A stretch of 55,555 nt of DNA, taken from positions 1-55,555 of the forward strand of contig JAGRFY010000138.1 of assembly GCA_020445765.1 (NCBI GenBank), written 5' to 3'. The notes beneath the pieces are model-generated. The model made no database searches. It was not told the origin of the DNA and worked only from the letters and a program-made list of their open reading frames with translations. Source of the DNA: Rhodocyclaceae bacterium (GTDB lineage Bacteria > Pseudomonadota > Gammaproteobacteria > Burkholderiales > Rhodocyclaceae). Below, one piece after another: positions 1-55,555 of the stretch (positions within the stretch are counted from its first letter, which is position 1; every line of letters begins with the position of its first letter). The translations under genes were made by a program, and so were the position numbers.

Positions 1-449
1 TGGAGAAATCGGTCCCGCAGGGCAGTGTCAACTACGTCGCGCCCGAATACCTGCTCGGTGCCGCCGGCAGCTTCAAGTCCGACCTCTTCTCGCTGGCGGT
101 GATCTGCTACGAGATGATCACCGGCAAGCTGCCGTTCGACGAGCCGGCGGTCAAACGCGTGCGCATCGACAACTACGGCGAGTTCAACTATATCCCGGCG
201 ATCCGACGCCGGCGCGACCTGCCCCTGTGGATCGAGGGCTGCCTGCGCAAGGCCCTCAATCCCAATCCGGCCTATCGCCACGATGCGCTCGGCGAATTCC
301 TGCAGGACTTCACCCGCCCGAACCCGAGCCTGGAAGCCGCGATCCAGCGCCAGCCGCTGATCCAGCGCAATCCTGTGCGCTTCTGGCAGGTGCTGTGCGT
401 CGCGTTGATCGTGCTGCATGTGATCCGCAGCTTGGTCGGCAGCGGCTGA
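1..449 (+). CDS. C-terminal part of a bacterial Ser/Thr protein kinase with a tail anchor (partial)
   Basis: The reading frame is open from the window edge (frame starting at base 3) and ends at a TGA. The translated part starts in the kinase C-lobe: an APE-type motif (YVAPEYLLG), then the subdomain IX aspartate in KSDLFSLAVICYEMITGKLPF-like sequence, then the helical end of the lobe. The last 25 residues hold one hydrophobic segment (FWQVLCVALIVLHVI), so the protein is probably anchored in the inner membrane by its C-terminus. This tail resembles the PP2C-phosphatase/kinase fusions found beside nitrate assimilation genes in other gammaproteobacteria. That link is from memory; the N-terminus that would prove it lies outside the window. 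A nitrate transporter operon does occur 31 kb downstream. The nucleotide-binding lobe and catalytic loop are not visible here. Confidence 0.85.
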   Translation, partial: EKSVPQGSVNYVAPEYLLGAAGSFKSDLFSLAVICYEMITGKLPFDEPAVKRVRIDNYGEFNYIPAIRRRRDLPLWIEGCLRKALNPNPAYRHDALGEFLQDFTRPNPSLEAAIQRQPLIQRNPVRFWQVLCVALIVLHVIRSLVGSG

Positions 450-663
450 CACGCAGCGGTCGTTGCGGCAATCGGCGCTGGCCAAGGCCGGCAACTGCGG
501 CTAGCATGGCGCTCCACCGCTGTCGAACCCGGACCGGGCGCGTCTGCCGTCCGGTCTATCCGCCGATCGCGGCAAGAACCCGAGCACGGATGCGCATCCT
601 GCCCTGGCACCGGCGGCGCGATGCGTCGCAAGCTATCGCCTTGCCCAAGCCACCACCGGCCGC

Positions 664-3135
664 ATGGACATCGAATCGCAACTGAAGCTGTGTCAGCAAG
701 CCATCCGCGACGAACAGTTCGACGCGGCTCGGGCCTATTGCCGCGCGGCACTCGGCATCAACCCGGACGATCCGGCCGCGCTCAACCTGCAAGGCGTCAT
801 GCATCGACGCGCAGGGCGCCTGGCGGACGCCGAGGCGACCTTGCGACGAGCACTCGCCATTGCCCCGGACAGTGCAGCCCTGCACCGCAATCTCGGACTG
901 GTGCAGCTGGCCCGCGGCAACAACGACGAAGCGCTCGCCCACCTGCGCACCGCCCTCGATCGCCAGCCGGAGTCGGCGGCGGCCCACGCCAGCCTGGCCC
1001 GCGGCTGCGCCCGCGCCGGCCTGTTCGAAGAGTCCTTGCTGCACTTCGCAGAGGCCCGGCTGCTGGAACCGGGCAATGCCGACCATCCGCTGCGCCAGGG
1101 CCGCTTGTTGCTGCGGATCGGTCGCATCGGCGACGCCGAGGAGGCACTGTCCCGGAGCCGATCGATCGACGCGAGCGCGGCGGTCCTGAGCGCGCTGGCC
1201 CAGGTTGCCGCGGCGAGACGCGAACTGCGTGAAGCCGAGGCCCTGTGTCGCCTGGCGCTGGTGCTCGACCCGAATCACGCCGATGCGCGCGCCACGTTGG
1301 CCGCGGTGCACAACGCGCGCGGCAGGGCCGACGAAGCCGCCGAGGCTTGCGAGCACGCACTCGCACGCGAGCCGGCGCACGCCGAGGCAATGGCCCAGCT
1401 CGCCCTCGCACAGCGCAACCTGGGCCTGCTCGATGCCGCCGATGAAAGCCATCGCTGCACCCGGGCGCTGGCGCCGACCGAGCTCCGCCACCGGGTCGAA
1501 CATGCGCGCACCCTGATCGCCATGGGCCGAGAGCGCGAAGGCTGGGCATTGATGGACCATGGTCGCAGCGACGAACGCACACCCAATTGTCCCCGCTGGC
1601 GGGGGGAATCATTGCGCAGCCGGACCCTGTTGCTGCACACCCAGTGCCCGCTCGATGCAATCCAGTTCGTCCGCTATGCGGCGCTGCTCGCCGGCCGCGG
1701 TTCCAGGGTCGTGGTCCGCGCTCCTGCGGCCGTCGTACGGCTGCTGGCGACTGCCCCGGGCGTCGCCGGCACCGAGCGCAGCGACCGGCCGGCCCGCATC
1801 GTCGCCGATTTCCATTGCCCGATGCACGCCCTGCCGAAGCTCGCCAGCGATCTAGGCCGCCGCCCACCGCCTCAATTCAGTTACATCCGGGTCCCGCACG
1901 ATCTGCCACCACAATTCATCGGCGGCTTCGACGCGCTCGATATCGGCGTCGCATGGCGGGACGAAGACAGCGACGTCGGCAATGAGCTGTCGCTCGCGCT
2001 GCTTGAGCCGGCCTTGCGCATGCACGGTGTGCGCTTCCATGCCTTGCAGTACCCCCGCAGTGCCGACGAAGAACGGATTCTCGACGAATGCGGGGTCCTG
2101 CCGGGTCCGGTGGCCGGCGAACTGGTATCGACCGCAGCGATCATCGACGGACTCGACCTGGTGATCAGCGCCGACAACCTGGTGGCTCATCTGGCGGCCG
2201 CAATGGGGCGGCCGGTATGGTTGCTCCATCCCGTCGACAGCAACTGGCGCTGGCAGCGGGGCAGCGAGAACAGCGTCTGGTATCCGACGCTGCGCCACTT
2301 CTGGCAGCACACGCGCGGCGACTGGGTTACCGTCACCGGCCTGCTGGTCGTCGAACTGGCCAGGCTGGTCTGCGGCGAGTTGCGCTTGCCGAAGGCCCCG
2401 GGCACGGAGATCGCCGACCCCGACGCCCATGCCGCCGACCCCGCCCGGATCGCACCGGCAGAATCGGTCGAGCGGGCTTGGCGACCGGTACGCAGCGGCC
2501 GGCTGCATTGCCCGTTGGGCGAGCAACCGGCGGGACTGGCGATCGACCTGTATGGCGAATTCTGTGCGGCCCGCGAGGAAGTCCTGGCCCGGGTGCTGCA
2601 GCGTGGCGACACGATGCTGCTCGCAGGCGCCGGCTTCGGCGCGTTGGTGGCCGCCCTGGTCAGTCGCCTCGGGCCGATCGGACATCTTTACGCGTTCGAG
2701 GCCGAACCGGCGATGTGCGCGCTGTTGGCCGAAAGCTGTGCCGCCAACGGCTGGTCTCAGGTGGTCTGCCGTACACTCGCACTGGCCGGCACCCGGCGTC
2801 CCGGCGCGATGACCATCGATGCCCTCGAACTGACGAGCCTGCGCCTGCTGGTGGTCGACCTGGCGCGGCAGGAAGTCAGTTGCCTCGAGGGCGCCGCCGC
2901 CACGATCCGCCGCTGCCGGCCAGTGATCTATCTACTGAACGCCGGCGACAACGCAGATATCGTTCAGGGCTTCGACTATCGCGGCTGGGTGCATCGGCCG
3001 CAGCTGTTCAGTGCGGACAATTTCGCCGGTATCCAGCGCAACGTCTTCGGTCGGCGCTGCGCCCGCGACGTGCTTGCGCTGCCGATCGAGGCTGCCGAGC
3101 GTACCCGGCTGGGACGCGGCGCAGCCATCGCCTGA
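664..3135 (+). CDS. TPR / glycosyltransferase-like / FkbM-like methyltransferase fusion protein
   Basis: Residues 1 to about 310 are a ladder of tetratricopeptide repeats (alanine- and leucine-rich 34-residue units). Residues about 320 to 575 resemble the glycosyltransferase module common after TPRs, with DLVISADNLVAHLAAAMGRP near residue 500, followed by a WLLHP and a DSNWRW motif. Residues about 610 to 790 look like an FkbM/class I methyltransferase: a glycine-rich loop (LLAGAGFGALVA), an acidic strand end (YAFEAEP) and LRLLVVDLA. No signal peptide is seen, so it is likely cytoplasmic. Such TPR-transferase fusions often modify proteins or surface glycans, but no substrate can be named. The ATG at 664 lacks a good Shine-Dalgarno sequence; no better start precedes the first TPR. 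Confidence 0.8.
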   Translation: MDIESQLKLCQQAIRDEQFDAARAYCRAALGINPDDPAALNLQGVMHRRAGRLADAEATLRRALAIAPDSAALHRNLGLVQLARGNNDEALAHLRTALDRQPESAAAHASLARGCARAGLFEESLLHFAEARLLEPGNADHPLRQGRLLLRIGRIGDAEEALSRSRSIDASAAVLSALAQVAAARRELREAEALCRLALVLDPNHADARATLAAVHNARGRADEAAEACEHALAREPAHAEAMAQLALAQRNLGLLDAADESHRCTRALAPTELRHRVEHARTLIAMGREREGWALMDHGRSDERTPNCPRWRGESLRSRTLLLHTQCPLDAIQFVRYAALLAGRGSRVVVRAPAAVVRLLATAPGVAGTERSDRPARIVADFHCPMHALPKLASDLGRRPPPQFSYIRVPHDLPPQFIGGFDALDIGVAWRDEDSDVGNELSLALLEPALRMHGVRFHALQYPRSADEERILDECGVLPGPVAGELVSTAAIIDGLDLVISADNLVAHLAAAMGRPVWLLHPVDSNWRWQRGSENSVWYPTLRHFWQHTRGDWVTVTGLLVVELARLVCGELRLPKAPGTEIADPDAHAADPARIAPAESVERAWRPVRSGRLHCPLGEQPAGLAIDLYGEFCAAREEVLARVLQRGDTMLLAGAGFGALVAALVSRLGPIGHLYAFEAEPAMCALLAESCAANGWSQVVCRTLALAGTRRPGAMTIDALELTSLRLLVVDLARQEVSCLEGAAATIRRCRPVIYLLNAGDNADIVQGFDYRGWVHRPQLFSADNFAGIQRNVFGRRCARDVLALPIEAAERTRLGRGAAIA

Positions 3136-3256
3136 AGCAGCAAGGGATCGCGCTGATTTCCGGCACGGGGCCGCGTCGCGATAAGATCGCCTGCGAAACA
3201 CCATGCCCCGCCCACCGATGCCCCGACGTCCCGTTCCGCGCCGCCGCAATACCGTC

Positions 3257-4993
3257 ATGTCTGCCCGCCTGTTCGCACTGGTGCTGGCGTCGGCGACGTC
3301 GTGCCATCTCTTGGCGGCGGAATTGCAGACACCGGACGGCGGTCACTATCGCGGCTCGCTCGAAAACGGCCGTCTGCATGGCGACGGCACCTTGCAGTGG
3401 GACAGCGGCGCCCATTATGAAGGCGCATTCGAGAACGGCGTGATGTCGGGCCAGGGCCGACTGACGGGTGCCGACGGCAGCGTCCACTCGGGCATGTTCC
3501 GCGACGGCGCGCTCAACGGCGAAGGCCGCATCGAGGCCGCTGACGGCAGCGTGCTGAGCGGCTGGTTTCGCCACGGCGTCCTGCACGGTCAGGGACACTA
3601 CCGCGGCCCGGATGGCGAGTACGTCGGCAGCTTCAGGGAGGGCCGGCGCAGCGGTCGGGGCGAGTGGCGCGGCATCGATGGCAGTCGCTACCACGGCAGC
3701 TTCCGGCACGGGCTACTGCACGGCAGTGGACGCTTCGAAACCCAGCTCGGCGATGTGTACGAAGGCGATTTCGTCGACGACCAGTTCACCGGCAAGGGCC
3801 AGCTGAGCCACTCGGACGGTACTCGCTACGTCGGCGAGTTCGAGAACTGGCTGCCCCACGGCGCCGGTCGCTTCACCGACCCGTCGGGCATGTCCTTCGA
3901 GGGTCGTTTCGAGCGCGGCGAACTGGTCGGCTCGGCGCGAATCCGCTTCGCCGACGGCAGCGAATACCAGGGTGACACCGAGAACTGGGTGGCCTCCGGC
4001 AAGGGTTCGATGAAATTGGCCAACGGTGACCACTACGTCGGCGAGTTCTCCGACGGACGCTTTCATGGCCAGGGCGTGCTGCAGCTCGCGGTGCCGCAGG
4101 CGGGCCGCAATCGTCTGTCGGGGAGCTGGCAGCACGGCGAATTGCGCGATCCGGCCGCCGAACGGGAGCGTCTCGGGCGCTACGAGTCGCAACTCTATTC
4201 CGAGGAACGCCGTCTGGCTGGCGCGCTCGAAGGGCTGGCATCCGGCGACCCGAATCGCGTCGACATGTACCTGCTGACCTTCGCCGGCGACGGCACCCAG
4301 GAAGTGTTCCGGCGCGAAACGGAATTCGTGCGGCAACAGTTCGACCACCTGTTCGCGACCCGCGGACGCTCGCTATCGCTGACCAACAGCCGCCAGACGA
4401 TCGGCGAGCAGCCGATTGCGAGTCTGACCTCGCTCGAACGCGCGTTGAAGGCGATCGCCGGCCGCATGGATCGGGACCAGGACATCCTGTTCCTGTATCT
4501 CACCAGCCATGGCTCGGCCGAACACCAGCTATCGCTGACCCAGCCTCACCATGACCTGCCCGATCTGGCTGCCGACCGACTTGCCGAGCTGCTCCGCTCG
4601 TCCGGCATCCGCTGGCGGGTCGTGGTCGTTTCCGCCTGTTACTCGGGCGGCTTCATCCCGGCGCTGGCCGACTCGGGGACCCTCGTGATCACCGCGGCGA
4701 GGCACGACCGCCGCTCGTTCGGCTGTGCCGACGAAAACGACTTCACCTATTTCGGCCGTGCCTTCTTCCACGACGCACTGCCCGACAGCCCGTCGTTCGA
4801 AGAAGCCTTTCGCAAGGCCGAGCGACTGATTCGCGAACGCGAACTGGCGCTGCTCGGCGCCCATCGCGAACTGTCCGAACGGGATTTTTCGCTGCCGCAG
4901 ATCGCCGCGCCAAGGGCCATCCGACGCCAACTCGCGAAATGGCGCGCCGGACTCACCGGTGTCCGTACGACCGCATCGGCCGCGTCTCGCTGA
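3257..4993 (+). CDS. Secreted MORN-repeat protein with C-terminal caspase-like (peptidase C13 type) domain
   Basis: About eleven MORN repeats (pattern YxGxFxxGxxHGxG, e.g. YEGAFENGVMSGQG) fill roughly residues 30 to 290. After a charged linker comes a caspase/legumain-fold domain of about 230 residues: a strand ending in the catalytic-type histidine (YLTSHGSAEH, residue about 418) and a strand ending in the cysteine (VVVSACYSGGF, residue about 461), the His-Cys dyad of clan CD proteases. The start at 3257 gives a clean signal peptide (MSARLFALVLASATSCHLLA). An in-frame ATG at 3203 would add a Pro/Arg-rich leader of 18 residues; neither start has a clear ribosome binding site. It is probably periplasmic or surface-exposed. 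The substrate is unknown. It converges on the regulator gene that follows. Confidence 0.85.
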   Translation: MSARLFALVLASATSCHLLAAELQTPDGGHYRGSLENGRLHGDGTLQWDSGAHYEGAFENGVMSGQGRLTGADGSVHSGMFRDGALNGEGRIEAADGSVLSGWFRHGVLHGQGHYRGPDGEYVGSFREGRRSGRGEWRGIDGSRYHGSFRHGLLHGSGRFETQLGDVYEGDFVDDQFTGKGQLSHSDGTRYVGEFENWLPHGAGRFTDPSGMSFEGRFERGELVGSARIRFADGSEYQGDTENWVASGKGSMKLANGDHYVGEFSDGRFHGQGVLQLAVPQAGRNRLSGSWQHGELRDPAAERERLGRYESQLYSEERRLAGALEGLASGDPNRVDMYLLTFAGDGTQEVFRRETEFVRQQFDHLFATRGRSLSLTNSRQTIGEQPIASLTSLERALKAIAGRMDRDQDILFLYLTSHGSAEHQLSLTQPHHDLPDLAADRLAELLRSSGIRWRVVVVSACYSGGFIPALADSGTLVITAARHDRRSFGCADENDFTYFGRAFFHDALPDSPSFEEAFRKAERLIRERELALLGAHRELSERDFSLPQIAAPRAIRRQLAKWRAGLTGVRTTASAASR

Positions 4994-5050
4994 CTTTGCT
5001 CCGCAAGCGCCGGCCGGGTGACCGCTCGGCGCCATGGCGCAGCCGCCGTT

Positions 5051-6436
5051 TCAGCGTGATACGTCTGCAAGTCCCAGCTTCTCGATGCGGTATCGCAGCG
5101 TATCCCGGGTCAGGCCCAGTTCGCGCGCGGCCTTGGAGACGTTCCAGCCGCTGCGTTCGAGGGCCCGCGACAACATCTGCCGCTCCATCTCGGCCAGCGT
5201 CGCCGGTGCCTGGGCGCCCGGGCTCGCACCGGCGACTTCGGCCGCATTGCTCGACAGCGTCAGTTGGCGTGCCTCGATGCGGCCGTCGGGCGCCAGCAGT
5301 ACCGCCTGCTCGAGCACGTTGCGCAGTTCGCGCACGTTGCCGGGCCAGGAGTGACGGGTAAGCGCGTTTTGCGCCGCCGGCGTCAGCGTCGGTGCGCGCT
5401 TGCCGTAGCGCGCCGCGTGCGACTTCACGAAGTGCTCGGCCAGTCGCAGGATGTCGCCGCCGCGGTCGCGCAGCGGCGGCAATTCCAGTTGCACGACCCG
5501 CAGGCGATAGAACAGATCGGCACGGAAGCGGCCCTCGCGCACCAGCACCTCGAGTGGCCGGTGGGTGGCGGCGACGATACGCACATTGACTCTTTGATCG
5601 CGCAGACTGCCGACCCGCCTGACGGTCTTTTCCTCGAGCAGCTTCAGCAGCTTGGCCTGCAGCGCAGGATCCATGTCGCCGATCTCGTCGAGGAACAGGG
5701 TACCCCCATCCGCCGTCTCGACCAGGCCGAGCTTGCGGTCCTTGGCATCGGTGAAAGCACCGCGTTCGTGGCCGAACAGCTCGGATTCCAGCAGTTGCGG
5801 CGGAATCGATGCACAGTTCAGTTCGACGAAGGGCTTCTCGCTGCGTGGTCCGTTGAAATGCAGCGCCCGCGCAACCAGTTCCTTGCCGGTCCCGGTCTCG
5901 CCGAGCACCAGGACTGCCGGGGCGTCGGAATCGCGCAGGCCGGACTCGGCCTCGAGCACCTGCCGTATCATCGACTTCAGCGCCTTCATCGGCGTCGATT
6001 CCCCGAGCAGGCTGTCGAGATCGGCCTCGGCGCTCTCCTTGCGCTGGTAGTACTCCAGCGCGCTGTCCCGTCGTGCCTCGCCGAACGCCTTCTCCAGCAG
6101 CACCTTCAGCTTGCCGAGGGGTACCGGCTTGGTGAGGAAGTCGAACGCGCCCCGCTTCATCGCCTCGACAGCCAGCTCTACGCTGCCGTGGCCGGTGACC
6201 ATGATGACCTTGATGTCGGGATCGATCGCGCGGATGCGTTCGAGCGCTTCGACGCCATCGATGCCCGGAAGATTGAAATCGAGCACGACGGCGTCCGGAT
6301 GGAACACGTCCATCAGTGCCAGGCCTTCCTCGGCCGACTCAGCGACGCGCACCTCGTAATCGTCGCGTTCGAGGAAGATTCGCACGTTCTTTGCGAGCGT
6401 CGCTTCGTCCTCGATGATCAGTATTGCCTGCCCCAT
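5051..6436 (-). CDS. NtrC-family sigma-54-dependent response regulator
   Basis: The 461-residue protein has all three NtrC-family parts. The receiver (1-120) has the acidic pair at E9-D10, phospho-acceptor D53, T81 and K103. The AAA+ domain (about 145-385) has Walker A GETGTGKE, Walker B GTLFLDEIGDM and the sigma-54 contact loop, which here reads GAFTDA instead of GAFTGA. The Fis-type DNA-binding helix-turn-helix is at 415-457. The start is the ATG in front of GQAILIIEDE; the open frame upstream is intergenic. The gene is divergent from the glycan operon whose promoter has a -24/-12 signature. The locus also encodes a sensor kinase (20994-22358), the likely partner. It resembles PrsR-like regulators of exopolysaccharide clusters, but I cannot assign it to that subfamily. 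Confidence 0.92.
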   Translation of the reverse strand: MGQAILIIEDEATLAKNVRIFLERDDYEVRVAESAEEGLALMDVFHPDAVVLDFNLPGIDGVEALERIRAIDPDIKVIMVTGHGSVELAVEAMKRGAFDFLTKPVPLGKLKVLLEKAFGEARRDSALEYYQRKESAEADLDSLLGESTPMKALKSMIRQVLEAESGLRDSDAPAVLVLGETGTGKELVARALHFNGPRSEKPFVELNCASIPPQLLESELFGHERGAFTDAKDRKLGLVETADGGTLFLDEIGDMDPALQAKLLKLLEEKTVRRVGSLRDQRVNVRIVAATHRPLEVLVREGRFRADLFYRLRVVQLELPPLRDRGGDILRLAEHFVKSHAARYGKRAPTLTPAAQNALTRHSWPGNVRELRNVLEQAVLLAPDGRIEARQLTLSSNAAEVAGASPGAQAPATLAEMERQMLSRALERSGWNVSKAARELGLTRDTLRYRIEKLGLADVSR

Positions 6437-6539
6437 CTGTCTCGTCCCTGGCTGCTCCAACTGGCCTCGCATCCGCCGACAGGACCCGAATCCGAGACCT
6501 GCATCGTCCGGCGCCATCGGGACCTCGCCCAGCGTGTTA

Positions 6540-6554
6540 TGGGATTTTTTCCCA
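6540..6554. promoter_or_regulatory. Palindrome TGGGATTTTTTCCCA, probable regulator site
   Basis: The arms TGGG and CCCA flank a 7-base A/T core. The 13-base core GGGATTTTTTCCC recurs exactly (as its complement) inside 26388-26406, in the control region of the second operon. It lies just downstream of the predicted start point of the response regulator gene, where binding would be expected to repress. The binding protein is inferred; the regulator encoded at 5051-6436 is the first candidate. Confidence 0.55.
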
Positions 6555-6562
6555 CACTCGTA

Positions 6563-6591
6563 TTTATAAACGAACAACCGTTCGAAGGCAA
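6563..6591 (-). promoter_or_regulatory. Sigma-70-like promoter of the response regulator gene
   Basis: On the minus strand the -35 box is TTGCCT (6586-6591) and the -10 box is TATAAA (6563-6568), with a 17-base spacer. The predicted start point is near 6556, giving a leader of about 120 bases to the ATG at 6436. The spacer contains the inverted repeat CGAAC-AACC-GTTCG (6571-6584), a plausible operator position. Confidence 0.55.
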
Positions 6592-6640
6592 TCAGTTTCG
6601 CGCGTACGAGAAGCCTCCACCGGCAACAAACGACACCGTC

Positions 6641-6672
6641 GGAATATTCCATTCGTAATATGTTGTGACATA
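6641..6672. repeat. Two small palindromes in the control region
   Basis: GGAATATTCC (6641-6650) is a perfect 10-base palindrome. TATGT-TGTG-ACATA (6659-6672) is an inverted repeat with 5-base arms. Both lie about 180-210 bases upstream of the sigma-54 promoter, a distance typical for activator sites. No binding protein can be named. Confidence 0.35.
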
Positions 6673-6740
6673 ACAGTCCGTCATGCCGCCGGCAAGCGCT
6701 CGGCATGTGGTCGTCGGCGGCACGAGCGATCCCGGCATTT

Positions 6741-6777
6741 TGGGGATGGCGCACCAACAATTTGGTGATCTCCCCCA
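6741..6777. promoter_or_regulatory. Nested inverted repeat upstream of the sigma-54 promoter
   Basis: The outer arms TGGGGAT (6741-6747) and ATCTCCCCCA (6768-6777) enclose the inner arms CACCAA (6752-6757) and TTGGTG (6762-6767). It sits about 75-110 bases upstream of the -24 element, where an enhancer-binding protein would be expected. The outer arms resemble the TGGG/CCCA arms of the shared palindromes. Confidence 0.45.
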
Positions 6778-6850
6778 CCCAGCCTTCACCACAAATTTGC
6801 TTCAAGGATATTAAACACGCAAAAACAATGGATTACACGGATGGCACGGC

Positions 6851-6867
6851 TTGGCCTGGGACTTGCA
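6851..6867 (+). promoter_or_regulatory. Sigma-54 (-24/-12) promoter of the glycan operon
   Basis: The sequence TTGGCCTGGGACTTGCA has GG at 6853-6854 and GC at 6865-6866 with exactly 10 bases between them, and the TTGCA half of the consensus is intact. The expected start point is near 6878, about 80 bases before the first gene. It fits the NtrC-type regulator encoded next door. Confidence 0.75.
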
Positions 6868-6957
6868 TTGAGGTGGGACAAGATCCCACGACCCGCCGAG
6901 ATGCGGTCCAGACCGGCAAGAACGGGGTCAAGGAAAGCCAACAGGAGGCCCACCAAA

Positions 6958-8253
6958 ATGAAACGCGTCCTCGTCTATTCGCACGACACATTCGGACTCG
7001 GCAACATTCGCCGCATGCTCGAGATCTCCCGCCACCTGGTGGACCGGGACCCCGACCTGTCGGTGCTGATCATCACCGGCTCGCCGATGCTGCACGCATT
7101 CCGCATCCCCAGCCGCATCGACTACGTCAAGCTGCCGTGCCTGTCGCGCAATACCTCCGGCCACTACGGTTCGCGCTATCTCGACATGAACCTTCAATCG
7201 ACGGTGCGCCTGCGCTCCAGCATCATCCGCAGCACGGTCGAGGACTTCGAGCCGGATCTGATCCTGGTGGACAAGAAGCCGTTCGGCGTCGAGGACGAAT
7301 TGTCGAGTGCGCTCGAGTCGCTGCCTCCGGGCGTCGATCGCCCGAAGATGGTCCTGCTGCTGCGGGACATCCTCGACAGTCGCGAGGCCACGACCCGGAT
7401 CTGGCGCAAGAACCGCTACTTCGATGCCATCGAATCGCACTACGATCAGGTGCTGGTGGTCGGCAATCCGAAGGTCTTCGACCTGTGCAGCGAGTACTGC
7501 TTCCCGCCGAGCGCCGCATCGAAGGTCCATTTCTGCGGCTACCTGGGCCGCAAGGCAGGTCGCAAGTCACGCGCCGAGGTGCGCTGCGAACTCGGCCTGA
7601 TCGGCCGCCAGCCGCTGGTGCTGGTGACGCCGGGCGGCGGCGAGGACGGTCACGCCATGGTCCGGGCCTACGTCGAAGGCCTCGCCGCGATGCCCGAATG
7701 GCGACGTCCGCGCAGCCACATCGTGTTCGGACCCGAGATGGCCGAGCAGCGCCGCCAGGAAATCGCCGAGATCGCCGACACCATGAGTTGCGTCAGCCGC
7801 CAGGATTTCACCGACGACATGATGTCGCTGATGGACGCTGCCGACGTGGTGGTGTGCATGGGTGGCTACAACACTGTCTGCGAACTGCTCACGCTGAAGA
7901 AGCGGGCGGTGGTCGTGCCGCGCGTCAAGCCGGTGCTCGAGCAGGGGATCCGCGCCGAGCGCATGGCCGCACTGGGCCTGCTTCGCAGCGTGCATCCGGA
8001 GCAACTGAGCCCGGCCAGGCTGCTCGAGACCGTCGGCCAGGAAATCGATTCGCTCCACGGCGACGGCAGCAATCCGAACACCCTTGCGTTGAATGGCCTC
8101 GACGGCGTGGCCGACGCGATATTTTCGCTGATCGACAAGCGCCAGCCCTTCACCAGCCCGGCGATCGCCCCCGAGCCGGCCAAAATCCCGACCAGGAGTG
8201 CACCCACATGGCAGAAATGCACGCCCACCGTGGCCCCGTCGGCCTGCTGGTAA
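6958..8253 (+). CDS. GT28/MurG-like glycosyltransferase, first gene of the glycan operon
   Basis: The 431-residue protein has a GT-B fold signature. The N-terminal Rossmann half starts RVLVYSHDTFGLGNIRRMLE (HxxxGxGH-like loop) and the C-terminal half carries LVTPGGGEDG and the donor-site motif VVCMGGYNTVCELL near residue 300, typical of MurG-like transferases that use nucleotide sugars. No signal peptide or membrane segment is seen; it is probably cytoplasmic or peripheral. AGGAGG stands 9 bases before the ATG at 6958; the open frame upstream crosses the promoter and is not used. Its end overlaps the next gene by 46 bases. A paralogue is encoded at 17310-18521. Donor and acceptor are unknown. 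Confidence 0.85.
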   Translation: MKRVLVYSHDTFGLGNIRRMLEISRHLVDRDPDLSVLIITGSPMLHAFRIPSRIDYVKLPCLSRNTSGHYGSRYLDMNLQSTVRLRSSIIRSTVEDFEPDLILVDKKPFGVEDELSSALESLPPGVDRPKMVLLLRDILDSREATTRIWRKNRYFDAIESHYDQVLVVGNPKVFDLCSEYCFPPSAASKVHFCGYLGRKAGRKSRAEVRCELGLIGRQPLVLVTPGGGEDGHAMVRAYVEGLAAMPEWRRPRSHIVFGPEMAEQRRQEIAEIADTMSCVSRQDFTDDMMSLMDAADVVVCMGGYNTVCELLTLKKRAVVVPRVKPVLEQGIRAERMAALGLLRSVHPEQLSPARLLETVGQEIDSLHGDGSNPNTLALNGLDGVADAIFSLIDKRQPFTSPAIAPEPAKIPTRSAPTWQKCTPTVAPSACW

Positions 8254-9479
8254 AGATCTACCCGAAGCTCTCCGAAACCTTCATTCTGGAGGAGATCCTC
8301 GGGCTCGAACGGCTCGGGCAGGAGTTGCACATCTTCGCCATGCAGGCGCCGACCGACGAGATTCAGCACGACGCGGTCGACCGCGTGCAGGCGCCGGTGA
8401 CCTACCTGCCCGAGGCGCGCGCCACCAACGCCCTCACGCTGCTGTGCGCCCACCTGAGCCTGTTCGCCTACCGGCCGCTGACCTACCTGTCGGGGCTGCG
8501 CGCGGCGATGTCCCGGCGTGGCGGACTGACCGATTTCATCCGTGCCGGCTGGCTCGCCCACAACCTCCAGCGCAAAGGCATCCGGCACCTGCACACCCAT
8601 TTCATCTCGCGCCCGGCCGACATCGCCGAACTGGTGTCCCGGCTCGGCGTGCCGTTCTCGATATCGGCCCACGCGAAGGACATCTACCTGTCGAATCCGG
8701 CCGATCTGCGCCGCAAGCTCGACGCCGCCCGGTTCACCGTGACCTGCACCGAGTACAACCGCCAGACCCTGGCGCGGATCGCCCCGGGGGCCGATATCCA
8801 GCGCATGTACCACGGTGTCGACGCCGGACATTTCTGCCGCGGACACGACACCGTGCCGTCGCGACCGCCACTGATTCTCGCGGTCGGCCGCCTGCGCGAG
8901 AAGAAGGGCTTCGACACGCTGATCGAAGCCTGCAAGCGGCTCAGGAACCGCGGCGTCGATTTCCGCTGCGAGATCGTCGGTTACGGCGAACAACTCGGCA
9001 GCCTGCAACAACAGATCGAGCATGACGGCCTGCAGGGCCGGGTGGTGCTCACCGGCAAGCTGCCGCGCGAGGGCGTGGTCGCCCGCTACCGTCGGGCGGT
9101 GGCCTTCGTCCAGCCGTCACGGATCGGCCAGGACGGTGACCGCGACGGCATACCGAACGTATTGCTCGAAGCCATGGCGATGGAGTTGCCGGTGGTATCG
9201 ACCCGGGTATCCGGCATTCCGGAGGTGGTCATTCACGAACACAACGGACTGCTGATCGAGCCCGACCGTCCAGCCGACCTGGCCGATGCCATTTCTCGCC
9301 TGCTCGCCGACCGCCCGTTGCGCAAGCGCCTCGGCGGCGCCGGGCGCGAGACCGTCTGCGCCGGCTTCGACAACGATCGCAATCTGAAACTTCTTAAGAG
9401 CCTCCTGGAGAACCCCGATGAACGCCCCCGTCGTGCCCCTGTCGAGACTGCAGCCCACCGCAGCGCCGGCGTCTCCTGA
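8208..9479 (+). CDS. GT4-family glycosyltransferase
   Basis: The 423-residue GT-B transferase resembles exopolysaccharide enzymes of the WcaL/AmsK type. The N-terminal half contains KIYPKLSETFILEEI and the motif HTHFISRPADIAEL with SAHAKDIYL. The C-terminal half contains AVGRLREKKGFDTLIEA and the acidic donor-site motif GIPNVLLEAMAMELPVVST (EX7E type). AGGAG stands 9 bases before the ATG at 8208. It overlaps the genes on both sides, by 46 and 62 bases, which implies translational coupling. It is a close paralogue of the next gene. It likely adds a hexose to a cytoplasmic lipid-linked or nascent glycan. Confidence 0.9.
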   Translation: MAEMHAHRGPVGLLVKIYPKLSETFILEEILGLERLGQELHIFAMQAPTDEIQHDAVDRVQAPVTYLPEARATNALTLLCAHLSLFAYRPLTYLSGLRAAMSRRGGLTDFIRAGWLAHNLQRKGIRHLHTHFISRPADIAELVSRLGVPFSISAHAKDIYLSNPADLRRKLDAARFTVTCTEYNRQTLARIAPGADIQRMYHGVDAGHFCRGHDTVPSRPPLILAVGRLREKKGFDTLIEACKRLRNRGVDFRCEIVGYGEQLGSLQQQIEHDGLQGRVVLTGKLPREGVVARYRRAVAFVQPSRIGQDGDRDGIPNVLLEAMAMELPVVSTRVSGIPEVVIHEHNGLLIEPDRPADLADAISRLLADRPLRKRLGGAGRETVCAGFDNDRNLKLLKSLLENPDERPRRAPVETAAHRSAGVS

Positions 9480-10782
9480 CAGCGCCTGCATCGCCTATGT
9501 CATGAAGGGCTTTCCGCGCCTATCGGAAACCTTCATCGCCAACGAGATCTATCTGCTCGAGCAGATGGGTCTGCGCCTGCGGCTGTTCTCGATCAAGCGC
9601 GAGGACGAGCCCAAGGTGCACCCGGTGGTACGGGCGATCCGCGCGCCGCTGCAATATCTGCCGAAGGCCACGAGCCTGTCCGGATCGTTCCTGCCCAGCT
9701 GGCTGCTCCGCAACTTTCCGAACTTCGCCGCGGCCCATCTCCGTGTCGCCAGCCGCCATCCCCTGCGCTATCTGTCGGTGCTCGGCAGCGCGCTGGCGAT
9801 GAGCTGGCGCTATCGCCGCGGGCCGACCACGCTGCGCAAGGTCTTCGTCAAGGAATTCCTGCAGGCCGGTCACATCGCCGCCGAGGTGATGAAGGACGGC
9901 AGCGTCGCCCACCTGCACGGTCACTTCTGCCACGGCGTCACGACCATCACCTGGTTCGCCAGTCGCCTCACCGGTCTGCCGTTCAGCTTCACGGCCCACG
10001 CCAAGGACATCTACCAGGCGGAACTGAATCCAGGCGACCTGCTCGAGCGCAAGCTCGGTGCCGCCACCTTCGTCGCGACCTGCACATCGGCCAATGCCGA
10101 GGTGCTGAAGTCCCGCAGCCCGGACGTCCACGTCGTTCATACGATCTACCACGGCCTCGATACCGAATACTTCGCGCCGGCGAAGGGTAACGGCCGCGAC
10201 ATGCCGATGATTCTGTCGGTCGGCCGCTTCGTCGAAAAGAAGGGCTTCGAGCACCTGGTCGATGCCTGCCAGATCCTCAAGCGGGCCGGCCTGCGCTTCG
10301 GCTGCCTGATCGTCGGCGAGCCCGGCGACGCCTACGACGCGGTGCGCGAGCAGATCGACCGACTCGATCTCGGTGACTGCATCCGCCTGCGCAGCGCGGT
10401 GACGCAAGACCAGCTGCGCGAGATCTACCGCCAGGCGCGGACCTTCGCCCTGCCATGCCAGGTCATGGAAGACGGCGACCGCGACGGCATCCCGAACGTG
10501 CTTGCCGAAGCGATGGCAATGGGCCTTCCCGTGGTTTCGACCCCGATCTCGGGCATTCCCGAGTTGATCGACGACGGCGAGCACGGCCTTCTCGTAGCCC
10601 CCAGGAACCCCGCCGCGCTGGCCGACGCCCTGCGTCGTATCCTGACCGACGACGCGCTGCACCAGCGCCTGTCCGCCAACGGCCGCGCACGCATCTGCGC
10701 GCGATTCGATTCGCGCCGTACGACGCTGGCGCTGCGCGACCTGTTCGTGCGCCAGCTGCAACGGGAGGAAGTCATCGCATGA
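9418..10782 (+). CDS. GT4-family glycosyltransferase, paralogue of the preceding gene
   Basis: The 454-residue protein shares the layout of its neighbour: KGFPRLSETFIANEIYLLEQ at the N-terminus, LHGHFCHGVTTI and SFTAHAKDIYQ in the acceptor half, then SVGRFVEKKGFEHLVDA and GIPNVLAEAMAMGLPVVST in the donor half. The pair probably arose by tandem duplication. TGGAG stands 7 bases before the ATG. It overlaps the next start by the ATGA arrangement. Sugar specificity cannot be read from the sequence. Confidence 0.9.
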   Translation: MNAPVVPLSRLQPTAAPASPDSACIAYVMKGFPRLSETFIANEIYLLEQMGLRLRLFSIKREDEPKVHPVVRAIRAPLQYLPKATSLSGSFLPSWLLRNFPNFAAAHLRVASRHPLRYLSVLGSALAMSWRYRRGPTTLRKVFVKEFLQAGHIAAEVMKDGSVAHLHGHFCHGVTTITWFASRLTGLPFSFTAHAKDIYQAELNPGDLLERKLGAATFVATCTSANAEVLKSRSPDVHVVHTIYHGLDTEYFAPAKGNGRDMPMILSVGRFVEKKGFEHLVDACQILKRAGLRFGCLIVGEPGDAYDAVREQIDRLDLGDCIRLRSAVTQDQLREIYRQARTFALPCQVMEDGDRDGIPNVLAEAMAMGLPVVSTPISGIPELIDDGEHGLLVAPRNPAALADALRRILTDDALHQRLSANGRARICARFDSRRTTLALRDLFVRQLQREEVIA

Positions 10783-12827
10783 ACGTGCGGGAGCGGTCGC
10801 TCGCGAGCAATCCGCAGGACTGCGGCGAGTTGTTGCGGGCGCCCTGGGACCAACTCGACGACCGGGCACTGCTGAGCCACTTCAGCGGCGCGCGCGAGGC
10901 GCGCTTCTATCCGGTCGCCGATGCGGAGGAAACCCGGCCGGACAAGATCGAGGCCATGCTCGAAGGCGTCTTCGAGTTCAACGGCGAGCGCCATCACCTG
11001 CCCGATCCCGTGTCGTGGCTCGACAACCCGAGCGACGACATCGAATGGCACATCCTGCTGCACAAGTTCTACTATGCGGTCGGCCTCGGCATGCGCTATG
11101 CCGAGACCCGCGACGACCGCTACGCGCGTCGCTGGATGCAGTTGATCGACGGCTGGATCGCGAGCGTTCCGGCGGACTTCATCGCCACCGACGTCACCGG
11201 CCGCCGCGTGCAGAACTGGATCTACAGCTACTACCATTTCGTCGCCACGGCGGACAAACCACCGGTCGATGCCGCCTTCCACCGGCGGCTGCTTCAATCC
11301 CTTGCCGCCCAGGTCGACCACCTGTGCGAGAACCTGACCCCCGCGCGCAACCACCGGACCCTTGAGCTCTACGCGATCTTCCTGGCTTCGGTGGTGTTTC
11401 CGGAGATGCGCCGGGCCGCCCATTGGCGGGAATTCTCACTGCTCCGCATCGAGGAGAACATCCTCTCCGACCTGCTGCCGGATGGCGTCCAGATCGAACT
11501 GTCCACCGACTATCACCAGTTGGTGCTGAAGAACTACCTCAATGTCCGCAGGCTCGCCTCACTGAACGGCATCCCGGTCACTGCAGAGACCGATGAGGCG
11601 CTGCAGCGCGCCCTCGACTTCAGCATGCACGCCCACAAGCCCGACGGCATCGTGCCGAGCCTGTCCGATGGCGATGCCCGCAGCTTCCGCGACCTGCTGT
11701 CGATCGGCGCCGACCTGTACGGCCGCGACGACCTTCGCTACGTCGCCTGCGCCGGCAACCAGGGCACGCCGCCGGGCGCCCTGCTGGCCCACTTCGCCGA
11801 CAGCGGCTATACGGTTGTGCGCGATCACTGGGGTACCGGCGGACGGCGCTACACCGACGCCCAGTACCTGATCTTCGATTGTGGCCCGCTCGGTGCCGGC
11901 AATCACGGCCATTTCGACTGCCTCAGCTTCGAACTGGCGGCCTTCGGGCGCTCGCTGGTGGTGGACCCGGGGCGCTACACCTATTCCGAGGCGGGCGAGA
12001 CCAACTGGCGGATCCGTTTTCGCGGCACCGAAGCCCACAACACGGTCTGCGTCGACGGTCAGAACCAGACCTTGTACCTGCCGCGGCCGGTGAAAAGCCG
12101 ACCGGGCGCCGTCAAGCACAAGATTGCCGGACCGGCCCCCGACGCCGTGCTGCACGAGCTCGTCGAGTTCGACGATTTCGTGCTGCTCGACGGCTCCGCC
12201 CGCAGCCACGTCTATGACGCCGTGCATCGACGCCGCATCCTGTTCGTCGATCGCAGCTACTGGATCGTCTCGGACTGGCTCGACGCACCGACCCGCCATC
12301 GCTACGCACTCCACTTCCAGCTCGGAGAAGCCGCCCAGGGCAGCGTCGAGCGCGCCAACGGCCGGGCACCGCTGCTGCGCAGCCCGGGACTGCTGGTCGC
12401 CCAGCCCGAGGATGCCGACATCGTGTTCAGCCTCGAGCCGAGCTGGGTCTCCTATCGCTACGGCGAAAAGCTGCCGGCGCCGCGACTGAGTTTCCAGGCA
12501 GCTGCCTGTTCGACCGGATTCGACACCGTGCTGCTGCCCTACGAGGGCGCCACGCCGCACCTTTCGCTGCGTCGCCTGACCGTAGACGGCGACGGCAGCC
12601 GCGGCACGGCGCTGGCCATCGAGTCCGAGATCGCAGGCACCCGCTTCCGTGATCTGTGGTTCCACGCCCGCGACGGCGAGGGCGGCAACTGGCAATTCGA
12701 CGGCTACGACTTCCGCGGACGCTGGCTGTGGCTGCGCGAGAACGGCGATGGCCGGATTACCCGCTGCCGCGCGAACGACGGCGCGCGCCTCAGCTACCGT
12801 GGCATCGTCGTCACACCGGATGCATGA
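10779..12827 (+). CDS. Heparinase II/III-family protein
   Basis: The 682-residue protein has an N-terminal alpha/alpha toroid (about 1-370, with the NWIYSYYHF and ARNHRTLELYA segments) and a C-terminal beta-sandwich with the family hallmark NHGHFDCLSFELAAFGRSLV followed by DPGRYTY (about residues 375-410). Family members cleave uronic-acid-containing glycans by beta-elimination. No signal peptide is visible, so it may act in the cytoplasm or be exported another way. Inside a biosynthetic operon such lyases trim, edit or recycle the polymer. The ATG overlaps the previous stop (ATGA). If it is a true lyase, the product probably contains uronic acid or a similar unit; this is inference. Confidence 0.87.
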   Translation: MNVRERSLASNPQDCGELLRAPWDQLDDRALLSHFSGAREARFYPVADAEETRPDKIEAMLEGVFEFNGERHHLPDPVSWLDNPSDDIEWHILLHKFYYAVGLGMRYAETRDDRYARRWMQLIDGWIASVPADFIATDVTGRRVQNWIYSYYHFVATADKPPVDAAFHRRLLQSLAAQVDHLCENLTPARNHRTLELYAIFLASVVFPEMRRAAHWREFSLLRIEENILSDLLPDGVQIELSTDYHQLVLKNYLNVRRLASLNGIPVTAETDEALQRALDFSMHAHKPDGIVPSLSDGDARSFRDLLSIGADLYGRDDLRYVACAGNQGTPPGALLAHFADSGYTVVRDHWGTGGRRYTDAQYLIFDCGPLGAGNHGHFDCLSFELAAFGRSLVVDPGRYTYSEAGETNWRIRFRGTEAHNTVCVDGQNQTLYLPRPVKSRPGAVKHKIAGPAPDAVLHELVEFDDFVLLDGSARSHVYDAVHRRRILFVDRSYWIVSDWLDAPTRHRYALHFQLGEAAQGSVERANGRAPLLRSPGLLVAQPEDADIVFSLEPSWVSYRYGEKLPAPRLSFQAAACSTGFDTVLLPYEGATPHLSLRRLTVDGDGSRGTALAIESEIAGTRFRDLWFHARDGEGGNWQFDGYDFRGRWLWLRENGDGRITRCRANDGARLSYRGIVVTPDA

Positions 12828-14203
12828 CGATGGGCGCACCATTGACCCTCCCCCGGGATGCTCGGCTGCCGCAACTGGCCCGCGCCGTCGATGGCGATTC
12901 GATGCGCCACGTCTTCGAGGCGGCCTTGCGGGAATATGGCAGCCAACGCGTCACCGCCTGCGCGGTCGAGCGCATCAAGTATCGACCGGGGCGCAACTGC
13001 ACGGTGTCCTACCGGCTGACGGTGCGCGACGAGACGCGTGCGTGCAGTTTCGAACAGCGCGTCGCCGGGCGCTTCTGTGCGGCTGGCGAGGCCGCCGGGC
13101 GCCATGCCCGGCATCATGCCCGGGTCGGTCTCGCCAGTCGCTGCGGCCTGCCCTCTCTGCTGGTGCCGAGCCTCGAACTGTTCGCCTGGTTCCTGCCCAA
13201 CGACCCCAAGCTCGACGGCCTGCCCGCCCTGCTCGAGGTGGCCCGCAACGGCGGCGAGGCGCTCTCTCAGGCGCTGGCCGTGATGACCGGCGGCGACACC
13301 GACACCGTCGACCTCGATGCGGCCCTGGTCCAGTACGTTCCGGAGTCACGCGCCTGTGCGCGCTTCGACGTGGCCCTCGCCAGCGGTCGGCGGGTGAGGC
13401 TGTTCGCCAAGCTCGACCGCGAATCCAGCGGTGCCGCCACCCATCGCCTGATGCAGGCCCTGTACGACAGTCCCGCCCGTCGCGAAGACCGCCTGCGCAC
13501 GCCACGTCCGCTGCTGTGGCAGCCCGACCTCCGCCTGCACTGGCAGGCAGCCGTGCCGGGCGTGCCGTTGCTCGACGAGCACGCACTGTGCCCGCCCGAC
13601 CTGGCGTCGGAGATCGGCCGGCTGATGTCGGCACTGCACGACACCCCGGCGCCACTCGACCGCCGGGTGCCGACGGAGTCGCTCCATGGGCACGTGCAAC
13701 ACTGCGCCTCGATGCTCGCCCAGGTCGATCCGGACTGGGCGCCGGCACTCGACCGTCTGGCCCGCAGCCTGCAGCAGGGCGCCGTTGCCGCAGCCTCGCT
13801 GCCGCTGGCGACGCTGCACGGTGATCTCCACCCGCGCAACCTGCTGCTCGACGTCCGGCGACTTTCGCTGATCGATCTGGACGGCGCCCGCCTCGGCCCG
13901 GCGGCGCTCGAACTGGGAGCCTGGATCTCCGATGGCCTGTGCCGGGCGCTGCACCTCGGCACACCGCTCGAGCATGTGCAGGAGGCAGCCGCCCACATGC
14001 TGACCAGCTACGCCCAGCGTGGTCGGCAGCCGCTCGATTCGCGGATGCTGGCCTGGGCCACGGCGCGCTCATTGCTGTGCGACCGTGCCTTCCGCGGTGT
14101 CGCCAACCTCAAACCCGGCCGCCTCGAGCGCGTTCCGACGCTGATCGCCGTGGCCGAGCTGATTACGGCCAAGGGCGACGTCATGACGCCCCTGCCCTGT
14201 TGA
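12824..14203 (+). CDS. APH-family (aminoglycoside phosphotransferase fold) kinase, copy 1
   Basis: The 459-residue protein has the small-molecule kinase catalytic loop LHGDLHPRNLLLD (HGDxHxxN) around residue 333 and the metal-binding LIDLDGARLGPAALELGAW after it. Upstream, residues near 120 carry FAWFLPNDPKLDGL, a motif shared in spirit with the next protein (LWALPNDPVMSAL), which suggests both arose from one ancestor. The start ATG overlaps the heparinase stop. Resistance to an antibiotic is unlikely in this operon; phosphorylation of a sugar or lipid intermediate is more plausible, but no substrate is known. Confidence 0.82.
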   Translation: MTMGAPLTLPRDARLPQLARAVDGDSMRHVFEAALREYGSQRVTACAVERIKYRPGRNCTVSYRLTVRDETRACSFEQRVAGRFCAAGEAAGRHARHHARVGLASRCGLPSLLVPSLELFAWFLPNDPKLDGLPALLEVARNGGEALSQALAVMTGGDTDTVDLDAALVQYVPESRACARFDVALASGRRVRLFAKLDRESSGAATHRLMQALYDSPARREDRLRTPRPLLWQPDLRLHWQAAVPGVPLLDEHALCPPDLASEIGRLMSALHDTPAPLDRRVPTESLHGHVQHCASMLAQVDPDWAPALDRLARSLQQGAVAAASLPLATLHGDLHPRNLLLDVRRLSLIDLDGARLGPAALELGAWISDGLCRALHLGTPLEHVQEAAAHMLTSYAQRGRQPLDSRMLAWATARSLLCDRAFRGVANLKPGRLERVPTLIAVAELITAKGDVMTPLPC

Positions 14204-14210
14204 GCCAGTG

Positions 14211-15542
14211 ATGGACAATCGCGCACGCCCGTTCCTCGACGATCGCCAAGCCGCCAATGCACTCGCGGCGACCGTGCCGGCCTTTCGCGACGGGCCCTGG
14301 GAAATCCTGTCGTGCAGGGTCGCGCAGACCCGACGGCGGATCTCCCGTCGGCTGCTGCGCGAAGGCGGCCTGTGGCTGGCCGCCGTGTGGCAGCTCGAGG
14401 TCCGCGACAACGCCAGTGGCGACCGCGGCGAACAGTGGCTGTACGGCCGCTTCTATCAGGGTCGGCCACCGGTCACCGAGTGGGCACACGAGGCGGCATC
14501 CGCCTGCTCGATTCCACGATTCGGCCGCCCGGTCGAATGGCTGCCGGAGGACGGTCTGGTATTGTGGGCCTTGCCCAACGACCCGGTGATGAGCGCCCTC
14601 GGTGCCTTCCTCGATCCGCAGGCGCTGGCCGCCCATCTGCCGCCGCCGCTGACCCCGGATGCCGGTACCGGCGTGAGCGCCCAGGTGATCCGCCACGAAC
14701 CGGAAGAGCATTGCACCGCCCGCTTCCGGGTCATTCGCGATGGTCGCGCCTTCGCCTTCTACGGCAAGTGCTATGCCGACGGCCGCTGGCGCGATGCGCG
14801 TGACGGCCTGGACGTGTTGTGGCGCCAGTCGGAACGGGATCCGTTCGCATTCGCGGTCGGCCGCCCGCTGGGCGTCAGCGCCGGACTCGGCGCCCTGTGG
14901 CAGGCCGAGGTCCAAGGGATGCCCCTGGCCACCGAACTGGCCGGCCGGCACGGTGGCCAGTTGATCGAACGACTGGCCGATGCGCTGTTCCGATTCCAGC
15001 AGGCGGGGCCCCGCCAGGGCAGGCTCGAGACGCAGGCTGAATCGGTCGGGCTTGCCGGCAAGTGGCGCAAGAAGCTGGTTCTCGCTGACGCCTCGCTGGC
15101 CGACGCGGCCGATTCGGTGGTGTCGCTGCTGTCCGCGCCGCCGCTGCGCGCGAGTGCGGACGTGCCGGTACACGGCGACTTCCACGTGGACCAGATGCTC
15201 TGGACCGGCGAACGCATCGCGCTGTTCGACTACGACAACTTCGCGATCGGATCACCGGTTCGCGACCTTGCCGACTGCATCAGCCAGTTGCTGTGCCGCA
15301 AGGACGATGGCGACTGGCCGGCGCGCGCCGCGAGCTTGCTGTCCGCCTACCGCTCGCTCGCCGGCGACGCCTTCGACGCTGCCGATTTCGAATGGCATCT
15401 GCGCCTGATGCTGATGCGAAAGGCCTACAGTTTCATGGTGCGTGCCCGCGCCGGCTGGCGCGGCGACAGTGCGCGAGCGCTCGGGCTCGCACGGACAGGC
15501 AGCCGTGCCCTGCCACCGAATTCGTTCGAGACCACGGCATGA
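14211..15542 (+). CDS. APH-family kinase, copy 2
   Basis: The 443-residue protein has an APH-type catalytic loop VHGDFHVDQMLW near residue 324, in which the usual asparagine of HGDxHxxN is replaced by glutamine, and a following ALFDYDNFAIGSPVRDLADC that carries the metal-binding aspartate. Its N-terminal third shows the same LPNDP motif as the preceding kinase. GTG at 14208 directly precedes the ATG at 14211 and could also start translation. The end overlaps the ABC exporter start by four bases. Two non-identical kinases side by side suggest two phosphorylation steps or a heteromer. Confidence 0.8.
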   Translation: MDNRARPFLDDRQAANALAATVPAFRDGPWEILSCRVAQTRRRISRRLLREGGLWLAAVWQLEVRDNASGDRGEQWLYGRFYQGRPPVTEWAHEAASACSIPRFGRPVEWLPEDGLVLWALPNDPVMSALGAFLDPQALAAHLPPPLTPDAGTGVSAQVIRHEPEEHCTARFRVIRDGRAFAFYGKCYADGRWRDARDGLDVLWRQSERDPFAFAVGRPLGVSAGLGALWQAEVQGMPLATELAGRHGGQLIERLADALFRFQQAGPRQGRLETQAESVGLAGKWRKKLVLADASLADAADSVVSLLSAPPLRASADVPVHGDFHVDQMLWTGERIALFDYDNFAIGSPVRDLADCISQLLCRKDDGDWPARAASLLSAYRSLAGDAFDAADFEWHLRLMLMRKAYSFMVRARAGWRGDSARALGLARTGSRALPPNSFETTA

Positions 15543-17317
15543 TCCACATGCCTCACCGATTCCGCCGCATCGTCTTCGGCGCCCTCGGCGAAATGAAGGC
15601 ACCGCTGGTGGTCGCCGCCCTGGCCCTGGGCGGTGTCATGGTCACCAGCCTGCTCGCACCGTGGCCGCTGAAGGTCATCTTCGACCACGTCCTGCTCGCC
15701 AAGCCCCTGCCCGAGGGGCTCGCACTGCTCGCGCCGCTCATCGCGCAGGGACGCTGGTTCGCGCTCTGCGCGATGGCCGGCGCAATCGCGCTGATCGCAC
15801 TGTTCGCGGCAGTCTTCGCCTATCTGCAGGTCTATGCCACGGCCAAGGTCGGCCATTTCATCACCTACCGGCTGCGCAGCGAGCTCTTCGCCCATCTGCA
15901 GCGGCTGTCGATGTCCTTCCACCAGCACAATCGCAGTGGTGAGCTGATCACCAAGGTCGCGACCGACACCAACCTGTTGCGCGACATGTTTGCCGAATGG
16001 TCGCTGACCTTTGCCGCCCACTTCGTGACGCTGATCGCGATGATGGTGGTGATGTTCGTCATCAACTGGCGACTGGCACTGGTGGTCGCGACCTCGCTGC
16101 CGCCGCTGCTGGCGGTGATCTACTTCCTCAACAAGCGGGTCAAGGCTTCGGTGCGCGCCCAGCGCCGCTACGAAGGCGCCATGACCTCGCGTCTCAACGA
16201 GGTGCTGTCGTCGATGCTGCTGGTGCAGGCCTTCGGCCGCCAGAGCTTCGAGGAGCGGCGCTTCCAGGAAGAGATCGAAGGCAACTTCCATTCCGGCGTG
16301 CGTACCGCGCGCAACACCGGAGCCATCACCCGCGCGATCGTGCTGGTGTCGGCGATCGGAACGGCGATCACGGTGCTCGTCGGCGCCTGGCAGGTGCTCG
16401 AAGGCCTGCTGACGCCGGGCGAATTGCTGATCTTTCTGGCCTACGTGCAGAGCCTTTACAAGCCGGTAAAGGATCTCGGTCGTCTCGCGGCCAAGTTTTC
16501 GCGGGCATCGGTCAGCGCGGGCCGGGTCAGCGAGATCCTGGCGACCGAGCCCGATGCGGCGGATCCCCCGGGGGCGCTCGACATCGGCCGGCCCGCCGGC
16601 GAAATCGTGTTCGAAGACGTCGGATTCGGCTATCGCGACGATCGGCCGGTGGTCGAGCACGTGTCGTTTCGCATTGCGGCCGGTGAGCGCGTGGCCCTGG
16701 TCGGTCCGTCCGGCGCCGGCAAGTCGACGCTGCTGTCGCTGCTGCTGCGGCTGTACGAACCCAGCGCCGGGCGCATCCTGATTGACGGCATCGATATCAG
16801 CCGCTTCAAGCGCGACAGCCTGCGCAGCCAGATCGGCATCGTGCTGCAGGAGAACGTGCTGTTCGGGGTCTCGGTACGCGAGAACATCGCCTACGGCTTC
16901 CCCGATGCCAGCGACGAGCAGATCGAGGCGGCGGCCCGCGCCGCACGCGCCCACGAGTTCATCGTTGACCTGCCCGACGGCTACGACACCGTGCTCGGCG
17001 AGCGCGGGGCGACCATCTCCGGCGGCCAGCGCCAGCGCATCTGCCTCGCCCGAGCCCTGGTCAAGGAGCCGGCGATCCTGGTGATGGACGAGCCGACCTC
17101 GGCGGTGGACGCGGTCTCGGCGCGCTTGATCAACGAGTCGGTCGCACGCGTCCACGCCGGCAAGACCCTGCTGGTGATCGCCCACGACTATGCCGACATG
17201 AGCGGCTATGACCGCATCCTGGTGATGAAGGACGGCCGGCTGGTCGAGTCGGGTCGTCACGACAAACTGATGGAGGCCAAAGGCGCCTATCTGGCGCTGG
17301 TGGAACGCCGTGCCTGA
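15539..17317 (+). CDS. MsbA-type ABC exporter (fused membrane and ATPase domains)
   Basis: The 592-residue half-transporter has six membrane helices in residues about 20-315 and an ATPase domain in about 350-590. The ATPase has Walker [10 protein letters not shown], signature ISGGQRQR, Walker [13 protein letters not shown] and the switch histidine in VIAHDY, so it looks active. It likely forms a homodimer in the inner membrane and exports a lipid-linked glycan or oligosaccharide, like NdvA or MsbA. It is embedded in the operon with four-base overlap upstream and eight-base overlap downstream. Confidence 0.9.
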
Positions 17318-18521
17318 GACCCTGCATCCAAGCCACCCGGACGCACGTCCGGTGCTGTTGTTCTATTGCCAGCACTCGCTCGGCATCGGTCATCTGACCC
17401 GCAGTTTCGCCCTGGTGCGTGCGCTGGTGGACCGGTTCCACGTGGTTTTCCTGAACGGTGGACCGATCCCGCCGGGCGTGCCGATACCGACCGGCATGGA
17501 GATGATCGACCTGCCGCCGCTGGGCATGGACGAGGCGCACAATCTGGTCAGTCGCGGCAGCGCGCACAGTGTCGAGGACGCCCGCCAGACACGCCGTCGG
17601 ATGATTCAGCAGGCGATCGCCGACCACCGGCCGGAACTGCTGCTGGTCGAACTGTTTCCGTTCGGACGAAAGAAGTTCGCATTCGAGATCCTGCCGATGA
17701 TCCGCGCGGCACGCCGCCAGCAGCGCCCCGCGCGGGTGGTGTGCAGCGTCCGCGACATCCTGGTCGATGCCCGGCGTGACCAGCAACGCCACGACGACCG
17801 GGCCCGCTGGCTGGCGAACCGGTACTTCGACGCCATCGTCGTGCACTCCGACCCCGCCTTCGCTCGCATCGACGAGAGCTTCCGGCCGAGCAAGCCGCTC
17901 GTCACGCGCCTGGACTACACCGGCTATGTCGTGCCCCGTCGCGACGAGCCCGACGACGCCACGCGTGGCGAAGCGGTGCTGGTCTCGGCCGGTGGCGGCA
18001 TTGTCGGTTTCCCCCTGTTCGCCGCTGCCCTGGCGGCTCATGCGCAGCTGTGGCCGCAACGACGGCTGCCGATGCGCATCATTGCCGGCCCATTCCTGCC
18101 TGAGACCGAATGGCAGGCCCTGTGCATCGAAGCTGGCGATCGGCCGGGAGTCGAGCTGGTGCGCCACGTGCCCGACATGGTCGCCGAGATGCGCCGCGCC
18201 CGGCTTTCGATCAGCCAGTGTGGCTACAACACCGCCCTCGACGTGGTGGTCTCGGGTGTCCCCGCGCTGCTGGTGCCTTACGCCGCCAAGGGCGAGAACG
18301 AACAATCCCGCCGCGCCGCGGCGCTGGCCGGACTCGGGGCGGTCCGTCACTTCGACGGCACGCTCGCCGACACCCCGGCCTTCTCGCAGGCGGTTGCCGA
18401 TGCCCTCGATTTCCGTCCACGCCCGGCGGCGCTTGCCCTCGACGGCGCCCCGCGCACGGCGGCTATACTGCGCGACCTGCTGCAAGCCGAGGACCGCTCG
18501 CGGATGCCTGCCCATGCCTGA
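17310..18521 (+). CDS. GT28/MurG-like glycosyltransferase, second copy
   Basis: The 403-residue protein begins with a GTG that overlaps the exporter gene. Its N-terminal half holds LLFYCQHSLGIGHLTRSFAL (the acceptor-side loop) and its C-terminal half LVSAGGGIVGFPLF and the donor-site motif ISQCGYNTALDVV. The layout matches the first gene of the operon (6958-8253), and both also share a VDKK/VELFPFG segment. It is probably cytoplasmic. The ATG of the next gene lies eight bases inside its end. Confidence 0.83.
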   Translation: MPETLHPSHPDARPVLLFYCQHSLGIGHLTRSFALVRALVDRFHVVFLNGGPIPPGVPIPTGMEMIDLPPLGMDEAHNLVSRGSAHSVEDARQTRRRMIQQAIADHRPELLLVELFPFGRKKFAFEILPMIRAARRQQRPARVVCSVRDILVDARRDQQRHDDRARWLANRYFDAIVVHSDPAFARIDESFRPSKPLVTRLDYTGYVVPRRDEPDDATRGEAVLVSAGGGIVGFPLFAAALAAHAQLWPQRRLPMRIIAGPFLPETEWQALCIEAGDRPGVELVRHVPDMVAEMRRARLSISQCGYNTALDVVVSGVPALLVPYAAKGENEQSRRAAALAGLGAVRHFDGTLADTPAFSQAVADALDFRPRPAALALDGAPRTAAILRDLLQAEDRSRMPAHA

Positions 18522-19284
18522 CTGGTGCTTCCCGATCGCCAGCGCCCTCGACCGGCGCGGCACGCCTTGTACCGTATTCTTCCGCGACGACGATGCCGGC
18601 TGGGAAGATCGGCGGCTATTCGCCCTGCTTGACCTGTTTGCGCGGCATGCGGTGCCGATCGACCTCGCCGTCATTCCGTCGGCACTGACGCCGATGCTTG
18701 CCAATGCGCTGCTGCAGCGCATGAGTCGGCCGGGCCCGGGTGGCGTCGGTGTTCACCAGCACGGCCATGCCCACGTCAATCACGAGCGGGAGGGACGCAA
18801 GTGCGAGTTCGGCCCGAGCCGCGACTATGCCGCCCAGCGGGAGAGCATCGAGTCGGGTCACGAAGCCCTGACCGCCGCCTTCGGCTCGCTCGCCGACCGC
18901 ATCTTCACGCCGCCGTGGAATCGCTGTACCGCCGACACCGCACAGGTGCTGCGGGATCTTGGCTTCGACGCGCTGTCCCGCGATGTCACCGCAAAGCCGC
19001 TTCAAGGGGCCGCCATCGCCGAGATTCCGGTGGCGGTGGACTGGTGCAAGCATCGCGCAGCGGGCACCGGTAGCGACGTGCTGGGTGCCCGAATCGCCGA
19101 CGCGCTGGCCGGTGACCGCTGTGGCATCATGCTCCACCACGCGGTGATGGACGAGGCCGATCTCGCGCTGCTGGACGATCTGCTGCCGCTGCTGCGTGAC
19201 CACCCGATGAGTCACTGCTCCCCGATGACAGACCTGCTGCCCGGCACCTGCCGGGCAGTCGAACGCCCCGACGCCGCTCTATGA
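18514..19284 (+). CDS. Polysaccharide deacetylase-like protein
   Basis: The 256-residue protein shows the NodB-type pattern: FFRDDDAGWED near residue 22 (catalytic Asp and metal Asp), HQHGHAHVNH near residue 80 (metal histidines) and the TPPWNRC segment near 133. Family members remove N-acetyl groups from amino sugars. No signal peptide is seen, which is unusual for a deacetylase acting on exported polymer, so a cytoplasmic substrate is possible. It overlaps the gene before by eight bases and the barrel gene after by four. Confidence 0.82.
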   Translation: MPDWCFPIASALDRRGTPCTVFFRDDDAGWEDRRLFALLDLFARHAVPIDLAVIPSALTPMLANALLQRMSRPGPGGVGVHQHGHAHVNHEREGRKCEFGPSRDYAAQRESIESGHEALTAAFGSLADRIFTPPWNRCTADTAQVLRDLGFDALSRDVTAKPLQGAAIAEIPVAVDWCKHRAAGTGSDVLGARIADALAGDRCGIMLHHAVMDEADLALLDDLLPLLRDHPMSHCSPMTDLLPGTCRAVERPDAAL

Positions 19285-20786
19285 CCCAACCCACCAGGAA
19301 GATGCCGGCGCGCCCGCTGGCGCTGGCGATCGCGCTCGCCTGCTGCACCATGACGCCGCAGGCTGCCGCCCAGACCGAAGAGGACAGTACGGACGGTGCG
19401 CAGGCGCGTCGACCGCGGGCAGTCACCAGCGAGCTCGCGCGACGCCCGGACGAGCGGCGCAGCGACAGCGGCCGGACAATCACGCTGTTCGGCACGCCGT
19501 TTCGCTTCGCCGGCGAGTGGGAGATCGGACACGAGAGCCGCATCAACCACGACCTGGACGAGGACAAGCGCCGCGACCGCGGCACCCTCGAACAGGAAGT
19601 GAAGCTCGAGGCCTCGGCCGCGATCGGCGCGGGCAGCTCGATTTTCCTGCAACTGATCGGCGCCAGCGAGATCGAGACCCTGCGCGAAAACGGCCCGGTC
19701 GAGAGCTTCGGCGAAGTCAAACGGGGCCAGATGTGGCTGTTCACGCCGCGGCCCGGCGGATTGCCGTTTGACCTCCAGATCGGACGGTTGAGCCTGGTCG
19801 AGGACCGCAGTTGGTGGTGGGACGACGATCTCGACGCGCTGCGCCTGTTCGTCGGCGGCGACGACTGGGTGCTGGAGGCCGGGGTCGCGCGGCAACTGTT
19901 CGCGGTCAGCACCGCCGAGCGCGGAATCATCGATGCCGAGGAGGACGGTCTGACCCGCTGGTTCGGTCGTGCCGCCTGGACCTGGCGCAAGCGCCACACC
20001 GTCGAGGGCTACCTGATGCTGAGCCGGGACGGTTCCGGGCAGCTGGCCGAAGGTACGTTGATCCACGAACGCCGCGTCGATGAATCGGATGCGGACCTGA
20101 CCTGGTTCGGACTGCGGGCGACCGGTGAGGAGAAGCTCGACGGCGGCCATCGCGTCGGCTACTGGCTGGATCTCGCCCGGCTCACCGGCAAGGAGCGCCT
20201 CACCGATTACGACGGCGCCGACGGCAACCGCGAGGTGGCGGACGACACCACCCGCCGATCGGTCGACGCGCATGCCTGGGATCTCGGCGTGCGATGGTCC
20301 TGGCCCGGACATTCGCGACCGACGCTGTGGGGCGGCTGGGCAGTCGGCAGTGGTGACAAGGACGAAGACGACAACCGGGACGACGGTTTTCGCCAGACCG
20401 GCCTGGAAGAGAACAAGGCGCGCTTCGGCGGCGTCAAGCGCTTCCGCTACTACGGCGAGTTGATGCGACCGACGCTGTCGAACCTCGACATCCGCTCGGT
20501 CGGCGGCAGCGTACGCTTCTGGAAGAAGAGTTCGGTCGACCTGGTGCTGCACGACTACCGTCAGCGCGAGGCCAGCGAAGACCTGGCGGCAAGCCGCATC
20601 ACGGAGTCGCCGACCGGGGACAGCCGGGCCCTCGGCCAGGAGATCGACCTGTTCGTCGCCGTGCGCGAGTCACCGAGTGCCGAAGTGGTGGTCAGCCTTG
20701 CCACCTTCCGCGCCGGCTCGGCCTTCGGCAAGCGCAGCGGCGAACGCGCCTGGTTCGGCGACGTGGTCCTGAACGTCAACTTCTGA
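19281..20786 (+). CDS. Outer-membrane beta-barrel, AlgE-like polysaccharide export porin
   Basis: The 501-residue protein begins with a signal peptide (RPLALAIALACCTMTPQAAAQ). The mature part is rich in alternating amphipathic strands with charged loops, contains a typical barrel segment (LPFDLQIGRLSLVEDRSWWW), and ends in phenylalanine (VVLNVNF), the usual signal for barrel assembly. The pattern resembles alginate export proteins. It is the last gene of the plus-strand operon and overlaps the deacetylase gene by four bases, so it most likely lets the glycan product out of the cell. Confidence 0.82.
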   Translation: MTQPTRKMPARPLALAIALACCTMTPQAAAQTEEDSTDGAQARRPRAVTSELARRPDERRSDSGRTITLFGTPFRFAGEWEIGHESRINHDLDEDKRRDRGTLEQEVKLEASAAIGAGSSIFLQLIGASEIETLRENGPVESFGEVKRGQMWLFTPRPGGLPFDLQIGRLSLVEDRSWWWDDDLDALRLFVGGDDWVLEAGVARQLFAVSTAERGIIDAEEDGLTRWFGRAAWTWRKRHTVEGYLMLSRDGSGQLAEGTLIHERRVDESDADLTWFGLRATGEEKLDGGHRVGYWLDLARLTGKERLTDYDGADGNREVADDTTRRSVDAHAWDLGVRWSWPGHSRPTLWGGWAVGSGDKDEDDNRDDGFRQTGLEENKARFGGVKRFRYYGELMRPTLSNLDIRSVGGSVRFWKKSSVDLVLHDYRQREASEDLAASRITESPTGDSRALGQEIDLFVAVRESPSAEVVVSLATFRAGSAFGKRSGERAWFGDVVLNVNF

Positions 20787-20793
20787 GCAGACC

Positions 20794-20814
20794 GGCCTCG
20801 ATCCGATCGGGGCC
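20794..20814. terminator. Hairpin between converging operons
   Basis: GGCCTCGATC and GATCGGGGCC pair with one G-T wobble, just behind the barrel gene stop. There is no T-run, so termination would be weak or Rho-assisted. The rest of the 207-base gap shows nothing distinctive. Confidence 0.4.
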
Positions 20815-20993
20815 GCGCTGAAAGGGCTGCGTCACGTCCCGCCCGGACGCGGACGCCACCCGTGGGGCAGGCGGTCGGGGCTACGGCTTGGCCGATGCAG
20901 CGCCCTCGGGCAGCCGAATCGGCTGCGCCGGCGCGAAGGCGACCGCAAGCGAGCCTACGGCATCGGCCGCAGCGTCGGCGTACTCACACCGGT

Positions 20994-22358
20994 TCAGATC
21001 GTCTGCAGAAACAGTCGCACCTCGGTACCCTGTCCGGGCTGACTGTCGATCTCCATGCGGCCACCGTAGCGCTCGATGATGCGCCGGACCTGCGACAGGC
21101 CGACGCCGAGGCCACGGGCCTTGGTGGTGTAGAACGGCTTGCCGACATTGGAGAGCTGTTCCGGGCTCATGCCGGGGCCGGTGTCGCCGACCGCCAGCAT
21201 CACCTCGCCGCTGCGCGCGCCGACCGCGCGCAGCGTCAGGCGCCCGTCCTTGTTGATCGCTTCGACGGCGTTGGCGACCAGACTGTGCAGGACCTGCCCC
21301 AGCAACAGGGCGTCACCGCGCACCTCGGGCAGGTCGTGGCCTGATTCCACCTGGCAGTCGATCCGCCGCTTTTCCAGGTCGCGCCCGAAATCCTCGACGC
21401 ATCGCGCCAGCAGGGGCGCCACCTGCACCGGCTCCGGCTCTTCGTCCAGCGGCCGCGAGAACGACAGCAACTCGCGGACCCAGCTCTCGAGCCGGTCCGA
21501 CTCGGAGACGATATCGGCGCCGGCGTCGCGTGCCACGTCGAGATCGGCGGCCTGGATCAGTTCCGCCGAACTTCGGATCGACGCCAGTGGATTGCGAATG
21601 CCATGGGCCACGGCCGAACTCATCTCGCCGATCACCGCCAGCGTCTCGGTATCGATCAGCCGGCGTTCCTGGGCCTGCATCAGGCGATCGGCGCGGCGCA
21701 CCAGGCCGGCCAGCGCCAAGTAGAGGAAGCCACCCGCCATCGCCGCGCCGAGCGCGATGTAGGTGCGCATGCGCTGCAGCGCATGGAACAACGGCTGCGG
21801 ATTCTTGTAGAACTCGATCGCACCGACGACCTCGCTGCTGTATGGGTCGCGGACCGGCACGTAGATCTCGACGAACAGGTCGGCGCGCTTCTGGAGGTTG
21901 CGGTGCTCCTCCTTGCCGCCGTGCTCCTGGTGCACATCGGGATGCACCACCAGCCGACCCGCGAGCGCGTGCTCGAGTTCATCATTGGGGCCGAAGGTCT
22001 GCCCTTCGAGTTGCCGGTCGCTCGACCAGATCACCCGCCGGTCGGTGTTGTAGACATTGGCTCGCAACATGTCCTGCATGCGCGAGATGTGCGACAGCGC
22101 CAGTTCGAGCTCGAGCGAATCTTCGGCCTCTCCGCGCGAAAAGTAGCTCTGCAGGGAGCGTTCGGTGGACACCAGGGTCTGCACGAACTGCTGGGTCAGT
22201 TCGCCTTCCTGCTGCAGCATTTCGTAGCTGACGAAGCGGGACAGGGCCCAGCCCGCGATCGCCGAGATCGTCGCGATCGAGATCAGGCCGACGATCGCGA
22301 ACCAGCGACTGAGGTTGAACGATCGGACAGCCGGCTGGCGCGGCTTGGGCGTGGCCAT
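20994..22358 (-). CDS. Membrane sensor histidine kinase of the glycan locus
   Basis: The 454-residue kinase has two membrane helices (about 19-40 and 199-220) around a periplasmic sensor of about 155 residues. The phospho-acceptor is H252 in SAVAHGIRNPLASIRSSAEL (HGIRNP in place of the common HEIRNP). The ATPase domain has the N box (VANAVEAI), G1 (VGDTGPGM) and G2 (GLGVGLSQVRRI). The start is the ATG at 22358, seven bases after GGGGAG. It is the last gene of the minus-strand operon and the best partner for the response regulator at 5051-6436, which has no kinase of its own nearby. The signal sensed is unknown. Confidence 0.9.
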   Translation of the reverse strand: MATPKPRQPAVRSFNLSRWFAIVGLISIATISAIAGWALSRFVSYEMLQQEGELTQQFVQTLVSTERSLQSYFSRGEAEDSLELELALSHISRMQDMLRANVYNTDRRVIWSSDRQLEGQTFGPNDELEHALAGRLVVHPDVHQEHGGKEEHRNLQKRADLFVEIYVPVRDPYSSEVVGAIEFYKNPQPLFHALQRMRTYIALGAAMAGGFLYLALAGLVRRADRLMQAQERRLIDTETLAVIGEMSSAVAHGIRNPLASIRSSAELIQAADLDVARDAGADIVSESDRLESWVRELLSFSRPLDEEPEPVQVAPLLARCVEDFGRDLEKRRIDCQVESGHDLPEVRGDALLLGQVLHSLVANAVEAINKDGRLTLRAVGARSGEVMLAVGDTGPGMSPEQLSNVGKPFYTTKARGLGVGLSQVRRIIERYGGRMEIDSQPGQGTEVRLFLQTI

Positions 22359-22430
22359 GCTTGTTCTCCCCGATCCGACACCGATGGCCGGATCCGAACG
22401 CGACGATGAATCGTACGCTAACGCCACCCG

Positions 22431-23387
22431 CTAGCGCCGGGCAGCCCCGAAGAAATGTCGAAACACTTTCTCACCCATATCGCCCCGCCGCATGCTGCGC
22501 GCGAACGAGTGCGGCGAACGCGGCAGGGTGGCGAAATGCACCGGTTCGGCCATCGCCCTCGCACTTGCCGCCGAATTGACGGCCGACACCCAATTGCCGG
22601 CGCGCTCCATCCTGGATCGGCCCTGCTGGCGATCCAGGCGTCGCGAATCGCGCAGCGCGCTGTCCCTATGCACGTCGCGCTCGCCGACCAGGACCAGGCC
22701 CGGCAGGCCGAGGAAGGCATCGAGATCGATGCCGCCGAGGTCGTGGCGCCGGCTGGGCCGCAGGCCGTATGGATAGCGTTCGCGGGCATCCGGAAAGGTG
22801 TACCAGCCGGCCGCGCCGAGCGCATAGCGGGCCACCTGCTCCGGCCAGTGCATGGCGAAGCGATGGACGAACTGGGCGCCGCCGGAATAGCCGAACAGAT
22901 AGAGCCGGCTGTCGTCCGCACCGGTCAGTTCCGACAGCTCGCGGGCGGCGGCACGCAGCAGGGCATCGGGGCGCACCCCCGCGGCGTCCGGCAGCAATCG
23001 CTGATAGTTCGGGAAGCGGTCGCGGCCGTAGCGCGGTGCCAGCATCACCACGCCGTGGCTGTCGGCGAGCGGCGCCAACATGCTCAGGTGCTCGCGCGCG
23101 TTGCGCGAGATGCCATGAACGCTGACCAGCATCGGCGCCCCGGGGCCGGCGCTCTTCGGAACATACGCGAGATAGCGGAATCGGCGATCGGTCGCCAGGC
23201 GCAGGGTCTGGATTTCGCCACGGACCAGGGGCTGGGCCCGATCGCGTGCCTCGCCGGACTTTTGCATGGGGGCAGCGAACGCGGGGGCATCGGACAGCAC
23301 CCCCATCCCTCCGGCCACCAGGCCGGTCCCGATGAGACCCGCGATCGCTGCAGAAAATTGATCGGGACGCATGATCGCCTCACTCAT
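22431..23387 (-). CDS. Exported alpha/beta hydrolase (esterase/depolymerase type)
   Basis: The 318-residue protein has an N-terminal export signal after its second methionine (AAIAGLIGTGLVAGGMGVLS...AFAA). The hydrolase core carries the oxyanion strand MLVSVHGISRNAREHL and the nucleophile elbow FGYSGGAQFVHRF (GxSxG). A distal PHSFARSM may supply the histidine. The ATG overlaps the stop of the ABC exporter gene upstream by the ATGA arrangement. In this locus it may remove acyl groups from the glycan or hydrolyse a related ester; this is inferred from context. Confidence 0.8.
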   Translation of the reverse strand: MSEAIMRPDQFSAAIAGLIGTGLVAGGMGVLSDAPAFAAPMQKSGEARDRAQPLVRGEIQTLRLATDRRFRYLAYVPKSAGPGAPMLVSVHGISRNAREHLSMLAPLADSHGVVMLAPRYGRDRFPNYQRLLPDAAGVRPDALLRAAARELSELTGADDSRLYLFGYSGGAQFVHRFAMHWPEQVARYALGAAGWYTFPDARERYPYGLRPSRRHDLGGIDLDAFLGLPGLVLVGERDVHRDSALRDSRRLDRQQGRSRMERAGNWVSAVNSAASARAMAEPVHFATLPRSPHSFARSMRRGDMGEKVFRHFFGAARR

Positions 23388-25117
23388 GCCGCGCTCACCG
23401 ACGCCACCGGCCGCAGCGCCCGTCGGAACAATCGCCGGGTGGCGCTGTCGCGGGCCAGCAGATCGTCCGGGGTGCCCTGCTCGACCAGCCGACCGGCCTC
23501 GAGATACCAGATCTCGTCGGCCTGCATCACCCTCGCCAGTTGGTGTGTCACCATCAATACCGTTCCATTGAAATCGTCGAGGGTCTCGCCGAGCCGTGTT
23601 GCCGAGACCGGATCCAGGTTGGCATCGGCCTCGTCGAGCAACAGCAATCCCGGATGACCGAGCAGGGCACGAGCCCATGCGATGCGCTGACGCTGGCCGA
23701 AGGACAGGTTGCCACCGCCATCGCCGACGCGGGTCAGCCCCCCCTGGGGCAGCGACGCCAGCAGCTCGTCGACCCCGCACATGGCCTCCACCTGCTCACG
23801 CTCCCGCCTGCCGGCGCGCGGCTTGCGATAGACCAGGTTGCGTTCGATCGAACCGCGCAGCAGTGGCAGGTCCGGCGTCACCACGCCGAGGCGCGCACGC
23901 AGGTCCGACAGCGAATACTTTTGGACCGCGTGACCGTCGAGCAGCACTTCGCCGCCGTCGGCATCAATCAGCCGCGCGACCAGGCCCAGCACCGTCGACT
24001 TGCCCGAGCCGTTGGGGCCGACGATCGCGACCTTGCGCCCGGCGGCGACCCGTGCCGTGAAATCGTGGAGCGCATCGCCGACCGACACCTCCTGGAAATC
24101 GATCGCGATCGGCCGGCCCTGTTTGGGCAGCGTCGGCATCTCTTCGCCGACTTCGCGGATCGCCAGCTTCGGGGCCGCCAGGAACTCCTCGATCTTTGCC
24201 AGCGACACCAGCGCACTGCGCCAGTAGCCGAGCACCTGTCCGAGATCGCGAAAGGTCGGCGCGATCAGGCCTGCGACGGTCAGCGCACCGACCACGTCGG
24301 CCGGCTCGATCATGCCACGACCGACCTCGACGGCCCCGGCGAACAGCACCAGCGCGGAGGCCAGGGCACCGCCGAATTCGGCAGCCGAACGCAGCAGCGA
24401 CATGCCGCGCATCTGGTCCACCATGGCATGGGCGAGCGCATCGGACTGCCGACCCAGCCGGCGCTTCTCGCGCGTTGCCTGATCGAAGACCTGGACCACG
24501 GCGATCGCGGCGATCCGGTCATTGACGTCGGCCGCGAGGCGCGCCTGCCGTCGCCGCGCCTCGCGTACGGCGGGCTCGACCCGGGTCGTCAGCCAGGCCA
24601 GTGCGAGTCCCGACAGCGCGAAGCCGCAAACCGCCGCGAAGGTCAGCCACGGATCGACCACGGCCAGCACGATCAACGCCAGCACCGCGGCGAGACCACC
24701 GACCGCCAGTCGCGGCAGGCCCAGGCTGACCCAGCGCCTGACACCCTTGACGTCGCCCATGAAGCGCAGCAGGGTGCCGCCCCGGCTGCGCGACTGCAGA
24801 CGCCGGGGCGACTGGCCGACCAGGGCGTCGAACAGCGTCAGCCGCAACTCGGCCGCGTAGTGCTGCCCCATGCGCTCGGCCTGTACCCGCTCCATCGTCC
24901 TCAGCCACGCCAGGGCGCCGCCCGCGGCAATCAGCGCGACGATCAGCCAGCTGACCGCGCTGGCGACGTTCTGGCCCTGAACCGCGTGATCGAAGAAGGC
25001 ATGCACCAGCCAGGCACTGGCCAGCGTCATCGCCGCCTGCGCCACGCCGATGCCGACCAGACGCGCGAGCATCCCGCGCCGGGGTCCGGCAAGCAGTTGC
25101 GGCGATCGGCGACGCAT
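23384..25117 (-). CDS. Second ABC exporter half-transporter of the glycan locus
   Basis: The 577-residue protein joins six membrane helices (about 15-300) to an ATPase domain (about 340-570). The ATPase has Walker A GPNGSGKST, Walker B LLLLDEADANLD and a switch histidine in MVTHQLAR. The signature reads LSFGQRQR rather than LSGGQ, a notable change in the motif that closes on ATP. It starts at the ATG that shares its A with the stop of the P-loop gene upstream (TAATG). Together with the exporter at 15539 it could form a heterodimer or move a second compound. Confidence 0.87.
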   Translation of the reverse strand: MRRRSPQLLAGPRRGMLARLVGIGVAQAAMTLASAWLVHAFFDHAVQGQNVASAVSWLIVALIAAGGALAWLRTMERVQAERMGQHYAAELRLTLFDALVGQSPRRLQSRSRGGTLLRFMGDVKGVRRWVSLGLPRLAVGGLAAVLALIVLAVVDPWLTFAAVCGFALSGLALAWLTTRVEPAVREARRRQARLAADVNDRIAAIAVVQVFDQATREKRRLGRQSDALAHAMVDQMRGMSLLRSAAEFGGALASALVLFAGAVEVGRGMIEPADVVGALTVAGLIAPTFRDLGQVLGYWRSALVSLAKIEEFLAAPKLAIREVGEEMPTLPKQGRPIAIDFQEVSVGDALHDFTARVAAGRKVAIVGPNGSGKSTVLGLVARLIDADGGEVLLDGHAVQKYSLSDLRARLGVVTPDLPLLRGSIERNLVYRKPRAGRREREQVEAMCGVDELLASLPQGGLTRVGDGGGNLSFGQRQRIAWARALLGHPGLLLLDEADANLDPVSATRLGETLDDFNGTVLMVTHQLARVMQADEIWYLEAGRLVEQGTPDDLLARDSATRRLFRRALRPVASVSAA

Positions 25118-26196
25118 TACTGGGCGCCCCCGATCTGCAGCAGGGCCTGCCGTTCGGCGTAGCCGAGGTGCTCGGTGATCGCGGCATTCGACAGATCGTC
25201 GAGCCCGAGGACCGGCAGGCCGGTGACGGCAGCCGCCTCTCGCGCAGCCAGCGGCGACGCGGTCAGCACGCCGGTCGCGGCCCGCACCGGCAGGCCCAGC
25301 GCGCGCAGCCACTGCACGCCGCCGGCCGAGCCCATCGCGTCGCCGGCGGCGAACACCACCGCATCGACCGCATCGGCGTACTCCGGCGACTTGACGAGTT
25401 CCGCGGTCTCGCGCTGGAACAGGCCATCGGCGACTTCGAATACCACGACATCGACCCCGCTGGCGCCAAGATAGCCGATCAGCGTGTGCATCACGCGGAC
25501 GACTTCTTCGCCGTCGGCGAGATAGGTCGAGGGCAGCCCGGCATCGGTGAAGTCCAGCACCGTCTCGGCGCCGGCGTCGTTCATCGACCAGACGTCGCCA
25601 CCTGACCCGGTGCCGGTGACCTTGGCCGCCCCGACCCGCAAGCCGGCAGCCCGCAGGCCGCGGATGATCTGCGCCGCGGTCTCGGTCTTGCCTGCGTTCA
25701 TCGAGGTGCCGAGCACCGAGATCACGAACGGACAGGCAGTCTGCGGGGCCGGCTCGGGGAGGGCGAAGTCGGCGAGGTTCAGGGCTTTGCCGTGGCGGTC
25801 GCCGACCAGTCCCAGCGGCTGCACCACGGTTGCATTCTTCATGCGCCCGTGCTTGGACATCACCATCGACGCGATGCCGCCGGCGGCCACCATCTGGCAG
25901 CGGCCCAGGTCCTCGGGCACCTGCGACTCGAACTGGTCGGGCGCATAGCGGTTGCCATAGGCGAGGACGATCTCGTCGCCGGGGTAGAGCCGGGCACGGC
26001 GACCGCTGACAAGTTCGAGGTGGCGATGCTGACCGATCTTCTCGACACGGCACAGCACCAGATCGCCGGCACGCGGCGCGATGTCGCCCGCGAGCAGTGT
26101 TGCGAACGCGCTGCGCGGCACGCGGCGGGTCGAGAAGGGCGTCTTCAGAGTTTCGATACGCTTTGCGTTGAGCAGGCTGATGTTCTGGCAGTTCAT
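25117..26196 (-). CDS. P-loop NTPase-like protein (DUF1611/MobB-like), head of the minus-strand operon
   Basis: The 359-residue protein has an N-terminal beta-rich domain (about 20-90, LAGDIAPRAGDLVLCRVEKI), then a P-loop domain with GTSMNAGKTETAAQ near residue 165, AAKVTGTGSGGD and FEVADGLFQRET. This resembles the NTPase core of the DUF1611 and MobB families. The start at 26196 is set by GGAG nine bases upstream; a longer frame to 26316 crosses the promoter. Its conserved position at the head of the operon behind a sigma-54 promoter ties it to glycan production or export. No enzymatic role is known to me. Confidence 0.78.
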   Translation of the reverse strand: MNCQNISLLNAKRIETLKTPFSTRRVPRSAFATLLAGDIAPRAGDLVLCRVEKIGQHRHLELVSGRRARLYPGDEIVLAYGNRYAPDQFESQVPEDLGRCQMVAAGGIASMVMSKHGRMKNATVVQPLGLVGDRHGKALNLADFALPEPAPQTACPFVISVLGTSMNAGKTETAAQIIRGLRAAGLRVGAAKVTGTGSGGDVWSMNDAGAETVLDFTDAGLPSTYLADGEEVVRVMHTLIGYLGASGVDVVVFEVADGLFQRETAELVKSPEYADAVDAVVFAAGDAMGSAGGVQWLRALGLPVRAATGVLTASPLAAREAAAVTGLPVLGLDDLSNAAITEHLGYAERQALLQIGGAQ

Positions 26197-26264
26197 CTCG
26201 GTTCTCCAATGTTCGTGGGCAACTGCTGCAGCCGGTTCGATTCGCGGCCACCTGAACAGACAAG

Positions 26265-26280
26265 AGCATGTAGCGTGCCA
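26265..26280 (-). promoter_or_regulatory. Sigma-54 (-24/-12) promoter of the minus-strand glycan operon
   Basis: On the minus strand the sequence is TGGCACGCTACATGCT: a full TGGCACG -24 element and GC at -12 with exactly 10 bases between GG and GC. The predicted start point is near 26253, about 57 bases before the ATG at 26196. Confidence 0.78.
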
Positions 26281-26286
26281 TGCAAG

Positions 26287-26301
26287 TGGGAAATTTTCCC
26301 A
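26287..26301. promoter_or_regulatory. Perfect palindrome TGGGAAATTTTCCCA
   Basis: It has the same TGGG-N7-CCCA design as the site at 6540-6554 and is perfectly symmetric about its central base. It lies six bases upstream of the -24 element of the minus-strand operon. This is closer than the usual enhancer position, so it may block RNA polymerase or be a low-affinity tuning site. Confidence 0.55.
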
Positions 26302-26387
26302 TTCCAATTTATTCATGCACTTACTCTGGTTTCTCTGAATTCAGAGGGATTTGGTCGGCAGTCCCGTGGGGCATATCGCCAAGTTCT

Positions 26388-26406
26388 TGGGGGAAAAAAT
26401 CCCCCA
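26388..26406. promoter_or_regulatory. Extended palindrome TGGGGGAAAAAATCCCCCA
   Basis: This 19-base site includes the complement of the exact 13-base core found at 6541-6553. It lies about 110 bases upstream of the sigma-54 promoter at 26265-26280, a typical enhancer distance. Degenerate copies (TTTCCCCA, CTCCCCCA, TTTCCCCCA) follow to about 26434. Confidence 0.55.
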
Positions 26407-26569
26407 ATTTCCCCACTCCCCCAGATTTCCCCCACGCGGCCGGGCATTCGCCCCGGCCTCGATGCCCCATCGGCACCGGTCGCGGCCGGCACCGCGGCAG
26501 TTGCCCGAACGTTGTAAGGTGGGCGATCGCCGACAGGTCTGAATCTGCGAGAGTCCACCGGAGCCCTGC

Positions 26570-27532
26570 ATGCACGCCACCCTGCCGCTGCTCGCCAGCA
26601 CGCGATTCCCGGCGATTCGCCGCCACGTCCTGGAAACGCTCCAGGTCAACCTCGGCTATCGATGCAACCAGAGTTGCGTCCATTGCCATGTCAACGCGGG
26701 ACCGGGGCGGACCGAGGAGATGGACGCTGCCAATGTCGAAGCGGTGATCCGCTTCCTGCGGGCCAGCCCGCGCGTGAGCACGCTCGACCTGACCGGAGGC
26801 GCACCGGAACTGAACCGCCATTTCCGCCATCTCGTGGCGCAGGCGCGCGAACTCGGCCGGTCGGTCATCGACCGCTGCAATCTGACCATCCTTGAGGAGC
26901 CCGGGCAGGAGGATCTGGCGGCGTTTCTCGCCGCTCACCAGGTCGCCGTGGTGGCCTCGCTGCCCTGCTATCTCGAGGAGAATGTCGATCAGCAGCGCGG
27001 CAAGGGTGTGTTCGAGGCCAGCATCGGCGCCTTGCGACGCCTCAATCGCCTGGGCTACGGGCAGCCGGGCAGTTCCCTGCAGCTGAATCTGGTCTACAAC
27101 CCCCAGGGCGCCAGCCTGCCGCCCCCGCAGGCGGCGCTCGAGGCGGCCTACAGGCGGTCGCTCGATGCGCGCTTCGGCGTCGTCTTCAACAGCCTGTTCA
27201 CGCTGGCCAACATGCCGATCCAGCGCTTCGGCTCGACGCTGATTTCAAAGGGGGAGTTCAACCGCTACATGGGCCTGCTGAAGTCTGCGCACAGCGATGC
27301 CAATCTGTCGGCAGTGATGTGTCGATCGCTGATCTCGGTCGATTGGCAGGGCTACGTCTACGACTGCGATTTCAACCAGCAGCTCGGCCTCGGCGTCCCC
27401 GCCGGCCAGCCGCGCATCCATCTGTCGGACATCGTGGCTGCCGACGTCGAGCATCGGTCGATCCGGGTCGCCGACCATTGCTACGGCTGCACCGCCGGCC
27501 AGGGTTCGAGTTGCGGCGGCGCACTGTCCTGA
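26570..27532 (+). CDS. arsS: ArsS-like radical SAM protein
   Basis: The 320-residue protein has the radical SAM cluster motif CNQSCVHC (CX3CX2C) near residue 36, followed by HVNAGPGRTEEMDAA and LTGGAPELNRHF, and ends with the C-terminal cysteine motif HCYGCTAGQGSSCGG. This matches the ArsS family, which in arsenosugar-making organisms forms a dimethylarsenoyl-deoxyadenosine product from AdoMet. All key positions are cysteine, with no sign of selenocysteine. No arsM-like methyltransferase is adjacent, so the arsenosugar role rests on the family only. The gene is followed after 10 bases by a symporter gene. Confidence 0.85.
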   Translation: MHATLPLLASTRFPAIRRHVLETLQVNLGYRCNQSCVHCHVNAGPGRTEEMDAANVEAVIRFLRASPRVSTLDLTGGAPELNRHFRHLVAQARELGRSVIDRCNLTILEEPGQEDLAAFLAAHQVAVVASLPCYLEENVDQQRGKGVFEASIGALRRLNRLGYGQPGSSLQLNLVYNPQGASLPPPQAALEAAYRRSLDARFGVVFNSLFTLANMPIQRFGSTLISKGEFNRYMGLLKSAHSDANLSAVMCRSLISVDWQGYVYDCDFNQQLGLGVPAGQPRIHLSDIVAADVEHRSIRVADHCYGCTAGQGSSCGGALS

Positions 27533-27542
27533 GGGGGCCGGG

Positions 27543-28946
27543 ATGACCGCTTTCACACCCCTGCAGGGCATCTTCTTCTGGGGCTTCCTGCTGGCGTTCG
27601 GTGGCCTGATGTATGTCCTGGCGCCACGCGTGCGCTCCGAATCCGGGTATTTCCAGGGCCACGACGAGGCCGGTCGCCCGGCCTCGCGCTGGGCGTTGAC
27701 GGCAAGCGTGTTCATCAGCTGGATCTTCGCCAAGTCGGTCACCAATGCGGCCAATCTCGGTGCCGCATACGGCGTCGTCGGCGGACTCGCCTACGCCACC
27801 TACTGGCTGTCGATCCCGTTTGCCGGCTGGGTGATCTATCGCCTGCGGCGGCGTGACGGCGCAACCGGCATCGTCCCCTGGTTGATCGGCAAGTACGGGC
27901 GCGCCGCGGCCCTGGCCTTTGCCGCCGCGATCCTGGTGCGCCTGTTCAACGAGGTGTGGAGCAACACCGCGGTGGTCGGCGGCTACTACGGCGAGGCCGG
28001 GTCCGGGGCATTCATCGCCGCCGCCTTGCTGTTCACCGCCTCGGTTCTGTTCTACAGCCTGAAGGGGGGCCTGCGCAGCTCGATCTTCACCGACGGCATT
28101 CAGGCGGTCGTCTTCGTCGTCTTCCTGGCGCTGGTGCTGGCCTGGGTATTGCCCACCCACGGCCCGGCGCGCCTGCTGACCGAGGGCGAGCTGGCGCTGT
28201 CGATGGGCCTCGACCTGCTCTTGGTCGCCCTGCTGCAGGTGCTTTCCTATCCGTTCCACGACCCGGTACTGACCGATCGCGGCTTCATCACCGACGAGAA
28301 GACCATGCTGTGCGCCTTCACGATCGCCGGCGTGCTCGGATTCGTCGCGATCCTGGCGTTCTCGCTGGTGGGCGTGCAAGCGCGGCTCGAGGGGATCGCC
28401 GGCGGCGGCAACGTACCGGCGGCCCTGGCCCGCACGCTCGGCGCCTTCGGATTCTTCGCGATGGTCGCGGTGATGGTGTCATCGGCCGCATCGACGCTCG
28501 ATTCGACCTTCACCTCGTTGTCGCGTGCGGTCGCCTGCGAGCTGCCCTTGCTGGCCGGACGCAAGCCGCCGCGACACGCCGTCGGCATCGGCGCGCTGGC
28601 GATGGTGGTGCTGGCGATCGTCGGCAATCTGCCGATGATGCTCGGCACCGACATCCTCAAGGCGACGACGATCAGCGGCACCATGGTGATCGGCCTGGCG
28701 CCGGTCTTCCTGCTCGCCGGCCGCGTCACGTACGCACCGCTGTCCTTCCACCTGTCGTTCTGGAGCGGCATGGTGCTCGGCGTCTTGCTGGCAATGGGCC
28801 AGATTCCGGCCGGCTGGGCGATCGGCGACGGCAAGTACGCGCTGTTGCTGGGCACCAACCTGTACGGTCTGGCGATCTGCTTCGTCGGCTTCCTGTTGCC
28901 GCTCGCACTGGGCCGGCGCCGCCCGGCGACGGCAGGGGCATCGTGA
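27543..28946 (+). CDS. Sodium/solute symporter-family protein
   Basis: The 467-residue protein is almost entirely hydrophobic, with about 12-13 membrane helices. Motifs such as SWIFAKSVTNAANLGAAYG, GLRSSIFTDGIQAVVF and SYPFHDPVLTDRGFI, and MVSSAASTLDST late in the chain, fit the SSS (LeuT-fold) family. GAGGGGG precedes the ATG. Its stop overlaps the GTG of the next gene, so the two are coupled. In an ArsS operon it could move a precursor or product; the solute is unknown. Confidence 0.82.
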   Translation: MTAFTPLQGIFFWGFLLAFGGLMYVLAPRVRSESGYFQGHDEAGRPASRWALTASVFISWIFAKSVTNAANLGAAYGVVGGLAYATYWLSIPFAGWVIYRLRRRDGATGIVPWLIGKYGRAAALAFAAAILVRLFNEVWSNTAVVGGYYGEAGSGAFIAAALLFTASVLFYSLKGGLRSSIFTDGIQAVVFVVFLALVLAWVLPTHGPARLLTEGELALSMGLDLLLVALLQVLSYPFHDPVLTDRGFITDEKTMLCAFTIAGVLGFVAILAFSLVGVQARLEGIAGGGNVPAALARTLGAFGFFAMVAVMVSSAASTLDSTFTSLSRAVACELPLLAGRKPPRHAVGIGALAMVVLAIVGNLPMMLGTDILKATTISGTMVIGLAPVFLLAGRVTYAPLSFHLSFWSGMVLGVLLAMGQIPAGWAIGDGKYALLLGTNLYGLAICFVGFLLPLALGRRRPATAGAS

Positions 28947-29884
28947 GCGCGGCAGGACGCGCCTGCCCGCTGCGCTACCGCTACGGCGCCTCGGCGATCG
29001 CCGAGGCACCGGCGATTGCCGCGACGACGCTGTACGTGGTCGGCGGTCTCTACGGCAACCTGGCCGCGCTCGATGCGCTGGCGGGGATGCTGGCGGCCGA
29101 GGACGAAGACGTCACGGTCTGCTTCAACGGCGACTTCCACTGGTTCGACGTCGACCCTCGCGACTTTGCAGCCGTCGACCGGCAGGTCGCGAAGCACGAC
29201 GCGATCGTCGGCAATGTCGAGGCGGAACTGCTGGCCGAGGACGACTCGGCCGGTTGCGGCTGCGCCTACCCGGACGACGTCGACGATGCCACCGTGGCCC
29301 GCTCCAACCAGATTCACGCCCGGCTCAAGAAGACCGCGCGGCAGGACCGCGCGGCCGTCGCCCACCTGTCGCGACTGCCGATGATTCGGCGCTATCGCAT
29401 CGCACAGATCGACATCGGCGTCGTCCATGGCGACGCGGACAGTCTCGCCGGCTGGCGCTTCGGCCTGGCTGCGATCGACGATCCGGACGACGCCCAGTGG
29501 CGCACCGACGTCTTCCGGCGAGCCGACGTGCAGCTGTTCGCCAGCAGCCACACCTGCCTGCCGCTGTTGCGCCGATTCGACGCCGACGGCAAACCGCGCG
29601 TCGTCATCAACAACGGCGCAGCCGGCATGCCGAATTTCCGCGGACGCCGCGAGGGCCTGGTCAGCCGCCTGTCGACGCGGGCATCACCGAACCCGCCCCT
29701 GTATGGCACGCGCATCGGCGCGCTGCACGTCGATGCCTTGCCGCTGCGTTACGATCACGATCGTTGGGCCGACCAGTTTCTGGCGAGCTGGCCCGCCGAT
29801 AGCGCAGCGCACAAATCCTATTACCGGCGTATCCTGGACGGTCCGGCACACCCGCCGAGCCCGACAGGAATGCGCCATGAATGA
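28943..29884 (+). CDS. Calcineurin-like phosphoesterase relative with altered metal motifs
   Basis: The 313-residue protein starts with a GTG that overlaps the previous stop (GTGA). It follows the metallophosphoesterase layout but with changed ligands: GGLYGNLAALDAL replaces DxHGN, FNGDFHWFDVD keeps GD, GNVEAEL replaces GNHD, and later GVVHGDAD and SSHTC stand for the histidine motifs. A cysteine pair lies in GCGCAYPDDVDD. The family may use another metal or may have lost activity. Its end overlaps the patatin gene in ATGAATGA. Confidence 0.7.
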   Translation: MSAAGRACPLRYRYGASAIAEAPAIAATTLYVVGGLYGNLAALDALAGMLAAEDEDVTVCFNGDFHWFDVDPRDFAAVDRQVAKHDAIVGNVEAELLAEDDSAGCGCAYPDDVDDATVARSNQIHARLKKTARQDRAAVAHLSRLPMIRRYRIAQIDIGVVHGDADSLAGWRFGLAAIDDPDDAQWRTDVFRRADVQLFASSHTCLPLLRRFDADGKPRVVINNGAAGMPNFRGRREGLVSRLSTRASPNPPLYGTRIGALHVDALPLRYDHDRWADQFLASWPADSAAHKSYYRRILDGPAHPPSPTGMRHE

Positions 29885-30995
29885 CCGACCACACTCGGAC
29901 CCGCTCAGAAACGTCCTCCTGCTGCAGGGTGGCGGCGCGCTCGGTGCCTATCAACTCGGCGTGATCGAAGCACTGCTGGCCGGCGGCAAGACCCCCGAGT
30001 GGGTCGTCGGCACGTCGATCGGCGCGATCAACGGCGCCCTGCTGGCGGGCAACCAGCCTCATCGGCGACTCGAGCGCTTGCGAAGCTTCTGGGAAACGGT
30101 ATCCCACGGCATGGCACGCGGCGACGATCCTGCCGCGGCCGGGCTGATCGGCCTGTGGCAGGCATGGCGAACCATCGTCGGCGGCCAGCCCGGCTTCTTC
30201 TTCCCGCGCGTCGGCAGTTACTTTCCGCTGGGCCTGCGCACCGATCCCGGCACCGCCAGCTACTACGATGTCGCGCCCTTGCGGCGGACCCTGGAGAACC
30301 TGGTCGATTTCGACTTCCTCGCACACTCGCCGATTCGCCTGTCGGTCGGCGCGGTAGACGTCGAGAGCGGCAGGATGCGCTACTTCGACAGCCGCAACGA
30401 GCGAATCGGTGTCGACCACATCCTCGCCAGCGGCGCGCTGCCGCCGGCATTTCCGGCCGTCGAGATCGGCGAGCAGCATTTCTGGGACGGCGGACTGTAC
30501 TCGAACACGCCGCTCGAGCATGTGCTCGGCGACCGTCCGCGAATCAGCTCGCTGTGTTTCCTCACCACCCTGTGGCCGACCACCGGCAGCGCGCCCGACA
30601 ACCTGCGCGACGTGCTCGAGCGAGCCAAGGACATCCAGTACGGCTCGCGCGACGAGACGCTGCTGCAGGTCGAATCCGAGGTGCACAAGCTGCGGCAGGC
30701 GGTCAGCCTGCTGGCCGGGCGGCTGCCGCAGACGCTCCACGACGACGAGACGCGGGCGGCGGCGGCGCTCGGCTGCGACAGCGTCTTCCACGTGGTGCGC
30801 CTGGAGGCGCCGCACCTGCCCGGCGAAGACCAGACCAAGGACATCGAGTTCGTGCCGGAACGGGTCCAGAAGCGCCGGCGTGCCGGCAGGGCCGATACCG
30901 AAGCGGCGCTTTCCGGGCGCGGCTGGATCGCCAGCGCCCCGCCGTTGCAGGGTCTCGCCATCCACAACCCGCGTGCCTGCAGCGTCGTCGGCTGA
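29877..30995 (+). CDS. Patatin-like phospholipase
   Basis: The 372-residue protein has the three patatin marks: the oxyanion loop LLQGGGALGAYQLG (about residue 20), the nucleophile serine in GTSIGAINGALLAG (about 45), and the aspartate of the dyad in FWDGGLYSNTP. It probably hydrolyses acyl esters of lipids in the cytoplasm or at the inner membrane face. It overlaps the upstream gene by eight bases and ends before a terminator region shared with the nitrate operon. Confidence 0.9.
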   Translation: MNDRPHSDPLRNVLLLQGGGALGAYQLGVIEALLAGGKTPEWVVGTSIGAINGALLAGNQPHRRLERLRSFWETVSHGMARGDDPAAAGLIGLWQAWRTIVGGQPGFFFPRVGSYFPLGLRTDPGTASYYDVAPLRRTLENLVDFDFLAHSPIRLSVGAVDVESGRMRYFDSRNERIGVDHILASGALPPAFPAVEIGEQHFWDGGLYSNTPLEHVLGDRPRISSLCFLTTLWPTTGSAPDNLRDVLERAKDIQYGSRDETLLQVESEVHKLRQAVSLLAGRLPQTLHDDETRAAAALGCDSVFHVVRLEAPHLPGEDQTKDIEFVPERVQKRRRAGRADTEAALSGRGWIASAPPLQGLAIHNPRACSVVG

Positions 30996-31067
30996 ATCGA
31001 CACCGGGGCGTGTTCGCGGTCGACGGCGCCAGACTGGCCGGCACCGGCGGCAAGACTCGCGAAAAGC

Positions 31068-31091
31068 GTCGCCCGAAGCTGAACGGGCGAC
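31068..31091 (-). terminator. Terminator of the nitrate transporter operon
   Basis: GTCGCCCG and CGGGCGAC form a perfect 8-bp stem with an 8-base loop. On the minus strand the stem is followed by GCTTTTCGCG, a short T-run. It stands about 50 bases behind the stop of the tandem ATPase gene and could also stop transcripts of the patatin gene. Confidence 0.65.
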
Positions 31092-31139
31092 CCGCCGATG
31101 GGCCCGGCGGACCGCCCGTCGATCCTGCGACGTGCGCGC

Positions 31140-32894
31140 TCAGTGCCGGTCGCAGTCCTCGAGGAAGCTCAGCAGTTCCTCACGCAGGGCGTAGTAGTCG
31201 GGGTGCTCGAGCAGCATCTTGCGCGTCCGCGGCCGCGGCAGGTCGATCTCCAGCACCTTGCCGACCCGGGCCTGGGGACCGTTGGTCATCATCACCACCC
31301 GGTCGGCGAGCAGGATCGCCTCGTCCACGTCGTGGGTGACCATCATCGCCGTCAGCTTGGTCCGGCTCCAGACTTCCATCAGCACTTCCTGCAGATCCCA
31401 CCGCGTCAGCGAATCGAGCATGCCGAAGGGCTCGTCGAGCAGCAGCATCTTCGGCGACAGGGCGAAGGCGCGGGCGATGCCGACCCGCTGCTTCATGCCG
31501 TTCGACAGTTCGAAGGCCTTCTTTTCGGCCGCGTCGGCGAGACCGACCCGCGACAGGTAGTGGTCGACGATCGCGCGCCGCTCGGCCTTCGAGGCGTGAG
31601 GGTAGACCTGCTCGACGCCGAGCCCGACGTTTTCGCGCGCGGACAGCCAGGGCACCAGACTCGGCGCCTGGAAGACGATGCCGCGATCGGGACCGGCGGT
31701 GGCGACCTCCCGTCCGTCGAGGATGATGCCGCCTGAACTGACGTCGCTGAGGCCGGCCATCATCGACAGCACGGTCGATTTGCCGCAGCCGGAGTGGCCG
31801 ATCACCGAGATGAACTCGCCCTTGCCGATCCACAGGTCGAAGTCCTCGACCACGGCCACCGGCCCCTTCTTGGTCGGGTAGACCTTGGTGACCTTCGAGA
31901 ACTCGACGTAGCGCGCCGGATCCGGCGCCTGGATCAGCACCTCGCCGGGTCGGACGTGGCGGGCCAGGTACTCGCTGCTGGTGTTGGGCTCGACGCCCGG
32001 CAGCTCATGCACGTTGGAGGCGTTGCCGCCGTCCTGCATGCCGACCTGCATCAGGTAGCTGGTGACGTCGCGGCGGATGCGCTTGAACTCGGGGGAGTGG
32101 TTCATTTCGGTGCGATCGCGTGGTCGCGGGATGTCCACCTCGAACTCGGGCCCGAGGGTCGCGCCCGGGCCCGGGTTGAGCGGGATGATCCGGTCCGCCA
32201 TGATGATCGCCTCGTCGACGTCGTTGGTGATCAGCACGACAGTCTTCTTTTCCTGCTCCCAGATGCGCAGGATCTCGTCCTGCAGGTTGGCGCGGGTCAG
32301 GGCATCGAGCGCCGACAGCGGCTCGTCGAGCAACAGGATCTCGGGGCTGGCAGCCAGCGCGCGAGCCACCGAGACGCGCTGGCGCATGCCACCGGAGAGC
32401 TCGGACGGGCGCTTCTCCAGCGCCGGCGTCAGATTGACCATCTCGACGTACTTCTCGACGCGGGCGGCACGTTCGGCCCGGGGCAGCTCGGCGAACACCT
32501 GATCGACCGCCAACGCAACATTCTGTCGCACGGTCATCCAGGGCATCAGCGAGTAGCTCTGGAACACCACGCCGCGCTCCGGCCCGGGGCCATCGACGGT
32601 GACGCCCTTGAGGGTGACGGAACCGGCGTCGGCCTCGATCAGGCCGGCGATCAGCGAGATCAGCGTCGTCTTGCCACTGCCCGAGAAGCCGACGATGGCG
32701 ACGAACTCCCCCTCGCGGATCGACAGGTTGATGTCCTTCAGCACCGAGGTCGCGTGCTCGCCCGTGCCATAGGACTTGGACAGGCCTTCAAGTTGCAGAA
32801 AGGGCGTCTCGGCGAGACGCACCGGCGGGTGCGCCGGCTTCCGGGCCTCGTCGAGGGCCAGATCGCGCACGGGTTTTGGCATTGCTGCGGCCAT
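31140..32894 (-). CDS. Tandem ATPase subunit of a nitrate-type ABC transporter (two ATPase domains in one chain)
   Basis: The 584-residue protein holds two ABC ATPase domains. Domain 1 (about 30-260) has Walker [10 protein letters not shown], signature LSGGMRQR and Walker B ILLLDEP, but its switch histidine is asparagine (LITNDVDEA). Domain 2 (about 335-560) has GHSGCGKST, signature [15 protein letters not shown]-type Walker B and an intact [10 protein letters not shown] linker of about 70 residues joins them. Together they look like NrtC and NrtD ATPases fused, forming one asymmetric motor for the permease NrtB. It is the last gene of the operon. Confidence 0.9.
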
Positions 32895-32910
32895 GTCGAG
32901 TCCCTCCCCT

Positions 32911-33927
32911 TCAGCGGGCGTCGTCGCCGAAGCTGACCAGCTGCTGCAGCGTGTTCATGATTCGGTCGAGCACGAAGCCGACGAAGCCGATGGTGAACAC
33001 CGCCACCATGATGCGACCGAGCGAATGCGAGCTGCCGTTCTGAAACTCGTCCCAGACGAACTTGCCGAGGCCGGGGTTCTGCGCCAGCATCTCGGCAGCG
33101 ATCAGCACCATCCAGCCGACACCCAGCGACAGTCGCAGGCCGGTGAAGATCAGCTTCAGCGAACTCGGCAGCACGATCTTGGTGACCTTGGTCCACCAAG
33201 TCAGGCGCAGCACCTTGGAGACGTTGATCAGGTCCTTGTCGATCGAGGCGACACCCACCGCGGTGTTGATCAGGGTCGGCCACAGCGAGCACAGGGTCAC
33301 CGTCACCGCCGAGACGATGAAGCTCTTCTCGAACATCGGGTCGGTGCTGACATAGACCGCGCTCACCACCAGCGTGACGATCGGCAGCCAGGCCAGCGGC
33401 GATACCGGCCGGAAGATCTGGATCAACGGGTTGAGCGCGATCTGGAAGGTCTTCGACAGGCCGCACAGGATGCCGAGGGGAATCGCCACCAGGGTGCCGA
33501 TTGCAAAGCCGGTGAACACCGTATAGAGGCTGGTGACGATCTGGTCGAGATAGGTCGGCTTGCCGGTCCAGGGCCGGATCGTGACCTCGGCGTTCGGATC
33601 CTCGGCCAGCTTCTTGTCGTTACGCGCCTGCTGGCGTTCGTAGAAAGCCTCGGCCTTGGCTCGCTCGGCATGGTGCTCGTCGATCAGGCCGACTGCCTCC
33701 TCCCACACCTGTACCGGCCCGGGAATCGCCCCGAGACTGGTCTGGACGCCGGACGCAAGGATGCCCCACAACCCGAGGAAGATGGCCAGGGCCAGCACGG
33801 GCACACCGATCTGGCGCAGGATGTCCTTGAACTGCTCCTTCGGGTCCTCACCGGCGGCGAGCCGCACGAATGGGACGAACCAGGTGAATCCGGTCTTGTT
33901 CAGAAAATTTGCCGTCGCGTTCAGCAT
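32911..33927 (-). CDS. nrtB: Nitrate-type ABC transporter permease
   Basis: The 338-residue membrane protein has about six or seven helices and the permease EAA-type loop in [20 protein letters not shown] and [16 protein letters not shown]. The periplasmic insert near residues 75-120 is charged. The ATG at 33927 is preceded by GGAGGTG six bases upstream; a longer frame to 33966 is not needed. It lies between the binding protein gene and the tandem ATPase gene on the minus strand, giving the order nrtA, nrtB, nrtCD. Confidence 0.92.
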
Positions 33928-33995
33928 GGCGACACCTCCATGGAAGATGGGGTCTGCCGGGGCCACCCGGGCGGGGTGGCCACCGGGCTCCGGAA

Positions 33996-35396
33996 TTACT
34001 TGACGACGTCCTTGCCCTTGAGGCCGATCTTGAGGCTGTCGATGTAGGCGTTGGGCTGGGTACCGTCATAGCTGATGCCGTCGATGAAGGCATCGGTGGC
34101 CGGCTTGAAGCCCGTCTCGGTGGCGAAATCCGGGAAGTCGGACGCCTTCAGCTTGCCCTCGGCGATCAGCGCCTTGGCCGCCTCGGCATAGATGTCCGGG
34201 CGATAGACCTTCTTGGCGGTGTCCATGTACCAGCTGTCCGGCTTGTACTCGGAGATCTGGCCCCAGCGGCGCATCTGGGTCAGATACCAGATCGCATCGG
34301 AGTAGTACGGGTAGGTCGCGTTGTAGCGGAAGAAGACGTTGAAGTCCGGCACCTGGCGCACATCGCCCTTCTCGTACTCGAAGGTGCCGGTCATGCTGTT
34401 GGCGATGACCTTGTAGTCGGCGCCGACATAGTTGGAGGCGGAGATGATCTTCGCGGCCTCCTTGCGGTTCTTGTCGTTCTCGGCATCGAGCCAGTACGCC
34501 GCGCGGATCAGCGCCTTGACCACCAGCTTGTGGGTGATCGGGTACTTGTCGTTCCAGGCCTGGGTGACACCGAAGACCTTCTCGGGGTTGTCCTTCCAGA
34601 TCTCGTAGTCGGTGATCACCGGCGCGCCGATGCCCTTGAATACCGCCTGTTGGTTCCAGGGCTCGCCGACGCAGTAGCCATAGATGGTGCCGGCCTCCAT
34701 CGTCGCCGGCATCTGCGGCGGCGGCGTCACCGACAACAGCACGTCGGCACTGATGGTGCCGGCGGTATCGCCTTTGTGGGGCGCGTAGTAGCCCGGGTTC
34801 ATGCCGCCCGAGGCGAGCCAGTAGCGCAGCTCGTAGTTGTGGGTGGACACCGGGAAGACCATGCCCATCTTGAACGGCTTGCCTTCCTTCTTGTAGTCGT
34901 CGACCACTTCCTTCAGGTAGTCGGCCTTGATCGGATGCACCGGCTTGCCGTCGGGTTGCTTCGGCAGCTTGGTCTTGAGCTTCTCCATCACTTCGTTCGA
35001 GACGGTGATGCCGTTGCCGTTGAGATCCATCGAGAAGGCGGTGATGACGTCGGCCTTGGTGCCATAGCCGATGGTCGCGCCGAGGGGCTGGCCGGCCAGC
35101 ATGTGGGCGCCGTCGAGTTCGCCGGAGATGACCCGGTCGAGCAGGACCTTCCAGTTGGCCTGGGCCTCGAGGGTGACGTACAGTCCCTCCTCCTCGAAAT
35201 AGCCCTTCTCGTAGGCGATGGCCAGCGGCGCCATGTCGGTCAGCTTGATGAAGCCGAACTTCAGATCCGGTTTCTCCGGATCCTCCAGCGCCAACGCCTG
35301 CTGGGAGGAAACCACAAGGGTCAGGGCGGCCGCCAGGGACCGGACCACGCACTTGATGCCGCGACCGACCGTCTGGTTCGAATCTGTCTTCTTCAT
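33996..35396 (-). CDS. nrtA: Nitrate-binding periplasmic protein
   Basis: The 466-residue protein has a Sec signal peptide ([19 protein letters not shown]) and the NrtA/CmpA-family pattern: [55 protein letters not shown] and [12 protein letters not shown]. Members bind nitrate, nitrite or bicarbonate; nitrate is favoured here because of the sigma-54 promoter and attenuator-like leader in front, but cyanate or bicarbonate is not excluded. GGAG lies nine bases before the ATG. It is the first gene of the operon. Confidence 0.9.
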
Positions 35397-35461
35397 CTTT
35401 CAGGACTCCATGTCAATGCTTTCGAAGCGCTCGCCCGATGGCAGGCCGCGAAAAAAAACGC

Positions 35462-35496
35462 CCACAACGGCACCACACCGCGGTGCACACTTGTGG
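35462..35496 (-). terminator. Attenuator-like terminator in the nrtA leader
   Basis: On the minus strand the outer arms CCACAA/TTGTGG and inner arms GCACC/GGTGC form a nested stem, followed at once by CGTTTTTTTTCG, an eight-T run (35451-35458). It lies 66-100 bases before the nrtA ATG but after its promoter, so it would stop transcription early unless relieved. Confidence 0.7.
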
Positions 35497-35513
35497 ACGC
35501 CTTTGTCCGGGTC

Positions 35514-35565
35514 GGCCCGCCGTGGGCCTGGATTCAATGCCGTGCCCGCGAACGCCAACCGGCAT
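35514..35565 (-). promoter_or_regulatory. Two leader hairpins upstream of the attenuator
   Basis: GGCCC-N5-GGGCC (35514-35528) forms a compact hairpin whose loop on the transcript is ACGGC. ATGCCG/CGGCAT (35537-35565) forms a second, longer-looped hairpin. In NasR/NasT-type control an ANTAR protein binds such leader hairpins, but the loop here has five bases, not the usual six, so the match is only suggestive. Confidence 0.35.
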
Positions 35566-35626
35566 CCTCGCGAGGTCGCCATCCGCCGTTGGACGACGCC
35601 TGACGCTTCGGGCTCACGACCCCTTC

Positions 35627-35642
35627 AGCAAGGCCCGTGCCA
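35627..35642 (-). promoter_or_regulatory. Consensus sigma-54 promoter of the nrt operon
   Basis: On the minus strand the sequence is TGGCACGGGCCTTGCT, a full match to TGGCACG-N4-TTGCW. The start point is expected near 35616, giving a leader of about 220 bases. It suggests nitrogen (NtrC) control. Confidence 0.85.
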
Positions 35643-35962
35643 ATGGGCGCCGCGATCGCACCGGCAACTGGGCCTGCTGCCGCGAAAGTCCAGTGATGGC
35701 GAGGCCCGCACCGAGCCCCCGCATGTCGCAGCGCAGCAGCGACGGCCGAAGACACGCCGCATGAGCGCGTTGTGACTAGGCTGGCGGGCAGCCAAGACAC
35801 ACTGCGGCGCACTCGATTGGGGCCAACACCGACCCCGATGCACCGTGCCCGGGCGCACATCGGACACGATTTGCGCAGCGCAGCGTCAATCCGCCAGGAA
35901 CGATTCTTGTTTCTATTTCGTGACGGGCCGGCATGGGCCACCCGCGAAGCCGGAGAAACCGC

Positions 35963-36901
35963 TTGAAGACCTTCATCCAGATTACCGAGGTATGGGTGCC
36001 CAACCGAAACCGGGATGCGCTCGAGTTTCACTCTGGCCTCTATGGACCCCACCAGAGCTTCCGGCTGGCCAGCGAGCGGATGCACTTCGGCATCGACGAG
36101 GGCCTGCCCGGCAAGGCCTGGGCATCACGCCATCCGATCGTGCTGAAGGACCTGCAGCACTCCTATTTCCTTCGATCCAGGCAAGCGCAGGAAGCCGGCC
36201 TGACCTGTGCCATTGCGCTTCCGGTGTTCGCCGGCGAACACCTGCTGGCCGTGCTGGTCATGTTCTGCGCCCAGGACGAGGAGTCGGCCGGCGCCGTCGA
36301 GGTCTGGCACAACGCCGAAGACAAGGGCCCGGAGCTGACCCTGGAGGACGGCTACTACGGCATTCTCGATGGATTCGAATTTGCCGCCCGGCATACGCGC
36401 TTTCCCCGGGCCTCGGGCCTGCCGGGCATCGTCTGGGACGCCAATCTGCCGCTGATCGTGTCCGACCTGGGCCACAACAAGCGCTTCCTGCGCCGCGACG
36501 ACGCGCGCACCGCGGGCTTGTGTACCGGTCTCGGGCTACCCTCGCCGTATCTGCCGGGCCACACCTACGTCGTCTCCTTCCTGTCCGCGCTCGGCACACC
36601 GATCGCCCGCCGCTTCGAGATCTGGGTGCCGTCGCAGGAACACGACGGCCTGCGACTGCATTCCGCGCATTGCGACAGCGATCGCCAGTTGCCGGAGCGC
36701 CTCGGCGACATCACCATCGAGCGCGGACTCGGCGCCCTCGGCCGCGCCTGGTTCACCGGCATCCCCACCATCACCGAGAATCTCGCCGAAGACAGCTCGC
36801 CGAATGCGCGGGCGGCAGCGGAATTCGGCCTGACGTCGATGGTGTCGATACCGATACTGAATGACGGCGCCACGGTCGCCATCGTCGGCCTCTACCTCTA
36901 G
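35963..36901 (+). CDS. Double GAF-domain protein next to the nitrate transporter
   Basis: The 312-residue protein has two GAF-like units (about 5-145 and 155-310). Each has the pattern of a GLPGKAW / GLPGIVWD / GALGRAWFTG turn, PIVL/PTI strand and a closing IALPVF / SIPIL strand. No catalytic or DNA-binding domain is present, so it may act by binding a small molecule and a partner protein. The best start is TTG at 35963, seven bases after GGAG; the ATG at 35933 has no such site. Its divergence from nrtA suggests a role in sensing nitrogen status; this is inference. Confidence 0.8.
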   Translation: MKTFIQITEVWVPNRNRDALEFHSGLYGPHQSFRLASERMHFGIDEGLPGKAWASRHPIVLKDLQHSYFLRSRQAQEAGLTCAIALPVFAGEHLLAVLVMFCAQDEESAGAVEVWHNAEDKGPELTLEDGYYGILDGFEFAARHTRFPRASGLPGIVWDANLPLIVSDLGHNKRFLRRDDARTAGLCTGLGLPSPYLPGHTYVVSFLSALGTPIARRFEIWVPSQEHDGLRLHSAHCDSDRQLPERLGDITIERGLGALGRAWFTGIPTITENLAEDSSPNARAAAEFGLTSMVSIPILNDGATVAIVGLYL

Positions 36902-36937
36902 CCGCACATCGCCGTCATCGCTGCGACGCCCTGGTCG

Positions 36938-36958
36938 CCGGCGGCGCACTACCGCCGG
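36938..36958. terminator. Hairpin between converging genes
   Basis: CCGGCGG and CCGCCGG form a 7-bp GC stem with a 7-base loop between the GAF gene and the bacteriohemerythrin gene. No T-run is present. Confidence 0.4.
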
Positions 36959-36968
36959 ATCCGGCCGG

Positions 36969-37409
36969 TCAGCGCGATCCGCCGACGCCGCCGCGCTCGC
37001 GTCGGACGAACTCGCCGAAACGCAGGTCGGTGTTCATGATGTGGCCGACCAGCCATTTCTGCAGAAAGCGAACGACCTGGGTCAGATCGAGGATCTCGCC
37101 ACGGTTGATCTGATCGCGCAGGGCTTCGACGCGCTCGGAGAATGCCTGGTGTTGCGCCAGGTGGCGCGCCGCATCGTCGCCGCAGGCGTCGATGTAGCCA
37201 AAGGTGTGCATCAGCCCCTGCTCCGCGTCGAAGTGGTACAGCGTGTAGCTCAGCAGGTCGCGCGTGATGCGTTCGGCCAGCTCGTCGCTGGCGCCGTCGG
37301 GCAGATGGGCGATGACCTCGTTGAGCGTGCTGACCAGCACCCGGTGTTGGCGGTCGATCTCCTCGATTCCGGTCAGCATCGAGTCGTTCCAGCGAATCGG
37401 CTTCGGCAT
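36969..37409 (-). CDS. Bacteriohemerythrin
   Basis: The 146-residue four-helix protein has all seven di-iron ligands: H22, H59, E63, H83, H87, H123 and D128. Family members bind oxygen reversibly and serve in oxygen storage, delivery or sensing. The ATG at 37409 is chosen because the protein then begins PIRWNDSMLTGIEEIDRQH, the standard family N-terminus; the frame is open farther upstream without homology. It stands alone and converges on the GAF gene. Confidence 0.92.
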   Translation of the reverse strand: MPKPIRWNDSMLTGIEEIDRQHRVLVSTLNEVIAHLPDGASDELAERITRDLLSYTLYHFDAEQGLMHTFGYIDACGDDAARHLAQHQAFSERVEALRDQINRGEILDLTQVVRFLQKWLVGHIMNTDLRFGEFVRRERGGVGGSR

Positions 37410-37582
37410 GGGTTCGGCTTCCGTACGTGCCCGGCCCGCCGCCACGGCGCCGGGTGCCAGTTCGGCGAAGCCTGCATGATACTGGATCGGTTCCCGGCCG
37501 GGCCGCCCACGCCGACAGGCTGTCGATTGACAGCCGACCTTGGAGCGGCGAGCCTTGGCCCGCCCACATCCACCGCTTCGCC

Positions 37583-38347
37583 ATGGCCGACCACCAGGAA
37601 ATCCGCCGCAACGTCTGGCTCTCGGATGCCGGCGGAGTGCGCTATCACTTGCGCGCACTGTGCCACCGGCGCCGCCGCTGGCGCGCCTTTCGCGACACCG
37701 TGGCGACGTGGTTCGCAGCGTGGCGCCCACCCTGCCAGCGCCTTGTGCTGGTCGGTCCGAGTGCCGGCCATACCTTGCCCTTGGCCCAAATGCACGGATT
37801 CTCGGAGATCGTCGCGCTCGAGCCCGATCCGGTCGCGCGGCGCTGGCTGGCATGGCGCGCGCACCACCTGCCACTGCACTTCGATGCCATCGACGTGCTG
37901 TCCGGTGCCACGCCGCTGCGCCCGCTGCGGACGGCTTTTCCCGACGCGGCAGTGCTGTTCTGCAACGTCCTCGGCCAGGTGGCACCGGCCGGCGGCGGGC
38001 GCTGGCACGAGCGACTGGCCGACTCGCTGGCCGGGCACCACTGGGCCAGCTACCACGACGTGATTTCGACCGACGTCCGACCGCTTGCCGGCGCGGGCCC
38101 GATGTCCTGCGACGCGCGGCGGCTGGAGACCGTGCTCGAGCGATTCTGGCCTGGCGGCCAGCTCGCGCTGGTCGACCACGAGACCTTTCGCCTGGCCGGT
38201 CCGTCGCAGCCGGCCGACTACGCGCTATGGCCGCTCGGCCCGGATCGGTGGCACCTGATCGAGTGGGTGGTCCACCGACCGCCGGTCGGGATCGGCCCGG
38301 TCGGTGCCGCGGACCGAACGCCGCTTACGCCGCCACCGGATCCATGA
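37583..38347 (+). CDS. Methyltransferase-like protein of unknown function
   Basis: The 254-residue protein has a Rossmann-type glycine loop (RLVLVGPSAGHTLPLAQM, about residues 49-66) followed by an acidic strand end (IVALEPDP), as in SAM-dependent methyltransferases. The rest, including VLFCNVLGQVAP, does not place it in a subfamily. The ATG at 37583 is chosen as the start just before the conserved part; upstream codons are Pro/Arg-rich. Its last 23 bases overlap the end of the HD-GYP gene on the other strand. Confidence 0.65.
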   Translation: MADHQEIRRNVWLSDAGGVRYHLRALCHRRRRWRAFRDTVATWFAAWRPPCQRLVLVGPSAGHTLPLAQMHGFSEIVALEPDPVARRWLAWRAHHLPLHFDAIDVLSGATPLRPLRTAFPDAAVLFCNVLGQVAPAGGGRWHERLADSLAGHHWASYHDVISTDVRPLAGAGPMSCDARRLETVLERFWPGGQLALVDHETFRLAGPSQPADYALWPLGPDRWHLIEWVVHRPPVGIGPVGAADRTPLTPPPDP

Positions 38348-39545
38348 AGCGCCGTGGATCGATGTTCCAGCGCCGCGGTGACTCGTCCGACACGATGCGG
38401 TCGCTGCAATTCGCCTTGCTGAGATCGACGACGTCGGGCGTGGTATAGGCGTTTGCACGGACGTTGAAGAAGGTGCGCACCATCGGCTTCAAGGCGTCTT
38501 GCGACGACTGGGCGATGACGACGCCAAGGCGCCCGGATTCGAGGCGCACGAGGCTGCCCACCGGATAGATGCCGACACAGCGCATGAAGGATGCCAGGAG
38601 CTTCCTGTCGAAATGGTTGATGCTCCATTCCCACATCTTGCGCAGCGCCTCGGTCGCCGGCATGCCCTTGTGGTAGCAGCGATCCGCAGTGATCGCGTCG
38701 TATACATCGACGATCGCCGCCATCCGCGCCATCGTGCTGATCTCTTCCCCGGCCAGGCGATCGGGATAGCCACTGCCGTCGATGCGCTCGTGGTGATGCC
38801 GGGTGATGTCCAGCGCAACCTCGCCGACGCCGCCAATGCCGAGCAGGATTTCGTGACCGTCTCCCGGATGGCGCCGGATCAGGTCGAACTCCTCGTCGGT
38901 CAGCCGCCCCGGCTTGTTGAGCACCTCCTCGGGCACCAGCATCTTGCCGATGTCGTGCACCAGGCCGCCGATGCCGGCTTCCCGCAGTTCGTCGGCCGGC
39001 AACCCCAGGGACCGTCCGAAGGTGATCATCAACGTGCAAACGCTGACCGAATGCTGGAAGGTGTAGTCGTCCTTGTTCTTGATGCCGACCAAGCCGAGCA
39101 GGGCGTTGCCGTTGCTGAGGATCGATTCGGTGACGGCATCGACCAGCGGTTCGACGTTCTCGAGCGAAACCGCCCTGCCGAGCCGAACGTCGCGCATCAT
39201 TTCGCGCACGACGCGGTTGGCCTGGGCGTGGATGCCCCGGGCCCGCGGCATCTCCTCGGCCAGGGTTCGTTCGCGCACCGGTTCCTGCGCCTGCTCGACG
39301 GCTTCCTCGATTTCCTGCTGTACCACCTGCTGGACCTCGGCCGCGGCCACTCCCTCGGCATCGTCGAGGCCGCGCGCGGTGTCGATATAGACCTCTCGGA
39401 TGCCGGCCTCGCGAAAGCGGTCGACGTCCTTTTCGTTCTTCAGCAGGAAGCTGCGGCGCCAGAACGGATGGGACATCCAGTCACCGCAGATGTCCTGGAT
39501 GTACATGCCACTCTTGAGGCGCTCGATCGGAATCTTCTTCTGCAT
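38325..39545 (-). CDS. HD-GYP cyclic-di-GMP phosphodiesterase with DUF3391 domain
   Basis: The 406-residue protein starts with a DUF3391 module (IPIERLKSGMYIQDICGDW) and a charged helical linker (about 60-110). The HD-GYP domain (about 140-330) has HSVSVCTLM, the HD pair in GLVHDIGKMLVP, HHHERIDGSGYPD (the GYP-loop) and DVYDAITADR, all intact. It should hydrolyse cyclic-di-GMP to pGpG or GMP in the cytoplasm, and so could affect biofilm, pili or surface glycan. The ATG at 39545 is preferred over a GTG six codons upstream. Confidence 0.93.
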   Translation of the reverse strand: MQKKIPIERLKSGMYIQDICGDWMSHPFWRRSFLLKNEKDVDRFREAGIREVYIDTARGLDDAEGVAAAEVQQVVQQEIEEAVEQAQEPVRERTLAEEMPRARGIHAQANRVVREMMRDVRLGRAVSLENVEPLVDAVTESILSNGNALLGLVGIKNKDDYTFQHSVSVCTLMITFGRSLGLPADELREAGIGGLVHDIGKMLVPEEVLNKPGRLTDEEFDLIRRHPGDGHEILLGIGGVGEVALDITRHHHERIDGSGYPDRLAGEEISTMARMAAIVDVYDAITADRCYHKGMPATEALRKMWEWSINHFDRKLLASFMRCVGIYPVGSLVRLESGRLGVVIAQSSQDALKPMVRTFFNVRANAYTTPDVVDLSKANCSDRIVSDESPRRWNIDPRRFMDPVAA

Positions 39546-39763
39546 CGCCGGAAAGCCTTTCACTTTGCATGGCGTCTACGGCCGGGCGAAGACGGCCTTG
39601 ATGGTGGAATCCGGACCACGCCGCCCGAATCCACGAACGACCCGACAACCGGCCGTGAGGTCCGGCACGAATGCACCGCGGTCGCCCCCGTGTGCGCCGC
39701 ACTCGGGCGCATCGGTCGGCCGTTTCGGGGATAATCCGGGCTTTTCGCACCGCAGCATCACCG

Positions 39764-40588
39764 ATGGACATCCTGCTCATCCTGAAAGCAGCCGCGCTCG
39801 GCGTCATCGAGGGGCTCACCGAATTCCTGCCGGTGTCCTCGACCGGCCACCTGATCATCTTCGGCGACCTGCTCTCCTACAATGACGAACGCAGCAAGGT
39901 ATTCAAGATCGTGATCCAGCTGGCGGCGATCCTGGCCGTGTGCTGGGACTACCGTGAACGCGTCATCGGCGTCGCCACCGGCATCGGCCGCAGGCCAGAC
40001 GCCAACCGCTTCGTGCTGAATCTGTTCGTCGGCTTCCTGCCGGCGGCGGTGCTCGGCCTGCTGTTCTACAGCATCATCAAGCACTATCTGTTCAATCCGC
40101 TGACGGTGGCCATCGCACTGATCGTCGGCGGCCTGCTGATCCTGTGGATCGAACGCGGCCACTACCATCCCGAGGTCGACACCGTCGACCGGATGCGCTG
40201 GCCGCTCGCCCTCAAGGTCGGATTCGCGCAGGCGATGGCGATGATTCCCGGCGTCTCGCGCTCCGGTGCGACCATCATGGGCGGGCTGCTGCTCGGCCTG
40301 TCGCGCAAGACTGCGGCCGAGTTCTCGTTCTTCCTGGCGATACCGACGATGCTGGCCGCCACCGCCTATGACGTCTATCGCAATCGCGCGCTGTTGAGCC
40401 TGGACGATGCCGCGGTATTCGGCGTCGGCTTCGTCTGCTCCTTCCTTGCCGCGATGGTGGCGGTCAAGGCCTTCGTCCGCTATGTTTCGCACAACAGCTT
40501 CGCGCCCTTTGCCTGGTACCGGATCGCCTTCGGGCTGTTCGTGCTGGGCAGTTGGCAGTTCGGCTGGGTGGACTGGAGCACGTCGTGA
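39764..40588 (+). CDS. uppP: Undecaprenyl-diphosphatase
   Basis: The 274-residue integral membrane protein has both UppP signatures: [17 protein letters not shown] near residue 17 and [17 protein letters not shown] near residue 160. It recycles undecaprenyl pyrophosphate to the monophosphate carrier for peptidoglycan and other envelope glycans. A -10-like GATAAT lies about 30 bases upstream, without a good -35. The stop overlaps the GTG start of the next gene. Confidence 0.95.
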
Positions 40589-41154
40589 TTTTCTACCTGC
40601 ACGGGTTTCGTTCGGCGCCGGCGTCCCACAAGGCCACCCGGCTGCGCGAACACATGCAGGGTCGAGGGCTCGTCGAGCACTACTGGTGTGAGCAACTCTC
40701 GCATGTACCGGCCGAAGCGGTGGCACAGATCGACGACGCCCTCCAGCGGATCGGTGGGTCGCCGACCCTGGTCGGCAGTTCGCTCGGGGGCTACTACGCC
40801 ACCTGGTTCGCCGAGCGCTACGACCTGCGGGCGGTGCTGGTCAATCCGGGGGTGCTGTCGTATCTGTCGCTGGAGCCATGGATCGGCGTGCTCGACAATT
40901 TCTTCACCGGCGAGACCTTCGAGTTCACCCGCGAGCACATCGCGCAGTTGCGGGCGATCGAAGTCGAAGCCATCACGCGGCCGTCGCGCTACTGGCTGAT
41001 GGTCGAAACCGGCGACGAAGTGCTCGACTACCAGCACGCGGTCGCCAAGTACGTCGGGGCGCGCCAGACCGTGCTCGAAGGCGGCGACCACAGCTTCACG
41101 CGCTGGGACGACTACCTCGACGAGATCCTCCGCTTCGCCGGTCTTGCGCGATGA
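40585..41154 (+). CDS. YqiA-like esterase
   Basis: The 189-residue alpha/beta hydrolase begins [16 protein letters not shown], has the nucleophile elbow [15 protein letters not shown] and the catalytic histidine in [10 protein letters not shown]. The length and pattern fit the YqiA/UPF0227 family of small esterases. The GTG at 40585 overlaps the uppP stop and is preceded by GGAG six bases upstream. It overlaps the next gene by ATGA. Confidence 0.88.
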
Positions 41155-41984
41155 GCGGATTCGATGCAGAGCGCTTCAAGGCCAACGAGCGCGCCGGCTT
41201 CAACCGCATCGCCGGGCGCTATCTGGCCGGCGCTGCGGCGCGCCAGGCACTGCAGCAGGCGCTGGTCGATCTCGCCGACCCCGCGCCCGGCGAGTGCATC
41301 CTGGACATCGCCAGCGGTCCCTGCCTGCTGGCAGCCGACGCCACCGCCCGGGTCGGCAGCACGGGCCTGGTGGTGGCCAGCGACATCGCCGAGGCAATGC
41401 TCGCCTGTGGTCGCGACGCGCTGCCGCCCGAGCACCTCGAGGCGATGGTTCATTGCGCGGCCGATGCAGAGACGCTGCCGTTTGCCAACGATCGCTTCGA
41501 CCTCGTCACGATCGGCCTCGGCCTGTTCATCCTGCCGGATCCGTCTGCGGCACTGGCGGAAGTCAGGCGGGTGCTGGTGCCCGGCGGCCGGCTGGCGCTG
41601 TCGGTGTGGGGTCCGGCCGACGACGTGCCGCTGATCAGCCACGCCCAGGCCTGCATCGCTCGCCTGCTGCCGCCACCCCGCGTACCGCGGCCATCGGTGT
41701 TCCGCTTCGGCGAGGCGCCGGTGCTGCGCCGCTTGCTGACCGATGCCGGCTACGCCACGGTCCGCACCGCGGACTACCGGCTGGACTGCCGTTTTGCAGA
41801 TGCCGGCGACTACTGGCAGGCCTTTCTCGACCTCGCCGGCGGTGCCGCCGAAGCGATCGCACGACTGCCGGAGGCAGTCGGCCGCAGGCTCGCCGACGAG
41901 GTCGCCCAAGACCTGCAAGCCTGCCGCGAGGGCGATGGCTACGCCACCCGTAATCGGGTGTTGCTGGCGCTGGCGCACAAGTGA
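41151..41984 (+). CDS. Class I SAM-dependent methyltransferase
   Basis: The 277-residue protein has motif I ILDIASGPCLLAADA (about residue 47), an acidic loop VVASDIAEAML, AADAETLPFANDRFDLVT and the post-III loop VLVPGGRLALSVWG, typical of UbiE/COQ5-like methyltransferases. Residues that would define the substrate are not recognisable. It is coupled by four-base overlaps to genes on both sides. Confidence 0.85.
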   Translation: MSGFDAERFKANERAGFNRIAGRYLAGAAARQALQQALVDLADPAPGECILDIASGPCLLAADATARVGSTGLVVASDIAEAMLACGRDALPPEHLEAMVHCAADAETLPFANDRFDLVTIGLGLFILPDPSAALAEVRRVLVPGGRLALSVWGPADDVPLISHAQACIARLLPPPRVPRPSVFRFGEAPVLRRLLTDAGYATVRTADYRLDCRFADAGDYWQAFLDLAGGAAEAIARLPEAVGRRLADEVAQDLQACREGDGYATRNRVLLALAHK

Positions 41985-42892
41985 ACGAAGCCCCCCGGCG
42001 GTCGGCGCTCGTCGCGATCGTCACCGCCTTCGCGATCTGGGGGCTGTCACCGCTCTACTTCAAGGCGGTCGCGGCCCTGCCGGCGGAAGACATCGTCGCC
42101 CACCGGGCCTTGTGGTCGGCGCTGCTGCTGGCCACGGCACTGACCGTCACCGGCCGCATCGGCGCCGTCCGGCGCCAGCTCGCGGCGCACCCCGGGCTCG
42201 GCGCGACGCTGGTCGCCACGGCGCTGCTGAACGGGGCCAACTGGCTCGCCTTCGTCTGGGCGATCAATGCCGGCCGCACCCTCGAAGCCAGCCTCGGATA
42301 CTTCATCAATCCACTGTTCAGCATGCTGCTCGGTGCACTGCTGCTCGGCGAGCGCCTGCGGCCTGCCCAGCGACTGGCCGTGGCGATCGCCTTTGCCGGC
42401 GTGATGCTGCGCGTCTGGCAGGTCGGCAGCCTGCCGTGGATCGCACTCTTCCTGGCGCTCACCTTCGGTCTCTACGGACTGTTGCGCAAGCGCGCGCCGG
42501 TGGACCCGGTCGCCGGTCTGCTGGTCGAGACGACGCTGCTCGGCATGCCCGCCCTCGCCTGGCTCGGCTGGCAGGCGCAGCACGGACGAATCGACCCCGA
42601 AGTGATCCTCGGGCTCGGCCATCTGCTGCCGATGGCCGGCCTGATCACCGCCGTACCGTTGATGCTGTTCGCCTACGGCGCCCGCCGTCTGCCACTGACC
42701 ACGGTCGGCTTTGCCCAGTACCTCGCCCCCAGCCTGAGCTTCGTCCTGGCGGTCTGGATCTTCCACGAACCCTTCGACAGTGGGCGGCTCGGCGCCTTCG
42801 CGCTGATCTGGGCGGCCCTGGCCGTCTACTCGGCCGATCTCTGGCGAGCCTCGCGGCAGCGGGCCCGGGCATCCGGTACACTGGCGGGCTAG
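41981..42892 (+). CDS. rarD: RarD-type EamA-family permease
   Basis: The 303-residue protein has about ten membrane helices in two EamA halves. AIWGLSPLYFKAV at the N-terminus and NWLAFVWAINAGRTLEASLGYFINPL are typical of RarD. The solute is unknown. The GTG start overlaps the methyltransferase stop (GTGA). Confidence 0.88.
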   Translation: MNEAPRRSALVAIVTAFAIWGLSPLYFKAVAALPAEDIVAHRALWSALLLATALTVTGRIGAVRRQLAAHPGLGATLVATALLNGANWLAFVWAINAGRTLEASLGYFINPLFSMLLGALLLGERLRPAQRLAVAIAFAGVMLRVWQVGSLPWIALFLALTFGLYGLLRKRAPVDPVAGLLVETTLLGMPALAWLGWQAQHGRIDPEVILGLGHLLPMAGLITAVPLMLFAYGARRLPLTTVGFAQYLAPSLSFVLAVWIFHEPFDSGRLGAFALIWAALAVYSADLWRASRQRARASGTLAG

Positions 42893-42905
42893 TCCGGAGT
42901 CATCG

Positions 42906-44810
42906 ATGTACGTACTTTTCGAAGAGGACGGTCATTTCAAGGCCGGCACCATCCTGCAGGACAGCGGCGCCTCGCTGCAGGTCGAGAACACCCACGGCAA
43001 GCGCCTGAAGCTGAAGGCGGGCCATGCGCTGTTGCGCTTCGACAGCCCCGCGCCGCAGTCGCTGCTCGAGCAGGCTCAGGCCGAATCGGCGGAACAGGAC
43101 GTGCCCTTCCTGTGGGAGGTCTGCGGCGACGACGAATTCGGCTTCGAGGAATTCGCCAAGGAATATCACGGGCGACCACCGAGCGCAGTCGAATCGGCGG
43201 CGGTGCTGATGGCCCTGCACGGGGCACCGGTGTATTTCCATCGCAAGGGCCGCGGCCGCTACCGCAAGGCGCCGACCGAGATCCTGCAGGCGGCGCTGGT
43301 CGGGCTCGAGAAGAAGAAGCAGCAGGCCGAGGCGGTGGCCCGGATGCGCGACACCCTGCTCGAAGACCGGCTGCCGGACGAGTTCGTGCCGATGCTCGAC
43401 CAGATCATGTTCCGGCCCGACCGCAACCGTCTCGAAGTCAAGGCGCTGGAGGCAGCCAGCGTCGACGCCGGCCTGTCGGCGGCGCGCCTGTTGCTGCGTT
43501 GCGGCGCAGTAGCGTCGTCCCACGATCTGCACTTCGGCCGCTTCCTGTTCGAGCACTTCCCGGACGGCACCGGATTTCCGGCCGACGTAGACGTCGCGCT
43601 GCCGGACGACCTGCCGCTGGCAGCGGTCGAGGCATTTTCGATCGACGACGCCACGACCACCGAGATCGACGACGCATTCTCGGTGACGCCGAGCGCCGAC
43701 GGCGGCTGGCGCGTCGGCATCCACATTGCGGCACCGGCACTCGGCTTCGGCCGCGGATCGCCGCTCGATGCGCTCGCCCGGGCGCGCCTGTCCACGGTGT
43801 ACATGCCCGGCCGCAAGATCACGATGCTGCCCGATCCGGTGGTCGAGCGCTTCACGCTGTCGGCCGGTCACACGCGGCCGGCGCTGTCGCTGTATCTCGA
43901 CCTCAGCCCGGCGCTGGCGGTCACCCGCCACGAAACGCGGATCGAGCAGGTGCCGGTGGTCGCGAACCTGCGCCACCACGACATCGAGCCACTGTTCAAC
44001 GAAGAGAGCCTGACCAGCAGTCATGCCGCAGACTATCCGTGGAAGCGCGAACTGACGCTGCTGTGGGAACTGGCGACGGTTCTCGAAGCCGGCCGCGGCA
44101 AGGCCTCGAGCCAGCCCCAGCAGACCGATTTCAGCTTCTACGTCGACTGGCAGAGCGAGAGCCGCGACGGCCCGGGTTTCGTCACGATCACCGAGCGCCA
44201 GCGGGGCTCGCCGATGGACAAGCTGGTGGCCGAGATGATGATCCTGGCCAACGCCACCTGGGGCAAGCTGCTCGCCGACAGCGGGGTCTCCGGGCTTTAC
44301 CGCGTGCAGGCCGGCGGCAAGGTGCGGATGTCGACGGTCAGTGGCCCGCACGAAGGGCTCGGCGTCGATTCCTACGCCTGGAGCAGCTCGCCGTTGCGCC
44401 GGTACGTCGATCTGGTCAATCAGTGGCAATTGCTGGCGACGCTCCGTGGCGAAGAACCGCCGTTCGCCGACAAGTCGCCCGACCTGATGGCGGCGATGCG
44501 CGACTTCGAACTGACCTACGCCGCGTACGCCGAATTCCAGCGGATGATGGAGCGCTACTGGTGCCTGCGCTGGCTGCGTCAGAACGATGTCGGCGAGGTC
44601 GTCGCCCGCGTGCTGCGCGACAACGTGGTTCGGCTCGAGCATGCGCCCTTCGTGTTCAAAGTGCCGTCGATGCCGCTGCAGTTGCCCGGCAGCCGGGTGC
44701 GGCTGGCGATCACCGGCAGCGACCTGATCGACATCGAACTCGACGCCCGTTTCGTCGACATCCTGTCGGAACCCAGCGACGACGAACTGGCCTCGGAACT
44801 GGAACTCTGA
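42906..44810 (+). CDS. RNB-domain exoribonuclease (RNase II family)
   Basis: The 634-residue protein has an RNB domain with the active-site segment FSIDDATTTEIDDAFSV near residue 243, in which the second of the four metal-binding aspartates is glutamate (a version seen in some non-canonical RNase II lineages). Later motifs include MPGRKITMLP and YAWSSSPLRRYVDLVNQ. An N-terminal small domain precedes it and a short S1-like end follows. It should degrade RNA 3' to 5'. It may be a housekeeping enzyme; the Glu variant is the only odd point. Confidence 0.9.
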   Translation: MYVLFEEDGHFKAGTILQDSGASLQVENTHGKRLKLKAGHALLRFDSPAPQSLLEQAQAESAEQDVPFLWEVCGDDEFGFEEFAKEYHGRPPSAVESAAVLMALHGAPVYFHRKGRGRYRKAPTEILQAALVGLEKKKQQAEAVARMRDTLLEDRLPDEFVPMLDQIMFRPDRNRLEVKALEAASVDAGLSAARLLLRCGAVASSHDLHFGRFLFEHFPDGTGFPADVDVALPDDLPLAAVEAFSIDDATTTEIDDAFSVTPSADGGWRVGIHIAAPALGFGRGSPLDALARARLSTVYMPGRKITMLPDPVVERFTLSAGHTRPALSLYLDLSPALAVTRHETRIEQVPVVANLRHHDIEPLFNEESLTSSHAADYPWKRELTLLWELATVLEAGRGKASSQPQQTDFSFYVDWQSESRDGPGFVTITERQRGSPMDKLVAEMMILANATWGKLLADSGVSGLYRVQAGGKVRMSTVSGPHEGLGVDSYAWSSSPLRRYVDLVNQWQLLATLRGEEPPFADKSPDLMAAMRDFELTYAAYAEFQRMMERYWCLRWLRQNDVGEVVARVLRDNVVRLEHAPFVFKVPSMPLQLPGSRVRLAITGSDLIDIELDARFVDILSEPSDDELASELEL

Positions 44811-44814
44811 ATCG

Positions 44815-45711
44815 ATGCCCCGCCAGCGCGCCCAGCGTTCGCGTTCCAGCACCTTGCCGTCACCGGTGACGACGAGCCAGTACGCGCTGCATTTCGCGAT
44901 CTTCGTGTCGATCCTGGTGCACGGCCTGGTCCTGTCGATCCGCTTCAAGCTGCCCGAACTCGACACGCCGTTCCGCGACCGGGGCCTCGAAGTGGTGCTG
45001 GTCAATGCCCGCCACGAACGGCCCGCGGACAAGCCCGAAGCCCTCGCCCAGGCCAATCTCGATGGCGGCGGCAACACCGATGCCGACGTCAAGGCGGCCA
45101 GTCCGCTGCCGGCCAAGCAGCAGGACGTCCGCGGCGACGCCCTGCTGCAGGCCCAGCGCCGGGTGCAGCAGCTCGAGGCCGCGCAGCGCGAGTTGCTGAC
45201 CCGGGCCAAGGCCGAGACCCGGGTCGTCGTCGAGCAGCAACAGCAACAGCAACCCGAAGAAGCACGCGTCTCCGGCCAGGACCTGCTCGACAGTGCAGCG
45301 GCGATCGCGCGGCTCGAGGCCCGGGTCGAGAAGCGCCTGCAGGAGTACGCCAAGCGACCCCGCCGCAAGTTCATCGGGGCGCGCACCAAGGAGTACCGCT
45401 TCGCCCAGTACGTCGAGGACTGGCGGCAGAAGATCGAGCGCGTCGGCACCTTGAACTACCCCGAAGCCGCCCGCGGCAAGGTCTACGGAAGCCTGCTGCT
45501 GTCGGTCATCCTGCGCGCCGATGGCAGCGTCGTGAAGATCGACGTGATCCGCTCCAGCGGCCACGACATCCTCGACGGTGCTGCCCGACGGATCGTCGAA
45601 CTGGCGAGCCCATTTGCCGAATTTCCGCCCGCCATCCGACGCGACACCGATCAGCTCGAAATCGTGCGCACCTGGAACTTCACCAATGCGGACACCCTCA
45701 CCGCCCAGTAG
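44815..45711 (+). CDS. TonB-like periplasm-spanning protein
   Basis: The 298-residue protein has one N-terminal membrane helix (about 25-43), a coiled-coil and glutamine-rich middle (EQQQQQQPEE), and a C-terminal TonB-type domain (NYPEAARGKVYGSLLLSVIL). It starts four bases after the ribonuclease stop. It may pass energy to an outer-membrane receptor, but no ExbB or ExbD gene is nearby. Confidence 0.85.
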   Translation: MPRQRAQRSRSSTLPSPVTTSQYALHFAIFVSILVHGLVLSIRFKLPELDTPFRDRGLEVVLVNARHERPADKPEALAQANLDGGGNTDADVKAASPLPAKQQDVRGDALLQAQRRVQQLEAAQRELLTRAKAETRVVVEQQQQQQPEEARVSGQDLLDSAAAIARLEARVEKRLQEYAKRPRRKFIGARTKEYRFAQYVEDWRQKIERVGTLNYPEAARGKVYGSLLLSVILRADGSVVKIDVIRSSGHDILDGAARRIVELASPFAEFPPAIRRDTDQLEIVRTWNFTNADTLTAQ

Positions 45712-45870
45712 CGCATTCGCTTCGTCGGGTCGCAGGATGATGGCGGGTCGGGCATCGAACGGATGCACCGTTCGCCTGCCGCGTCGGCGAACGGGCCAAA
45801 CTGCGCAAGCCGGGGGGGCGGCGAGGCGGCCGGGCGGCGGCCATTGCCGGCCGCGGCGCCGAGGAACGTC

Positions 45871-46563
45871 GTGCGCCGGCTGATACGATGGATCGGCATC
45901 ACGCTGCTCGGCGTGGTCGCGCTGACGGTGCTGGTACACGCGGTGATCATGGCCCAACTGATCTGGTGGAGCCGGTTCGACCCGGCGCGCACCAGCTTCA
46001 TGGAGCTGCGCCTGGAGGCCATGCAGGCCGACGATCCGGACGCCCGCCTGGCCCATCGCTGGGTGCCCTACGAGCGCATCTCGGACCACCTGAAGCGGGC
46101 GGTGGTCGCTGCCGAGGACGACAAATTCGTCGACCACGAGGGCTTCGACTGGGAAGGCATCCAGCGCGCGATCGAACGCAACCAGCGCCGCGGCCGGCCG
46201 GCCGCCGGCGGCTCGACGATCAGCCAGCAACTGGCCAAGAACCTGTTCCTGTGGCCAGGCAAGAGCTACCTGCGCAAGGCCGAAGAGGCCCTGATCACGC
46301 TGATGATCGAATCCCTGTGGTCGAAGCGGCGCATCCTCGAGGTCTACCTGAACGTCGTCGAATGGGGCGACGGCGTGTTCGGGGCCGAGGCCGCAGCCCG
46401 CCACTACTACCGCATCCCGGCCGCGGATCTGGGCCCGGCCGAAGCCGCCCGGCTGGCGGTGATGCTGCCCAATCCGCGCCGCTACGAGCGCGAGTTCGGT
46501 CCGAGACTCGCGGCCCACGCCGAGCGCGTCCGACGGCGAATGCACCGCTCGGAGATCCCCTAG
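45871..46563 (+). CDS. mtgA: Monofunctional peptidoglycan transglycosylase
   Basis: The 230-residue GT51 protein has one N-terminal helix (about 9-29), the catalytic-glutamate motif AAEDDKFVDHEGFDW and GGSTISQQLAKNLFLW, plus the distal ESLWSKRRILEVYLNVVEWG. It polymerises lipid II glycan strands at the periplasmic face. The GTG at 45871 is preceded by GAGG at good distance; an ATG at 45763 would add a low-complexity leader. Confidence 0.93.
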   Translation: MRRLIRWIGITLLGVVALTVLVHAVIMAQLIWWSRFDPARTSFMELRLEAMQADDPDARLAHRWVPYERISDHLKRAVVAAEDDKFVDHEGFDWEGIQRAIERNQRRGRPAAGGSTISQQLAKNLFLWPGKSYLRKAEEALITLMIESLWSKRRILEVYLNVVEWGDGVFGAEAAARHYYRIPAADLGPAEAARLAVMLPNPRRYEREFGPRLAAHAERVRRRMHRSEIP

Positions 46564-46792
46564 CAGGTCGTACTTCGGCATGCCTGGCATCGGTCGCGGC
46601 AGTCGGCGGCCGAAAACCACGGGCGCACTGCGTCGCGGACTCGCGACAAGCGCCCCAAAGCCCGTAGAATCCCCCTTTACGCGCCGCAACATCGCAACGG
46701 GCCGCTGGCAGGGCCCGAGATGGCGGCGACAGCCGCCGCGTCCCCCGTACCGGTCGCGCCGCCTCGATGGCGGCCGACACGCTCCGTATCGA
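46564..46792 (+). promoter_or_regulatory. Leader region of mgtE
   Basis: This gap has a -10-like TAGAAT (46665-46670) without a clear -35 and a hairpin GGCGGC-GACA-GCCGCC (46722-46737) before the start codon. A magnesium-responsive leader is conceivable but not supported by a known riboswitch pattern. Confidence 0.3.
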
Positions 46793-46801
46793 ATGAGGAT
46801 C

Positions 46802-48244
46802 ATGGCCGAAGCCGAACAGCCCCGCTCCCGCGACGATGTCCAGCAGCAACTCAAGGAGGTGCAGGACCTGCTCGGTCGTCATCGTCTGGTCGAGGATCTG
46901 GTCCACCGCCAGGAGATGCCTCGCCACGACCTGGTCGAGGGACTGGTGCACAAGCAGCATGTCACCGAACTGACCGAGCGCCTGGACGCGCTCCACCCGG
47001 CCGACATCGCCGACCTGCTCGAAACCCTGCCGCTCGACGAGCGCCTGTTCGTCTGGGAGCTGGTGCGTGCCGAGCGCGACGGCGACATCCTGCTCGAAGT
47101 CTCGGATGCCGTGCGCGAATCGCTGATCGAGACGATGGCGCCGGAGGAGCTGAAGGCTGCCGCCGAGACCCTCGACGCCGACGAGCTGGCGGATCTGGCG
47201 CCCGATCTGCCGGAAGAGGTGATGGAGGACGTCTACCTCTCCCTCGACCTCGAGGAGCGCGCCCAGTTGCGCGCCGCGATGTCCTATGCCGAGGACGCGG
47301 TCGGTGCCCTGATGGAATTCGAGATGGTCACGATCCGCGAGGACGTGAGCCTCGAAGTGGTGCTGCGCTACCTGCGGCGCTTCGAAGAGTTGCCCGACCA
47401 TACCGACCAGCTGTTCGTGATCGACCGCTCCGAACAGTTGCGCGGCGTGCTGCCGATCAATTCGCTGCTGATCAACGACCCCGAGTGCACCGTCTCCGAA
47501 GTCATGATCTCGGAGCCCTTGACCCTGCGACCGGACGACAAGGCCGAAGACGCGGCCAGCGCCTTCGAGCGCTACGACCTGGTCTCGGCGCCGGTGGTCG
47601 GCACCGAGGGCCGCCTGATGGGGCGGGTGACCGTGGCCGACGTCGTCGACTTCATCCGTGAAGACGCCGATGCCGAGATCCTCAGCCACGCCGGCCTGCG
47701 CGAGGGAGAGGACATCTTCGCGCCGGTGCTGGACTCGGTAAAGAACCGCTGGGCCTGGCTGGCCGTCAATCTGGTCACCGCCTTCGTCGCATCGCGGGTG
47801 ATCGGCGTCTTCGAGGGTTCGATCGAGAAGCTGGTGGCACTCGCCGCGCTGATGCCGATCGTCGCCGGCATCGGCGGCAATTCGGGCAACCAGACGATCA
47901 CGATGATCGTGCGGGCGATGGCGATGGGGCAGCTCGGCGGGGACAGCGCGGTCCGCCTGCTGAAGAAGGAAACCGGCGTCGCCCTGTTCAACGGCGTGGT
48001 GTGGGGCAGCCTGCTCGGCGTTGTCGCGTGGCTGCTCTACGGTGGCTGGCAGCTCGGGCTGGTGATGACCGCGGCGACCACGCTCAATCTGTTGCTGGCG
48101 GCGGCGATGGGGGTGTTCATCCCGATGACGATGCAGCGCCTGGGTCGCGACCCGGCACTCGGCTCGAGTGTGCTGATCACCGCCTGCACCGACTCCGGCG
48201 GCTTCTTCATCTTCCTCGGCCTGGCGACCCTGTTCCTGGTTTGA
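46802..48244 (+). CDS. mgtE: Magnesium transporter MgtE
   Basis: The 480-residue protein has the MgtE layout: an acidic N-terminal superhelix (1-140), two CBS domains (about 145-270), a connecting helix and five membrane helices (about 315-480) with GIGGNSGNQTITMIVRAMA, the pore signature. It should be a Mg2+-selective channel gated by cytosolic Mg2+. ATG at 46793 is an alternative start three codons upstream. Confidence 0.95.
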   Translation: MAEAEQPRSRDDVQQQLKEVQDLLGRHRLVEDLVHRQEMPRHDLVEGLVHKQHVTELTERLDALHPADIADLLETLPLDERLFVWELVRAERDGDILLEVSDAVRESLIETMAPEELKAAAETLDADELADLAPDLPEEVMEDVYLSLDLEERAQLRAAMSYAEDAVGALMEFEMVTIREDVSLEVVLRYLRRFEELPDHTDQLFVIDRSEQLRGVLPINSLLINDPECTVSEVMISEPLTLRPDDKAEDAASAFERYDLVSAPVVGTEGRLMGRVTVADVVDFIREDADAEILSHAGLREGEDIFAPVLDSVKNRWAWLAVNLVTAFVASRVIGVFEGSIEKLVALAALMPIVAGIGGNSGNQTITMIVRAMAMGQLGGDSAVRLLKKETGVALFNGVVWGSLLGVVAWLLYGGWQLGLVMTAATTLNLLLAAAMGVFIPMTMQRLGRDPALGSSVLITACTDSGGFFIFLGLATLFLV

Positions 48245-48259
48245 GCGGCAGCGCTTGCG

Positions 48260-48877
48260 CTATTGGTCGCGCTGCAACCTGCCGGGCGCGGATTCCTTGA
48301 TCAGCAGCGCGAACGCCCCCCGGGTCACCGCCTCGGCTCGGGTGCCGCCCATCAGTCGCCGGCGGTAGTGGAAGGCCATCACGACGCCCATCAGGCGGAA
48401 CACGAACAGATCGACGTCGAGATCGCGGTCGAATTCGCCGGTGTCGACGCACAGGCGGATGGTGCGCGCCAGTTCGCGCTCGAGGCGGGTGAAGTGCCTG
48501 ACCACTGCTGCCTTCACCGGCCCCGGTCGGTCGTCGAATTCGTGGATCGCGCCTTCCAGCGGACAGCCGCCGTCCCAGCCACAGCGCTCGACCCAGGTCA
48601 GCCAGTTGTCGATCAGCGCATTGAGCCGCGCGAGCCCTCTCGGCGCCTCGAGTGCCGGCCGATACACCAGCACCGCGAAGCGTTCCGCTGCCGCCTCGAT
48701 GGCGGCGATCTGCAACTCCTCGCGCGAACCGAAATGCCCGAACAGGCCGCTCTTGGACATCCCCACGCGATCGGCCAGCGAACCGATCGACAAGGCTTCG
48801 AAGCCCTGGACGCAGGCCAGCGCGACGGCTGCGTCGAGAATCGTGCTGCGCGTTCGCTCACCCTTGCTCGTTGTCAT
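48260..48877 (-). CDS. TetR-family transcriptional regulator
   Basis: The 205-residue protein has an N-terminal TetR helix-turn-helix (RSTILDAAVALACVQGFEAL and RVGMSKSGLFGHFGSREEL, residues 10-55). The C-terminal ligand domain has WDGGCPLEGAIHEFDDRPG. The ATG at 48877 is preferred over one 13 codons upstream. It is the last of four minus-strand genes and follows hemL after 48 bases; its target is not known. Confidence 0.88.
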   Translation of the reverse strand: MTTSKGERTRSTILDAAVALACVQGFEALSIGSLADRVGMSKSGLFGHFGSREELQIAAIEAAAERFAVLVYRPALEAPRGLARLNALIDNWLTWVERCGWDGGCPLEGAIHEFDDRPGPVKAAVVRHFTRLERELARTIRLCVDTGEFDRDLDVDLFVFRLMGVVMAFHYRRRLMGGTRAEAVTRGAFALLIKESAPGRLQRDQ

Positions 48878-48925
48878 GTCCGTTGTTCCGCTTGGTCGAT
48901 GGAGCCGCCGCGGCAAGCCCGGCCG

Positions 48926-50209
48926 TCATCCGGCCATGCCGGCAAAGACCTGGTCGGCGGCGGACACCGTCAGGTCGATATCTTCTTCGGCATGGGCGGC
49001 CGAGACGAACCCCGCCTCGAAGGCCGACGGCGCAAAATAGTGCCCGGCTGCCAGCATCGCGTGGAAGAACCGGTTGAAGGCGTCGCGATCGCCGGCCATC
49101 ACGTCAGCATAACCCGTGGGGCAGTCCGGCGAAAAGTACAGGCCGAACATGCCGCCCACCGACTGGGCGCTGAAGGTCACGCCGTGGCGCGCCGCCGCCG
49201 CGGTCAGGCCGTCGACCAGACGCGACGTGCGCGCCGCCAGATCCTCGTAGAAGCCATCCGCCCCGGTCAGTCGCAGCGAGGCCAGCCCGGCCGCGACCGC
49301 CACCGGGCTGCCGGACAGGGTGCCGGCCTGGTAGACGCTGCCCAGGGGCGCGATCCGTTCCATGATGTCGCGCCGGCCGCCGAAGGCGCCGACCGGCATG
49401 CCGCCGCCGATCACCTTGCCCAGCGTGGTCAGGTCCGGGGTCACGCCGAAGAGACCCTGGGCGCCTCGCGGACCGACGCGGAAACCGGTCATCACCTCGT
49501 CGAAGATCAGCACCGCGCCATGGGCCGTACACAGCCGCCGCAGCTCGTGCATGAATTCGTCGCTCGGCCGCACCAGGTTCATGTTGCCGGCCACCGGCTC
49601 GACGATCACCGCGGCGATCTCGTCGCCACGCGCCGCGAACACCTCGGCCAGCTGCGCCGGGTGGTTGTAGTCGAGCACGATCGTATGCTTGGCAAAATCC
49701 TCCGGAACACCGCCGGAAGACGGGTTGCCGAAGGTCAGCAGGCCTGAACCGGCCTTGACCAGCAGGCAGTCGGCGTGGCCGTGGTAGCAGCCCTCGAACT
49801 TGACGATGGCATCACGGCCGGTGAAGCCGCGCGCAAGCCGGATCGCGCTCATCGTCGCCTCGGTGCCCGAACTGACCAGCCGCACCATGTCGAGGCTGGG
49901 CAGGCGCTCGCACAGCAGTTCGGCAATCTCGATCTCGGCCTCGGTCGGCGCACCGTAGGACAGCCCACGCTCGGCGGCTCGCTTGACTGCGTCGACGACC
50001 TCCGGGTGGGCATGGCCGACGATTGCCGGCCCCCACGAACCGACGTAGTCGACATAGGCCTGGCCGTCGGCGTCCCACACCCGGCACCCGTCGGCCCGCT
50101 CGATGAAGCGCGGATCGCCACCGACCGAGCGAAATGCCCGCACCGGAGAATTGACGCCGCCGGGAATGCTGCGCTGGGCGCGCTCGAACAGTTGCTGGTT
50201 ACGGCTCAT
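48926..50209 (-). CDS. hemL: Glutamate-1-semialdehyde 2,1-aminomutase
   Basis: The 427-residue class III PLP enzyme makes 5-aminolevulinate for haem. It has [32 protein letters not shown] and the PLP lysine in [22 protein letters not shown] stands nine bases upstream of the ATG. It follows thiE by 20 bases in a minus-strand operon. Confidence 0.97.
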
Positions 50210-50229
50210 GCGAATGGTCTCCTGTCATT

Positions 50230-50877
50230 TCATTGATCGTCCCGGTGGCGCGAACGCCGCTCGAACAGGGTCCGGTAGGCGGCAGCCCGGCCTGCCGGCG
50301 ACGGGTGCTCGAACACGTCGCTGATGACCGCCAGCAGAGACACCCCGGCAGCCACCAGTTCGGGTGCGTTGTCGAGGGTGATGCCGCCGATCGCGGCAAC
50401 CGGCACCTCGAGTTCGCTGGCGGCCCGACGCACCATCGCGATCGGCGCCCGGACCGCCTCCGGCTTGGTCGGGGACGGATACATCGCGCCGAACGCGACG
50501 TAGTCGGCGCCAGCCCGTTGCGCGGCCAGCGCCCGGTCGAAGGCGTCGTAGCACGACACCCCGAGAATCCGCCCGCCACCGAGCGCCGCGCGCGCCTCGG
50601 CCGGATCGCCGTCGTCGCCGCCGATGTGCGCGCCGTCGGCGCCGATCGCGAGCGCCAGTCCGATGTCGTCATTGACCAGCATCGGCACGCCATGGCTGCG
50701 GCACAAGGCCAGCACAGCCGACGCCTGCCGCCGCCGCAGATCGCGCTCGGGCAGCTTGCTGCGATACTGCAGCAAGGCCGGCTGTCCCTGCAGGCCCTGC
50801 GCGACCGCTGCCAACAGCCGATCATCCGCCGTGCAGTCGTGCGTGACCAGATAGAGTCCGCCGTCGCGCCAGCTCAT
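50230..50877 (-). CDS. thiE: Thiamine-phosphate synthase
   Basis: The 215-residue TIM-barrel protein has LLQYRSK (substrate loop), MLVNDDIGLALAIGADGAHI, DYVAFGAMYPSPTK and AAIGGITLDNAPEL, the standard ThiE motifs. It joins hydroxymethylpyrimidine pyrophosphate and thiazole phosphate. The ATG overlaps the thiD-like stop by four bases, so the two are coupled. Confidence 0.92.
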   Translation of the reverse strand: MSWRDGGLYLVTHDCTADDRLLAAVAQGLQGQPALLQYRSKLPERDLRRRQASAVLALCRSHGVPMLVNDDIGLALAIGADGAHIGGDDGDPAEARAALGGGRILGVSCYDAFDRALAAQRAGADYVAFGAMYPSPTKPEAVRAPIAMVRRAASELEVPVAAIGGITLDNAPELVAAGVSLLAVISDVFEHPSPAGRAAAYRTLFERRSRHRDDQ

Positions 50878-51683
50878 GAGCCGATGCGCAGCGGCGCGAA
50901 GCGATCGGCCAGCGCAACCCCCATGCCGGGCCGCACTGCCGACGCGAGCGTCGCTGCCATGTAGCCATGTGCCGCGCCGACCGCGTCGGCGCAGTCCAGG
51001 CCCCGGGCAAGCCCGGCGGCAAGGGCAGCCGCCAGCACCGACAGGCTGCCGGCGACGCGTGTCGGCGGCTGCGGTCTCGGGTCCTTGCGGATCACGCCGT
51101 CGGCGCCGATCAGCAGGTCGCTGGATTGCAGCGCCGCGTCCCGCCCCTCGGCCAGCAGCACGTATTCGGCGCCACAGCCGAGCAGCAGGCGAGCCGCCTC
51201 CTGCGGGCTGCCGCAATCACCGTCCTCGTCGCCAGCGGCGACGATGCGCATTGCCACCGTGCCGTCGACCACCAGCACCGTGGTCTGCGGCAGCAGCAGT
51301 TCGATGCTCGCGATGACCAGATCGTCGGCCTCGTCCGGATCGGGTGAATCGCGCAGGCTGCCCGGCGCGAAGACCAGCGGGGCAGCATAGTCCGCCGCGA
51401 TCTCGGCAATCACGCCGACGCTGTCGGGGCAACCCGGGTCGCCGACCAGCAATGCCGCTACCGGGATGTCCTCGAGCAGCGGCCGCGCTTGCTCGGCGAC
51501 CCACTCGGCATCGAGCTCATAGACCTGTTCTAGACCGCGCGTATCGCCGCAGTAGATCGCGGTCGCCACCGACAGCGGCAGGCAGGCCTGGGCGGCCAGC
51601 GTCAGCGCCGCACCCTGCAGGCCGGCGGCGCCGGTCGGATCATTACCGTCGAACACCAGCACCGGCGGTGGGAAAGCTGCCAT
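50874..51683 (-). CDS. ThiD-like protein lacking the catalytic loop
   Basis: The protein (269 residues from this start) has the ribokinase-fold layout of ThiD, with FDGNDPTGAAGLQGAALTLA at the N-terminus. Where family members have the anion-hole and catalytic-cysteine loop (GSYHGSGCTL), this protein reads RVAGSLSVLAAAL, as if seven residues had been removed in frame. The kinase reaction (HMP to HMP-PP) is therefore doubtful. It may be regulatory or pair with another ThiD. ATG at 51695 is an alternative start. It faces the rubredoxin gene. Confidence 0.75.
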   Translation of the reverse strand: MAAFPPPVLVFDGNDPTGAAGLQGAALTLAAQACLPLSVATAIYCGDTRGLEQVYELDAEWVAEQARPLLEDIPVAALLVGDPGCPDSVGVIAEIAADYAAPLVFAPGSLRDSPDPDEADDLVIASIELLLPQTTVLVVDGTVAMRIVAAGDEDGDCGSPQEAARLLLGCGAEYVLLAEGRDAALQSSDLLIGADGVIRKDPRPQPPTRVAGSLSVLAAALAAGLARGLDCADAVGAAHGYMAATLASAVRPGMGVALADRFAPLRIGS

Positions 51684-51788
51684 GTCAGAACTCATCGGGA
51701 AGCACCGGGAGGGTGGCCGGTCGGCCCCCGGAAATGCTGTAAGATTCGGGCGATTCTATCGTCAATTCGGTCGCCGAAACGAATCCCG

Positions 51789-51968
51789 ATGCAGCCCAGC
51801 GAATACAAGACCTACATGTGCCTGATCTGCGGTTTCCTCTACAGCGAGGAGGCGGGGCTGCCTGAAGAGGGAATTGCCTCCGGCACGCGCTGGGAAGAAG
51901 TGCCTCCAAACTGGACATGCCCCGAATGCGGCGCGCGCAAGGATGACTTCGACATGGTCGAGATCTGA
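51789..51968 (+). CDS. Rubredoxin
   Basis: The 59-residue protein has the two iron-binding knuckles C11-x2-C14 (YMCLICGFLY) and C44-x2-C47 (WTCPECGARKDDF). It transfers single electrons in the cytoplasm. The gene stands in front of pilG as in several gammaproteobacteria, with no functional link to pili proven. Confidence 0.95.
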   Translation: MQPSEYKTYMCLICGFLYSEEAGLPEEGIASGTRWEEVPPNWTCPECGARKDDFDMVEI

Positions 51969-52020
51969 CGCGCGACCGGGCCGGGCCCGACCCGGGAGTC
52001 CTAAAGTCGCTCCGCTGGCG

Positions 52021-52037
52021 GACGATAATCAATCGTC
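52021..52037. repeat. Inverted repeat in the rubredoxin-pilG gap
   Basis: GACGAT-AATCA-ATCGTC has 6-base arms and a 5-base loop. It includes a -10-like GATAAT and may be an operator or weak terminator. Confidence 0.35.
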
Positions 52038-52093
52038 GCAAGGGCACGCACGCCCCGGGGGCCACGCCAGCGCCCAACTTCAGGAGTAGCGAT

Positions 52094-52480
52094 GTGAATC
52101 TGAACGGCCTCAAGGTAATGGTGATCGACGACAGCAACACGATCCGGCGCAGCGCTGAGATCTTCCTGGCGCAGGTCGGTTGCCAGGTGCTGCTCGCCGA
52201 GGACGGCTTCGACGCGCTCGCGAAGATCGCCGACCATCAGCCGGACGTCATCTTCGTCGACATCATGATGCCGCGGCTCGACGGCTATCAGACCTGCTCC
52301 CTGATCAAGAAGAACCAGCGGTTGCGCGAGACACCGGTGATCATGCTGTCGTCCAAGGACGGGCTGTTCGATCGCGCCCGCGGCCGCATGGTGGGTTCCG
52401 ACGAATATCTGACCAAGCCATTCACGAAGGACAGTCTGCTCAAGGCGGTGGCGACGCACGCCCCCGAGCGGGCCGAATAG
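52094..52480 (+). CDS. pilG: Type IV pilus response regulator PilG
   Basis: The 128-residue single receiver has acidic pair D12-D13, phospho-acceptor D56 (VIFVDIMMPRLDGY) and K108 (YLTKPF). It starts with GTG seven bases after AGGAG; the ATG two bases earlier is out of frame. PilG is the output regulator that promotes pilus extension in the Pil-Chp chemosensory system. It heads the pilG-pilH-pilI-pilJ run. Confidence 0.93.
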   Translation: MNLNGLKVMVIDDSNTIRRSAEIFLAQVGCQVLLAEDGFDALAKIADHQPDVIFVDIMMPRLDGYQTCSLIKKNQRLRETPVIMLSSKDGLFDRARGRMVGSDEYLTKPFTKDSLLKAVATHAPERAE

Positions 52481-52500
52481 TCAACGAACAGAGCACACTC

Positions 52501-52866
52501 ATGCCGATCAAGAAGATCATGGTGGTGGACGATTCGCCGACCGAGCGCCTCGCCCTGCTGGAATTGCTTTCGAAGAACGGCTTCGACGTGGTGACGGCGG
52601 AGAGCGGCGAGGAGGCCATCGTCAAGAGCAAGGCCGAGCTTCCCGACCTGATTCTGATGGACGTCGTCATGCCGGGCATGAACGGTTACCAGGCGACCCG
52701 GACGATCGCGCGCGACAACGCGACCTGTACGATCCCGATCATCATGTGTACGTCGAAGGGCCAGGAGACCGACCGGATCTGGGGCATGCGCCAGGGCGCC
52801 CTCGACTATCTGGTGAAACCGGTCGACCACCAGGCCCTGCTCGACCGGATCCGGGCGATCGGCTGA
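52501..52866 (+). CDS. pilH: Type IV pilus response regulator PilH
   Basis: The 121-residue receiver begins IKKIMVVDDSPTERLALLEL and has D54 (LILMDVVMPGM), MCTSKGQETDR and K106 (YLVKPV). PilH counteracts PilG in pilus control. It follows pilG after 20 bases and precedes pilI after four. Confidence 0.93.
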   Translation: MPIKKIMVVDDSPTERLALLELLSKNGFDVVTAESGEEAIVKSKAELPDLILMDVVMPGMNGYQATRTIARDNATCTIPIIMCTSKGQETDRIWGMRQGALDYLVKPVDHQALLDRIRAIG

Positions 52867-52870
52867 CCCC

Positions 52871-53389
52871 ATGGCACGCAGGACGAGTCTTCGCGAATTC
52901 CAGGAATCCCTGGCCCGCCGGCTGGCCGAGGCGGGCAGCGCGCAGCCCCGCGCCTTGCTCGGCCTGCAGAGCGGCAACGATCACTGGCTGATTGCCCTGC
53001 CGGAGGCCGGTGAAATCATGCCGGTGCCCGGTCTTACGGCGGTGCCGCTGGCCAAGCCGTGGATGCGCGGACTCGCCAACGTGCGCGGCACCCTCTACAG
53101 CGCGGTGGACTTTTCCGCCTTCCACGGCGGGGAGCAGATTCTGCCGGCCGGCGAGGCGCGGCTGATCCTGGTCGGTGCCCGCCTCGGCAGCAACTGCGCG
53201 CTGCTGGTGTCCCGCACCACCGGTCTGCGCGGCGTCGAAGACTTCGAGCTGGAACCGGAGGCCGCGACCGAGCCCGGGCAACCGTGGCGTGGTCCGCGCA
53301 TGCGCGATACCACCGGCCGCCTATGGACACGACTGTTGATACCCGCGCTGCTCGCCGATCGCAGCTTTCTGGAGGCCAGCGCGGCCTGA
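52871..53389 (+). CDS. pilI: CheW-like adaptor PilI
   Basis: The 172-residue CheW-domain protein (WLIALPEAGEIMPVPGLTAV, WMRGLANVRGTLYSAVDFS) should couple the receptor PilJ to the kinase ChpA. Order and size fit PilI. Confidence 0.9.
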   Translation: MARRTSLREFQESLARRLAEAGSAQPRALLGLQSGNDHWLIALPEAGEIMPVPGLTAVPLAKPWMRGLANVRGTLYSAVDFSAFHGGEQILPAGEARLILVGARLGSNCALLVSRTTGLRGVEDFELEPEAATEPGQPWRGPRMRDTTGRLWTRLLIPALLADRSFLEASAA

Positions 53390-53439
53390 GCGAAACATGG
53401 ATTCACCCGGCGGCCTGAGACCGCCACGGAGTTCTAGAC

Positions 53440-55555
53440 ATGGCGATTTCGATTCCCTTTACCAACCGTGCCCCCGCAGACCGGCCCAGCGACAAGCAGG
53501 CCACGCTGATGGAGAGCGCCCCGCCAGCGGCCGCGGCGCCGGCCAAGTCCGGCAAGCTCGGCGGCTTCGCCAGAAAGAGCGCCAGCGATCGACTGAAGAC
53601 GCTGGGCGTGGTGTTCGGTGGGCTGATATTCCTGTTCGCCGTGCTGATGGTGCTGCAGACCCGCGACGGTCGCAATGCCACCGCCCAGGTCGAGGCCACC
53701 GGTCAGATGCGGACCTTGTCCCAACGCATCGCCAAGTCCGCGCAACTCGCCCTGTCCGGCCGGGCGGAGGTGTTCGGTGAACTCAGGGCTGCCCGCGACG
53801 AGTTCGCCGGCATCGTCACCGGACTGACCGAGGGCGGCACGATCATGGGCCGCAACACCAATGCGCTGGGCGGCGAAGCGGCGGAACTGCTCGGTCCGGT
53901 GGGGACGGTATGGACCCGGGTCGATGCCAGCGCAAGCCAGTTGCTCGCGCAGCAGCCCAATCTGGTCAAGCTCAACGAATCGGTACAGGTCATCAACGAC
54001 CAGAACACCGCCTTGCTCGAATCGGCCGAAAAGGTCGCGGCACTGGCCGAGGAAACCGGCGCCGCCTCGCGCGACGAGATCGCCGCGTTCCGTCTGGCGA
54101 TGCTGACCCAGCGCATCGCCAAGAATGCCAACGCCCTGCGCGTCGCCGATGCGATCGATCCGGAGGTCTCGTTCCTGCTCGGCAAGGACACCAACAGCTT
54201 CCGCGACCTGCTCGCGCAATTGCAGAAGAATCTGCGCGCGCCCGAACTGCGTGCGCCGCTCGACGAACTGTCGCGCAACTGGGCCACCACCCAGGAAGCG
54301 GTCACCGGCGTGCTCGGCAACATCCAGCTGGTGGTCCAGGCCAAGCAGGCCGGTTCGCGCATCTTCAACGATTCGGGCGAACTGCTGGCCGCCACCGAAA
54401 AGCTCGCGACCGAGATCAACAGCGCCCAGCACGGCTTGACCGGCACCGCGATTCTCGCGGCGATCGTTGCCCTCGCCGCGGTGCTGCTGCTGGTGGTGAT
54501 GGCCAAGACCTACAAGGACGACCAGGCCGAGCGCCGGTCCGAGGTCGATGACCAGCGACGCAGTGCCGAAAACGAGCGCAACCATACTCAGCAGGCGATC
54601 CTGCGGCTGATGAACGAGATGGGCGACCTCGCCGACGGCGACCTGACGGTGCGCGCGACGGTGACCGAGGACATCACCGGCGCCATCGCCGACTCGGTCA
54701 ACTACACCATCGAGGAGCTGTCGGTGCTGGTGCGGCGGATCAACGATGCGGCGAGCCGGGTGACCTCGGCCACCGAGTCCGCGCGCAAGACCTCGGGCAT
54801 GCTGATCGAAGCCGCCGAGCGTCAATCGCTGCAGATCCGCACCGTCGGCCAGACCGTGCAGAAGATGGCGACGTCGATGTCGGAAGCATCCCAGCGCGCC
54901 CGAGAATCCGCCCAGGTCGCGCGGCGCTCGCTGGAGGCCGCCCACAAGGGTACCGAGGCGGTGCAGAACACGATCCACGGCATGAATGGCATCCGCGAGA
55001 AGATTCAGGACACCTCGAAGCGGATCAAGCGCCTCGGGGAATCCTCGCAGGAGATCGGCGAGATCGTCGAACTGATCTCGGACATTACCGAGCAGACCAA
55101 CGTGCTCGCGCTGAACGCCGCGATCCAGGCCGCTTCGGCCGGCGAGGCGGGCCGCGGCTTCACGGTCGTTGCAGAAGAGGTGCAGCGGCTCGCCGAGCGC
55201 TCGGCGGAAGCCACCAAGCAGATCGCCGCGATCGTCAAGACGATTCAGACCGACACCCAGGATGCGGTCGGTGCGATGGAGCTGGCCACCCGCGACGTGG
55301 TCGACGGCGCCAAGCTGTCCGATGCGGCCGGGCAGGCGCTGGGCGAGATCGGTGCGGTGTCGAACGAAGCCGCGCGGCTGATCGAGGAGATCTCGCGCGA
55401 CACGCTGGAACAGTCCGGCAACGCGACCAAGGTCGCCGACTCGATGGAGGAGATCCTCGCGGTGACCGAGGAGGCCGCCAACAGTACCGAGCAGACCGCG
55501 GTGTCGATCGGCCAGTTGGCCGATCTCGCGGTCGAGCTGAAAGGGTCGGTTTCCG
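53440..55555 (+). CDS. pilJ: Type IV pilus methyl-accepting chemoreceptor PilJ (partial, runs off the window)
   Basis: The frame is open from 53440 to the end (705 codons). The receptor has an N-terminal helix (about 53-73), a periplasmic part with two PilJ-type segments ([17 protein letters not shown] and [15 protein letters not shown]), a second helix (about 337-358), a HAMP-like stretch and the signalling tip [20 protein letters not shown]. It senses pilus or surface signals. GGAG stands before the ATG at 53440. Confidence 0.93.

Follow-up and report, generated by a model that had tools for sequence, protein, structure and literature searches.

The ten-gene operon on the plus strand at 6958-20786 is, taken as a whole, best explained as a pathway devoted to making, modifying and secreting a glycan of the envelope or the extracellular space in a manner dependent on an ABC exporter, and we regard this reading as fairly probable. 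Positions 5051-26196 of the window (the whole stretch of DNA analyzed, 55,555 nucleotides) hold all 15 genes named by an earlier sequence-only reading, as judged from open reading frames, start positions, and Pfam and NCBIfam matches, at the coordinates listed below.

Organization of the locus

The plus operon is a ten-gene core in the order GT28a-GT4a-GT4b-Hep-APH1-APH2-ABC1-GT28b-Deac-barrel, whose genes overlap or sit a few bases apart. By hydropathy, ABC1 is the sole multi-span membrane protein of the core and the barrel is the sole core protein with a signal-like start. The regulator gene (5051-6436) forms a third transcription unit, divergent from the plus operon.

5051..6436, minus: sigma-54 response regulator, NtrC type, PrsR-like (Pfam Response_reg/Sigma54_activat/HTH_8; best NCBIfam model TIGR02915)
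6540..6554, no strand: palindrome TGGGA-N5-TCCCA, upstream copy, retained in L073 (G001), L074 (G002) and L075
6754..6777, plus: 24-bp shared element, copy 1 (pattern search of genome)
6852..6867, plus: sigma-54 (-24/-12) like promoter, 106 bp upstream of GT28a, 10/12 positions
6874..6888, no strand: palindrome TGGGA-N5-TCCCA adjoining the GT28a promoter
6958..8253, plus: GT28a, MurG/MJ1255-like GT-B glycosyltransferase, GT28_C type (Pfam, NCBIfam); ortholog in 50/50 long loci
8208..9479, plus: GT4a glycosyltransferase (Pfam, NCBIfam)
9418..10782, plus: GT4b glycosyltransferase (Pfam, NCBIfam)
10779..12827, plus: Hep (Hepar_II_III), predicted cytoplasmic heparinase III-like enzyme, lyase or C5-epimerase (Pfam, fold/residue comparison)
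12824..14203, plus: APH1, APH-fold small-molecule/sugar kinase (Pfam, fold, residue conservation)
14211..15542, plus: APH2, second APH-fold kinase (Pfam, conservation)
15539..17317, plus: ABC1, MsbA-type (type IV) ABC exporter (Pfam, NCBIfam, exporter tree)
17310..18521, plus: GT28b glycosyltransferase, GT28_C type (Pfam, NCBIfam)
18514..19284, plus: Deac, NodB/DUF2334-like deacetylase, without signal peptide (Pfam, conservation, hydropathy)
19281..20786, plus: AlgE-like outer-membrane barrel (Alginate_exp), signal-peptide-like start (PF13372; AlgE structures by profile)
20994..22358, minus: sensor histidine kinase (HK), last gene of the minus operon (Pfam, NCBIfam)
22431..23387, minus: esterase, PHB-depolymerase-like, hydrophobic N-terminus (NCBIfam, hydropathy)
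23384..25117, minus: ABC2, second MsbA-type exporter, lineage apart from ABC1 (Pfam, exporter tree)
25117..26196, minus: MobB/DUF1611-like P-loop protein, first gene of the minus operon (Pfam; one relative weakly matches DUF1611)
26265..26280, minus: sigma-54 (-24/-12) like promoter, 84 bp upstream of the P-loop gene, 11/12 positions
26287..26301, no strand: palindrome TGGGA-N5-TCCCA adjoining the P-loop-gene promoter
26367..26390, minus: 24-bp shared element, copy 2 (pattern search of genome)

The core is conserved across phyla

The core block was found at 74 loci, spread over Betaproteobacteria, Methylomonas, Nitrospira, Acidobacteria and Chloroflexi. Two short Hep peptides served as bait; they matched 107 stretches, 74 of them confirmed, and given this bait the set is biased toward Hep-bearing relatives. 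Many of the loci are metagenome bins whose taxon names, taken from record titles, may be wrong, one of them (L091) bearing the name of a pathogen; by those titles the carriers include Nitrospira, a Nitrosomonas bin, Methylomonas, and sludge bacteria and their relatives. Two small Manganitrophus circles called plasmids may be assembly artefacts, and the incomplete PLSDB table lists no replication gene for them. Presence counts cover the 50 loci with long flanks and omit the 24 of 74 with short ones. GT28a-GT4-Hep opens the block in all 50, and because the identical order recurs across phyla, the arrangement of the core is far beyond chance. The expectation that these neighbors stay together in related genomes was thus borne out for the core, which is conserved as a block.

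Three adjacent core gene pairs form single open frames in some lineages, scored as stop-to-stop reading frames: GT4a and GT4b share one in 22 of 74 loci, GT28b and Deac in 18 of 74, and the APH genes, found in 49 of the 50 long loci, are fused (APH1+APH2) in two. Single cases of a Hep-APH frame (L113) and a GT28-GT28 frame (L101) were also seen and were left out of the fusion evidence. Where the mapped loci include a histidine phosphatase (six loci), it sits between the APH genes. A UGDH/epimerase lies beside the block in a minority of loci only, and orthologs of the HK and response regulator (>300 bits) adjoin the core in 8 of the 50 long loci. The barrel is kept with the block in 30 of the 50, a count that includes loci ending before the barrel position among those scored. 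The barrel family was absent from both Chloroflexi genomes tested. A different barrel fills the slot in two Acidobacteria loci, where the barrel adjoining ABC1 may be a chance neighbor; Acidobacteria genomes with the core also carry PF13372 genes elsewhere. Among eight looser relatives of the block, GT28 and ABC1 are present in 8/8 each, GT4 in 7/8, APH in 5/8 and the barrel in 3/8, so the kinase and the barrel are not universal partners, and these counts do not support a minimal set of GT28-GT4-ABC-APH-barrel.

The minus operon and shared regulation

For the most part, the minus operon stands apart from the core as a module of its own. Its P-loop gene accompanies ABC2 in 8 of 10 neighborhoods and the esterase in 6 of 10, and it occurs elsewhere without the glycan core. 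The two converging operons described in the sequence-only reading are both present, but they do not constitute one gene set, since P-loop-ABC2, mostly with the esterase, is found where the core is not; for the same reason the DUF1611-like P-loop protein, suggested there as an anchor for neighborhood searches, would have misled.

Common to the core and the minus operon are sigma-54-like promoters and a 24-bp element, which occurs at only two places in the genome with up to 2 mismatches, the pattern being derived from those two copies. Against the sigma-54 consensus, the site at 6852 matches 10 of 12 positions; as the window has 8 such sites versus 4.5 in shuffles, the case for this site rests on where it lies and on its conservation, a counterpart being found at the same place in L073 (G001), L074 (G002) and L075. 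The site at 26265 matches 11 of 12 (2 such in the window versus 0.43 in shuffles) and lies at a similar place in three genomes (G001, G002 and G003). Sigma-54-like sites stand upstream of GT28a in 9 of 58 loci at a threshold of at least 10/12 and in 11 of 58 at a threshold of at least 9, where shuffles give 0.067 hits per locus, or about 4 in 58. The palindrome TGGGA-N5-TCCCA occurs three times in the window versus 1.32 expected (at most 1 mismatch); 17 of 100 shuffles reach three, and the window count alone is not significant. Only 5 of 58 loci have conserved palindromes ahead of GT28a, versus 0.9 expected, which makes this candidate operator a feature of the source genus and its near kin, not of the family.

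No known assembly pathway is recognized at the locus

The absence of a known assembly pathway from the locus is supported: no Wzx, Wzy, Wza/Wzc, KpsM or processive-synthase family is among the Pfam and NCBIfam matches listed for the 15 proteins, the NCBIfam negatives for the two GT4 proteins, the two ABC proteins, the HK and the response regulator resting on the best 25 matches each. By these families the locus has no flippase, polymerase, PCP or OPX of the Wzx/Wzy pathway, no separate permease/ATPase or PCP/OPX of the classical ABC pathway (KpsMT or Wzm/Wzt) and, by Pfam, no membrane GT2 synthase with c-di-GMP co-subunit. The kinase terminator of the classical ABC pathway has possible counterparts in the two APH kinases, whose active sites are conserved and whose capping role is putative. 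The block has no initiating sugar-phosphate transferase and no acceptor-lipid enzyme. By title and abstract start, none of the papers listed in searches of open-access PMC describes a named pathway with the same gene set, again in agreement with the sequence-only reading.

We judge it unlikely that these genes supply the repeat unit of a Wzx/Wzy system with its polymerase and export proteins encoded elsewhere, with ABC1 acting as a flippase like PglK and the barrel unrelated. The genome has Wzy_C (3) and Poly_export (2) genes outside the window, one of each on contig C115, and a polymerase could act in trans; ABC1 also matches the PglK model weakly (175.7 bits, cut-off 1000). However, no Wzy, PCP or OPX was recognized among the core families or ten tested of the 25 recurrent neighbor families, and the barrel remains part of the block in the proportion of long loci given above.

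Exporters and barrel

In ABC1 and ABC2 alike, ABC_membrane and ABC_tran are fused in a single exporter protein (Pfam), and both fall below the equivalog cut-off of 602 for the MsbA model TIGR02203 (411 and 239, respectively). A separate true MsbA (696) is encoded elsewhere in the genome, which rules out ABC1 as the housekeeping MsbA. In the exporter tree, core and compact ABC1 proteins form one group versus the genome's other exporters, with support of only 83/91; the ABC1 of L104, L110, L136 and L140 lie on a branch apart from the other core exporters inside this group. Transport of long polymers by MsbA-type exporters is not known. The barrel matches PF13372 at 102.3 bits (cut-off 25.2), and its profile matches AlgE structures with an E of about 3e-45.

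An MsbA-type exporter and kinases would also suit a locus that modifies LPS core or makes an LPS-like glycolipid, the kinases then being WaaP-like, and GT28 enzymes often use lipid acceptors. We find this less likely still, as the block occurs in two genomes of Chloroflexi, which are not known to make LPS, the true MsbA is separate, and AlgE serves a secreted polymer and not LPS.

Kinases and tailoring enzymes

APH1 has an APH/choline-kinase-like fold with the conserved Lys, HxD..N and DxD, which APH2 matches by sequence only. The catalytic residues of APH1 are invariant, and H321, D323 and Q328 of APH2 are each retained in no more than 64 of the 69 rows. The fold matches listed for APH1 do not include WbdD, an absence that argues against no reading. 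With active-site residues conserved in both APH kinases, phosphorylation of the glycan by the locus is plausible, and the product is probably phosphorylated; the sequence-only description of a phosphorylated glycan is credible to that extent and not supported as stated, nor is its description of the glycan as short.

The APH family is best known for aminoglycoside kinases and MsbA-type exporters are frequently efflux pumps, so that the locus might make a small glycosylated secondary metabolite, with APH for self-protection and the ABC proteins for efflux. We rejected this improbable reading on the near-constant presence of APH in the long loci, its fusions and the phosphatase between the two genes, on the heparinase III fold and AlgE homolog, which point to a uronate polymer, and on a gene order conserved across phyla.

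Hep has a heparinase III-type fold and the catalytic residues, which are invariant. Hydropathy showed no signal peptide or TM segment in Hep and no signal peptide in Deac. A locus for degradation and uptake of environmental uronate glycans, to which a heparinase III-like enzyme, a deacetylase, sugar-kinase-like proteins and a porin could belong, was rejected as very improbable: the locus has four glycosyltransferases, its ABC proteins are of the exporter type, neither Hep nor Deac has a signal peptide by hydropathy, and the block contains no importer or sugar-catabolic gene (Pfam).

Proposed pathway

The dedicated, exporter-dependent pathway that we favor would proceed as follows; step order, product chemistry, chain length, kinase substrate and roles, the role of Hep and regulation are what we infer. 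Working at the cytoplasmic face, four GT-B glycosyltransferases would build the chain on an acceptor, lipid or otherwise, with GT4a/GT4b as a physically coupled pair and likely polymerizing module. GT28b, coupled to Deac, would add an N-acetyl sugar that Deac deacetylates, and Hep, as a cytoplasmic enzyme, may cleave the chain at its uronic-acid residues or epimerize them at C5; the product probably contains uronate and hexosamine. Phosphate added to the glycan by the two APH kinases would most likely serve as a cap or tag, ending growth and licensing export in the manner of the kinase WbdD in the O9a O-antigen pathway. ABC1 would carry the glycan over the inner membrane and release would be through the AlgE-like barrel, under control of the sigma-54 regulator and HK, which in the source genus may also control a recruited second export module (P-loop, ABC2, esterase) via the shared promoter elements. 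Cytoplasmic assembly, ABC export, an outer-membrane barrel and self-contained regulation, all foreseen from the sequence, are supported.

A further, tentative step, which we hold to be rather doubtful, is that the core represents a distinct secretion class in which an MsbA-type exporter works with an exchangeable barrel, an APH phosphate cap ends growth and licenses export, the growing chain is edited by a heparinase-fold enzyme in the cytoplasm, and the system functions with or without an outer membrane.

Comparison with known systems

If the favored pathway is correct, it would add an export route mixing ABC-dependent and AlgE-type elements, assign APH-family kinases to glycan biosynthesis and place a heparinase-fold enzyme in biosynthesis as well. 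The carriers include nitrifiers, methanotrophs and sludge bacteria, and the extracellular matrix of such organisms is important in water treatment and in the cycling of nitrogen and methane. One carrier (locus L107, NZ_CP033381 3095903-3117828 with flanks), the laboratory strain Methylomonas sp. LW13, is cultured, genetically tractable and makes polysaccharide (PMC11072679), so the reading is directly testable; the genes named in the available parts of that paper are not identified there with the core block.

The core appears to match no known export route completely. Its regulator has a PEP-CTERM response regulator as best NCBIfam model, as in XrtA/PEP-CTERM exopolysaccharide loci (PrsK/PrsR), but the regulator and HK are under the equivalog cut-offs (402.6 of 502.6 and 94.7 of 300, respectively) and the gene set of those loci is otherwise unlike the core. 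In the heterocyst polysaccharide system (HepA), too, an MsbA-type exporter occurs alongside GT4 enzymes and two-component control, whereas ABC1, the gene on which this comparison was made, is below the HepA-model cut-off (398 bits, cut-off 725). Unlike Bacteroidota heparinase III/PL12 lyases and human dermatan sulfate epimerase 1, Hep is apparently cytoplasmic and lies in a biosynthetic operon. With the alginate pathway (AlgE, Alg8/Alg44, AlgK) the locus shares a homologous outer-membrane barrel and, probably, a uronate polymer, but it is without GT2 synthase, Alg44 and AlgK (Pfam) and has an ABC exporter instead. In the ABC transporter-dependent O-antigen pathway of E. coli O9a (WbdA/B/C, WbdD, Wzm/Wzt), glycosyltransferases including multi-module polymerases extend the chain in the cytoplasm, followed by a kinase step and ABC export (PMC3482155, PMC11231755). 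Cytoplasmic chain growth, a kinase step on the glycan and ABC export are likewise proposed here; in contrast to O9a, the core exporter is MsbA-type and not Wzm/Wzt, the APH-fold kinases come without a methyltransferase, and the core has a heparinase-like enzyme, a deacetylase and an AlgE-like barrel.

Gene content of the window

The window is an entire contig (55,555 bases) from a 4.84-Mb draft genome. Open reading frames, start codons and domain matches showed that the genes named in the sequence-only reading are present, arranged as follows:

3203-4993 (+), MORN-repeat protein with a caspase-like (Peptidase C13) domain, adjoining the regulator
5051-6436 (-), sigma-54 response regulator, divergent and upstream of the core
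6958-20786 (+), ten-gene core: GT28a, GT4a, GT4b, Hep (heparinase III-like), APH1 and APH2 (APH-fold kinases), ABC1 (MsbA-type exporter), GT28b, Deac (deacetylase), Barrel (AlgE-like)
26196-20994 (-), DUF1611-like P-loop gene (25117-26196), then ABC2 (MsbA-type exporter), esterase and histidine kinase, converging on the core from the right
26570-28946, ArsS-type radical SAM gene (above cut-off) and SSF-like transporter, adjoining the locus
29427-30995 (+), patatin-like phospholipase with DUF3734

Eight of the nine neighbouring gene pairs in the core overlap, and the remaining pair is 7 bases apart. The MORN-repeat gene keeps its place beside the regulator in sister genomes (L019, L073, L075), and the radical SAM and transporter pair is conserved in G001, G002 and G003.

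Conservation of the ten-gene core

The core is a real, conserved block. The nearest named organisms to the window's are the Rhodocyclaceae bins HKST-UBA165, 163 and 161. All ten genes were colinear in two same-genus genomes (G001, G002) and in five more, drawn from other families within the order (G051, G052, G298, G288, G105), where identity to the window's proteins was 46-63% for GT28b and 52-70% for ABC1, bar the G051 ABC1 at 30%; in G051 an APH-like gene sits between Deac and Barrel. Across the order, 24 of 399 genomes matched GT28b at E <=1e-20, own genome and looser relatives counted. The block is patchy in relatives, with P-loop found in 4 and the barrel in 5 of 61 genomes (own included).

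Scanning named genomes with a Hep alignment returned 74 loci from Pseudomonadota, Nitrospirota, Acidobacteriota and Chloroflexota. GT28a-GT4-Hep opened all 50 loci of at least 20.6 kb, Hep being the bait and so present by construction. These long loci also carried APH (49), GT28b (47), Deac (46), ABC1 (45), two GT4 domains (39) and the barrel (30), the missing barrels being due in part to flanks ending.

A Hep relative also occurs on four Manganitrophus records called plasmids, and lies within such a block in all three viewed (L147, L148, L181), assembly artefacts being possible. All three are circular; in L148 and L181 the block includes genes for radical SAM and histidine phosphatase proteins, and for the two records 34-37 kb in size no replication gene is listed. 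Next to the block, Chloroflexi and some Proteobacteria repeatedly carry CHAT/TPR (caspase-like) and subtilase genes (L096:1492-5856, L098:1625-5991), with the same ORF clusters in L094, L124 and L131 and a Pfam assignment taken from L096 alone. Methanotrophs and Nitrospirota carry a second, divergent Hep in tandem, which forms a separate branch (L099, L100, L103, L107, L109, L111, L116, L126, L101, L105, L112, L114, L118, L123, L142).

Gene fusions suggest coupled steps

In lineages other than the window's, GT4a and GT4b form one open frame in 22 of the 74 loci; GT28b and Deac do so in 18, from both Chloroflexi and Nitrospirota-type loci (one titled Nitrosospira), and APH1 and APH2 in two, both Acidobacteria. 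These fusions suggest coupling of the two GT4 steps, of GT28b with deacetylation, and of the two kinase steps. Pairwise distances of nine families correlated at 0.52 to 0.92 in the 33 loci with all nine. Eight looser relatives in the order contained GT28 (8/8), ABC1 (8/8), GT4 (7/8), APH (5/8, one weak) and the barrel (3/8; L061, L070, L071), and neither Hep nor Deac mapped in any of the eight. Glycosyl transfer and the exporter are thus the common denominator, with kinase and barrel as frequent partners and Hep and Deac marking the full form.

The P-loop module and its link to the core

Across the class, 28 of 369 genomes (the window's own counted) carry a P-loop relative. Among ten neighbourhoods fetched (10.7-13 kb each), ABC2 adjoins P-loop in eight (in one at 28% identity) and the esterase is present in six, L176 being one in which it was not found. 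Five share a further downstream gene (L171, L173, L175, L176, L179), a Porin_O_P barrel in both tested (L171, L175). None of the ten matched the glycan core. The two operons had been read as one locus; these neighbourhoods instead indicate a second, independently occurring module.

In the window's genus, judging by promoter sequence, this module is connected to the core. Both operons have upstream of them a 24-bp element (CCAANNANTTGGYGATNTSCCCCA) with no other copy in 4.84 Mb at <=2 mismatches, its perfect fit being by construction since the pattern was written from its two copies; a control pattern had no match in the genome, and window shuffles gave 0. Read by eye, G001 and G002 retain the element upstream of both operons, the P-loop copy in G001 with one mismatch. 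In G003 it is decayed upstream of P-loop, an 18-kb contig (L022) carries the minus operon with no core next to it, and the barrel was not found in the draft. Physical linkage of the two operons is therefore seen in some members, not in G003.

Both operons are also preceded by sigma-54-like promoters, whose position is kept in sister genomes, and by TGGGA-N5-TCCCA palindromes. The window's best sigma-54-like site (35627-35642 (-), 12/12, perfect consensus) lies roughly 250 bp ahead of an ORF on the minus strand that adjoins nitrate ABC transporter genes. Such genes are natural targets of NtrC, and this lends credit to the scan. Eight of the 50 long loci have orthologs of the histidine kinase and regulator next to the core. 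Together with the shared promoter elements, this makes the earlier description of the locus as self-regulated a fair inference.

Cell location and the barrel slot

A hydropathy scan of the window's core proteins placed several transmembrane-like segments in ABC1 only; GT28b has a single hydrophobic stretch from residue 222, within its domain. Hep and Deac are therefore predicted to work in the cytoplasm, barring an unusual export route. Barrel starts with what looks by eye like a signal peptide, and profile comparison makes it an AlgE homolog (E about 3e-45). Its family (PF13372) occurs in 19 of 22 carrier genomes picked by hand from those behind the 74 loci, and was not found in the two Chloroflexi genomes or a 2.0-Mb Thiothrix bin. 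Anaerolineae-type Chloroflexi are monoderm. Two of the three Acidobacteria loci have sufficient flank, and in both a barrel from a different family (PF25183) comes after ABC1 in the same orientation. This pattern of loss and replacement is as expected if the slot serves outer-membrane passage. The PF25183 barrel could be a chance neighbour; these Acidobacteria also carry PF13372 genes elsewhere in the genome.

Comparison with known export routes

ABC1 is not the housekeeping MsbA, as a separate MsbA scores over cut-off elsewhere in the genome. It clusters with its counterparts from related loci and away from seven other exporters encoded in the genome, a grouping of modest support (83/91). Wzy_C and Poly_export genes lie on other contigs, and their products may help the core in trans.

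With apparently cytoplasmic biosynthetic enzymes, a single exporter in the inner membrane and neither polymerase nor synthase found in the block, the core would work most like ABC-dependent assembly, in which the chain would be completed inside the cell before its export. In E. coli O9a, the chain end is phosphorylated by WbdD, a kinase-methyltransferase that halts growth and is required for export (PMC3482155); Klebsiella is known to have polymerase complexes of several modules that include a methyltransferase-kinase terminator (PMC11231755). The core's coupled GT4 pair and paired kinases fit this logic. The core falls outside the Wzm/Wzt and KpsMT classes: its exporter is MsbA-type, and the locus yielded no PCP or OPX protein. 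No paper listed in searches of open-access literature covers this gene set, judged by title and opening of the abstract. The core is made of ordinary parts in an unusual and well-conserved assembly. We file it as a variant of ABC-dependent glycan export; the chance that it merits a class of its own is moderate.
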